A stretch of DNA of 64,000 nt from Planoprotostelium fungivorum (lineage: Eukaryota > Evosea > Variosea > Cavosteliida > Cavosteliaceae), in contig MDYQ01000068.1 in the NCBI GenBank assembly GCA_003024175.1, forward strand, positions 49,577 to 113,576, written 5' to 3'. Within the stretch, counting starts at the first letter, position 1. Every line of letters begins with the position of its first letter. The position numbers were made by a program, and so were the translations under genes. Below the pieces are notes generated by a model. That model ran no database searches. It saw only the letters and a program-made list of their open reading frames with translations, and was not told where the DNA came from. Positions 1 to 64,000 of the stretch are shown here, in pieces.

Positions 1-407
1 ACTTTGTCAATGTCTTCATCATAGGGATGATCGGCTTCTTTCTCAACGGTCCACACACTCTACTGGCCGTGGCAGCCACGGAATTGGTCGATCCGAGGGC
101 TTCGGGTGAGTGAAGGAACGATGGAGCATCCGTGAAGAATTGATGGGAACAGGGACGTCGCTGGGCCTCATCGGTGGAGCCGTGGGAGCGGCCGGAATTG
201 CAGCCGGAATGCCGATGGGTGAGACCGTGATGATGATGATGGCTGATGTGATCGACAGGCATGATCATCCGAGATCAAGGGTGGAACGTCTATGTGTTGT
301 GCCTCGTGGTCACTTCTACTATGATGACCGTGTGCTGTTTCATCCTTCACACGGATTCAGAGAAGAAAGAAGAGAATCGAGTTCAGCAGGACGAACATCA
401 TAAATGA
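1..407 (+). CDS. MFS organophosphate:phosphate antiporter (GlpT/SLC37-like), 3' end
   Basis: C-terminal end of a 12-helix major facilitator that exchanges a sugar or glycerol phosphate for phosphate across a membrane. The reading frame enters at base 1. Introns at 106-152 and 219-258 (GT-AG) join the exons, giving GFFLNGPHTLLAVAATELV, then a glycine/alanine-rich helix (GLIGGAVGAAGIAAG), a final hydrophobic helix and a charged tail ending in TGA at 405-407. The GP-x-x-LLAVAATEL helix followed by a GT-rich helix is the pattern of the GlpT/UhpT/SLC37 group. The rest of the gene lies left of the window. The same exons occur inverted at 62,993-63,400 with no difference I could find. Substrate cannot be told from this piece. 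Confidence 0.8.
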
Positions 408-472
408 GTTTTTTGTGTCATCTGTTGATGTTGAAGTGGGTGATGTAATCGTGAGATTGTTGCGGCGATCGG

Positions 473-1115
473 GACTTTCTTCCAGTGTGAGATGAAGACT
501 GCGAACGAAAGATGTGGCCTGTGGATGAGACGAAAAGTAATGTCTGACTTGGGAGGGCATCCTGAAGGGAAGAGTGAGTGAAGAGAGCCAGTAGCGTTGC
601 CAAAGAGGAAAAGCGATGTGATAGAAGTGCTTGCTGCATAACATCTGAAGACAGATTAGAGTTGGGATGAGAGGAATAGAGAGGAGACAAGATGAATCCC
701 ACGAAATCGAAGAGAGAATCAGTCAGATAGGATATTTTGCTGAGAGAAGGGTCGGGAAGAAGGTGATCGGCGATCTTTTCGATGATTTCTGCAGGTAATT
801 GTTCTAACGTCAGACCTTCTTGTTATCTCCGTTTCGATGACCCCATCTCCTCCTCTGTGATGTCATCGGGCGACAACGGTCTTTTCACTGCATTGTGTCT
901 CTGATTGAGTGTTTCGAAGAAGAGATTGCTGTAAACGAGGACTGTTTCGTATCTGCAGTCTGTTGTTAGATCACACCGGAAACATATGATGCATCTCACC
1001 TGCTGAGTGATCGAAAGAGGAAAGAGAGGTCAGTCTGATTGAAGTGATTCTCCCACTCTGTCAGTAGCTGAGTATCAGGATAGCCAAAGAGTTCAGGACG
1101 GCTGATTTCGCACAT
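473..1115 (-). pseudogene. F-box gene A, 5' half only (broken copy)
   Basis: Matches the N-terminal half of the intact F-box gene at 58,143-60,203, in the same orientation rather than inverted. It starts at ATG 1115 with the family signature RPELFGYP and LLTEWE, followed by the F-box motif (LEQLPAEIIEKI), and runs to about 473. There homology jumps to the 3' flank of the MFS gene, so all leucine-rich exons are missing. Independently, a CAA codon of the intact copy is TAA here (823-825). Truncation plus nonsense codon make this a pseudogene. Confidence 0.8.
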
Positions 1116-1479
1116 GGAAGCTGATGTTGTTTCACGATGACGTCATCCAGTCGTGCTCGAGCACCCTCACTTTTCACTTGCAGAGACCGAATTGAACCTC
1201 TGTTTTCAGACGGAAATCACGCTTCCATGGATTCTTATTCGTCAAACTCCGGCAAGTGACTGTCATTGACACGAACCCTCTTCTCTTGCTGACCGATCTT
1301 GACATCGATCTCTCGGTGAACATCAGTAGCTGCAATCTCGACACATGCGGATTGCTGTATGATTCGATGAAACAATCTGTGTGACTGATCTTTATTCTCA
1401 TCGACCGGATCGCCAAGGCAGTTCGCGACAGCTCTATGGAGCACCGGTTTCTGATTCTCCACAGACTATTCCATCGAAT
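1116..1479. other. Spacer between the two F-box remnants
   Basis: Corresponds to 60,204-60,644 of the right arm, in direct orientation, with several small indels. No conserved reading frame: the one open in the right arm is broken here. Confidence 0.5.
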
Positions 1480-2045
1480 CAAAGGCTCATCGTGAAGACA
1501 CCACCATTCTCTCCTCCATCTATTTTCTTCTTCAAGCGCTCCCCACGTTGATATAGACATATTTGGAAATTTCCGTTGTAGGTGACCCTGACTGTACCAC
1601 CTCTGACGTCCACCCATACCTCCATCTCTCCACACATGTTCCACTTGTTATCGATGCGAAAGTGCTCCAGCGTAGAGATCGCCTCCAGCCACCGTTTCAA
1701 CCATACGGCGAGAGGGTGGCAGATGGCACAGTCCTTCTTGCGACAGCGGTATATTCCTGGAATCGATGAGAAGCAGAGAGACAGTCTATTTCACCTGGGT
1801 CGAAACGTTCCTACGTCTGTGAGTTGAACGTGCAACGCTCGAAATCACCGTCAGACAGGGGAGATATGACTCCTTCTATCGATTGCCAGTTACAGTGGAC
1901 TCTCTCTAGATCGGGTAGTTGATTCGATTTGACGTCTCCGCCGCATATTTCGTTCAGATGGAGATGGTTCAACTCGAGCTGAAGGACATCGACCCACGTG
2001 AACTGCAAGCTGATGTCTTTGGTGCACGGATGACGCTCGTAAAAG
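1480..2045 (-). pseudogene. F-box/LRR gene B, 3' half only (broken copy)
   Basis: Matches the C-terminal leucine-rich exons of the intact F-box gene at 60,645-62,683, again in direct orientation. Recognisable pieces are the exon with FYERHPCTKDISLQFTWVDV (about 1,990-2,060) and the last exon around 1,580-1,710 (LEHFRIDNKWNMCGEMEVW). The F-box-bearing 5' half is absent: homology stops at about 2,045. Relative to the intact copy there is a deletion of roughly 150 bp near 1,710, flanked by a short AGAGG microhomology, and a two-base loss near 1,583 that shifts the frame at the C-terminus. Confidence 0.72.
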
Positions 2046-3028
<983 letters not shown>

Positions 3029-3051
3029 ATCGAGTCTAAATAATTTGGAGT

Positions 3052-4537
3052 TTATTCGCTGGTGGCGGCTCTATTCAGTTGTTCCATCTGTTGTGTCATC
3101 TGCTTGATCCTCTCTTCATACTTGGCTGTCATCGAGCTCATCTTCGCCGCCATCTTGTCCAGCTGTTCTTGTGCGTCCGTCTCACGATCCATCTGAGATG
3201 GACATCAGAATCATCTTCCATCATTCGACATCACACCTCTCGAACGTAAGTCGAAGGAAAGAGTCCCTCTCTGTCGAGTCTTTGGCTGTAACCGCTCCAC
3301 CAGCCTCCATCTCTTCTCTCCCTAACCATGATGGTCTCTCCCTTCATCAGGCTGAGCTGCGTCTCTTTCTTTGCTTCGAAAGAGAAGATTGCTCTGTGTT
3401 CCTTCTCTTCTTGTCTCGTGATGATGGGCGCCGGAAGAGGTGCAGACACCTGCATCATCATGAGAAGACGTCCTCTCTGTCTCTTCTCACCATTGTCATC
3501 TGTCTCGCAGTGGAAGATGATGATGATGCATCGGTCGACGGACGGGACGGCACCTGTGGCTTCTTTCTCTCTGCAGGTGAAGCGTTGTTGCTGTTGCTGC
3601 CGTATCGAACCATAGTTGGAACAGAATCTGGAAGGTCCTCTAATTCGTCTTCGTCTTGCATCATGGAGTCGGCGTCGATGATCTACGGCCGTCAATTTTC
3701 CCTCCAAAACTGCGACTTTGAATTTCAAATCACCTGGACGGTCGAGTCACGGAACAAGCCGTAACGTTCTGGCTGGTTGTAGATGTGACCGCGCCACCAG
3801 TTGGTCGGGAGCCTCTCCTTCACGACGATGTACTCTCCTTCGCTGTAGCTCAACTGTCCCCTGGGTCGGTTCTGGCATGATGTGATGGCGATCGCGTAGA
3901 ACTCTTCATCTTGGACGACTTGTTCTTCTTCGTAAGATGGATATGACATGGGCTCTTGGGCTGGGAGGGTGGGGGGTTGGGCGTATGACATCTGCGATGT
4001 GGAAGGCAAGTGGGTCTTTTGTTGTTGCTGAGAGTATGATGGGCTCGAATCGTAAGAGGATGATGGGATGGAAGACATGGAGGGAGCTGCAGAAGAAGGT
4101 TCGGCTGTGGAGTCTTGATATGTGGGCTCGCTGATGAACAGATCTCCCTTCTTCTTCTGTGATAAGAGTCTACCGAACAATGGTTTCTTGGTGGCGGTCT
4201 GATTGTTGGTTTCCGTCTTTGTGTTGACATAATGGAGAGGCTGGGCTCCCGCGATGGGAATGGTAGCAGCTCTCTGTTGTCTCGTGCCCGACAGATTGGC
4301 CACTTCTTCGGTGCAGTTCACTGAGATGGAGGTCAGTGTGAGGTGTTGGACTTAGAACTCACTTGGAAAGTGTCCAGACTGGCCGGACAGAGAAATACCT
4401 CTGCAGATTCCATTTTCAATGGACTTGACATGATAAATCTGTCCAATGACCAAGTTCATCTCAGAGGGATTTGTCGCTTTGTGTTCTCGGATAGCGCGAA
4501 CGAGAGCAATGGTGGGGCCTTGGAGTTGTTCGCTCAT
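3052..4537 (-). CDS. Three-SH3 adaptor with C-terminal coiled coil (left copy)
   Basis: About 440 residues after splicing of short introns. SH3-1 is near residues 8-60 (ALVRAIREH, ending SGHFPMNC). A Pro/Ser/Gln linker follows, then SH3-2 (FYAIAITSCQNRPRG, NWWRGHIY, YGLFRDSTVQ), a second low-complexity linker, SH3-3 (HRAIFSFEAKKETQLSLMKG, GGWWSGY, GLFPSTYV) and a last exon predicted as coiled coil (DKMAAKMSSMTAKYEERIKQ). ALYDF-like, WW and P-x-x-Y positions mark all three SH3 domains. The order SH3-SH3-SH3-coiled coil is that of CIN85/CD2AP adaptors, which link receptors, endocytosis and actin; orthology is not shown. An upstream 5'UTR intron is likely. Identical to the right-arm copy. Confidence 0.85.
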
Positions 4538-5363
4538 TTTGTGTATCGTCTTTTTCTGTGTGGATGTCATGAGACAAGAATGATTTTGGATTGGAAGACA
4601 TACCGTCGTGTTCGTGGGGTTGCTGATGTTGTGTGTCTGTATGGAAACGGAGGGGAAGCCTCGGCTCGAAAAGTCGATGAAATTCAAACACGAAATTTGA
4701 AAGAACAACCATCAAACACAAGAGAGGAGATCGAGCCACCTTTAGAAGCAGAAGACCAACGCGAATGGACAGTTCTGTGTCGACCCCAAAGCATTCGTTC
4801 AATCATCCATCCCAAGAGAACAGAATGGTTCATAGAATCACAGAGGCGAGTGCTCGATGGTGTTGATCTGACCTGAGATTAATGTGCACGTGCGACTCAG
4901 GAGAGGAGCGATCTTCGCAAACATCTTTATCTGTGCATCTCATCAATAAGGGAGGACCTTGGTGTGATCTTGACGAGAAATCTTTTTCAGCTGTAGAGAC
5001 CGCCAATATACCATAGATCTGCAACAGTTCAGATCCTGCGACATACGTTGGAGTGCTCTTTCCTGTTGTAATAGGAAGAGAAGGAGGTCGGCGCACTCTC
5101 TTCAATTCGAATCTGAGGTCTTCGCAATAAAGAGGCTCTCAGGATATGAATTCAAAATGGTCTTTTCGAGAGGATATCGTACGTTTCGTTCGTTCATCGT
5201 GTGATGAGACGGATCATCGACACGACTGTCGTCTCCTCGAAAACTGATCGTACACTCCAAATTAGACATGTCATATCTATACAACTTCTCTTCATGACCA
5301 TTTTCTTCACATGATGATGAAACACATCACAACGCTTGAATGAGATGGATGATTTATTTGAAT
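4538..5363. other. Spacer between SH3 gene start and giant gene end
   Basis: No convincing reading frame. It contains the 5'UTR and promoter of the SH3 adaptor and the 3' flank of the giant gene. The counterpart 54,912-55,720 is homologous but has many substitutions and indels, starting at the indel near 4,692 that ends the perfect-identity block. Confidence 0.55.
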
Positions 5364-7216
5364 CTAGATTCTATTCTGGCTGGGAGATCTGTCCACCTTA
5401 GGTGAAGCCGGTGGCGTGACGACTTCCAGCATCATGGTCGGTGTGTACAGACCACTCCTGATGTCCCTGTAGGCCGGCAGCCCCTCGTCATCTTCTTCGT
5501 TGATTCCAGAGTTCTCCAGCCCAATCTGCGTGAGATCCTGCGGCTCCTGCTGCTCTCTCTTCTTCTCCTTCTCCTTTCTATCGAACATCGATTTGATGAA
5601 TGCGGGAATGCAGACGATATAGAAGAGGACCATTGTACCGTAGTGGATCCAGATCATGGCCACGCACAGACGAGTGCGGTTTCGGCTGCTGAGCGTGTTC
5701 TCGTCGACCATGAGAGCGGAGAAGATGAGGACCAGAACGACCACGACCGACAGAAGCAAGTCGATGACCATGGAGAAGTAGTCCGCGTAAGGTCTCTGCC
5801 ACAGGATGATGGCAATGTAAGCCACGAGGATGATGAGTAGGGCGATGATCTGCACGTAGGTGGAAGCGTGTGACGGGTTGGAGGCGAAGAGTGCGACGAC
5901 CAGGGCGAGAAGGAACTTCTTTGCAAAGACGATGAGGTAGAAGTATCTGTGGATGAGTGTGTCCTTTGCTTGCCATGGTTTGTACAAGCCGGCAGTACAT
6001 CCCAACACTCTCGTGTCGTAAGTGTATCTGAGTGGGTCAGATCCAGTCACACGAAGTGTTCTTCACCTGTCGTCTTCGTTCTCTATGGGAGCTCGGGTAG
6101 TCTCTTGCGTCACTTCTTCTCTCGGTGATAAAGATGAGAAGCCGATGGAATCAGGTCTGTAGATCAACTTATGATCTCCCTCTTCTGTTTCGTCTCAGTA
6201 TAAATCGTCCATCACAATGGAATACTCACTGACTACGGCAGATGCAGGTAGATCGACCGGCTGCTTCATCTTGTCCCAACGATGACGTACGGCCAGGATG
6301 TAGATGATGGGGAGTCCGGGCGTGGCGACGAGTAAGACGAAACAGGCCACGATGGTGGCGATGGTCATGGATGTCGAGCCGTCGGTGCCCACTCTACCTT
6401 GCATCACGAGCTGATGCAGGCAGGCAAAGACAACGCCTAGATAAGCGAAGAGACAGATCCTCCACGTGATGGTCTGACAGATCCTCTTCAGCTTCTCACA
6501 CGCAGGTCCGTATGTGACTGAGAGCTTCTGCATGAGATAGAAGAAGAGAGAGAGGAAGGCAGGGATGAGGCAGATGACGACAGTCCAGAAGAGTGTGCCT
6601 GTGAGGTATCTCTCTCCCGGCACGTCGGCCACGGCCTGACTGATGAACTGATCGACAGACTGTAAGGTTCTGTGACCTGCACGTCTCTCCTCTGACTCAA
6701 AGGTGAAGATGAACTGTTTCAGTGCTGTAGAGATCTGTCTCAACTGTGAGTGGTCCGAACAGGTGAATGTGTGTCGTCTCTCACCTGCCAGGGTACAGAA
6801 GCAGAGAGATTGAGCCAAGAGAAGCAGCCAATGAAGTTCATGTAGAAGGTGGGATAGTTGACATTGACCTGAGATGACAGTACCTGCGAACATATTACCT
6901 CTCGCTGCCACCATATGACATCTGCACTCACCATCAGCTGCATGAAGTCGATGAGATGCCAAGCTCTTGATGCTGAGTAGAAGGTGAAGCCAGTGAAACC
7001 GAGAACCAAACCGAAGAAGGTGAGAATGATACCACCGTAGCAGTAACCAGGCTCGCCACCCACGGGAAAAGTGATCTGAATGGAAGATTCTGCACACTGG
7101 TACCACATATCACAGGCAGCGTAACTGATCGTGTCGTTTGTGGCCGTACTGGTGGTGGGGATGTAACGGATGACTAATATCGTTTCGTTGTTGTCATTCG
7201 TGTACACATCGTTCAC
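5364..7216 (-). other. TRP-like (Pkd2/Flc type) multi-pass membrane domain of the giant protein
   Basis: Begins with a helix (GGIILTFFGLVLGFTGFTFY), then SRAWHLIDFMQLM, spliced to VNVNYPTFYMNFIGCFSWLN. That helix plus L/VNVNYP and F-x-W pattern is what fungal Pkd2/Flc TRP proteins show. Further helices follow in the exon 6,240-6,745 (FWTVVICLIPAFLSLFFY, ICLFAYLGVVFACLHQL, IATIVACFVLLVATPGLP) and in the last exon (FAKKFLLALVVALF, IIALLIILVAYIAIILWQRP, VIDLLLSVVVVLVLIFSALM, IWIHYGTMVLFYIVCIPAFI). The tail is charged and cytoplasmic-looking (RKEKEKKREQQ, PPASPKVDRSPSQ). The family call rests on pattern, not a profile search. Confidence 0.7.
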
Positions 7217-10200
7217 GTGAGCAGTACCGTACGAGGGAGTCCTCTATTGATCGTTATTAACTTTTCTCCCATGGAAATGAAGGGTAACATGTGATCTTGT
7301 GACTCACACTAATCTTTGCACTGTCTCGGTCGATGTCGCTGATGTTGAGAGCTACGTAGAGATCGTACATCTGCTGCAGCTTTGTTCCAATGTTCTGTGT
7401 GGAGTCGATGTATATCGTGGGGAAAACCTCTTGGTGAGTCGAATTATCGTAGACGGTAGCATTCAACCATTTGGGTGGTGTAGGTGCCACGACAGTAAAG
7501 TTGAACTGCAGCGGCGAGCACATCGACTGCTCGTTACATGCTGTCAAGATGACGATGAACGACCCAGACTTGAACGGGGGCGGTGTGTACATAGCGTCAA
7601 GCAGATACTATGTAATGCATCAGATGATAGACAATGTCATCTGAGACTCACTGGACTCGATGCTGGATAAGACTGAGATGTGTTCATTGCGAACGATCCC
7701 GAGGTGACTGAGTCGACTCGTACGAAGGACAGAGGCGAGTCAGGACAGAACAGTCTCGAGCTGATGTTCACAGAGACACCTGCCTCCTTCAGCCTCTCTC
7801 TCTTTCACATCTCTTCTCACCATTCTGTGGAGTGATGAGGGTCTGATTCGATGCAAAGGGTGCGTGAGGTCTGTAAGCGACGACGTATGTGATGTTTGCC
7901 TCCTTGCATGCGCCTGTGCTATCGCAGATCTTGTAGCTGACACTATCGTTACCCCAGAAGTATTGTTCTGGTTGATAAGAAACAGTTCCGTTGGTCAAGT
8001 TTGCACTGCCCGATAGAGTGCTCGAAATGAGAGACAGAGTCTTCCAATCGATGTCCTGAGAGNCACGCTAATCTTGGCACTATCTCGATCAATATCGATG
8101 ATGTTAAGAGCGACGTAGAGGTCGTAAGCCTCGTCTGATGATGTTCCAACATTCTGGGTGTTGTTGACGTATATGATCTGATAGACCTCTTGATTGGTAG
8201 AGTTGTCGTATTTCGTCGCATTCAACCATTTGGGTGGTGTAGGTGCCACGACAGTAAAGTTGAACTGCAGCGGCGAGCACATCGACTGCTCGTTACATGC
8301 TGTCAAGATGACGATGAACGACCCAGACTTGAACGGGGGCGGTGTGTACATAGCGTCAAGCAGATACTATGTAATGCATCAGATGATAGACAATGTCATC
8401 TGAGACTCACTGGACTCGATGCTGGATAAGACTGAGATGTGTTCATTGCGAACGATCCCGAGGTGACTGAGTCGACTCGTACGAAGGACAGAGGCGAGTC
8501 AGGACAGAACAGTCTCGAGCTGATGTTCACAGAGACACCTGCCTCCTTCAGCCTCTCTCTCTTTCACATCTCTTCTCACCATTCTGTGGAGTGATGAGGG
8601 TCTGATTCGATGCAAAGGGTGCGTGAGGTCTGTAAGCGACGACGTATGTGATGTTGGCTGCCGCACAAGCCCCCGTTCTATCGCAGATCTTGTAGCTGAC
8701 GCTATCGTTACCCCAGAAGTATTGTTCTGGTTGATAAGAAACAGTTCCGTTGGTCAAGTTTGCACTGCCCGATAGAGTGCTCGAAATGAGAGACAGAGTC
8801 TTCCAATCGATGTCCTGAGAGAGTGTCGGTACAATGTCATCACATGTGATTCACTCACTTGATAACTATCGGGATCGCTGATGTGATCGTACAGATCGAC
8901 TGTGTGGTTGCCTCCCTCGTCAAAGTAGAAGGTCAGATTCTCCGGTCTGGGCTTGTAGTTGACCGTGGCGTATACGAACAAATGTCCAGTGTTGTTCCTC
9001 ACCGCTTCTGATGTCGTCGCAGAAGCGTAACTGAGAGTACTGCTGATTTGGATAACCTGAGATGTTCAGATGATTGTACGGATGTGACGTTCACCTCTCC
9101 CTCCTTGGCTAAATCGTTCACTAAGATGGAAGGATAAGAGAATCCGATCAACTTGCCAGGTAAGAGAGTCAATGCATTGTACGTCAGAACATTCGAACGC
9201 TTTCCACTGTCGATGGTGGACGTTAATTCATCGGGCAGAAGTGTGACGATCTAAACGAATTCGTCAGAACGTACTGCATCTCTCTCCTCTCACCTGCACA
9301 CCAAAAGCACTGACCAGACTGGAGCCCTTGTGGTTGGCATCCAGTTTGAGAGTGACGTAATCGCCCGGATTGATCTATCACCCATTCAGAGATCACATCA
9401 CGATGAATCGGCCTCACCTTTGGATGGGGCGTGTGGATGCTCAAGCTCAGAGACATCTCAGGCATCGTAATGTAACAGGGTGGAATGTCTAATTTGAACA
9501 GACGAGGTAGGTTGGTATCGATATCGGGCCAAGTCAGAGTCAGACTCTGATTGAGGAAGCTCTGTCCTTGGTGTGAGTGAAATAGTGCGAGGGTGGTCTC
9601 ACCGAGGGAGTCGCCCACGACAGTGGCTGCACTGCAAATTTGACGACGAGATTAAGATCTTCGGACAGATCTGCAAGATGATCGAAATTCATCATCCATT
9701 GATGCTCTACCAAGCTAGAATTGGGCAGGTTCGTATCTACCATGGTGACCATTGGTAGATCGGGTGAGTTGGATAACATCATCGTGCCGTCGGGCAGAGT
9801 GATCGAAGTCAATTCTACGCGATGTAAATTCACTACCATACATCTCTCCTCACCCTTCAGTATGACTCCACCACCGATGCTGATGATCGATCCCGATAGA
9901 GTGAAGCGATTGACGTGGGCGGGGACAACCAAGGTGGCCTGGAAGATGACATTCTGTCCCAGCGCGATCGAAAGTGGTGCTGTACTGGCTCCGATGACGC
10001 TGGAAGGATGGATCGAATAAACAGTTGAATCTGCCACATAGGCCTGATCAGGTCAGAATTGAATGAATAGAATGCATCTCACCGTGCTGGAATCGCGAAC
10101 GATGCGAGAGTATGGGTTGGGTGATGTTGCGAAGCTTATCGATTGGATGACCAGATAATTTCCGCTCGAAGTTCCAGCCAACAGTTGCAAGCTGAAAGAC

Positions 10201-13200
10201 CATGTCTGATTGACGGAAAGAGTGTTGAGAGAAAACGAGACGACAGTCGAATTGAATTCCGTGCTGTTTCCTCCTCCATTCACTGCTGATCCAGATACGA
10301 CGGACATCTAACATGATCAATGAACACCTCACGATGGTAAACTCACATCGACGAGCGTCAAGAAGAGCTGAATGCTCTCGGCAGTTGCCGTGGAAGCGAG
10401 AGAATGGGATACGGTGATATTAATCGTCAATCGACTATTGTACGTCGTGTTCGCTGCGTCGAATGTCGATCGAATGCTCAGGGATGGCTGAATGACCTGA
10501 AGAAATAAACGGATATCCAAGAAGAGTGAGACTCACCGTGATGTCTTGGGTTCCACTGACCACGACGGATGGAAGGCTTAAGTCGTAAGAGAAAGATGCC
10601 ACGAGCAGAGGAACGACTGAAGGTAGATCCAACAGTCGATATCGCAAAGTGAAGGTGATTAGTTCGGTGGAATTTGGATGAGACTGAGAGGGTGAGACTT
10701 GTAAGCCGTCGACATCGAAGGTGATGCCGATCTGTCTGTTGCTGACGTCCATCATCTGTTTGTCTCAGTGACTGATGGATAGATAAGGAGGATGACACAC
10801 CGGTAGAGGATGGGTCGCGTTAAAGTTGGCAGAGAAGTTGACATCGGATGATGAACCAATCACCCGAGCTGATTCATACTGATACCATTCAGTTGATTTT
10901 GATTTTCGTATCCTCTCACCTCAACCAATGGATTGCCATGACTGTCCAAGGGGAAGTGCACATTGAATTTTGTGTTTGTGTACGTTCCTCTCACTGCTAC
11001 TATCGTAACGTTGACGTCCGCTGATGTTCCCACTGTCAGACTGTTCAGTGAGCCTGTAGAAGTGGCCACGGGTGATGGCACAGTGACTGTGAGGAACTTG
11101 TAGGATGATGTGGATGTGCGAGGCAGACCAAAGGATGATGGAATGGACTGCCATGAGTTGTCCACTGTCACGTCGATCTTCTGTCCAGGTACAACGGTAG
11201 CATCCGTGACTAACATCATGTCGATGTGTATCTCAGCGCCGATGGGGAAGAGAGGGGCAGTGATGATGAGTTGACCAGATGTGATGACTGATGTGACGTT
11301 GTCGATCGAGAAGGCGTCAGATGTGACGTTGTCTGAGCTACCCGAGATGACGGTGATTCTGAGATTATCTGGGTGCAGTGTCATTCGTTCGAAGCGAATG
11401 GTCGTAGAGATGCTGTGAGCCTCTGCAGTAGAGCCCTCGTGTGACAGAGTGACACTACCGTTCACCGTCTGACCCGCTTGTATAGCAATGTTGCTGGGAA
11501 AGCTAGAGGCAGAGACGAGTGAGGCTTGATGGACAGAGAGAGTGAAAGGGAAGACTTGAGGTGTGCTTCCGTGACTCCATGACAGCTCTGTCGAGTGGTA
11601 CAGTAGCTTGCCTGGGATGTTCTGAGGCAGGTCTTGCAGAGTGCAAGCCACGTATAGTTGAAGACAGTCATCCATGGTGGTGGAACCGTAGGCAGTGCTG
11701 TTGATGGTATCCAGCAGAAGATTGAGGCTACCATCAGAAGAGACAAGAGAGGTGAGATCTTGTCCTTCGCTCAGTCCACTTCCGCTCAGATGTCTTCCCA
11801 CACGGACAACTGTCACATCTGTGCATCATCAGATCACATTCATATCATCAGCTTCTCACTTGTCACTGTCAGTCTGGCTGTTGTGTCCACAGTCATGTTA
11901 CCAAGCGATACCGAAGAGACGAATGAGTTGTCTGAGATGTTGACTCGATGCAGACCGTAAGGGAAAGAGATGAGAAGCATAGAGGACAGTGTCTCTCCCA
12001 CTCTCAGACCTGTCATGACATTGGATGCGTTTGTCGATGTGAGATTCATCAGAGGGTCTTGAGAGTTGGGATAAGTGATGCCCGAAGGAGTGATATTGAA
12101 AGATACCGATGGCATCATATCATCTTGCAGAATGACCGAGATCATCTTTGGATGAGATGATGTGAAGATCAGCTCTCTTGTATCACGTAATATTCTGATC
12201 GACAGTCAGACATCGATTGAGTGACGATGATCAAGGCTGAACGATGCAATAAAAATTGACGATTCGCTCACCTGGACAAAGTGGGAGCGGTCTGCCATAG
12301 CATGTACATGTCACTGTGTGGATAGTGGAATGCAATGTCATTCGACACCGTCACCCTGTAGATGAATGTTGCCGTCTGTCCAGGCTGTAAGACTGGCAAG
12401 TTGAAGCCCACTGATCCGTCTGTAGACTCTACAAAGCTGCCCGAGCTGACAGAGGTTGAGCCACGGACTAGATGCAAGTAAGGGTCTGTCACGTTGTCCC
12501 ACAGCGTGATGTTGTAAGCAGCCACTGTGTTGGCCAGACGATGAGACACGACCAGCTGCATCTCTATGACGTCGCTCTCAGTCACAACAGACTGTGATGA
12601 GGTGAAAGAGAAGTCCAAGAGGGGTGTGACTACGGTCATGACATAGTTGCAGCTTGTGTTCTTGACGTTCCAGTCGACTATGGAAGAGAGAGGCAGAGAT
12701 GCATCGTAGGCGTTGTAGTCGTTGTCAGAGAGCAAGAAGGTCACTCTCACGTCCATCGTGTTGTTCACACCAACGCTAGCCACCTGCACGCGATAAGTGA
12801 AGGAATGTAGATGAAACAAGCATCACCTTGCCAAAGGACATGATGGCAGTAGACATGTTGTGAGCGTCTGCTGTGACTATGGGCAGCGTACCATTCTGAG
12901 GCAATTGATCGAAAGACAGGTCACCATGGAAAGAAGAGTGGACAGACTGGAATGTCATCTGGTTGGCAGGAAGTGATAAGGTGACAGTCAAGTTGTTCGT
13001 GATGCCATAAGGTAACTGTGCAGTCGTTAGTCATGATAGAATGAGGAAACATCGTAAAATGGAAAGGACTCACTCGTAGTTGAACAATGAAATCAACGAA
13101 CTGACCAGGTGTAACAAAATTGTCCGACGTTCTCAGCACATTCAAAGACTGAGGTTTGTAGAAAGTAGGTATCATGTCGACGATCTGAAGTGATATCTCC

Positions 13201-16200
13201 GGTCCTTTTGCTATGTACACTCTCATCTCTACTGATTCTATCACAGGAGAGCTAGTGTAAGATAATTGGGCTGTGACGATCAACAGAAGCACGGGATAGA
13301 ACGGACCGACTTACCAAACGAAGTGTACAGCTTTGAAAATTCAACGTCGCCTCTTATGATGGCAGAGAATTCGATGATGATCGATTCATCGAGAGGGATA
13401 ATTGGTATGGCTACCACTACAGCACCGTGTGAATCCAACATGATTTTACCGGAAGTAGTGTAGAGAGAGGTGGGGCTGACGTTGAGATAACTTTCCACGT
13501 GGTAGATCAAGCGTACATCGAAAGCGGATGCATTGCTGAGTGCAGCATGGGAGATGTCAGCACGGTAGTGAATGACATCTCCTCCTTGGCCAAAAGAACG
13601 AGAAGACTGAGATGATATCAGATTCAATTCATAGACAAAGACATGTGACTCACTGTGCAGTCCACGATCAGAGTGGGCTCTACAATATCGAATCCATAGC
13701 TCTCTTCGAAGAATATTCCGTGGGCAAAAGAGAAGGCTACGTCTACTTCCACGTGTGACATAGCGATAGAACTGCTGCTGTCATCCACATACAGTGCTAT
13801 CTCCACTCTGGCCTCGTTCTCTCGCACTGCAGATGTCGTGCTGTTGCTCATGTTGTCTCTCGGTGACGACTGTATGCCGTCAAAGTCATAGACGATGGTG
13901 GTAGTGGGTCCAGTCGTGGGCGTGACAGAAGCGTTGCTGCCAGTGGCAAGACTGTGAGAGTACAAGTGGTTGCCCATGTACAAGCGAGTAGTGTCCACGC
14001 CAAAGTGAGCGCCAAAGGTGCTGAGAGAGATGTTGACCTTCAACTCTGATGTACTTCCATATGGCAGCTGCAGATAGACGATCAACGTCACGCGTTCACC
14101 GACAGACAGCACGGAGGACGTGTTCGTGTGGATGTTGGAGATGATCTGTGAGCTGGCCACGGGAGATGGTGTGTTTACGCTCAGAATATAATCAGGCAGG
14201 AGGTACAGTCTGGCGTATTGCACGTTCGGTGCACTGAAGAAGTAGAGGCTCAAGGGGTGATCGATCGTGCTGTTCATCGGAGCAAAGTCCCACAGTCTGG
14301 TTGTGTATGACGCGTCAGCCGTGCTGTCTGGAAGGTGACCAAAATATAAGGTGATCGAGTTGTTATGGATGTCCTCTGTGAGATAGGAGCCGGTGTCGAT
14401 GGAGGTTATGTTCCAATTGGGAGTACCAATGATGATTGATACGTGATAAGGTGATGAAGTGGCAGAGAAGAAAGGTTCGACCTGCAGGCTGACGTGGAAG
14501 ACATCACCACCTTGTCCTAAGAAACCATCCATGAAGGCAGATAAGATCAAATCAGGCTCTTGAAGTGTCCAAGTGTGGTCGTACGTCGAAACAATACCGT
14601 CATCTTCGGTCAAGGTCGTTGTGAGGCTGACAGTCTGTCCTATGTAGTTCCTCTCCACATCAGGTGCGTACAGATTGAGCTCAACGATCATCTTTCCATC
14701 TTGCTTCGTTCCATTGCCGATGATGTAGCCAGGCGCTGACATCACTCGGTCAAACGCTCCTTGTATCTCGTCTGCCAGCCCATCGCCATCGATGTCGATC
14801 ACGTCCAGCAAGCTCTTGTCTCTCAGTCCAGTCGAGTTGCTGTGTGAGCCGATGCTGACACTAGCGTTGATGACTTGCAAGGCACCTGTGCCTGACAAGA
14901 GAGTAGAGAGGAAGAGAGAGGAAGTAGAGCCAAAGGGTAGATCGATGACGTGAAGGAGAGTGATGACTTGTCCTATGGTCAAGTAGTCGCTACTATGGCC
15001 TACAATATCCGTGGTGAAGGTGGTAGTGTAAGAGACTGAGGGAGTGATGACCTCTGTGGTAATGACTTCTTCAATGCTCCTAGCGGTAGTGGTGGGGCCG
15101 GACTGGTAGTGCAGCGTGATCGGATTATAGACAACTCTGTTGTATGGGACAAAGTCGTACAGCTTGGCATCAAATGTGATGGTAGTGTTGGTAGACAGGA
15201 CCAATCTTGGTATGAGGATGCTGATCGACTGGTCTCCCACTACTTCTCCAGATAGTACAGTGTAGAGGGGAGAGTCACAGATGATCGAGCCTGGCACAGC
15301 AACGAAGCCGGGAAGGAGAGGCACTTCCAGTCTGGTCTCCATGGCATCAGCAGTGGATTGAGGCAAGTGAGAGATGACAGAGGTGAACTGAATGACGTCT
15401 CCTCCCTGACCGTTAGATGTGTTGGATGCCACGGTGAAGGTGAGGGAAGGCTCAGTGATAGTCCAAGAGAGCTTGGGGACGGTGATGATGGAAGCAGGTC
15501 CAGAGAAGGTGGTCGTCAAGCTGGTCTCCACTTCCCTCGAGTCAACGTGGATATAGAAGATGAGCGTGATCTCGATCTGTGTTCCGGCCAAACTGCGGTC
15601 TCCTCCAATGGATGTGTTGTCGGACGACATGATAGTGCCCAGCTCAAAGTGAACGATATCAGCTGATCCATCTTCGTTCATATCGACCAGTGATGTTGCG
15701 TTCGAGCCAGTAGCCAGCAGTGATGAGTTGACGTCGCTGCCCATAGTGATGATAGATGATACCACAGAGACGGGTACAGAGGGAAGGAAGGCATAAGTGA
15801 CGTTGAGAGCATCAGTTGATCCAATGGGCAGTAAAACAGTGGTAATAATAGTGATCAACTCTCCCACGCTGATGGACGTGCAAGATGCGCCGTGAACATC
15901 GCCAGAGAAGGAAATAGTTGCCGTTGTGATCTGAAAAGATATCACTGAATGAAGTGGAATAGAATTCTCACGTTTGGTGTGGTCACATCGGAAGAGAGGA
16001 TGATCGCCGGATACGTCTTCGCGTAGACGTCGGGTGAGCTGGTGTATGTGATTGATCCTCTGTTGCTGATGATCGCATTCATCTCTGAGAATTCGAACAG
16101 GGTGGCGTTGTACGTCAAAGTCAAAGTCGATGCGATGGGCAGTTCATATACCGTGAGATTGATTGCAGTAGTAGAGGGTATGACTAGGGTAGAGCCACCG

Positions 16201-19200
16201 GTGACTACAGCTGATCCGGGCACAAGGATCCAACCAGGTGCGAGAGGATAGCTGAAGTGTATACCAAAGGCAGAGGATGTTGATTCAGCTGTATGGGATA
16301 TTGCCACAGTGAAGACTACGTTCGTATCACCCTGACCGGAGGTAGGTGAGTTGCTCTGTGTGGCTGCAAGGGTAGGCCAAACGATGATCCAGCTGTGTTC
16401 TGAATCTCCAATATGACCGGTCGAGCTTTTCACAGACGCGTGATAGCTGATCAAGCTTCCTACAGCATTCTCAGGTATATCCGGTAGGTATACCAGGGTA
16501 GTGACAGTCACTCTTCTTGTGTATGCATCTCCCGCAGATGTCATCAGCTTGTCCAGTGTGATGTTCACCGTGTCGTTGTACGTGTTGCTCGCTGCGCTTG
16601 ATAACACGCCTGACATGCCCTCAGTCAGAAGAGATGAGTTGATGTTACTGCCAAAGCTGACTGTCGAGCTGATGATCTCAAACACTGCACTGCCTGCCAC
16701 GTTCTGGAAGGACAAAGAGACGCTGACTCCTGCTGCTTGTCCAATGGGCATCGTGAGGTAGTGAGACAGCGTGAGCACTTCTCCAATTGATACTGTAGAT
16801 GGATTGTATCCGTGACCGCTCGATCTGTAATCTGCAGTAAATTGGCCGTCCAGCGTGGAGACGAAGAGAGTCGTCGTGTTGATGTACTCTCTCGATAGAC
16901 TGTTGTGTCCTCCAAGGTAAACGATTGTAGCTGTCGTAGGGCAAGTGCTGTTGTCCGGTGCAAATGTGTACAGTGTTGTGGTGTAATCTATGGTGAGACG
17001 TTGACCCAGAGCTAAGAGAGGTCCAGCGATGGTCACAGAAGAGCTGCCCATATTGTTTCCCTCTACCACTCTGAAGCCAGCCTCACTCAGCTGGACTGAC
17101 CCAGGGACCAGGACAAAGTAAGGAAGCAGCGGCACTGTGATGATCATCTCGCAGGCTGGTGAGTCGCTGATGGCCGTGTGGAAGAGAGTGATGGTGTGAT
17201 TGACTGTGTCTCCTCCTTGTACACCCATGTATGGTGTAGTGGATGAGATGCTGGTGATCTGTGGCTCTGTGATGGTCCATGAGAGCTCAGATAAAGTGAT
17301 GACTGATGCAGGTCCAGTAATGCTTGTTGCCAGACTTATGATAGCTCCTCTGACGTTACCGGCTGCATCGTTGATGAAGAATACTGTAGTGATCTGTATC
17401 TGTCTCCCTTCAACACTGCCTCCTATCGTTGTGACGTCCGATGATAAGACTGTGCCCAAGTTGTAGTTGATCACATCCGCTAGCCCATCGTTGTTTGTGT
17501 CTACCAGTGATGATGCGTTCGAGCCAGTGGGCAGGAGAGATGAGTTGACGTTGCTGCCCATAGTGATGAATGAAGAGACCACAGAGACAGGCACAGAGGA
17601 GAGGAAGACATAAGTGATGTTGAGATCAGTGGAGCCGATGGGCAGAGCGATGAGAGTGTCGACAGTGATGAGCTCTCCCACACTGATCAAAGAAGATGAT
17701 GCACCGTGGACATCACCAGAGAACGAGTTCGATGCACTGGTGACCTGCTGACATCAATTTCACGATTCAAATTGATTCTATCTCACGTTGGGTGTTATGA
17801 CATTGGAGGAAGTCAACAGAGAGGGATAAATTCTAGCAAAGTCATCCGGTGAGCTGGCGTAAGTGATCGATCCTCTGTTACTGATGATCGCATTCATCTG
17901 TGAGAATTCGTACAGTGTGGCATGGTACGTCAGCGTCAGCGTGGACGTGTTGGCCAGCTCGGTGAACCTGATGTACAGTCCAGAAGCGGAGGGTAGAAAT
18001 GATGCTGTGCCACTAGGTGCGGTGATGGCTACTGACCCAGGTACAAATGTCCACTGAGGAAACAGAGGGAAGCTGAAGAGTAGACCGTAAGCAGTGGCAG
18101 TTGATGATGCTGTATGCGATACGACCACTGTGAATGTGACATCGGTATCTCCTCGACCCCAAGTGGGTGTATTACTCTGCGTGGCTACGAGAGATGGTTC
18201 CACGATAGTCCAAGAGATAGCTGGCATGGTAATGTCTGATGCGGGTCCAGCGAAGGTGGTCGTGAGGTTGATCAGCACATCTTGTATGTTGGTGATGGTA
18301 TCGTTGACGTAAAATTTAGTGATGATCTGTATGTATCTACCCAATAGACTTGAGTCTCCTCCAATGGGTGTGAAGTGTGATGACATGATTGTACCCAATT
18401 CAAAATGAATGGCATTCGCATCTCCATCGTGATTGGTGTCCATCAGTGATGATGGCACTTGAGAACCAATGATCACCCGTGATGAATTCGTGTGGGTTCC
18501 CATGTTGACTGCAGTGTTGACGATGGTAATGGGTACAGAAGGGAGGAATGCATAAGTGAGATTGAGAGCATCAGTTGATCCAATGGGTAGAGTGATGAGA
18601 GTGCTCAGTGTGATCAACTCTCCCACACTGATGAACGAAGAGTCACCATGCACGTCGCCAGAGAAGGTGGTCACTGCCGTCGTGATCTATTCATCGTGTA
18701 AGTAGAGGCTTCTGAACTACATCTTCTCACATTTGGAGTGGTGATGTTGGATGAAGGACTCAAAACCGGATAGACGCGAGAGAAGCTGTTGGATGAGCTT
18801 GTGTAGGAGATGGATCCAGTGTTACTGATGACTCTGTTCATGGAAGAATATTCATACAATGTGGCGTTGTATGAGACTGTGATAGATTCCAGAGAGCTCA
18901 GAACAGGAACTATCAAGTGGAGCCCAGAAACAGAAGGTACAATCGTTGCGCCGCCCGTAATGATCACAGAGCCAGGTATCAAGATCCAATGAGGTGCAAG
19001 CGGGAAGTTGATGTGGACTCCAAAAGCGCTTGCTGTTGATCTAGCCTGATGAGATACCGCCACTGAGAAAGCAACATTTGCGTCGCCCTGACCAAAGTTG
19101 GGTGTGCTGCTCTGAGTGACGGCAAGGACAGGCTCTGTAATGGTCCATGAGAGGACAGGCAGGGTGACGGCTGATGCAGGTCCGGTGATGCTTGTAGTTA

Positions 19201-22200
19201 GGGTGGTACTGACCCCTGCCTTGTTTGTCGCCGTATCATTGACGAAGAAGAGAGTGGTGATCTGAATCTGTCGTCCGGGTAGAGAAGAGTTTCCTCCAAT
19301 GAATGTGTTGTCTGAGGACAAGATAGCGCCGAACTTATAGAGGATGAAGTCAGCAGATCCATCGTTGTTCGTGTCCAGCAGTGATGACGAATTCGAGCCA
19401 GTGGACAGTAATGATGAGTTGGTATGAGTTCCCGTGGTGACCACAGTGGAGACCACAGTGATAGGTAAAGGAAGGAAGGAGTAAGTGACATTGAGAGCAT
19501 TGGTCGATCCAATGGGTAGAGTGATCAGAGTGGTAAGTGTCATCAACTCTCCGACGTTGATGAATGAAGAGACGCCATGCACATCACCAGAAAATGTGGT
19601 TGTTGCTATAGTGATCTGAAATACAAATAAGAATGAATGTGGAATCGTTGCCTCTCACATTTGGCGTGGTGATAGAAGTTGAAGGGCTCAGAACTGGATA
19701 GATACGAGAGTGGCTATTTGGTGAACTTGTATACTGAATCATTCCAGTATTACGGATAACTTGGCTCATGGGAGAGTATTCATACAATGTGGCATTGTAC
19801 GTGATCGTGATCGACGCTGCTGTATCCAAGGATGCAATTCTGAGGTCAATTCCATGAGCTGAGAGAGTGACCAGCGTGGAGTTATCAGTGATGACCAAAG
19901 ATTCAGGTACCAAGATCCACTTGGGTACAAGTGGGAACTTGATGTGAATACCATACGCGCTGGCTGTCGATGCGCCCGCGTGCGATAAGAGAACCGAGAA
20001 GGCGACGTTGGTATCTCCTTCACCAAAGGTGGGGGAGCTACTATATACTACAACCAGAGCTGGCTCAGTGATGGTCCATGATATGACGGGTAGAGTGATT
20101 GCAGTCGCTGGTCCAGTGATGCTTGTCGTCAGACTTGTACTGACTCCCCTCACATTTGCAGCTGTATCGTTGACGAAGAACACTGTAGTGATCTGTAGCT
20201 GTCTGCCCACAAGGCTGCCTCCTATCGTTGTGTTGTCTGATGACATCACAGTGCCCAGTCTGTACTTGATCATATCGGTCAGTCCGTCGTTGTTTGTATC
20301 GACTAATGCCGATGCGTTTGATCCAGTAGGCAGAAGAGAAGAGTTGACCTTGCTTCCCAATGTGATGAATGATGAGAACACGGCAACAGGTACAGACGGA
20401 GAGAAAGTGTAGCTGACGTTAAGAGATGTTGATCCGATGGGCAAGACGACAGTAGTGGTGAGAGTGATCAGTTCACCAACGCTGATCAGCGAGGAAGATG
20501 GTCCATGTACATCACCAGAGAATGTGTTAGACGCTGTGGTGATCTGCACGAAAATGAGATACAAACTGAAGATGATGTTCTCACGTTTGGCGTGGTGATC
20601 GATGTGGAGGAGCTGAGTGAGGGGTATGCTCTTCCATAGCTGTTGGGTGAGCTGCTGTATGTGACTGATCCAGTGTTGCTGATCACTCTGTTCATAGCAG
20701 TGTACTCGTACAGTGTTGCATTGTACGTGACTGTCATGGTAGACGAGTTGCTCAAAACACCCGCTGTGATGAAGAGTCCAGTTGATGATGGTGTCACAGA
20801 TGCTGAAGTGCCAGCAATGACCACAGAGCCAGGGACTAAGATCCACTGAGGTGCCAAAGGGAAGTTGATGTGCATTCCATATGCGGACGAAGTAGAAGCC
20901 GCAGCATGAGATAAGACTACAGTGAAGGCAACGTTCGTGTTTCCTTGACCAAAGGTGGGTGTGCTGTTCTGCGCGACGACGAGAGTCGGCTCAGTGATGG
21001 TCCATGAGAGCACAGGCAGAGTCACAGCTGATGCAGGTCCAGTAATGCCAGTCGTTAAATTCAGACTAAGCCCCTTAATGTTTGTGGCCGTATCATTGAC
21101 GTAGAACGCTGTAGTGATCTGTATCTGTCTGCCCACAAGACTGCCTCCTATGGATGTGACGTCGGATGACAAGACAGTTCCCAGGTTGTAGTTAATGACG
21201 TCAGCCAGCCCATCGTTGTTAGTGTCCACTAGTGATGATGCACTTGAGCCAGATGCGAGCAGAGAAGAGTTGACGTTGCTTCCCATTGTCACAGTGGATG
21301 ATACCACAGTCACGGGCACGGATGGCAGGAATCCATAGCTGACGTTGATAACGGAAGATCCGATGGGAAGGACAATCGTGGTCGTGAGAGTGATGAGTTC
21401 TCCTATGTTGATGGATGTGGAAGACACACCGTGGACATCACCAGAGAAGTTGTTATATGCCATAGTGATCTGTGATACATGTAAATATTCCTCATTCAAT
21501 TTCCAATCAAACTCACGTTGGGCGTAATCACAGACGAAGCACAGCCGAGAACAGGATAGTTCCTTCCATAGCTGTTAGGCGTACTTGTGTACTGTATCGT
21601 GCCACTGTTGCTGATCACTCTGTTCATAGGAGAGTACTCATACAGTGTGGCATTGTAGGTCAATGTAATTGATGAAGAGTTTGACAATCCTGTGCCCGTG
21701 ATCAATAGTGCAGAAGCTGAGGGTATGACAGAGGCTGAGCTGCCAGTGATGACCACAGATCCTGGTACTAAGATCCACTGAGGAGCCAGAGGGAAGTTGA
21801 TTCGGATGCCGTAAGCAGTGGCAGTTGATGTACTCTTGTGTGACAGAACCACTGAAAAAGCTACGTTCGTTGTACCTTGAGCAGTGGTGGGGGTATTACT
21901 CTGTGTGACTACGAGAGATGGCTCCGTGATCGTCCACGAAAGTACAGGCAAGCTGATAGCCAATGCTGGCCCAGTAAATGTGGTTGTCAATCTTGCAGCA
22001 GAACCTCCAGTGTTGGTCTGGGTATCGTTGATGTAGAAGAGAATGGTAATCTGAATCTGTCTACCGGACAGACCATTACTTCCTCCTATCGTTGTGACAT
22101 CTGATGACATCAATGTTCCAAGGTTGAAGTTGATGACATCAGCCATTCCGTCGCTGTTCAGATCGACCAGTGAAGATGCGTTCGATCCGGTGACCAAGAG

Positions 22201-25200
22201 CGTTGAATTGGTGTTGGTACCCATGGTGACTGTGGATGAGACTAAAGCGACGGGTACAGAAGGGAGGAAGGCGTAGGTCAAGTTGAGTCCAGTAGTCGAA
22301 CCAACGGGTAGAGTGATGAGAGTGCTCAGTGTCATCAATTCTCCCACACTGATGGTCGAAGAGGATATACCGTGTACGTCACCAGAGAAGGTAGTGACTG
22401 CCGTAGTGATCTATTGGTCGTATCAGCATAGACTGTGATGATAGGAACTCACGTTGGGAGTTAGAATAGCTGATGAGGGGGTCAGCAGTGGATATGGTCT
22501 GGAATAATTGTTGGGTGAACTCGTATACAAGACGGATCCAGTGTTGCTGATGATGTTGTTCATGGGAGAGTACTCATACAGTGTGGCATTGTACGTGACT
22601 GTGATAGCAGCAACAGTGCTCAAGCTACTCGCCGTGAGGAATAGTCCAGAAGCAGAGGGTATGACAGAGGCTGAGCTGCCAGTGATGACTACAGATCCTG
22701 GTACCAAAGTCCACTGAGGTGCCAGAGGGAAGTTGATGCGAACACCATAAGCTGTAGCTGTTGATGTGCCCTTGTGCGATAGGACCACAGTGAATGCAGT
22801 GTTGGTATTGCCCGGACCGAAAGTGGGTGTATTGCTCTGCGTGACAACCAGTGTTGGCTCAGTGATGGTCCACGAGAGTACGGGAAGAGTGATGGCGGAC
22901 GCAGAGCCAGAGAACGTAGTCGTCAACTTGGCAACAGTTCCGGCCGTATTGGCCATACTATTGTTGGGGTAGAAGAGGATGTTGATCTGTATCTGTCTAC
23001 CGGAGAGACCAGAGCTGCCTCCAATAGATGTGATATCTGATGACATGATATTACCAAGGTTAAAGTTGACGACATCAGCCAGCCCATCGTTATTTGTGTC
23101 TACCAGTGATGATGCGTTCGAGCCAGTAGCCAATAGCGAAGAGTTGACGTTGCTGCCCATCGTGACCGTAGAAGAGACCACAGAGACGGGTACAGTGGCG
23201 AGGAAGGCATAGCTGATGCTGAACGTGTCGGTAGAGCCAATGGGTAGAGTGATGAGAGTGCTCAGTGTTATAAGCTCTCCGACATTGATGAACGAAGAAG
23301 AGGCACCGTGTACATCACCAGAGAAGGTGGTCACTGCTGTTGTGATCTGTTGTTATCATCAATATCTAAAACATTTGCATTCCTTTCTCTCACATTTGGT
23401 GTCGTGATGGTGGAAGTGGGAGCCAAAGCTGGATAAGTGCGAGAATAGTTGTTCGGTGCGCTGGAATATAGGACTGTTCCACTATTGCTGATGACTTTGT
23501 TCATCGGAGAGTACTCATATAACGTAGCATTGTACGTGACCGTAATGGAAGCCAAATTGCCCAAACTACTCGCCGTGATGAACAGACTTGAAGGAGAAGG
23601 TACGATTGCGGCTGCGCCACCAGTAATGACCACAGATCCTGGTACCAAAGTCCACTGAGGTGTCAGAGGAAAGTTGATACGAACACCATAGGCTGTGGCT
23701 GTCGACATGCCTCTGTGTGATAGAGTCACAGTGAAGGCGACGTTGGTGTCTCCTTGACCAGACGTAGGTGTGCTGCTCTGAGTGACAGTGAGAGAGGGCT
23801 CAGTGATAGTCCACGAGAGGACAGGCATGGTGATCGCCGATGCTGAACCGGAGAATGTGGTGGTGAGCTTAGCATTCACTCCGGCCAAATTGGCGGCAGT
23901 GTCGTTGACGTAAAAGAGAGTTGTGATCAAGACTTGTCTGCCAGAGAGACCAGAGCTTCCTCCTATCGTTGTGACATCGGATGATAAGACTGTGCCCAGG
24001 TTGTAGTTGATGATATCAGCTGATCCATCGTTGTTTGTGTCGATCAGTGTCGATGCGTTGGAGCCAGTGATCAACATAGATGAGTTGATGTTCTCCCCTA
24101 AGATGATACTGGATGATACGATTCTGACGGGAACTGAGGTGAGGAAGGCAAAACTGACGTTGTAACCGGTGGTCGAGCCGATGGGTAGAGTGATGAGTGT
24201 GCTCAGTGTCATCAGCTCTCCCACACTGATGGAAGCGGAAGAGACACCGTGTACATCGCCAGAGAAGGTGGTCACTGCTGTTGTGATCTGAAAATTGATC
24301 AATATTCAAGCAATTCAAAGTGCATCTCACGTTGGGTGTCGTAATTATGGAGGAAGGGGTCAAGGCGGGATACGTTCTTGCATTGTTGTTCGGTGAACTC
24401 GTGTATAAGATTGTTCCAGTGTTGCTGATGACCTTGTTCATGGGAGAGTACTCATACAGTGTAGCGTTATAAGTCACTGTGATCGAGGAGGAAGTGCTAA
24501 GACTGACTGCGGTAAGGTATAGTCCAGAAGCAGAAGGTATGACAGAGGCTGAGCTACCAGTGATGACCACAGATCCAGCGACGAGTGTCCACTGAGGTGC
24601 CAGAGGGAAGTTGATGCGAATGCCGTAAGCTGTGGCTGTTGATGTGCCCTTGTGTGATAGGACCACAGTGAAGGCGACGTTGGTGTCTCCTTGACCGAAC
24701 GTAGGTGTGCTGCTCTGCGCTACGGTGAGGACTGGTTCCGTAATGGTCCAAGAGATGACGGGCATAGTAATTACAGTCGCAGGTCCAGTGATGCTTGTCG
24801 TCAGACTTGTACTGATACCCTTCACATTCGTTGCCGTATCGTTGATGTAAAAGAGGGTCGTGATCTGTATCTGTCTGCCCACAAGGCTGCCTCCTATCGT
24901 CGTAACATCGGATGATAAGACAGTGCCCAGGTTGTAGTTGATGATATCAGCCAATCCATCGTTGTTCGTGTCGATCAGTGATGATGCGTTTGATCCAGAA
25001 GAGAGCAGGGATGAGTTGACATTGCTACCAAGGGAAATGGCCGATGATACAACAGTGACGGGGACAGATGGGAGGAAAGAGTAGGCTACATTGAGAGCAC
25101 TGGTCGATCCGATAGGAAGGACAATGGTAGTGGTGAGAGTGATGAGCTCTCCTACATTGATGGATGTAGAAGATGCACCATGGACATCACCGGAGAAAGT

Positions 25201-28200
25201 ATTCGAAGCCGTTGTGATCTGATGTAGTTAAATACAGAGTTCATTCAATGTGTCTCACGTTGGGTGTGATGATGTTGGAGGATGGAGTCAATGTAGGATA
25301 AGTTCTAAAATAGCTGGTAGGTGAACTCGTGTATGTGATCGTTCCACCGTTGCTGATCACTTTGTTCATTGTTGAATATTCGTACAGTATGGCATTGTAC
25401 GTGATTGTGATCGAGGACGTGTTGGTCAGTTCAGAGGCTGTGATGTACAGTCCAGAAACAGTAGGCGTCACGGAGGCTGAGCTGCCAGAGATGACTGCTG
25501 ATCCAGGAACTAACGTCCACTGAGGTGCCAGAGGAAAGCTGATCTGCAGGCCATAAGCAGAGGCTGTAGAGGTGGCAGCGTGCGACAAGATCATTGTGAA
25601 AGCGACGTTGGCATCTCCTTGTCCTGTGATGGGTGTGTTGCTCTGCGTAGCCACAAGAGTTGGCTCTACGATGGTCCAGCTCTGTGACAGTGTTCCGATA
25701 ATTCCAGTCGAACTCTTGGCGATGGCACTGTATGTGATGATGTTCTTCTTGACATTCGATGCCACGTCGGGAAGGTAGATCGATGTTGTGACTGTAATTC
25801 TCCTTGTGGATGCATCTCCGATGGAAGCCATGAGCTTGCCGAGAGAGAAGGTGATCGTGTCATAGATTCCATTGTTGGCCGCACTGGACAATGTAGCCGA
25901 GTCACCCTCGATGAGAAGTGATGAGTTAATATTGCTGCCGAAGCTGACTGTCGAGCTCATGATCTGAAACACTGCACTGCCCGCTACGTTCTGTAGGGAT
26001 AAGGACATACTGGCTCCTGTGGCTTGACCAATGGGCATCGTGAGGTAATGAGAGATGGTGAGCACTTCTCCGATTGATAGCACTGATGGATTGACACCGT
26101 GTACAGTCGAATTGTAGCCTGCAGACAACTGACCGTCTAGTGATGTAACGGACAGTGTCGAAGTGTTGGTGTAATTCCTCGCCCAAGGGGTGGGTGCACT
26201 AAAGTAGAGGACATTGGCCGTAGTAGAAGATACACTCTTGTCTGCTATGTATGTGTACATCGTCGTAGTGTACTGTACTGTCACGTTGACACCTTGCTGC
26301 AGCAGTGGTCCACTGATCAGCACAGATGTGTCGCCGCTGCTGTTGCCTTGTACCACTGTGAACCCACTGTTGCTCACTTGCATCGTGCCAGCTACTAGAA
26401 TGAAGCTGGGAAGCAATGGGATAGTGATATTGAGTTCATAAGCTGGCGAGTTGCTGATGGCTGAGTGATAGAGAGTGATGGTGTGATTGACTGTGTCTCC
26501 TCCTTGCACATTGGTGGAAGGTGTTGTAGTCACTACCATTCCGATGTCTGGCTCCACGACTGGCCACATTGACGTGACCATATTGAGAGCAGTGCTACCA
26601 CTGTAGATGGTAGTCGTCAAGCTGAAGATCTTTCCTCTGACGTTGGTCGGTATGTTGGGCAACACCGAGGTGATCTGAAGGGCGATGCGTCTGTCGGTGG
26701 TGTTCCACAGTGAGAAGCTTCCAGCAGAGATGACGGTCATGTTGGAAGTCAATACGGTCCCCAGGAACAATCTCGATTGATCAGAGAATCCATCTGCATT
26801 AGTGTCGACGAGATCTCCCATCGTCCCGGACGTCGTGTTGGTCGAATTGACGTATGGACCGAACACGATGGTCTGGTCTAACAGCTGAGAGAGTTCAGAT
26901 GGTGGAGATAGAGTGAGACGGTGTCACCTGCACGGTAGCTGTTCCAGTGAAGGACGTGACGATGACGAAATTGTTCATGGTACCGATGGGATTCATGATG
27001 ACCGTGTAACTCATCAGATTCTCACCCACGGTAAGAGAAGTGGGAGCAGATCCTTTGATCGTGCCCGTGTAGTTGGCTGAAGCGACTGGTATGATGGTCT
27101 GAAGGGTAGAAGCTCCCGTCGTTGTGTATGAGCGTGAGGGCAGACCGGGAACACTAGTGTAGTACAGGTTCGCCGTTGTCGTCACGGTGGAGTTCAGCGT
27201 GATGTATTGATACAGCTGAGCCGTAAGATTGATCTGCGGCACAATGAGCTTTCTGTGTGTTCAAATGGGAGGAACTCACTTGTACGATGGTGTTGAGAGG
27301 TAATTGGGAGAGGTTGATAAGAGGTACAGAATCTCCGTTGCTATTTCCCGTGACGATCGTGGCTCCGCTGTAATTGGTCGAAACTGAACCAGTGACCAGA
27401 GAGTAACCAGACAGTGTCGTATTGATGAAAAGGTTAAAAGCGTCCGCGTTCGATGTTGCGGTGTGTCCCACATAGAAGATGAACTGGATGATGTCCGTTC
27501 CTTGTCCAGAACTGGGTGTGTTGCTAGAAGTGATGTAGAGGGTAGGCTCTATGATAGTCCACGTGTTGATAGCGTATCTGGGTGTGCCTCCCACTGACTG
27601 ATACATCGTCGAGTTCAGCCATGATACTGTTCCTCTCCTACGAAAACTATCAGACTTCGTCGATCTTGAATAAATATAGACAGACGTCTCACTTGTTCAA
27701 TGCTTGAGGTGTAATTCTACCCGAAAATGTCAGAGAGAAAGTGCCACCACCGTTGTTGATCCCGGTGTTGTACGAGTACACGTCTCCCATAGAGAACACA
27801 ACCACATCATTGTAGCCATATGCGTTCAGCTGTGACAGACTGGCTGCTGACCCCACTGCCATACTCGAGTTCAAGCTGCTGGCCATGCTTGTCATGTTTG
27901 TGCTGACGATCTGCATGATGGCAGTGGTAGAGCTGAAGAAAGAAAAGCTGAGAGCGAGAGAAGGCACTCGACTGCTGGGCACAGTGACAGTCACCGTGAC
28001 GTTGATGACATCACCGATACGTACAAGACTACCTCCGAGAGGTGTAGCCGTAGTGATCGTGAAGGTGGGTGTGTTGATTGTCACCGTAGTACTAATCTGC
28101 GCTTTGTAATTCCTCCACACCTGACACCGTAATTATTGAAATTGTTCAACACGTGAACCTTACCGAAACACCATTGATGGATGTACTGTTCCAGCTAAGA

Positions 28201-31200
28201 TATCCAGTCAAACTGTAAGTAGCTCCTGATGTCAAAAAGGACGACAAATTGGCCGCAAAGTTGATCGTGAAGCCACTCGGTCCTACAGATGAGATCGCTG
28301 CCACTCCTCCGTCTCCTTGTGTGTTGCCCTGTGTCACTGTTCCCACCACGTTCGTCAGCGTGACACTGGACGATGTGCCCACAAAGATGCCGTTGTAAGG
28401 CGAGCTGAATGAGATGTCGAAAGGTGCAGAGGATGATGCAGAGGCAAGAGGGTAGGCAAATCTGAACGACACGGCATCGCCGGACGACAAGACTGCAGAT
28501 GCGTTTGTTGTCACAGATGACGTCAACAACGGCTCTCTCACTGTCATTGTGCTGAAGCTCACTGTTGCTTTTCAGCTGTCGACTCTGTATCATCAGCTCA
28601 CCTGCAACAGCAGAGGCAGTGGACAGACAAGCGACAGAGAAGGTGGGCAGGATGGTAGTGCCCGCATTGGTCGTTGTTAGATTGGACACAACCGTCTGAA
28701 GTGTGAAGGTCACAGTGGAGGTGGTTGAACTGGACACAACATTATTCAAATTCCAAGAGGCACTCGTGCTCGTCGTTGTGTTGGCTGAAAGACCTTGAAC
28801 TTCGATGGGGGTGATCGAATTGATCGCAGAAACCTATATCCACAACATCAGACGTTTCATCTTATCTTTAAACTCACCGTGGAAGACAGTATGGAAATAG
28901 TGGCAGGGATAGTGAATGTGGCGATGAGATTACTGCACGTGCCAGGAGGTATGGTCACCGTGGACGAAGCATTGACAATGGTTCCGATGGTTACGCTGGG
29001 AAGAGTGACCGTACCGGTGAGACTGCTGGCTAAGCTGCTGACGCCACTGGGTGGAGCACTGATGAAATTGACACTGCTCGTAGTCGACTGTGGGTTGTTC
29101 GTTAGGTGAGATGATGATGAGCATCATACCTTGACTTTACCATTGGTGGGTGCTGATGAATACACGATAGAAGAAGTGATCTGGAATGTACTGTGTAGTG
29201 CGACCGAAGATGTGGGAGAGAAGTACACGGCGATAGAGATCGTGCCTTGTGTCGCATTGATACCCGTGTGATTCAAGTAGAAATAGGGCCAATTCACTGT
29301 GACAACACCACCAGCAACATTGACTAAATTTCCAGAATAAGAGAAACCGTTGGGGATCCTATGGAGAATGCGTCAGTCGAATGTGCATCGATCGATAGAA
29401 GCTCTCACGTGATGTTCACAAACAAATTATAAGAGGCAGTGTTGGTACCCGTACGAGGCACTAAGGAAAGGGTGGTAGAAATGGAATCTCCTGCTTTCAC
29501 ACCACTGGCTGTAGCATTAGTCACCATAGAGGCAGTCAAGAGTGGTTCGTAGACGGTGGTAGTGAAACTGCTAGTGCTAGTTGTAATGAGCAGAGGCCAC
29601 TTCTGTGCGCTCGTGATGACGAGACTCGTGCCTTGTGTAGTGGATGTGGCGATCAGACCCGTCATCTGTCAACGTCAGATGTAAAATATCGAGATAAAAC
29701 TCACGTTGAATGTTATAGTATGAGTTGCACCAGTTAAGCCGTCTGATAGAGCAGAGACAGTCGATGCATAGATGAAAATGGCTGCTTCTGGTATGCCGTC
29801 GTTGTTTGCATCTACAAAGCTGATCGTGGGTGTGCCTGCTGTTATAGCTGTTCCTGTCGATGCCACTGCACATGACTGATAGATCACGCCTGTCGGCAAC
29901 GTCATCGTCACGTTGTATGACGTCATCTGTCCTCCCGGTATCACTGCTGCACTCTGATATGTCGCTATCTCGCCAGCTTGTACGTTTGGATTGGCTGTCG
30001 ATGCCAGTGACGAGTCAGACATGCTCGTTGTGATGCTCGGTGATCCCACTGTAAACGAAGCTGCCACGCTGCCACTTGCTGTGTAGCTTCTGGCCTGACT
30101 ATTGCTGACTGGCTGACTGTAGTATAACACAGAGACGGCAGGCTGCGTGAACACTTGTCCCAGAAGCACTGTAGGTACCACCTTCACTGTGTACTGCAAG
30201 CTGCAGCTAGTCGGCGTCTTTGGCAGTGATGCCATACTGATGTTGACAGATGTGGATGAGACTGCTGAGCCGAAGGTGCCACAAGTGGATGTTGTGACCA
30301 CACTGGCCGACGAGTCGAACTGAACAGGTACAGGATCACTGATAGTGACGTTGTAGATGGTAGTGGGGGTAGATGCCCAGTTGAGCGTCAGTGTGATCGT
30401 CACGCTCGTTCCTTCAGCCGTCAGCAGACATCTGGAACGATGCGCTTACCTCCCACGCCAGTGTTGACGCTGACTGCCTTTGCTATGCTCATCACTGGCT
30501 CGATGATCGTAAAGCTTGCTGACGACTGCATACTGCCATACGGATAGCTCACCATGGCCATCATGTTACCGACCACCGTTTTCTGGTTTACCGCACTATC
30601 TTCTGTCAGCTTTCTGGTGTGTCCTTCTTTCTCTCTCACCTCGAGTTGACAAGCAGAGTGACTGTCATGTTGATGTTCGTTAAACAATTGGTCGTCAGCT
30701 GAGAGCCCCAGCTGAAGGTAGCTGTGTCCTTCGATGCAGAAATGGCGGCAGACGATCCAACAGGCTGAGACGACGAAGAGTAAACTGCGCTGGAAGAAGA
30801 GACGACAGCAGAAGTGATCTGACATAGAGCTGGGCCCGCCTTCGACGTGATGTTCACGACGACCATAGAGTTGATGGAATACGGAACGATAATGGCAAAT
30901 GTGACGGTGATCGTCTCTCCAATGGTTGCACTGTCTGTAAATGGATCAGTGAGATGAATGTACGTGAAGAGACGAAACGTACTGGGTACGGCTGATTGCT
31001 GAGTGAGAGCTGTGAGGGTGATGGGTGCCGTGACGATGTTGAAGGTGTAAGGGTTGGGCGGGACGAACGATGCACCTTTGGCAGTCGAACTGTAATTGAT
31101 GATGGAGGAAGAGAAAGTCGATGTGTATCCAGAAGGCGAAGAAGAATTGATCTTCGCTTGTGTGACGAGAATCTGTACGTTCGGTCCTAACGAGGCATTA

Positions 31201-34029
31201 GAATTCACCTGCACGATGGTGATCTCACCTTGGATGTCAGTGGTGATGTTGGTTGAGAAACCTCCAGTGTAAGGAAGAGTCGCACCGGTGTAGCTACTGG
31301 AACAGGGAGTCGTGAGGGTGCTGATGTAACCACTCTGTACTAATCTCAAAGTGACGTCGTAAGCCGTAGCCGTGAATGTATTCATCAGAACAAACACCAT
31401 GGTCACCGTGTCTCCTCCTTGTACATTCTACATATAACTCAGAGAGAAGATCTAAGATGATTCAACTCACCGATATGCTCGAATAGACCATGGGTGACCA
31501 CGAGGTAGATAACTGACCTGTATAACCAGGGCAAGTGGCACTGCCGGAGAACGTCATACCCGTGAGAGCAGGTTCACTGTTGGGCGTGTGAAGAGGACTG
31601 TCCGTCCAAACGGCAAACTGAGCCAGGAAAGAGACAGAGGGCTCATGATAGTAGACGTTCTTACTCGCCGTGTATTGTGCCGAACTCTCGAATGCATTGA
31701 CGACCGCCTGTGTTGGATCAGCGATGATCAGTGGACGAACCTCTTCACTCACCAGTGAATAGATGACATCCTCCTTTCTCTGCGTTCCACTGACAACGAG
31801 TGAGACTCTGAGGACGAGAACGCTCGTGGGGAACAGAGGATCGTTATAAGCTGGAATTGTAAATTTGATGGAATTACTCTTTGTGTCTGCGGCGGCCTGA
31901 ACGTTGAGAGATGCAGCACTGGTGGTTGTATCGTAGAAGGAAGTGACGGATCCCGTAGTATTAGCGGATGAAACGGTGTTGGCGTGATAAAGTGCCGGGC
32001 TGCCACTGGCAGTTTTCCAATTCCAAACGAATCGATCCACACCCTCTATGATGGGTGGAAAGAAGACCTATCGATGTTCATCATTCGATCGACACAATGT
32101 CTCACCTGTATGGTGATTCCACCGAAAGTGCTGATGGGCAAGACGTACTGAATCTCATATGTCACCATGTCTCCAGCGACTACATCATTATTCGCATTGG
32201 GTGGCTGACTGTTGATGGCGTAGACGATGACAGATAAGGGACCAGAAGAAACAACGATGGAAGCGGAAGAGGTGTCCGTTACTGCGGTACCCCCCGTGAC
32301 GCCCACGTTGGCCGAAAACACGACCGATGATCCAATCTTGTCTCCTTGTCTCACCTGACACAGTCGTTCGTTTCATTGTCTCTCCACACATGTATTTTCT
32401 CACCGGCACAGAAGTGGCCACGTAAAAAGCGGAAGTTCTACTACCGTATCGAATGGAGGCAGTCCAGGGTCCGTAGGCCACTCCATTGCTCGTCGCGTTG
32501 ATGGATCGAAGTAGAGAGCTGACGTTGAAGGTGATGACGGACTGACCGGACGTGGTGGTGATGGAGGTGAAAGCGGTTAGGTCGTACGTCTGGCTCGATA
32601 GTGTCATGGATGGAGATATACCACCGGTGACGTTGTGACCGTCGTCCAGAGTATCCACGATGACGAGAGAGTTGAAGGTGAAGTAATCCGAGATCTACGA
32701 TGAAGGTCAGAAGAGGAAGAGATGATAGAAATATGTCAGAGAGAATGAGAGATGAATGTGAGTTGAAGCTCACTTGAAAGTTTAAGGTGAAGTTGTTGAC
32801 TTGATAGGGCCGAGTGTTCGATTTTAATACCGATTTCTGTATGGCCAGTGATTTGATGTTGTGGACGAGGGTCGCAGTATAAGCCGGATAATTGGCTGCC
32901 GCGAAAGAGTGGACGATGCTGTATGTGATGGCCGCTCCACTGGCAGGTAAAACACTACCTCCGGTGTAGGTCCTCGGTGCGTACCTTTCATCGTGTCATA
33001 GATGTGCATGATAACATGATGAGTCTCACCATGTGTAACTAAAGAACAGAGAAGGTGCACCGGTTCCAACGACATTCCCCCAGCTCCACGAGGTCGAAGT
33101 TAAGTTGACCGGATTAGAAGATGTTTGCGTTTTTACGACGGGAATAGAGCCAGTTAAGAGGGGTACCGTTAAGACAGAGGAATTGAAAGACGTGGGCATC
33201 AATGTGATGGATCCACTGGCAGTGATCGGAAACGATGGTCCAGACACAGTCTCACTCTCGGGCAAAGACGAACTCAATGCGTCGATCTGAGAAGTTGAGA
33301 AGATGTTGAGAAAATGATCTCCTGAGATGCGATGATGATACGCACCGAATATAACGGAGAGACGACTCCAATAGAGGAAGTCCATGACAGACTGATCGTG
33401 TCTTTGAATAGAATTCTCGATTGAATGGTGTATGTGGTGGAAGGATTGGCTCCTGAGGACATGGTGGCAAACAGAGATATAGAGAAGGGAGATTGATTAG
33501 TTCCTATCGTGTCCGTAGGGACAGAAAACGAAACATAGGTGTATCCCACCGTTCCACATACTCTGATGGCAGGTCAGAACGACGATGGAATTCGGATCAT
33601 GTTTGTGATGGAGACTCACTGGATCGAGGAATTGAAGTTACTGTTCACACATCCTCCTGCAGGAATGATCGCAGAATTAAATGTGATGGCTGTTACATTT
33701 TGGAAATAAACAGAATTCAACAGGATTCCGTTGCCTCCTGCACTCGGTATGATGAGTTCTACAAATGGGGTGTAACCTTTGAAGAAGATGAGTTTCGCCT
33801 GTCACATGTTTTGTCTCCTCACATAAAAGGACGCTTCCATCGCTCGAGTCACACCCAACGTTAGTTGTGAACTGCCCGTTCTTGCTAGCGAATATGGAGC
33901 TTGGTCCACTTAATGTGGTCGTTCCTAGGGATCTTCATGAGCTCTTAGCAGCGTCCTGATAGTCTCACCATAGATATCAGCTCCTGCACAAGCTATGAAG
34001 ATGCTCGAGAGGAGCAAGAGCACACGCAT
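5364..34029 (-). CDS. Giant surface protein: DUF11-like repeat ectodomain fused to TRP-like membrane domain
   Basis: Estimated 8,000-8,700 residues in dozens of exons. Start: ATG 34,029, giving signal peptide MRVLLLLSSIFIACAGADIY. The N-terminal region (34.0-31.4 kb) is unrecognised but shared with the right-arm paralogue. From about 31.4 to 9.2 kb come beta-rich repeats with DUF11 traits (GGDTVTMVFVL..TATAYDVTL; GQGDTNVAFTVVLSH..STATAYG). Then follow bacterial Ig/cadherin-like segments (9.0-7.3 kb; WGNDSVSYKICD) and a multi-pass C-terminus resembling the TRP/Pkd2/Flc family. Stop TAG at 5,364-5,366. Many N-glycosylation sequons fit an extracellular location. Inferred role: adhesion or matrix sensing coupled to an ion channel. 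The exact exon count is uncertain, a sequencing gap lies at 8,063, and automated prediction may split the gene. Confidence 0.8.
7305..8821 (-). repeat. 758 bp tandem duplication in the Ig/cadherin-like segment, with a gap base
   Basis: Units 7,305-8,062 and 8,064-8,821 are separated by a single N at 8,063. The central part (about 7,465-7,894 against 8,224-8,653), including an intron, appears identical, while both flanks differ clearly (STGACKEANIT against RTGACAAANIT). The right arm has one unit, most like the lower-coordinate one. At the N, a donor (GTG) is followed after one base by CTCTCAG, so an intron of about 45 nt is collapsed to 11; sequence is probably missing there. Confidence 0.8.
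9240..31459 (-). repeat. DUF11-like repeat region of the giant protein (absent from the paralogue)
   Basis: About 22 kb of exons coding repeated beta-sandwich-like modules. The recurrent pattern is a start such as VGELITLTT-x-LPIGST, a loop D-x-N-x-DG-x-x-D, a segment ending SWTITEP, then GQGDTNVAFTV-x-LSH, a PGS turn and TYNATLYEY. This resembles bacterial DUF11/isopeptide-type surface repeats. Modules vary in length: one intronless exon (15,930 to about 13,650) holds more than two units. No part of this region is found in the right-arm copy. Confidence 0.75.
17790..25218 (-). repeat. Tandem array of eight near-identical phase-0 exons
   Basis: Eight exons start at 25,218, 24,287, 23,346, 22,410, 21,469, 20,543, 19,615 and 18,686, a period of 926-942 bp. 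Each codes about 295 residues and begins with a version of ITTA-x-TTFSGDVHG followed by I-x-VGEL, and ends ITTPN just before a GTGAGA donor. Both splice phases are 0, so exons can be gained or lost without shifting the frame. A ninth start at 17,744 and a tenth at 15,930 open longer, composite exons. Confidence 0.88.
31460..34029 (-). other. N-terminal region of the giant protein (shared with paralogue)
   Basis: Secretory signal, then exons including VELIIPSAGGNG, YTIQSRILF and GPSFPIT, and a segment with TFGGITIQ near 32.1 kb. No family recognised. The right-arm paralogue matches exon for exon over 49,312-51,842 with the same intron positions, but with much lower identity than in the channel domain. 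Confidence 0.65.
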
Positions 34030-34072
34030 CGAGGCTGATGCTGTGAGGAATGGCCATCTCCGGCAGGATGCC

Positions 34073-34081
34073 CTTATAAAC
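34073..34081 (-). promoter_or_regulatory. TATA-like element upstream of the giant gene
   Basis: GTTTATAAG on the minus strand, about 45 bp before ATG 34,029. The short paralogue has no matching element at this spot. Position and sequence suit a core promoter, but nothing else supports it. Confidence 0.3.
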
Positions 34082-34298
34082 GTACATTAAGGGGCATTCA
34101 AGAATAGGTCGTTCCATTCACAGAACTGATCGGCACTTCTAGCCCGCATGGCAGGAGGAAGGTCACAAATTGTAAGAGTACATTACGTGACGAGCTCCCT
34201 ATAACTGCAATATCGCAGAACACCGCATATGATTCAGAGGAGAAGGGAACCATTTTCAGAAAAGGTGTATATTCTCAAATTAGAGCCCAGGACAGCTT

Positions 34299-34908
34299 TT
34301 AAAAGGCTCCAGAGCCGATGCCCTTGTAACCGTTGATAGCATCGATGCGGTTCTCCTTGCCACCGATAAAGTTGCCTATCACGTTCAAATCTCTCAACAG
34401 AGAAAAGTCGTCGGTGGCGGCTGCGTATCCACCTGTCAGACCGGTCAGCGCTCAAAACTAAACACCAGCTCACCAAAGGGGCTGCTAGCAGCCTTTCTGT
34501 GAGGAGTCACGAGCTGGTAGACGGCATCAATGAGAGAGAAATCGGTGACATCGTCTCCGTAGCCTCCAAAGAGCTCATCGAAGTTCCTCTTCCGTCCGAA
34601 ACCTTGAGCGTGGTGTCAGGTCATCTTCTTTTCTCAAACTCACCGGAGAAGTCTCCGCCAAAGCCGTTGATAGCATCGATTCGATTCTTTTTTCCTCCGA
34701 TGAAGTTGCCGATGATGTTGATGTCGGAGAGGAGACCGCGATCGTCAGCGTCATTCTCTCCTCCCTTGAGAACACTGGCGATGGTGAGAAGGCGTGACAC
34801 TTGATCCGACTGGTAGCTGGCCGCTCCTCCGGGTCCGGCAGCTTTAAAGCTTTGAGCGGAGACGAGGCAGAGAGCGGCTAGGCCGACGGTGACGAGTAAG
34901 AGTTTCAT
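34299..34908 (-). CDS. Small secreted protein with a duplicated IGNFIGGK motif
   Basis: Three exons (34,644-34,908; 34,474-34,602; 34,299-34,432) join in frame to 175 residues. A clear signal peptide (MKLLLVTVGLAALCLVSAQS) opens it. Two copies of a short motif follow, about 90 residues apart: DINIIGNFIGGKKNRIDAING and DLNVIGNFIGGKENRIDAING, the second close to the C-terminus. Between them lies a basic GRKR site followed by NFDELFGGYG, the kind of site cut by furin/kexin proteases. No known family. It sits in the unduplicated core, transcribed in the same direction as the giant gene. Function unknown; a processed extracellular peptide or cell-surface component is possible. Confidence 0.8.
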
Positions 34909-35139
34909 AGTAGAGTCTGTAGGTACAGGTGTTGGTTGTTGTGCGTGTGGTGGAATGAATATAGGTTGGGGGACATCATCTCAGACTCCATCTGGAGGAA
35001 GATGTGTCTGTATTGAGATTTCGATGCGAAACCACCTTCTTCCACACGTGTCAGACTGAAAACCGAATTCTCTATCCTTTTCGTGGACGCATGGAACGCT
35101 GCTTGATATCCAGCGATTAAAATGGCGAGAGTTCGAGTT
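34909..35139. other. Spacer between small secreted gene and SZT2-like gene
   Basis: Holds the promoter of the small secreted gene (a TATATT-like sequence near 34,968 on the minus strand) and the 3' flank of the SZT2-like gene. No reading frame worth calling. Confidence 0.4.
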
Positions 35140-38100
35140 TTATTTTTCAGTGATGAGGGTCCTCCACAGGAAATAGAGGACCTGATTGATGACCGAAGTC
35201 ACATGCTTCGCCTCGTGAGCATCCATGGCGGCATCCGATGCGACCCTCCTGCAGGCATAGAAGAACATCCTTCCGTTACCCTCTTCGATCAGCCCGTGAA
35301 TGAGCATGTCCGGCTCCCAAGGATTGAACAGTATCAGATGCATCTCCTTGTCCTTTGAGATCTGCACGGCAAACTTGGGAAACGATGCGATCAGATGCTG
35401 CATCAACTGTCCCCAGTAAAGAGGCAGCGCCATCAGTTGCGTCAGAGAGGTATCGATCTCTTCGATTCGCTTGCGAACGACGAGATTGCACAGAGAAGAG
35501 AACTGCTCTCCGGTGATGTGAGTGTCCTCCGGTGATGAGCCGGATCGTAGGAGTGACCTCCACAGGTGGTCGCGGTAATAATCTTGCGACGCTCTCTTCA
35601 AGACAGTCGAAACATGGTCCCTCGCTTTCGTCATGAGGTGGCTCATCTTGTTGACACGATTTCGTTTGCCGCCGTAAGCTGAGAGATGTCAGAGAGAATG
35701 AAGTATGGGAGACGCACTGCGGATGTTCTTGTTGACGCGGAGGAGGTAGTATTGGACTCTCATCTCTTTTTGTTTCTCCTCTCTGAAAATGATGTGAGAT
35801 GTTGGTGATGACAGACAATGATGAAAGATGAGATCGTGATCGATGATGCAGATGACGATGGAAAATCTTGTTGGAGACGTCACTCACTTCTGTTGATAAT
35901 CCATGAAAGCCACCATGGCGTATTGCACATTAGGATCGACCACTTCTTCTCCAAAATTAGGAGCAACCTGACAGACAGCTGCGTCTAATCCAACGGCCGA
36001 GAGAGACACCAATCCGTACCTGTCCTCCATTCAGATCCCTCTTGATTCCTCTACAAACCTCTTGGCATTCTCTGATAAATAATGGAAGATCTCCTCTGAC
36101 TGCACGGAATTCTCGGTGGAAAACTCATTCTCTGCGTAAGAGATGTCGTTCTCTCCCTCTACACTCGTCTCGGCGCATCTACAATTCCTCTCAGTCTCCA
36201 CTCCGTGAACAGTCTCTGAGATGACTCACTTTCTACAAGCTTGTAGAATGGACACGAAATGAGAAGCCGTGGATAACACTTCGTTCGAAGGTGAATCCGT
36301 GGACAATTCTTCCATGAAGAACAAGAGGGTCCTCAGGTGATAGTCGTACAGACTCGTTCCAAAAGACACACTCGTCATCAGCCGCTTGTAATCCTCTCTG
36401 AAATTCTCTCGATTGCGGATCTACATCAGCGTCACGATATGTGATGTACGATGTCATACCTGAATCGGATCCAGTCTGACCGTATTGATTCGAGGCTTCT
36501 GTGTGATGACACTCATACTCTCACAACAGACAGTCATCCTCTCTTCTGACGTCAATCTCAACATGACGATACCACCTGAAAGGTGGTCAGATGTTATATG
36601 TACAAAATGATTCTCTCACCTCTCAGAGGGCGAATGAAGGTCCTTTGGATGATGTGATGATGAGCAGATTGTGTGATGAACAGCCACGACGTGTTGTTCT
36701 GCTGTCCCATCTTCAATCGCTGAAAGCCCAGAGCTTCCAGTTGCTCCGTGAATTCGTGGAGATACTTCTCCAGCCCCTTTTGATAATATCTGCCAAGATG
36801 AGATTCTCCATGACAGGACGGAGCATCTCACTTGGTGTAGGCAGAGTTGTCCACAATGTCGACGGCATCCAACATGAAATTGCAGCGGAACGTATCCAGA
36901 TTCCTACAGGACTTCAAGACCATGGGCAGGTGATCGCTCAAGCCATTGAGAATATTGTGAGGAAACTGCGTCACGAGCGAAGAGACGTTCGATGTGGGTA
37001 GAAACTTTGTGCACATATTGAGGATCTACATCGGAGTCATGCTGATGACGGACGAATTCGTCTCACCTCTTGTACGGATCGACTGTGGTCTTCCACGAAG
37101 GAAGTGTGATTGGCTACCGCACGGAATTGACTGCCGTGCAGTTTGACGGGATCCGTTATTTTGGCCATTTGACTCTGATGGAGGGGCTCTATCGGCCATT
37201 CACCCTTGAGAACTGTGTTGAAATCCCTGCGGCTCTTCCTTCCTGTGCCTTGTGGCTTGACTTCTTGCGTTGCACCGGCACGATTGGGGGATGGATTGTT
37301 GACTAACAGTTCGATATTTTCGACCGTAAATCTCGCCACGTCAGTCTGTTGACTGCTGATGCCAGCACGTGGCATGGAGAGATGACCTATCGAATCAGTC
37401 GATTCACCAATAATAAGATGTGATGTATCACCTTGGTTCATTGGAGGTGCGGCTGAATTCGTAGCGTGCAATTTTCCAACGGTAAGGAGGGGAGTGTGAT
37501 TGAAGAGGCCCAATTTTTGGAAGAGAATGGAAGTCAACAGGTTCGATCTCATGGACGTCCACGATTTCAATCGATTGATGCAGGACTGATGATGTCATCC
37601 ATCACGATGTCGATGTCTCTTCTCACCTTAAGGTGATCGGTGCCAGCCGAATTCCAATTGTACGTGAAGATCTCGATGGAGCCCGATTGGACGATAATGA
37701 AGATGGCATTCTTTCTGTTCAACGATTTACCATCGGATGATGCCACGTGTGGGTAGAGAAGGTGCTCGTCTGGGTAAGGAATGAATTCTCCAGTGATGTC
37801 CGAAGCATCGTGATCGATGTTACCACCGATGATGGAGAAGAGATAACGATCCTTGTTGACCAATAGTGTCTGCAGATCGAGCTCAGGCTCTTGTGAATTG
37901 TAGATCTTGTAATCGGAGTAGATGTCCTCAGAGAAACAGGCGATGGGCTGCATCTTCGCGTTGATGTCCAATAGAATGGCTTGTACCTAGTCGTAGAGTT
38001 GGTCGTGGCGAATTGTAGAATGTCATCTTCACCTCACAGACGAAATTGTGGATGGCCCAAGTGGGAAGAGAAGACGCCAATTGAAGGTGGAAGACAGAAG

Positions 38101-41100
38101 CAGCATTCATCTCTTCCGCTCTCTGTAATACCTGCGACCAACCTCAGTCGTCCACTTTTCCATCTCGTATCACCTGCTTTCCGGGAGACAACAACTCTTG
38201 GTACAGATTGATAACGTGACATCTTCTCTTCAATAGATACTCTTCCATGATGTACTCGCAGACCGTGTGAGCGATCGACGTCTTCAGTTGAGAGCAGAGT
38301 GCCTCCGCAGAAGAAGTGCCCTCCCTCGTCCACACTTCGATGAGAATGAGATTCATCTCCTTCTCCCAACTGTCAGAGTGGGTCGGCACGTCTTGAGCGG
38401 ACATCTCCAGCCACGAAGTCTCGTTCACGGAAGATTCAGTCAGGCTGTTGTCTGTCAGTTGAGAAATGGAAGAATTCGATCACTTGTCGGACGGGTTAGC
38501 GTAGGTGAGGCGTACGATGGAGATGCCCTGGGAAGCATTCTGTTGGATGACAGAGGAAGCCTTTCGATTCAATACATTATATACAAATGCTCCTTCCGTC
38601 TCCGAATTCTCGTTGAAATCCAACGCACCGTATCTACAACGCGATCAGCGGAGAACGTAACGTGAGATCTCATTCGAAAACACACCGGGTAGAGATGATC
38701 TCGTGAGAGGTATCACCAGAGAAGGTGGTGTGGAGTGTAGATAGATACTGTCCGATGCTCTGTCTGAGAAACCTAAAGAATTTCGACATGTCCACGTGAT
38801 GCGGCAGCTTGCTCATGGTGGACAGACAAGGCAACAAGGTCGATCCTCGGATGAATTGAACGTCTTCCGGTGTCAATTTGAGCAATGGATTTCTCTCTAA
38901 TAGATTGGATATGTAAGCGAGAGTATGTTGTGCTAATTTGCTCTCCAGCAGTCTTCCCAATTGTTCCGTGAATTCTACACCTTTAATTTTTCGTGTTAGA
39001 ATGAAATACATCAATGATATTATTATGATTTAGCTCACCCGGTGGATCAACACCGTACAATCGCAATAGAAGAGTTACACTCTCTCCGTTAGCCTGTGAG
39101 CTACCACTGCTCGTGTCCGATAACTTCATGTAAACGATCTTCCCTCCCGTATCTTTAAACACGAACAGGTCCGGTCGATTGATGACAAAGAGTGGATGTA
39201 AGGCGGTGGCGATCAGTGCTCTCACCGCTTGCTGCGGCGTCAGCCTCGTGTGAATCGGCAAGTTGATCTCCCCCACGCAGTCGCAGGCCAAAGAGCCCGG
39301 CTCGAATAATCCCCTTCGATTGGCAAAGGGTGAAGGGTTGACCAGTTGGTTCTTTGTCAATTTCTCGTCGCTGGGCGCACCTTCCTCGGGCACCAACAAG
39401 AGAGAAGAGCAGATCTTCGTCTCGTGGAGTTGGTACAAGAGGATGAGACGGTTGACTCGCTCGCAGACTTTGAGGAGAGCCGTTCGGATAGAAGAGAAGA
39501 GAGTGGTGCGCTGGACGGATGCGATGCTCTGTGAATGGAAGCTAACTCTTGTTGTATCACCCGCTCCTGATTCATTTAAAAAAAGGTTGAGATGACGTTT
39601 GATTCGTGCTTATCAAATGATAATATTGCTTGTGATGACGAATATGTATCGTCTCACCTTCGTTCGGATTGTATGATAAAATCAACCAGTAAGGAATGTT
39701 CTCCGGCTCTGATGTCTCTCGATCCTCCGACAGATAATACAGATCGTCGATCTTATTCAGCTTCAGTGACAGTCCTTGTACGGAAGGGTCGCAGTTGATC
39801 AGTTCGTTCGAGAACAATTTCCTTCCATCCCTTGCATCCAAGAAGGGAAGGGGAACGGTGAAGCTGGACAGAGAGTCACTGAACGTGAGATTGCGCATGT
39901 GCTGTAGAACTAGATCGAGGGTCTTGCGTGTGACCGGACGTTCAAATCGTAGGGCGTTCAATATTTGCTCCGAGATGAGCTGTCGCACGTAGGTACCGGT
40001 CTGTCGGATGACCCTCCTGACGTTAGACAGTGGTAACGCCTCCACTGACATCTGTTCATCATCAGTTCTGCCTCGAAGTTTCATTGATAAAATATTTCAT
40101 GAGAGAGGATGGATGAATGAGACAGGTGTGATAAAAAGGAATGATCACCTGTTTCTCATCGTTGATGACTTTGACATCCGTATTCGAGTGACTGATCGGC
40201 TTGAACGGTGGCAGCATGACGACGATGAGATGAAGGCAGAATTTAGCACCGTCTCCCTTGGCCAGAGTCTCCGAGACGAAAGAGTTATTCTTCGGTGTGG
40301 GTATCGTGTCGACGTTGAATTCTCTCTTCTCCTTCTTTCGATTACTTCCCTTGTACGACACGTGGCATTCCATTCGAAAGAAGATGGGAATAGGGTAGAT
40401 GCCAACGTCGCTCGCTTGGTCGAGGTCCGGTGTCTTCTGTGTCTTTTCGGACAGTTCTCCCTCGTAGTCGTTGTACTCGTGTGGGTTCTCTTCTTCGTTG
40501 TCCGTCGCCTCATCGAGGCTGTCACTTTCGTTCTCTGATTCAGAACCAGCTCCAGTCTTGTGGGTAGATTGTGTCGATTTACTGCTGGAGAGATAGTAAT
40601 AATCGGTGCCTTCGATGCGTTGATAATTTCCTGCTAACATCTGGACGAATTTCCTCTGATTCTCTTCTTCCTCCTCGGCGCTCTGCTTGCAGTTGTTGAT
40701 GACTTGGATGTACTGCGTGATGTCGACCTATCGAGCGTCACGGCCTTGAACACATCACGTCGTGTCACCTCGAAGAGGTACTCTTGGCAGGACTGTATCC
40801 CTCTCTTGAAATCGACGAGCGATACGTTCTGCTTCTCCCTCAAGGTAGTGTATAACACCTGTCTTCCGTCATCTTCTCTCTATCTCTCTTTCTTCACCTT
40901 GACGAAATTTCGGTTGTGAGCGTCACCAATGGCGTGACAGAATTGAACCATCGACATGGATGGTCTCTGCTTCATCGAATGACCTTGTGATCCATTGGAT
41001 CCTGTCTCAGCTTAACAAATTTCATCTGAGAAGAAAACTTACGGTGAGGGTATTGATCGATGACCTGACGATCGTCGAGAGGTGCCGTGATGGATTGGAT

Positions 41101-44100
41101 GACAGCATCAGGAAATTTACTTCGAAGCGTCACGTTGAGATATTGTGCGGATGATCTCACCTCCTAGTGGGCTCCCTCAGGCTCTCCCTAGAACATTCGT
41201 AATATCTGACTTTGAAGTTTCCTTCGAGGATAACATTCACTGGTTTCTGCAGGAAACTGAGGAGGAGGACCGAACTGTGTAAAACTTTCTCATAGCAATA
41301 ACATCTGTATCTCGTCAATCATCCCTCCTCCACGCCACTCTCACTCTTGCAATCTCAATTGGATGAGATCGGCATCGTTATGGGGCAGTGGTATCTGTCG
41401 GTTGTGTAGAACGTGGATCGTGTGCTGTAACAGATCGTACAATCGACTGTTGGTCTTGTTCATGCCCAAGCTACTGTTCCTCACATCGTTCGTCTGAAAT
41501 AATTCGTACTCCCTCTCGACAACGGCACGATTGCACGTCACGATGCTTCCCAGACTGAACGGTGGTTTCTGTTGATCAATCAGATCGCTCAATCTCACAT
41601 TCTTCTCACTTGAATACGGAACGGTGTCTCTGGTTGTTCTTGACCGTCCATGGGTATAGATTTCGCCTTACCTTCCTCGCTCGGTTTTGACTTTGTGATG
41701 AGCGTATCGAATGTAGACAGGGAAGCGATGACGTGCATATCTGTCTCGTAGATCCAGTGTCTCATCGTTTCAAAGAGTCCCTGTCGTAGGAGGTGAATGG
41801 AGAGAAATGGATGTGATTCTCACGTCTTCGACTCCCATGGCGTAAGCGGGATCGTCGCAGAGGAGAGTACCGTACTGAGGTTCCATCCATATCTCTGTGA
41901 TGATGTAATTGTCCGAAGCTCGATAGATGACGTATTGAATCATGCAGGGAAGTAACTTTGGATGTTCTGTGTCGATTCCGATGGGAGATGTGTTGAGGTA
42001 GATGCACTGTTTCGTTCAGATGCGATAGTTATGTGGTTCAACTTCACCTTGATGAAATTGAAAGAACAGGGGTAGCTCTGCAACAAGAAATTCTGTCTCA
42101 GTCTCGCCTTGATGATCAACTGCATGACGAGATCTTGCGTGTCCACGTTGGGTATCCTCCAGATCCACCTGTCACTGAGGTCATTCCACGTCATCACTCC
42201 ATTCCTCACCTCTTATTCGGCATGTAAGACAGCAGCAAATGAAACGAAGGAGATGCCGGAATAGAAGGAACGGGTGTGAATCTCAATCCCATCATGCTGT
42301 CTGAAGGATGAGGCTTGTTCTTTGTCGTTCCGTTGGTGTTGGTGTTGTCATATCGAATGATGAGAGGACGCAGGGGCTTGCTCAGCAAATGGAAGCGTCG
42401 ACCGACTTTATCTTCTTCATCGTCGGGGGGCTGTGATGACGTGAGATGACGTCATCGTGATGATTCTCACTTGATCGGATGTCATGTTGATGATGTCCTT
42501 CAGCTCTACAATCACTGCAGCGCGAGCTGAAGGTAGGACGTTGTAGAAGGACAGGTGTAAGATCAACATGTTGATCGTCTCGTAGGTCATCTGAGCGATG
42601 ACGAAACAGTGTTGGCCCAACGGTCCAGCGGAGGAACAGGGTAATATCTTCATGTACAATCTACGAGATATGAATCTATAGACATCACATAAAATCAAAG
42701 TTTTCATCGTCAGCTTGCTGAGAGATGAACGAGATGATAGAAACATCACCTCTCTTCGTAGGTGGAAGTAGCCCACTGGTATAAAGTCGAGTCTAATTCT
42801 CTCGATGCGTCGGTGAAAGTCTGTTGTAAATCGATGTTGACATCCCTCTCCCACTGTTTCCGATGATCGATGACCGGATGGATGATCATCTCCAACTTGT
42901 CCGTTTCGAACCATTTGTACCAAGAGGATAAACCGATGGATGTTAACAGCTTCCAGAATCTATTCATTTTCAATCGATTTATCCATTCAGACATAACAAC
43001 CCATCGTAGAAAGTATGATAAATGATAAAGAATAGAATGAAGGATGACTCACCTCGAGTTATATTCCACGGATTCTTTGGCTGATATCTGATCCGCTGCA
43101 TTCTCTGGAACTTCTAGCGATGGAAGCACCTGTTATCTGTGTCATTCCTAGAATGAAATTCATTGACTCTGTGTGAGGGTATACCTGACTCGTGAGGTGC
43201 CACACCATCCGATCAGCTTCGATCATGCTGGCTATAAATGTCTGCAGCCTATCATAGAGTCAGTTCGTCTCTCCCTCATCGATCTGATGCTCGTGATGAA
43301 TGAATCACCTCGCTGGTGAGTTGATGGGATGACTATTTCCGGGGTTCTGAACTAATTTCGTGTATTGTAGTAGAAATTCGTAAAATGCGACGATCTGTCA
43401 CCATATCAGCCCAACGATGAGACAAACTTGAGATCCATAGATAGATCAAAATGATCTCACCTCGAAATCGATGGTGATGCAGTGATGCCCCTCTCGATGC
43501 GTGATGGTATAAAACAACGTCACGTTGGGTTGCCACAATAGAAACAATCCTACCGTCCTCGTCTGCGTGGCATTATCCATACTCGTGTGATCCAGCTGAA
43601 ACCCTACCATCTATCAACCTCTCTCCCCTCTTTCGGAACAAACCTTCGCTCATTCTGATCCGAACGATGGGCAACAGATCGATAGCCATCGTGTATCGCT
43701 TCACGGACGATTTGATGACTGGTACGGGAGGTGGAGGTAGATTAGACCAAGGGAATGGATGATCCACAGCGATGGCCACGTTGACCATGGTGGCATCGCG
43801 GATCATCATCTCTCTGGCGAAGCCTAATCTTCCGCTCTTCTCTTCTCTCTGGACTCGGCTCTCTTCTTCTGGAAGGAGGCTGAATTTCTCACCGTCCCAC
43901 AATCTGCTTTCGCTTGGAGAGATAGTGGAGCTGTGATGGATGGGATTGACATCTGTTTCTCATTACTTTTCAAGTTATCTTTACGAATTGTATGAGAACA
44001 TTAAGATCTTTGTGAAACATTCGAATCCTATCTCATCTTCTTTTCATCTGTTCTAATGATGAACCATATGACTCACCTTTACAGAGGATCCACTTCTGAT

Positions 44101-45615
44101 GAGGTGAACAAGATAGAGTCACGGTCGATGATTTGTTGAGACTCTCGCACTCGTATGAAATGTTAGGTCGATCGTTATTACGCTTAACCGATTTCATCGA
44201 AATGAAACACCCAGAGGTACCCAACGACAGATGGCGTAGCGTCTCTGTTAAATATCGTTACGATCGGTATAGATATCCACTCACCGATGTCAGCGATGTA
44301 ACCGAATGTGCAATGAATGGGAACGACATTACTGGTACTGACCAACAATGTGGAGCAAGATATGTCCTCTCGATTCAACAGCATGAGTATGGAATCGTAA
44401 CCGTTGCATTCTGATGGAAGGAAGGTGACACCATCCGTGAAGACTGTGAAGGTCAGTGAGTCAAGAGGAAGAGACCCACAGATGATGTTGGGGCAGGCAT
44501 CTTGAGGGAGTAATTTGAGAGCGAAGGCGGCGGTCTGCATCATGTTCTGAAGGGTGGAGGAGAACGTCAATGTCTCTTTCGAACTGATGAATTTATCAAT
44601 CTTTATTCTTCTCGTCGTGTAAATGGGTTTCTACTTGTCATTCTCATACGATCATGAGTTGTTGATTTCGTAATAGAATCTCACCATCGTAAATAAATCT
44701 GTGTGACCTCGTTCTCTAATTCATCCAATTTCTGCTTCAGAGAGGACAGAGCGTCTTGTAATGAATCTTCCGATAAATAAAGTCCTTGAACGACCACCTT
44801 TGAAACACATGAGATGAGAACATTTTCGCATTCGAGAGATGATCAGTTCACCTTGAATGTCTCTAAAAATGATCCTTGTGCGATGACCGTGACATACAGA
44901 TCTGGGTTGAACTGGAGAGATATGTCAGAGATGAAGAAGAGGTGCAACTCACCATCATGGTGCCACCTGCCAGGGTGATGGGATGGACGAGAGAACGAAA
45001 AGTGTTTTCCAAGTTGATGAAGAGGGATTCGAAGAGGACCATGCCGCTGTTCTGATCGATGACGGCCATGGACGGACTGATATCTAGATACAAAACGAGT
45101 CGATATCGTGTGTAGAGGACGGTGATTTGGGTGTCAGTCGTCAAGACTAAACTCGTGCTCTCCTGAGTCTCATTCGAATCGTCTCCATCTTCATATCCAT
45201 CCTGTGATTCGTGAATCTCTTGACCATCACCTCCTTCGTTTCTCACCTCATCTGAGATGTAGGACAGTAGTTCTCCCCTTTCCTCAAAGAGGTCTTCGTC
45301 ACAGAAGTATTCATCTTCTTTCGATACCGCACACAGGACATGAAGAGAATTACCTCCCAAATGACCATCGACCCTCTTTGTGCGTTGACGAGCTCGCCCT
45401 ACCTTCGAGAGGTGAAGCACATTGTTGTATGAGGCACGGGAAAATCCTTCGTCTACTGGATCGCTCTTCTGTTCTGACAAGAAGGCATTGTTCAGGAACC
45501 ACTCGCACCGATCTGTCCTCTTGAAGAGAGAATGATCATCGGCCAAAAGTGTCAGCTCTTTACAAGTCTTCATATTGTCTTTCCCATGGTCATTGTCGAC
45601 TTGATCTATCGTCAT
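35140..45615 (-). CDS. SZT2: SZT2-like KICSTOR subunit (very large)
   Basis: A 10.5 kb gene with many short introns, about 2,900-3,100 residues. The N-terminal part identifies it: SLFKRTDRCEWFLNNAF, then YRLVLYLDISPSMAVID with a D-x-S-P-S motif, FNPDLYVTVIAQG, and after splicing NII-F-FTDGVTFLPSE followed by CSTLLVSTSNVVPIHCTFGY. This is the order in SZT2's N-terminal von Willebrand-like domain. The rest is a long series of exons (e.g. 39,572-40,084; 38,983-39,438; 35,140-35,646) without motifs I can name; the last ends TLITEK and a stop. In animals SZT2 holds GATOR1 at the lysosome within KICSTOR and restrains TORC1. ATG 45,615 was chosen because it opens the conserved exon. Internal exon edges are not resolved here. 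Confidence 0.75.
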
Positions 45616-45741
45616 GCCCCTCTAAGAGCTTCCCAAGTATGAGGTGCTGATGTGATGCTTGTAGAATCGATCGCCCGAAAAAGTTTGGAAAATTCTCTCA
45701 ACATCAGATCACATCCTCAACCACATTCACACACAAGAGAC
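45616..45741. promoter_or_regulatory. Bidirectional promoter between SZT2-like gene and SF3B6
   Basis: Only 126 bp separate the two divergent start codons, so both promoters and 5' leaders must share this stretch. No TATA box is evident. Confidence 0.5.
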
Positions 45742-46095
45742 ATGGCCCTTCGCAGTAAGACCTCTCGTCTACCCCCAGAAGTAAACCGCATATTATACGT
45801 GAAGAATCTTCCCTTCAAGATCACATCGGAGGAGCTGTATGATATCTTTGGAAAGTTTGGAGGTATCCGGCAGATACGGCTTGGAACGGCCGCCGATACA
45901 AAAGGAACGGCCTTCGTTGTCTTTGACGATATCTACGACGCCAAGATGGCGGTTGACCATCTCTCCGGATTCAACGTCCTGAATCGGTATCTCATCGTAC
46001 TCTATTATCAACAGAACAAGGTCACGAAGAAGGCAGATCCGAATGCGAAGAGACAAGACATCAACAATCTGAAGGAGAAATACAGTGTCGAATAA
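45742..46095 (+). CDS. SF3B6: SF3b 14 kDa subunit (p14/SF3B6), U2 snRNP
   Basis: Intronless 117-residue protein with one RRM. It touches the branch-point adenosine in the U2 snRNP/SF3b complex during pre-mRNA splicing. Visible hallmarks are the N-terminal [20 protein letters not shown] (RNP2), [30 protein letters not shown] (RNP1) and [17 protein letters not shown], with a lysine-rich tail ending LKEKYSVE. Length and order match human SF3B6 throughout. An upstream in-frame ATG (45,652) would add 30 residues with no counterpart in the family, so ATG 45,742 is preferred. Absence of introns is unusual among its neighbours. It converges with the TRAF7-like gene. Confidence 0.95.
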
Positions 46096-46396
46096 TGCTG
46101 GTCGAGGGAGTGCATTTCTTTCTGTATATTCTTTTCAAGATGCAGACACCCAACTACGAGTGCTTTGTGTCTTTATCGTTGGAGCTCAGTTGATGTAGCC
46201 TCTCTTCACATCATACGTATACTACTATATATATGTTGATAGCTGCTGAGACAATTGTGATGTTATATTCCGACACCGATGACGACGGTGTTGGCGGATG
46301 AGACCATGATGGCTGACGATGATCGAACGAGTTTTGCCCATCTCCTCTCGGACAACATCATCGTGAGAATTTATCTACAATATGGATCATGACTTC
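46096..46396. other. Convergent 3' intergenic region
   Basis: About 300 bp between the stops of SF3B6 (+) and the TRAF7-like gene (-). AT-rich near 46,200-46,240 (TATATATATG). Probably both 3'UTRs; nothing else seen. Confidence 0.4.
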
Positions 46397-48688
46397 TCAG
46401 ATGGTATTGTTGGTGGTCTGTTGGTCCAAAGGGAATTTCTTCCATATCTTCGTCGTCTTATCTCCTGACCCTTCACCGCATCAGATGATGAGGCACATCG
46501 ACATCGTTCATCACCACTAAAGAGAGTCTTTTTGGAGAGAGAGAGTGCGTGAACATATCCCTTGTGTCCGTTCAATGTCTTGACGCATTGGAACGTATCC
46601 AAGTCCCACACCTACAGGTGCGTCATGAAATGATGTCAACGATCATCACTCACTTTGATCGTATGATCGAAAGAGCCACTGAAGAGATAATTATCGGATA
46701 TCAGCAATTGCCACACCTTCGCCTCTTCAATCCGATATTCGTGTCTTATATTCACATCACCTCCCAATTGTGCTCTACAAATTCGGTGATATATTCACCG
46801 CTGATACCATATACCTACCCATCTCAATTTCACGAGAGGAAACAATGACGACCGAATGGTCCCACCTTGATCTTACAATCGTCGTGAGAACCTAAACAAA
46901 TGAACCCACATCCAACTGCGATGGACACGATCCTCTGACCAAGCGTGATGGTCTATGTGAATGTCAATTCTCTTGGATGTATCAATATCTCACCGACACA
47001 CACTGTGACGTCACCATATTCCACCCCTTAACCGTGTGGTCATCACTGGAGGTATAAATCATATCCGCTCCTCCATCTACAATGTGCCAGATGCAATCGT
47101 TGTGCCCCGTCAATACTTTCTTGCATTCTAACGTCTCGATGTCCCACACCTGTCATCATTAAGCCTTACGCTCCATTTGTTCACTCACTTTAATCGCACG
47201 ATCTGCACCAGCACTCAGCAGGTATTCGTCTTTGACGCACAGAGTGTACACTTTTCCATTTCCTGCGGGACAAGTCCATACGCAGCTGAAATCATCTGTA
47301 TTCCAACACTGTCCGTCATGAACAGATTATTCAGAATCACAAACACATCATTATGAACGTTTATGATCATAAATACGGACGTTCATTCATTTTTCTCACC
47401 TTGATCGTTGCATCTGAAGATCCACTGAACAATTTCTTCTTGTCTCTCGACAGAGCGAGTGCCCAGACGGTGTAAAAATGACCACGCATGATACCCACAC
47501 TCCTCTCGCTGACACCGTCTGGTTCGACGTCGTTCAGATCCCACACCTGCAACGTATCCATGGAAATCCATCGCACTCGATACCCACCCTGATGGTTGTG
47601 TCGTGAGATCCTGTGAAGAGATAATTCTTCTCGGTCCAGGGTAGGACGCAGGTGACTCCTCTGCTGTGACCTCCTAAAGTTCCGGCACATTGGAAGGATT
47701 CGATGTCCCACTGTTCATCGTCAGAACCAGCCGTGAATGGAAGGTGTGGTGGTGGAGAAGAGCGGAAGGGAATATCGTGGAGTGACTCACTTCTGTCTCT
47801 CTGGCTGGTAATTTCGTCGTCTTTCTATCGGTATTTGGAGATGTTGCCTCTTCTTTTCCTCGCTCTTCGATCTGGATCAGATCAGGTGAGTCATTCGGTA
47901 GATGTGCATTTCTACCAGAGAGCATTCGGGTGTGTGAGGATGAGAGATCAGATCAGGTGTGAGGGACCTCGCTCTATGTGTTTCCGTCTTCAATTTTAGG
48001 ATTTCTTCTTGGAGTTTCTGGTACGATTCAGAGGAAGATGAAGAGACGACATCACCTTGATGGTCTTTTTCATGTCGGAGGAGTCTTTCTTCATCTTCTC
48101 GATGAGCGGCTATTTCGGGTCAGAGATCTGCTGCAAGTTCACATCACCTTCATCATTTCATACGGACACAATTTCAGATGCTCATCTAATTCGGAACGAT
48201 AACCTGTCTGTGTCAGACAACAAAGAAGTCGAGCGACGTACCTTCCATCTTGCAACCCAGATCATGATTTGGGCATTTTGCAGGTGCGAACGAGCAATGC
48301 GCCTCATGTGATTTTCTCTCGTCTAACCTGGGATGAGTGTTGCAGCCTTCTTTTCTGTGACATGAAACTCAGTTGCAATAGATGAGAAACTGTCCACCTA
48401 AATCTGCAGAAAACTGGAAGTTCTTTCACAATCTCGTTCAAGATGAGATTAGAATGTGTGGCGACAAGTGATATCTGAAGATGTGAACATCTATCGCAAC
48501 GATTATGAGTGTATCACTTGGTGACGACACAGAGGACACGTAGAATTCTGTATCCGATAGATGCACTTGGAACAGAAAGAATGGGAGCATTCTGGTGTGA
48601 TGACTGGTTGCTCAAAGATCTCTCTGCAGATGGGGCAGTAGAGGTTGTCTGAGGGTGGATTGACAAATTCGAACTCATGATCCTCCAT
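46397..48688 (-). CDS. RING / TRAF zinc finger / WD40 protein (TRAF7-like E3 ligase)
   Basis: The N-terminal RING finger is complete: CPICREIF, TPECSHSFCSKCI and CPLC (C3HC4 spacing, residues about 18-57). After two short introns comes a TRAF-type zinc finger, C-R-F-R-KEGC..H..HEAHCSFAPAKCPNHDLGC, then EHLKLCPYEMMK and a lysine-rich probable coiled coil. The C-terminal half is WD40 repeats spread over many small exons (for example VWALALSRDKKKLFSGSSD near 47.4 kb, NGHKGYVHALSLSKKTLFSG near 46.5 kb), ending SGDKTTKIW and TGA at 46,397. RING, TRAF finger and WD40 in this order is the TRAF7 plan: a ubiquitin ligase in MAPK/NF-kB-type signalling in animals. Orthology is inferred; targets here are unknown. 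Confidence 0.85.
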
Positions 48689-49311
48689 CGTGATGTGCAG
48701 GTGCGTGTAAAGAGGAATTAATTAAAACATTTCCTCAAAATGACAAGACAGAGAGCTACAACATAGGCCCGATATACATGGGAAATGAACCACAAAGACA
48801 TAAGACCACCTATCAGAACATTCCTAAACCCATCAGAATGTTCTGTGGGGATGACAGTTGTTCAGCGCGTATTAATAGCTTTATCGCTGGATAGATGACG
48901 ATTCGGGTCGTGACGAGGCCAGCACACATACATTCACTGGAAGCATAGATCACTTGACCAGAGGCATTGAATGATAACCCGCCTGCGTTGGAGGACAAAA
49001 AGTGGCTATTTGAACTGATATTGCGCCCATTTCCGATAGATCTGTCCCGCCACTACCAGGACCACATACCCTCCTGCCGATACGTGGGTCAAATTGCGTG
49101 TCTCACGAGATCGAAAGCATCAAGTGACTGGAACACTCATTCCACCAGTAAACACCATTGGCTACTATTGGCTGATAGAAATGACCCATTGCGCTTGCGG
49201 AGATAACGAACTTCTCCCTGGAGATATTTACACTACCCCAAAGATCTTACACATCTCCTGTTCCGCACCCTGTGGACTCATTTATTGTACTACACCACAG
49301 CATCAACCGCG
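48689..49311. other. Spacer between TRAF7-like gene and right-arm giant paralogue
   Basis: Divergent promoters lie here. A 61-codon frame (48,813-48,998, minus) has no recognisable features. Homology to the left arm begins only about 15 bp before ATG 49,312, so the upstream regions of the two paralogues differ. Confidence 0.45.
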
Positions 49312-52300
49312 ATGCACCTTCTCGGTCTTCTCCTCTCGTGCGTCCTTGTGGCTACTGTACAGGCAGACATATATGGTGAGGAATAGAAGATCACATCGTG
49401 TAATTAGGTGATCATCACACTGACAATCGATAGGAGCCACGACTCTGTCTGGACCTAGCTTCATCTTCGCAAGCAAGAGCGGACAGTTCACCTCCACGGT
49501 GGGGTGTAGTTCGAGTAACGGGAGCGTTGTATTATGTGAGAAAACGACAATATCGCCACAAAAACGAAGTGCTCATCTTTTGCAAAGGTTACAACCCATT
49601 TGTTGAGCTCATCATACCAAGTGCAGGAGGCAATGGACTCCTCTTAAATTCTGTGTATTTTCAAACTATAACCACCATCACATTTAATTCTGCGATCATC
49701 CCAGTGGGCGGATGCTTAAGCAGTAACGTCAATGCTTCGATCCAGTGAGTCAAAACTTCAGATCACAAACTTCTTGGGACATCGAATCGATCACATATGA
49801 TGACTGGTTTCAGGGTTTGTGGAAACGTAGGAGACACATACGTGTCCTTCTACGTTCCCGTGGATACGATGGGAACCAATGAGCCTTTCTTATCAATCAC
49901 CCTCTTCACCACTATGTCAGCCACCACTAGTCCCTCCATCACATACACCATCCAGTCGAGAATCTTATTCAGAGACACGACCAGCCTGTCTTGGACCTCC
50001 TCTTTCGGGGTCGTCTCCCCACTGTATTCTGTGCGTATGATGATACACCGATGACTCCTCTCTGAATTTCCAACAGATCAGCTCATTGAACATCCCTCTA
50101 TCCGAGCGTGAGACCGTATCTGGTCCATCATTTCCCATCACTGTCAGTGGTTCCATCACTCTGATGCCCGGCACGTTCAACACTTCCATATTGACAGTAC
50201 CCCTCTTGATCGATTCCATCCCCGTCGTCACTTCGCAAACATCTAACCGGGCCAACGTAACATCGACTTCATGGGATTGGGGGAGTATCAACGGCACGGG
50301 TTCACCTTCTCTCTTCTTCAGTTACACATGGTGAGTCCACATCATCAAGACGATCATCACGTGACATGATCGTGAAGGTATGCACCGTTGATGTACAACA
50401 ACATGAGCGTCTTACCTGCTAATGGGGCAGCCGTCGATGTGAATGTCCTTCACTCCTTCTAAGCAGACGATCTACCGGCTTATAATGCCACCCTCCTGGT
50501 TCACATCCGATCTCTGGCGATACAAAAGTACGTCTCGAAATCGAACACTCGACCTTATCAAGTCAACAACTTCACTCTCAACTTCCAAGTGAGTCACATC
50601 CTCAAATCTACCCTTCTCTTCTGACTTTCATCGTAGATTTCAGATTACTTCACCTTCAACTCCCTCGTCATCGTGGACACTCTGAACGACGGTCACAATG
50701 TCACAGATGGTATCACACCCGTAATGGTCTTGTTTGGAAGAAGCTACGATATGAATGATTTCACTTCCATCATCCCCACTGCATATGGTTCATCCGTTAT
50801 CGTCTTCAACGTCAGCTCTCTACTGCGATCCATCAACGCGACAAGCAATGGAGTAGCTTACGGACCCTGGACTGCCTTTATTCGATACAGTGCCAGAACA
50901 TCCGCTTATTACGTGGCCAATTTGTCACCGGTGAGAAATGTAGAAGACACAGATGATGACCTCGTCAGGTGAAACAAGGCGACAGGATATGGTCATCGGT
51001 TCTCTTCACGGCAAATTTGGGCCAAACTGGCGGAAGTGTGGTAACGGACACCTCTTCCACTTCCATCGTCGTTTCTTCTGGTCCATTATCCGCCATCGTC
51101 TACGCCATCAACGATCTACCACCCAACCCAAATTACGACGTAGTCGCTGGAGACATGGTGACCTATGAGATTCAGTACGTTTTGCCCATCAGCACTTTCG
51201 GTGGAATTACTATACAGGTGAGACATTGTGTCGATAGTGATGAACGTCGACAGGCCTTCTTTCCTCCCGTCATAGAGGGCGTGGATCAATTGGTTTGGAA
51301 TTGGACAGATGCCAATGGCAGCCCTGATATATACTACGCCAACACCGTTTCATCTGCTAATACTACGGGATCCGTTGCTTCCTTCTGGGACACCACTGGC
51401 GCTCCACGGCTCAAAGTGCAGGCGGTCGCAGATATCAAGAGCAACTCCATCAAGTTCACCTTTTCAGCTTACAACGATCCTCTGTTCCCCACCAGTGTTC
51501 TCGTCCTCAGAGTCTCACTCGTCGTCAGTGGAACGCAGAGGAAGGAAGATATCATCTATTCAGTCGTGAGTGAAGAGTCTTCACCCACAACATCCTGATG
51601 CGATTCAGACATTGGTGAATGCATTCGAAGGCGCGGCAAAATATACTGCAAACTGTCACGTGGTATATCGTGAGCCTTCCGTCTCTTTCCTCGCTCAATT
51701 TGCCGTTTGGACGGACAGCCCTCTTCACACGCCCAACAGTGAACCTGCTCTCACGAGTATGACCTTCTCCGGCAATGCCACTTGCCCTGGTTATACGGGT
51801 CAATTATCTACATCATGGACGCCTGTACTCTATTCGGGTATATCGGTGAGTTGAATCACCTTGAACTTTTTATTCAAGTTGTGCTATCACTCGGTAGGAT
51901 GATCAACCTGACTTATCCTTCCATTTTGATCAACAACTTGGCCAAGGAGGGACAGGTGAAGAATCCTGCGCGATACCGACCATAACGTCTCTCAGGTGAT
52001 TCAAATCAGCTGTACATTCAGTTGGGCGTCTGGCATCACACTAGAAGCGGCGAAGAATTCGACCGGAAATGTCTATTCCGTCACGGTCAACAGCAAGCCC
52101 AGACCGGAGAATCTAACTTTCTTCGTTAACGAAGGAAGCAATCAGACAGTCAATCTGCACGAACACATCACTGGCCGAGATGGATATCAGGTGATCTTGA
52201 TGAGTTGCATCGATATCATGCTGATGCTTTCTCAGGATATCGATTGGAAGACTCTGTCTCTCACCTCGAGCACTCTATCAGGCAGTGTGAATCTGACCAA

Positions 52301-54911
52301 TGGATCTGTTTACTACCAACCGAAACAATACTTCTGGGGTAACGATAGCGTCAGCTATAAGATCTGCGATAGCACAGGCGCATGCAAGGAGGCAAATATC
52401 ACATACGTCGTCGCTTACAGACCACACGCACCCTTTGCATTGAATCAGACCCTCATCACTCCTCAGAACGGTGAGAAGAGATGTGAAAGAGAGAAGCTGA
52501 AGGAGGCAGGTGTCTCTGTGAACATCAGCTCGAGACTGTTCTGTCCTGACTCGCCTCTGTCCTTCGTACGAGTCGACTCAGTCACCTCTGGCTCGTTCGC
52601 GATGAACACATCTCAGTCTTATCCAGCATCGAGTCCAGTGAGTCTCAGATGACATTGTCTATCATCTGATACATAGCACAGTACCTTCTCGACGCTATGT
52701 ACACACCGCCCCCGTTCAAGTCTGGCTCATTCATCGTTATCTTGACAGCATGTAACGAGCAGTCGATGTGTTCGCCGCTGCAGTTCAACTTCACTGTCGT
52801 GGCACCGATGCCACCCAAATGGTTGAATGCTACCGCCTACGACAACTCTACCAATCAAGAGGTTTTCCCCACGATATACATCGACTCCACACAGAACATT
52901 GGAACAAAGCTACAGCAGATGTACGATCTCTACGTCGCTCTCAACATCAGCGACATCGATCGAGACAGTGCAAAGATTAGTGTGAGTGACAAGATCACAT
53001 GTTATCCTCCTTCATGGGAGAGTAGATGTTAACGATCAATAGAGAACTCCCTCGTACGGTACTGCTCACGTGAACGATGTGTACACGAATAGTGACAACG
53101 AAACGATCCTTGTCATTCGCTACATTCCCACCACCAGCACGGCTACGAACGACACGATCCGTTACGCTGCCTGTGATATGTGGTACCAGTGTGCAGAATC
53201 TTCCATTCAGATCACTTTTCCCGTGGGTGGCGAGCCTGGTTACTGCTACGGTGGTATCATTCTCACCTTCTTCGGTTTGGTTCTGGGTTTCACTGGCTTC
53301 ACCTTCTATTCAGCATCAAGAGCTTGGCATCTCATCGATTTCATGCAGCTGATGGTGAGTGTAGATGTCATGTCATACCTGGCAGCGTGAGGTAACATGT
53401 TTGCAGGTGCTGTCATCGCAGGTCAATGTCAACTATCCCACCTTCTACATGAACTTCATCGGCTGCTTCTCTTGGCTCAACCTCTCTGCTTCTGTGCCCT
53501 GGCAGGTGAGAGATGACACACGTTCACCTGTTCGGACCACTCACAGTTGAGACAGATCTCTACAGCACTGAAACAGTTCATCTTCACCTTTGAGTCAGAG
53601 GAGAGACGTGCAGGTCACAGAACCTTACAGTCTGTCGATCAGTTCATCAGTCAGGCCGTGGCCGACGTGCCGGGAGAGAGATACCTCACAGGCACTCTCT
53701 TCTGGACACTTGTCATCTGTCTCGTCCCTGCCTTCCTCTCTCTCTTCTTCTATGTCATGCAGAAGCTCTCAGTCACATACGGACCTGCGTGTGAGAAGCT
53801 GAAGAGGATCTGTCAGACCATCACGTGGAGGATCTGTCTCTTCGCTTATCTAGGCGTGGTCTTTGCTTGCCTGCATCAGCTCGTGATGCAAGGTAGAGTG
53901 GGCACTGACGGCTCGACATCCATGACCATCGCCACCATCGTGGCCTGTTTGGTCTTACTCGTCGCCACGCCCGGACTTCCCATCATCTACATCCTGGCCG
54001 TACGTCATCGTTGGGACAAGATGAAGCAGCCGATCGATCTACCTGCATCTGCCGTAGTCAGTGAGTATTCCATCGCGATGGACGATTTAAACTGAGACGA
54101 AACAGAAGAGAGAGATTTCAAGTTGATCTACAGACCTGATTCCATCGGCTTCTCTGATTTATCACCGAGAGAAGTGACGCAAGAGACTACCCGAGCTCCC
54201 ATAGAGAACGAAGACGACAGGTGAAGAACATTTTGTTTGACTTGATCTGACCCATTCAGATACACTTACGACACGAGAGTGTTGGGATGTACTGCCGGCT
54301 TGTACAAACCGTGGCAAGCAAAGGACACCCTCATCCACAGATACTTCTACCTCATCGTCTTTGCAAAGAAGTTCCTCCTCGCTCTGGTCATAGCCCTCTT
54401 CGCCTCCAACCCGTCACACGCTTCCACCTACGTGCAGATCATCGCCCTACTCATCATCCTCGTGGCTTACATCGCCATCATCCTATGGCAGAGACCTTAC
54501 GCGGACTACTTCTCCATGGTCATCGATTTGCTTCTGTCGGTCGTGGTCGTTCTGGTCCTCATCTTCTCCGCTCTCATGGTCGATGAGAACACGCTCAGCA
54601 GCCGAAACCGCACTCGTCTGTGCGTGGCTATGATCTGGATCCACTACGGTACAATGGTCCTCTTCTACATCGTCTGCATCCCAGCATTCATCAAATCGAT
54701 GTTCGATCGAAAGGAGAAGGAGAAGAAGAGAGAGCAGCAGCAGCAGGATCTCACGCAGATTGGGCTGGAGAATTCTGGAATCAACGAAGAGGGGCTGCCG
54801 GCATACAGAGACATCAGGAGTGGTCTGTACACACCGACCATGATGCTGGAAGTCGTCACGCCACCGGCTTCACCTAAGGTGGACAGATCTCCCAGCCAGA
54901 ATAGAATCTAG
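49312..54911 (+). CDS. Short paralogue of the giant TRP-like surface protein, possibly a pseudogene
   Basis: About 1,550 residues if fully translated. Signal peptide MHLLGLLLSCVLVATVQADIY, the shared N-terminal exons to 51,842, then a direct jump to sequence matching about 9,160 of the left gene, one Ig/cadherin-like segment (52,240-52,980) and the full TRP-like domain (53,050-54,911) with the same SRAWHLIDFMQLM and VNVNYPTFYMNF signatures. All DUF11-like exons are missing. An in-frame TAA (50,460-50,462) stands where the long gene has GCG, between HSF and the codons for PAY. At the deletion joint (51,843-51,900) the usual phase-0 donor has no matching in-frame acceptor; a GTATAT donor with a CAAG acceptor would rescue the frame. 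The well-kept channel exons argue for recent decay or homogenisation by the long copy. Confidence 0.7.
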
Positions 54912-55720
54912 ATCCAAATAAAACATCCATCTAATTCAAGCGTTGTGATATGTTTCATCATGTGAAGAAAATGGTTATGAAGCGAAGTTGTATAGATATA
55001 GGATGTCTAATTTGGAGCGTACGATCAGTTTTTGAAGAGACGGCAGTCGTGTCGATGATCGATGAATGAACGAAACGTACGATATCCTCTCGAAAAGACC
55101 ATTTCAAATTCATTTCCTGACGAGAGAGCCTCTTTATTGCGAATCTGAGGCCTCAGATTCGAATTGAAGAGAGTGCTGCCGACCTCCTTCTCTTCCCATT
55201 ACAACAAGATAGATCTGCAACAGTTCAGATCCTGCGCCATATGTTGTATTGACGATCTCTACAGCTGAAAAAGATTTCTCGTCAAGATCACACCAAGTCC
55301 TCCCTTATTGATGAGATGCACAGATATAGAAAGATGTTTGTGGAAGATCGCTCCTCTCCTGAATCACACATGCACATTAATCTCAGGTCAGATCAACATC
55401 ATCGAGCAGCACTCGCCTCTGTGATTCTATGAACCGTTCTGTGGATGATTGAACGAATGCTTTGGGGTCGACACAGAACTATCGTCCCACGTAGGTCTTC
55501 TGCTTCTGAAGGTGGCTCAATGTCTCTCTCTTGTGTTTGATGGTTGTTCTTTCAAATTCGAATCACGTGTTTGAATTTCATCGACTTTTCGAGCCGAGGC
55601 TTCCCCTCCGTTTCCATACAGACACACAACATCAGCAACCCCACGAACACGACGGTATGTCTTCCAATCCAAAATCATTCTTGTCTCATGACATCCACAC
55701 AGAAAAAGACGATACACAAA
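54912..55720. other. Spacer between short giant paralogue and SH3 gene
   Basis: Counterpart of 4,538-5,363 with substitutions and indels. Probable 5'UTR intron of the SH3 gene: donor GTATGT near 55,656, acceptor just before 55,703. No other gene seen. Confidence 0.5.
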
Positions 55721-57206
55721 ATGAGCGAACAACTCCAAGGCCCCACCATTGCTCTCGTTCGCGCTATCCGAGAACACAAAGCGACAAATCCCTCTGAGAT
55801 GAACTTGGTCATTGGACAGATTTATCATGTCAAGTCCATTGAAAATGGAATCTGCAGAGGTATTTCTCTGTCCGGCCAGTCTGGACACTTTCCAAGTGAG
55901 TTCTAAGTCCAACACCTCACACTGACCTCCATCTCAGTGAACTGCACCGAAGAAGTGGCCAATCTGTCGGGCACGAGACAACAGAGAGCTGCTACCATTC
56001 CCATCGCGGGAGCCCAGCCTCTCCATTATGTCAACACAAAGACGGAAACCAACAATCAGACCGCCACCAAGAAACCATTGTTCGGTAGACTCTTATCACA
56101 GAAGAAGAAGGGAGATCTGTTCATCAGCGAGCCCACATATCAAGACTCCACAGCCGAACCTTCTTCTGCAGCTCCCTCCATGTCTTCCATCCCATCATCC
56201 TCTTACGATTCGAGCCCATCATACTCTCAGCAACAACAAAAGACCCACTTGCCTTCCACATCGCAGATGTCATACGCCCAACCCCCCACCCTCCCAGCCC
56301 AAGAGCCCATGTCATATCCATCTTACGAAGAAGAACAAGTCGTCCAAGATGAAGAGTTCTACGCGATCGCCATCACATCATGCCAGAACCGACCCAGGGG
56401 ACAGTTGAGCTACAGCGAAGGAGAGTACATCGTCGTGAAGGAGAGGCTCCCGACCAACTGGTGGCGCGGTCACATCTACAACCAGCCAGAACGTTACGGC
56501 TTGTTCCGTGACTCGACCGTCCAGGTGATTTGAAATTCAAAGTCGCAGTTTTGGAGGGAAAATTGACGGCCGTAGATCATCGACGCCGACTCCATGATGC
56601 AAGACGAAGACGAATTAGAGGACCTTCCAGATTCTGTTCCAACTATGGTTCGATACGGCAGCAACAGCAACAACGCTTCACCTGCAGAGAGAAAGAAGCC
56701 ACAGGTGCCGTCCCGTCCGTCGACCGATGCATCATCATCATCTTCCACTGCGAGACAGATGACAATGGTGAGAAGAGACAGAGAGGACGTCTTCTCATGA
56801 TGATGCAGGTGTCTGCACCTCTTCCGGCGCCCATCATCACGAGACAAGAAGAGAAGGAACACAGAGCAATCTTCTCTTTCGAAGCAAAGAAAGAGACGCA
56901 GCTCAGCCTGATGAAGGGAGAGACCATCATGGTTAGGGAGAGAAGAGATGGAGGCTGGTGGAGCGGTTACAGCCAAAGACTCGACAGAGAGGGACTCTTT
57001 CCTTCGACTTACGTTCGAGAGGTGTGATGTCGAATGATGGAAGATGATTCTGATGTCCATCTCAGATGGATCGTGAGACGGACGCACAAGAACAGCTGGA
57101 CAAGATGGCGGCGAAGATGAGCTCGATGACAGCCAAGTATGAAGAGAGGATCAAGCAGATGACACAACAGATGGAACAACTGAATAGAGCCGCCACCAGC
57201 GAATAA
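55721..57206 (+). CDS. Three-SH3 adaptor with C-terminal coiled coil (right copy)
   Basis: Same gene as at 3,052-4,537. Exon 1 is 55,721-55,895, exon 2 55,938-56,524. The second intron is read as ending at GCCGTAG so that DSTVQ joins IIDADSMMQ in frame; the third joins RQMTM to VSAPLP; the last removes GTGTGATGTC..CTCAG before MDRETDAQEQ. Three SH3 domains, two low-complexity linkers (SQQQQKT; QQQ-type and SSSSS runs) and a terminal coiled coil as in the left copy. No base difference was found, even in introns, so the pair is either very recent or kept identical by gene conversion. Confidence 0.86.
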
Positions 57207-57229
57207 ACTCCAAATTATTTAGACTCGAT

Positions 57230-58142
<913 letters not shown>

Positions 58143-60203
58143 TCATCCATTCCACGTGTAGACTCGTATTTCATCTCCGTGATTCAAGTCCACCGTCTTC
58201 TGTCTCAAGTGCACCCTCACATCTGTATCACTCTCTCTCGTCTCCTTCGGTGCCGTATTGTGGATCCTGATGCGGTCGAGCGTAGGTATTGCTCGTAGCC
58301 ACAAGATGACCCAATCATACAGGGGACACGCTGAAAAGTCATCTCTGTCGTGGACACCAAGGACGCTGAAACTGATGTCACCGTGCAGCCGGATGCTCAG
58401 TTCTTTCAAATTTGGTAGAGGAGAGAGGGTGGGAGGTACAGGTGGATGAAGTTCGTTCTCGTCCGTAGCAGATGTTACGCTGAGACATTCGAGGGAGGGA
58501 GGGAGTTGGGAGAGGCAGCCCGGCGTCAGTGGATTTCCTGTAAATGTCAACTTTCACTCTGCGTTTTTCGCTCACAGAAGATGTGTGAGGCTGGTGAGCT
58601 GACGCAGGTGTGGAGGAAACACCATCTCCATCTTGTGCTCCCAATCTTCTTTCAATTCGATAAATCGAATGGGCATGTAGCTTCCTTTCGTTCGTTCAGA
58701 GTCCATTTACGTGACGAGAGGATGAGTATCTTCACCGTCAGATAAGGGTGCGACGACTTGTTCAATCGATCGGTATTTGCAGTGAATTCTCTCCAGTCTG
58801 GGCAAGTGACTCGATTTTAATTTACCTCTGCCATTCGTTCAGAAGAGAAATGATGAAAAAATAATCTCACGTTTGTAGCAGGCGTAGATCTGTGATGAGA
58901 GGGTGACGATCAAAGAATTGTGAGAACAGAGAAGGATGGTAAGCCGCAGAGTCGTCTGGGTCGATTTTGAAGGTAAATTTCAGCAGAGTCAGGAGAGGCC
59001 AACTGAAATGCATTGACACGTGTGTCGTATGGATCAGACTCACGTCTGTGCGGTTGCAGCCCTCTGCATGTAGTGAGGCAGACGTAACTTGGTCAGTTTG
59101 GTGCATTCACCCAATCGAGCGATGAATTGACTGTGTCTGGCCAAGTGTTCGATCTCGTCGACATGGTAGAACCGCACGACTGAGATGTGATGAGATGAAT
59201 GGACTTGGATGATCTGCATCGTGATGATGGTGAATGTGATGTGGAGTGGACTCACCCAGGTTGAAGTGTTCGAGCGATGAAGGTTTGATTAGACATTCTT
59301 CAAAACATCTATGCGATGCGTGAGGAGACGTAAAGACGTGACGATGAATACAATAAAATCGAATATAATAGCCACGGCCTCACCTGTACATCACCTCTTC
59401 CATCTTATCCGTCAACCGAAAGTCGATCTTGATACAAGCAAAGTTCCTCTGTTCAAATTGTTGAATCGTAGAGCGAGCACATTTTGACTTGCCATCGACA
59501 TCGATGTAGATCCTTCGAAGTGATGGATAAGTCTCTGGATTACTGAAAGTCGAAGCGGAATCTTTCTCTCGTTCTTCCAGTGTGAGGTGAAGACTGCGAA
59601 CGAAAGATGTGGCCTGTGGATGAGACGAAAAGTAACGTCTGACTTGGGAGGGGATCCTGAAGGGAAGAGTGAGTGAAGAGAGCCAGTATTGTTGCCAAAG
59701 AGGAAAAGCGATGTGATAGAAGTGCTTGCTGCATAACATCTGAAGACAGATTAGAGTTGCGATGGGAGGAATAGACATGATCAATCTCACGAAATCAAAG
59801 AGAGAATCAGTCAGATAGGATATTTTGCCGAGAGAAGGGTCGGGAAGAAGGTGATCGGCGATCTTTTCGATGATTTCTGCGGGTAGTTGTTCTAACGTCA
59901 GACCTTCTTGTTGTCTCCTTTTCGATGACCCCATCTCCTCCTCTGTGATGTCATCAGGCGACAACGGTCTTTTCACTGCATTGTGTCTCTGATTGAGTGT
60001 TTCGAAGAAGAGATTGCTGTGAACGAGGACTGTTTCGTATCTGCAGTCTGTTGTTAGATCAAACCGGAAACATATGACGCATCTCACCTGCTGAGTGATT
60101 GAAAGAGGAAAGAGAGGTCAGTCTGGTTGAAGTGATTCTCCCACTCTGTCAGTAGCTGAGTATCAGGATAGCCAAAGAGTTCAGGACGGCTAATTTCGCA
60201 CAT
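58143..60203 (-). CDS. F-box / leucine-rich protein A
   Basis: Substrate-receptor type protein of SCF ubiquitin ligases by its domains. ATG 60,203 gives RPELFGYPDTQLLTEWE; the second exon (acceptor CTGCAG, then YETVLVH) carries a basic stretch and the F-box (LTLEQLPAEIIEKIADHLL). MLCSKHFYHIAFPLW follows, then leucine-rich exons (PSLRRIYIDVDG; ECTKLTKLRLPHYM; PLLTLLKFTF; ITDLRLLQT; PNLKELSIRLHG), ending IRVYTWNG. An apparent in-frame stop near 58,715 disappears when a GTGAAG..GAAAG intron is removed, joining SDG to SYMPIRFIEL. About 550 residues. Same strand as F-box B, about 440 bp downstream of it. Target unknown; such families expand and turn over fast in amoebae. Confidence 0.78.
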
Positions 60204-60644
60204 GGAAGCTGATGTTTGGCCACATCCGAAAAGATCACCTCACGATGACGTCATCCAATCGTGCTCGAGCACCTTCACTTTTCACTTGCAGAGACCGAAT
60301 TGAACCTCTGTTTTCCAGACGTCAAACTCCGGCAAGTGACTGTCAATGACACGAACCATCTTCTTGCTGACATCGATCTCTCGGTGAACATCAGTTGCTG
60401 CAATCTCGACACATACGGATCGCTGTATGATTCGACGGAACAATGTGTGACTGATCTTTATTCTCATCGACCGGATCGCCAAGGCAGTTCGCGACAGCTC
60501 TATGAATCACCGGCTTCTGATTCTCCACAGACGATTCCATCGAATCAAATGCTCATCGCAGGACAGCTCGCCGTTCCAAACACACCGAATGAAATGCCTG
60601 CGTCTGAAGACACCACCATTCTCTTCTTCCATCTATTTTCTTCT
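60204..60644. other. Spacer between F-box genes A and B
   Basis: Presumed 3' end of B and promoter of A. A plus-strand frame of 201 codons (60,261-60,866) overlaps the end of B, is not conserved in the left-arm copy and is not called. Confidence 0.45.
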
Positions 60645-62683
60645 TCAAGCGCTCCCAACGTGGACGTCGACATACTCGGAAGTTCCATCGTCATAGGTGA
60701 CCCTGACTGTACCACCTCTGACGTCCACCCACACCTCCATCTCTCCACACACGTTCCACTTGTTATCGATGCGAAAGTGCTCCAGCGTGGGGATGCCCTC
60801 CAGCCACCGTTTCAACCATACGGCGAGAGGACAAACACCATCTTCAACTTCGATGGCAGATTCTAATCCATCCAATACTTTGATGCTCAACTCTTTCAGC
60901 TTGGGCAGAGGAGGGAGAGGAAGAGGTAGGGGAGGCTGTTCCATTATTAGGCCCGACTGGATGGCCAAGAGGCCGAGGACCTCTAAAGAGGGTGGCAGAT
61001 GGCACAGTCCTTCTTGTGACAGTGGTACATTCCTGGAATCGATGAGAAGAAGAGGGACAGCCTATTTCACCTCAGTTGAGTCAAGAGGGGCAGCCGCTGC
61101 AAGTGATGAGAGAACCTCTTCTGTTCTTGACGAATGTCTTTCATCACTTTGATGCTTCGAATGGGTCGATACGTTCCTACATCTGTGAGTTGAACGTGCA
61201 ACGCTCGAAATCACCGTCAGACAGGGGAGATATGACTGCTTCTATCGATTGCCAGTTACAGTGGACTCTCTCTAGATTGGGTAATTGATTCGATTTGACG
61301 TCTCCGCTGCATATTTCGTTCAGATGCAGATGGTTCGACTCGAGCCGAAGGACATCGACTCACGTGAACTGCAAGCTGATGTCTTTGATGCACGGATGAC
61401 GCTCGTAAAAGTCTGAGAAGAGGGAGGGGTCGTAGCCTTCGTCAGAGTCTGTGGGCTGGATCAACAGCGCGGTCTCATAGTACAGTTTGAATCTCTGCAG
61501 GAGAGGCCAACTGTGATCGTCACTGACAGTTCAATTACGAAGAATAGACGCCCACGTGCGTTGAGTCAAGCCAGATTGCATGTAAGAGGGGAGTTTAAGC
61601 TTGGTGAGGTTCTGGCATATCTCTATTTGTTGCACAAAAGTACGGTCTCTGTCGAGGGCGAAGAAGAAACCCTCCTTCTTCATTGGAATGATACCTGTGA
61701 ATCGATGAGATGGAGGCCCATTTTAACGGGACTGTTTCGAGACTCACGCAGTTCTAGGTGCTCCAGAGATGGTTTGATGAGATTATGTTCGATGCAGCTG
61801 CGAAGATCGTGAGAATAGATGTCAAAGCAGAGGAGAGGTGAGATGAAAGTGAGATCATCAGATTTCTCACTCGTAGTATGATTCCATCAAGCCGTCCTCC
61901 ATTCTAACCATTCGAATCTTCACGCAGGCGAGATTTACTTTTTCTAATGAGCTGAAGACGGCCCTCCTATCCGTATCGTAATCAATGTCGATCTTGATCC
62001 GTCTCAGAGATGGAAATAGTTTTGAGGTCTTGAAGACCTCCAACGACTCTCTCTCGGAGTCATGCAGTCGAAGATCGAGAGTGCGAACGAGAGGAGCAGT
62101 TTCGGAATGTTTTGCAAAATAGCTTCCAACTTGACCGGGAAAGTTGAAGGGAAGAGACAATCGAGAGAGGAAGTGCTTGAGGTAGATGGGATGGATGATG
62201 TTATACAAGTTCCGATTGCATAACATCTGAGAGATGAGTCAAAGAGAGAACGGATCAAGGGTATCTCACAAGGTGGAAAAGAGATCTGAACAAGGGAGAA
62301 AACCTTCTGAAATGGGCGCGAGGGAGCAATAGACGGATGATGTGTTCTAGAATCTCAATGGGTAGTTGTTCTAAGGTGATGTGACCCTGTCGCTGCTTCT
62401 TCACTGGATTTCCCGTGCTGTTTGCATCTTCAGAATGCTTTCTCTTGGATTGTGTTGGTTGTTGCTGATTGAGGTCACCAAAGAGATCCTTATGAACAAG
62501 CACTGTATTATTTCTACAATCTTCGTATGAGACCAAGGCACATCATTCGGAGGTGACATCAACTCACCTGCCAAGTGATTCGTAAAGAACCGTGAGGACT
62601 CGCTGATCGAATTGACTCTCCCATTCTGTCAGCAGTTGATTGTTCGGGTGACCGAAGAGCTCAGGGCGATTGGCTTCAGCCAT
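60645..62683 (-). CDS. F-box / leucine-rich protein B
   Basis: Paralogue of F-box A. ATG 62,683 begins AEANRPELFGHPNNQLLTEWE, then an exon with NNTVLVHKDLFGDLNQ, a basic KRKHSEDANSTGNPVKKQRQ linker (possible nuclear signal) and the F-box (ITLEQLPIEILEHIIRLLL). MLCNRNLYNIIHPIYLKHFL opens the next exon (62,226-61,867). Leucine-rich exons follow down to the last (KLKELSIKVLDG; IPTLEHFRIDNKW), ending VDVHVGSA at 60,645. About 550 residues. The 3' half is also present, broken, at 1,480-2,045 of the left arm. Likely SCF substrate receptor; ligand unknown. Confidence 0.75.
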
Positions 62684-62992
62684 TCCGTGATGCGTCTGAT
62701 CTGTCCCTGGGGTAAAACCAAGAAATTCTATTTCCGGTCGTTACTGCCTCATTGTAGATGACGTAACCTTGTGTCCCTCTCTGACCACCCCCTCACTTCA
62801 CTGTGTATATCTGTACTTCATCCAAATGCATCAACATTAAAATTTACACGTTTTTCGACATCTTCACCTTTACCCCTGTCTGCGTGCTTCTTCTTACTCT
62901 AAGCACTTCCACAACCCCTTTTCTTCCACTCTCGATCGCCGCAACAATCTCACGATTGAATCACCCACTTCAACACAGATGACACAAAAAAC
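62684..62992. other. Spacer between F-box B and MFS gene
   Basis: Promoter of F-box B and 3' flank of the MFS gene. Homology to the left arm extends about 65 bp past the MFS stop, to about 62,928 (left 472), which is one breakpoint of the F-box rearrangement. Confidence 0.5.
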
Positions 62993-64000
62993 TCATTTAT
63001 GATGTTCGTCCTGCTGAACTCGATTCTCTTCTTTCTTCTCTGAATCCGTGTGAAGGATGAAACAGCACACGGTCATCATAGTAGAAGTGACCACGAGGCA
63101 CAACACATAGACGTTCCACCCTTGATCTCGGATGATCATGCCTGTCGATCACATCAGCCATCATCATCATCACGGTCTCACCCATCGGCATTCCGGCTGC
63201 AATTCCGGCCGCTCCCACGGCTCCACCGATGAGGCCCAGCGACGTCCCTGTTCCCATCAATTCTTCACGGATGCTCCATCGTTCCTTCACTCACCCGAAG
63301 CCCTCGGATCGACCAATTCCGTGGCTGCCACGGCCAGTAGAGTGTGTGGACCGTTGAGAAAGAAGCCGATCATCCCTATGATGAAGACATTGACAAAGTA
63401 AGAAGTGGAGACGAAGCTGTACAATGCCACACACTGTCTCGTGTCACCTCGTACGTTTCGAGAAGGAGAGAAACGTACCCACAATGCCGTGCCGGCCGAG
63501 AAATAAAGACAAGCTGGAATCCGATTTCCCTTGCAGTGTTTGTCACTGTAATAGCTGGAAGCAAATCCACCGGCGAGAGAGAAGAGTTCGAACCAGAAGA
63601 CACAGCTGGAGGCACCGGTGGTTGTCAGACCTCTACTCTCCATGGCAAACAAGAGGATCCTGTTGTACGTCACACTCTGGCTTTTACATCGACTCACCAG
63701 TCTAAGATACTGATTCGGACGGTGTACATGCACAGGTTGGACAAGAAGAGCAACCACACGACTTTGTTCTTGAAGATCATGTTGACTAGATCGACGTCCC
63801 CGACGTGATGATGCTGTGATGATCTCATCAGTTACATTGTCATGACAGTGAAAACACACGATCATCGTGGTGATGATCATGATGGCACACGATGGTGTGA
63901 TCGATGTGTGTGATGATGGAGGACAGAAGAGTCTTCTCACCTCAGTTTTTCTATCCGCTTCCAAGTCGAGATGAATGGCGGGGCTCTGCTGCCATCAATT
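62993..64000 (-). CDS. MFS organophosphate:phosphate antiporter (GlpT/SLC37-like), longer partial copy
   Basis: Same gene as 1-407 but reaching further 5' before the window ends. Exons on the minus strand: one reading NMIFKNKVVWLLFLSNLCMY then TVRISILDW (about 63,697-63,785), one from ILLFAMESRGLTT through FELFSLAGGFASSYYSD to YFSAGTALW (about 63,480-63,657), one with FVNVFIIGMIGFFLNGPHT, and the last two as in the left arm, stop at 62,993. The helix F-x-NK-x-VW..L-x-N..MY..R..I-x-DW and the G-x-x-SD loop are GlpT/UhpT/SLC37 signatures. Introns are 40-60 nt. The N-terminal half lies beyond 64,000, so whether this copy is complete cannot be said. Confidence 0.82.

Follow-up and report, generated by a model that had tools for sequence, protein, structure and literature searches.

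A giant repetitive ectodomain and a TRP-like (PF06011) membrane domain on one predicted polypeptide of Planoprotostelium fungivorum

Introduction

Animal polycystin-1 has PKD, REJ, GPS and PLAT domains and a PKD channel fold. In Chlamydomonas, the authors who studied MST3 propose that its large ectodomain is borne by a PKD-like domain which forms part of a PKD2 channel complex, and they liken MST3 to human PKD1 (PMC11015965, available part). PF06011 is the membrane domain family of the fungal Flc/Pkd2 proteins. Flc1 of C. neoformans, a PF06011 protein, has 766 aa; according to the available text on it, PF14558 is present in most of the tested Flc1 homologues of three fungal phyla and mostly absent from a longer fungal Flc1 subgroup (PMC9600462). 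Fission-yeast Pkd2 has a nine-helix membrane domain and an essential extracellular domain, and the reconstituted protein passes Ca2+ on membrane stretch (PMC11277609, available part).

Here, we describe a locus of P. fungivorum that combines features of these systems. The window, the whole stretch of 64,000 nucleotides analysed, is C462:49577-113576, the terminal part of the 113.6-kb contig C462 in a genome of 36.9 Mb. The giant protein predicted in it resembles fungal Flc/Pkd2 proteins in its signal-peptide-like start, a PF06011 membrane domain of perhaps 8-9 helices and a predicted short cytosolic tail. The fungal proteins, however, often contain PF14558, and Flc1 has 766 aa (PMC9600462, available part), whereas the giant proteins have 8,600-9,600 aa with Big_9 and an unassigned repeat, and no PF14558 match was found. 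MST3 with PKD2/SIP is comparable, since a PKD-type channel domain there directly carries a large ectodomain that is glycosylated and is a proposed tether, but, as far as the available text goes, it belongs to another channel family, forms a poly-hydroxyproline filament co-assembling with MST1, and has a domain completed by SIP (PMC11015965). Animal polycystin-1 is similar in that its TRP-fold membrane part carries a giant ectodomain containing Ig-like domains (see also PMC11015965). Pfam found no polycystin-1-type PKD, REJ, GPS or PLAT domain in the pieces of the giant protein that were scanned, and the C-terminal piece gave no match to a TOP domain either. Bacterial DUF11/Big_9 adhesins are alike in the Big_9 domain, found above cut-off, and in the second half of the repeat module, the consensus of which aligns with DUF11 below cut-off; unlike them, the giant protein is eukaryotic and intron-rich and has a channel-like membrane end.

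A giant ectodomain on a polycystin-type channel is known; what differs here is the channel family, along with the protein's size and its repeat module. An earlier reading of the locus, made from the sequence only, called the combination a plausible new system. That wording went too far, as PKD1 already shows the principle and MST3 is proposed to follow it (PMC11015965, available part). A literature search of titles and abstract starts found no description of a giant PF06011 protein, which does not prove absence.

A single giant gene on the minus strand

Our own spliced-gene predictor, trained on the open reading frames of the window, returned one minus-strand gene from 34029 to 5364 with 60 exons encoding 8,608 aa. 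The predictor ran without the end points of the sequence-only reading as input and arrived at exactly the same two. The single continuous gene claimed in that reading is supported by spliced prediction and, as described below, by homologous copies under purifying selection. A bacterial-type ORF listing splits the same region into fragments. On the opposite strand of these 28.7 kb, the longest model from the same predictor has 132 aa, and dinucleotide shuffles of the region yielded no gene in 10 of 10 cases; since the training set contains the giant-gene region, the shuffle control excludes chance and is not an independent proof. Forty-seven of the 59 introns start with GTGAG, and 55 measure 38-64 nt. 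Two have the unusual donor GTTGG, and one of these adjoins an N at 8063, so the exon chain there is unreliable. The predicted 108-nt intron at 6392-6499 keeps the reading frame, contains no stop in it and would encode a hydrophobic segment. It differs at 6 of 108 bases from a homologous contig of the same genome (C55), and it aligns with hydrophobic segments of two smaller TRP-like proteins (C387 and C460, see below). This segment is probably an exon carrying one membrane helix and not an intron; counted as an exon, it gives a gene of 59 exons and 8,644 aa.

The first exon (33969-34029) encodes a signal-peptide-like start, as judged from translation and hydropathy. Modules and unassigned sequence then take up about 7,600 residues, followed by Big_9/cadherin-like domains, 8-9 hydrophobic segments and a short tail, in agreement with the signal peptide and giant ectodomain proposed earlier. 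This confirms, for the predicted polypeptide, that a giant repetitive ectodomain and a PF06011-type membrane domain are encoded together.

Other genes lie nearby. A small predicted secreted protein of 175 aa is encoded just upstream of the giant gene (34299-34908, minus strand) and is also present in C55. Between the two giant genes of the window, a gene of more than 1,100 aa (36828-42590, minus strand) has a product that presumably resembles SZT2; Pfam gave no match on two pieces of it. The window contains no RNA gene at gathering score and no tRNA.

The ectodomain and its module of about 295 residues

The N-terminal ectodomain (28164-33924, minus strand) comprises, after the signal-peptide-like start, about 1,700 aa without an assigned family together with degenerate repeats, to which module profile matches are weak or absent. 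Next come 16 tandem modules, each about 295 aa long (13239-28120, aa 1714-6421), all matched by a module HMM at E<1e-3. In the exon table and alignment, eight consecutive modules (17787-25218) are each encoded by one phase-0 exon of 885-900 nt. The membrane-proximal ectodomain (9095-13238) is degenerate, with weak module matches. The giant protein contains 12 copies of Dx[NDS]xDGxx[DN], which we take to be a putative Ca2+ loop from similar loops in other families, and 199 N-glycosylation sequons. Tandem Repeats Finder reported only one short array, at 6884-6923; the modules exceed its period limit. Between the two halves of the module, hhalign found no homology.

The number of modules at E<1e-3 is 16 in the window gene, 16 in the minus-strand gene of C55 and 20 in its plus-strand gene, suggesting that rod length can evolve by exon duplication. 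A single module used as a query hit 54 places in the genome. Two of them are decayed fragments in contig C170, and the others all lie in C462 and C55. The fragments (C170:17501-20000) contain stops and are next to an aldo-keto-reductase-like frame; they are possibly the relic of a further giant-gene copy.

The sequence-only reading described the repeats as DUF11-like and bacterial Ig-like. The DUF11 (PF01345) identity was rejected, as it never rose above cut-off in genome-wide searches, long pieces, exons or consensus sequences. The exon-by-exon profile search of the genome gave no PF01345 match, and only 1 of 32 repeat exons gave a sub-threshold one (E 0.0029); a set of 12 repeat exons had likewise given one, at the same E. 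A consensus built for the module's second half scores 12.7 bits against DUF11 (E 0.16, cut-off 24.6) and aligns over positions 2-96 of 114, so a distant relation is possible. Other Pfam matches on repeat exons were also below cut-off (13 families in addition to DUF11, none better than E 0.011, including FG-GAP_3 and FG-GAP), as were DUF1010 on the module consensus (E 0.01) and CshA_repeat (E 1.9e-4) and EMI (E 0.16) on the C-terminal piece; the Pfam pieces covered the giant protein apart from parts of aa 6,315-6,540 and 7,117-7,556.

NCBIfam had nothing near cut-off for 10 exons. The last exon gave 11 weak membrane-protein matches; the best, to an AgrC histidine kinase, reached 23.8 bits (E 2.3e-5) where the cut-off is 500. 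A dapA match at E 0.013 came from one ectodomain exon. We treated these as composition and not as true relatives. PHROGs, searched with 12 exons, returned 3 families with one member each at E 0.077-0.98. The module profile matched no PDB sequence up to E 10, and the membrane domain gave one chance-level PDB match (E 0.37). Two peptide patterns matched 22 times in bacterial genome contigs and 9 times in viral contigs, and none of these matches was confirmed as a relative of the module. One module had no match in plasmids and one membrane exon none in phages. By these comparisons, the module has no accepted relative in PDB, NCBIfam, PHROGs or plasmids and no Pfam match above cut-off.

The Big_9 stalk and the TRP-like membrane domain

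The bacterial-Ig-type repeats proposed by the sequence-only reading do exist next to the membrane. Big_9/Cadherin_5 domains occupy 7308-9056 (minus strand; genome matches C462:57464-57631 and 58223-58402) and appear doubled across the N. PF17963 (Big_9) scores 92.3 bits (E 3.5e-26, cut-off 23.6), a score that includes the doubled stretch. The genome contains 8 Big_9 places, 5 of them in C462 and C55. Further Big_9 matches, at C107:91137-95365 and C21:170856-171002, fall in open frames of 786, 331 and 926 aa, which are possible further adhesins.

By hydropathy, the membrane domain (5364-7243, minus strand) has eight clear segments and, at VNVNYP, one weaker stretch; after the membrane helices comes a tail about 80 residues long. 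The C-terminal TRP/Pkd2-type domain that had been proposed from the helix pattern was recovered by PF06011 at 41.5 bits in the C-terminal 1,052 aa (E 1e-10, cut-off 28.5) and at 47.4 bits in the last exon alone (E 1.7e-12, same cut-off). The match, at 5547-5948 (C462:55123-55524), spans about positions 290-418 of the 426 of the model, that is, its last third only (128 positions), and the exon with the middle helices had no PF06011 match. The VNVNYP stretch, cited in support of the same claim as a motif of Pkd2/Flc TRP proteins, is present. All 7 scored places in the own genome matched PF06011, 5 of them above cut-off, whereas none of 14 control genomes gave a match. The lipid-binding domain PF14558 was absent from the Pfam matches of the giant-protein pieces scanned and from the own genome with exons searched separately; the control genomes gave no PF14558 match either.

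These results bear on two alternatives. Flc proteins take part in flavin transport and calcium homeostasis (PMC9600462, available part), and the giant protein might accordingly be a secretory-pathway Flc-like carrier or Ca2+ regulator with a lumenal ectodomain. We consider this very improbable, because a TRP_N domain was not found and the ectodomain is repeated, glycosylatable and variable in length, like an adhesin. Alternatively, the ectodomain may be cleaved and then shed or built into a matrix, leaving the membrane part as a chaperone or an independent channel. Very large ectodomains are often processed, and polycystin-1 is cleaved. Still, Pfam detected no cleavage domain such as GPS in the C-terminal 1,052 aa, and we regard cleavage as distinctly unlikely.

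Homologous copies and the N at 8063

C55, a contig of 86.9 kb without any N, carries a minus-strand gene modelled at 8,250 aa and a plus-strand gene modelled at 9,561 aa, divergent and in the same arrangement as the pair in the window. The 9,561-aa model carries the TRP domain. In the 8,250-aa model the membrane region is disrupted, and this disruption may be real or made by the assembly. The window aligns with C55 over 29.4 kb (22531-51883) at 95.7%, and no megablast piece of at least 800 bases links the left flank of C55 to the compared stretch of C462. By these comparisons, C55 may be either the other allele of the window or a duplicate. Elsewhere in the assembly, myosin matches at C35:8350-10676 and C112:49496-51822 score identically and face opposite ways, which suggests that haplotype contigs were duplicated or left unmerged; the exon-by-exon search found 106 myosin matches in the genome. 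One myosin exon of 167 aa scores up to 253.7 bits with Dictyostelium myosin-2 entries and at most 203.5 bits with the other entries among the 60 listed of 120, in keeping with a probable amoebozoan host.

On the plus strand of the window, a relative at 49312-54911 has N-terminal exons followed directly by Big_9 and TRP exons (TRP match 54339-54746), as seen by genome profile search, prediction and comparison with C55. It lacks about 26 kb of ectodomain that are present in C55. One end of the break falls within an intron, the other within an exon. We rejected this gene as a natural short form, as the single nearby acceptor checked by eye breaks the frame. The break position and frame loss point to a deletion or an assembly collapse, not to a working short form.

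The N at 8063 is a single base and a probable assembly join. A piece of about 760 bp stands on both sides of it (7295-8062 and 8064-8821, 92% alike; the second copy begins at 8054 when delimited, as 8054-8821, by self-comparison and copy comparison). In the other three copies, namely both C55 genes and the plus-strand gene of the window, the piece is single. The sequence to the left of the N, 2278-8061, matches the far right end of the window at 95% and C55, where it aligns, at only 83-88%. The simplest reading is that the N is a scaffold join of overlapping contigs; the TRP end of the window gene may then be mis-scaffolded, perhaps from another copy. The stretch 2207-8061, with the TRP end and an SH3 gene, is an inverted copy (94.5%, by self-comparison) of 52230-58028, for which gene conversion, duplication and assembly are all possible. 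The SH3-domain gene lies directly downstream of both TRP ends (3234-4711, minus strand, and 55799-57024, plus strand). Both copies encode the same protein (230-aa model), and two pieces of the copy on the minus strand matched SH3_2 and SH3_9 in Pfam. C55 has no match to this stretch. A functional link between the SH3 gene and the TRP tail is only a thought.

The duplicated flanks of the N, and the greater closeness of the left piece to the far right window end than to C55, could mean that separate repeat and TRP genes were joined by the assembly or the gene model. Against this, C55 contains no N, and in both of its gene models the modules continue into membrane exons, so the architecture is independent of the join. 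Moreover, the plus-strand copy of the window also runs from Big_9 exons to TRP exons, and its N-terminal and membrane exons flank a deletion. We therefore find an artefact of this kind barely credible.

Purifying selection

We calculated dN/dS region by region with our own Nei-Gojobori script. Between the window gene and the two C55 genes, dN/dS was 0.11-0.29 in 18 of 18 region tests: 0.17-0.29 against the plus-strand gene (9 regions, 8,317 codons) and 0.11-0.27 against the minus-strand gene (9 regions, 8,183 codons). The two C55 genes compared with each other gave 0.17-0.41 in 9 regions, with 0.41 coming from 108 codons only. In the repeat core, the order of modules differs, so the alignment is partly non-orthologous, and dS exceeds 1 there in both window comparisons. 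For the membrane part, the values against the two C55 genes were 0.29 (459 codons) and 0.24 (277 codons). As estimated from these alignments, this shows constraint along the whole length of the predicted protein, membrane part included.

TRP-like relatives in the same genome

Three further proteins of this genome have TRP-like helices under other ectodomains: leucine-rich repeats (LRR) in C387, with an additional PA domain, and in C460, and an EGF-like ectodomain in C443 (Pfam EGF_TEN, below its cut-off). Against the PF06011 cut-off of 28.5 bits, C387 scores 34.9 in the genome search, C460 25.9 by exon and 30.1 as a whole model, and C443 25.3, below it. The spliced model of C387 lacks PF06011 at E<=0.01 despite the genome match and is probably incomplete. 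Like the giant protein, the three have a signal-peptide-like start and an ectodomain on TRP-like helices; unlike it, they have only 939-1,152 aa in the spliced models and other ectodomains. Judging by domain content, the LRR- and EGF-type proteins are perhaps a receptor-like family of their own.

The variety of ectodomains on these helices means that the helices may be a general receptor anchor. The giant protein could then be an adhesin or glycocalyx protein held by a non-conducting TRP-like domain, and the dominance of the ectodomain and the coverage of only 128 of 426 PF06011 positions speak for this. On the other hand, one helix is enough for anchoring, and constraint on the membrane part (dN/dS 0.29 and 0.24) is similar to that on the remainder of the protein. 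We consider a plain anchor unlikely, though it deserves to be taken seriously.

A proposed surface tether on a channel

The reading that we favor, to which we give a little less than an even chance, is by analogy a surface tether in a single polypeptide, the pulling or binding of which gates Ca2+ entry. The giant protein would be displayed outside the cell, where its tandem, presumably beta-type modules would form a rod; most core modules have a putative Ca2+ loop and many N-glycosylation sites. If about 7,000 aa fold into domains of some 145 aa and each domain adds 4-5 nm, both being assumed sizes, the rod would very roughly reach 0.2 micrometre. The distal end of the rod would bind a surface, a prey cell or another cell, and pull or binding would pass through the Big_9 stalk to the membrane domain, which would then admit Ca2+ as fission-yeast Pkd2 does under stretch. 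PF06011 and Big_9 above cut-off, the TRP domain in the N-free plus-strand homologue of C55 and the dN/dS of 0.11-0.29 support the tether and channel, as do the module counts, the eight modules that are single phase-0 exons, the motif copies and sequons, and the precedents of Pkd2 and MST3. Against it stand the restriction of the PF06011 match to the last third of the model, the absence of PF14558 from the matches (although a longer fungal subgroup mostly lacks this domain as well), the N before the TRP end in the window and the disrupted membrane region of one of the two C55 genes.

A bolder version, which we find more doubtful than likely, is a force-gated 'fishing-line' channel. Here, a polypeptide of 8-10 thousand residues would form a Ca2+-stiffened rod of new-family modules pulling directly on a fungal-type TRP channel, and exon duplication among paired divergent copies would vary the rod length, the pattern expected if a recognition or capture receptor is diversifying.

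The repeat module defined here is described above cut-off by no profile library searched. The locus may encode a huge tether wired straight to an ion channel. If this is true, a second channel family, outside animals and green algae, also made the step from a plain channel to one with a giant tether. The gene would then offer a one-gene system for testing whether a TRP-type channel can be gated by force on a surface rod, a question that polycystins also pose.
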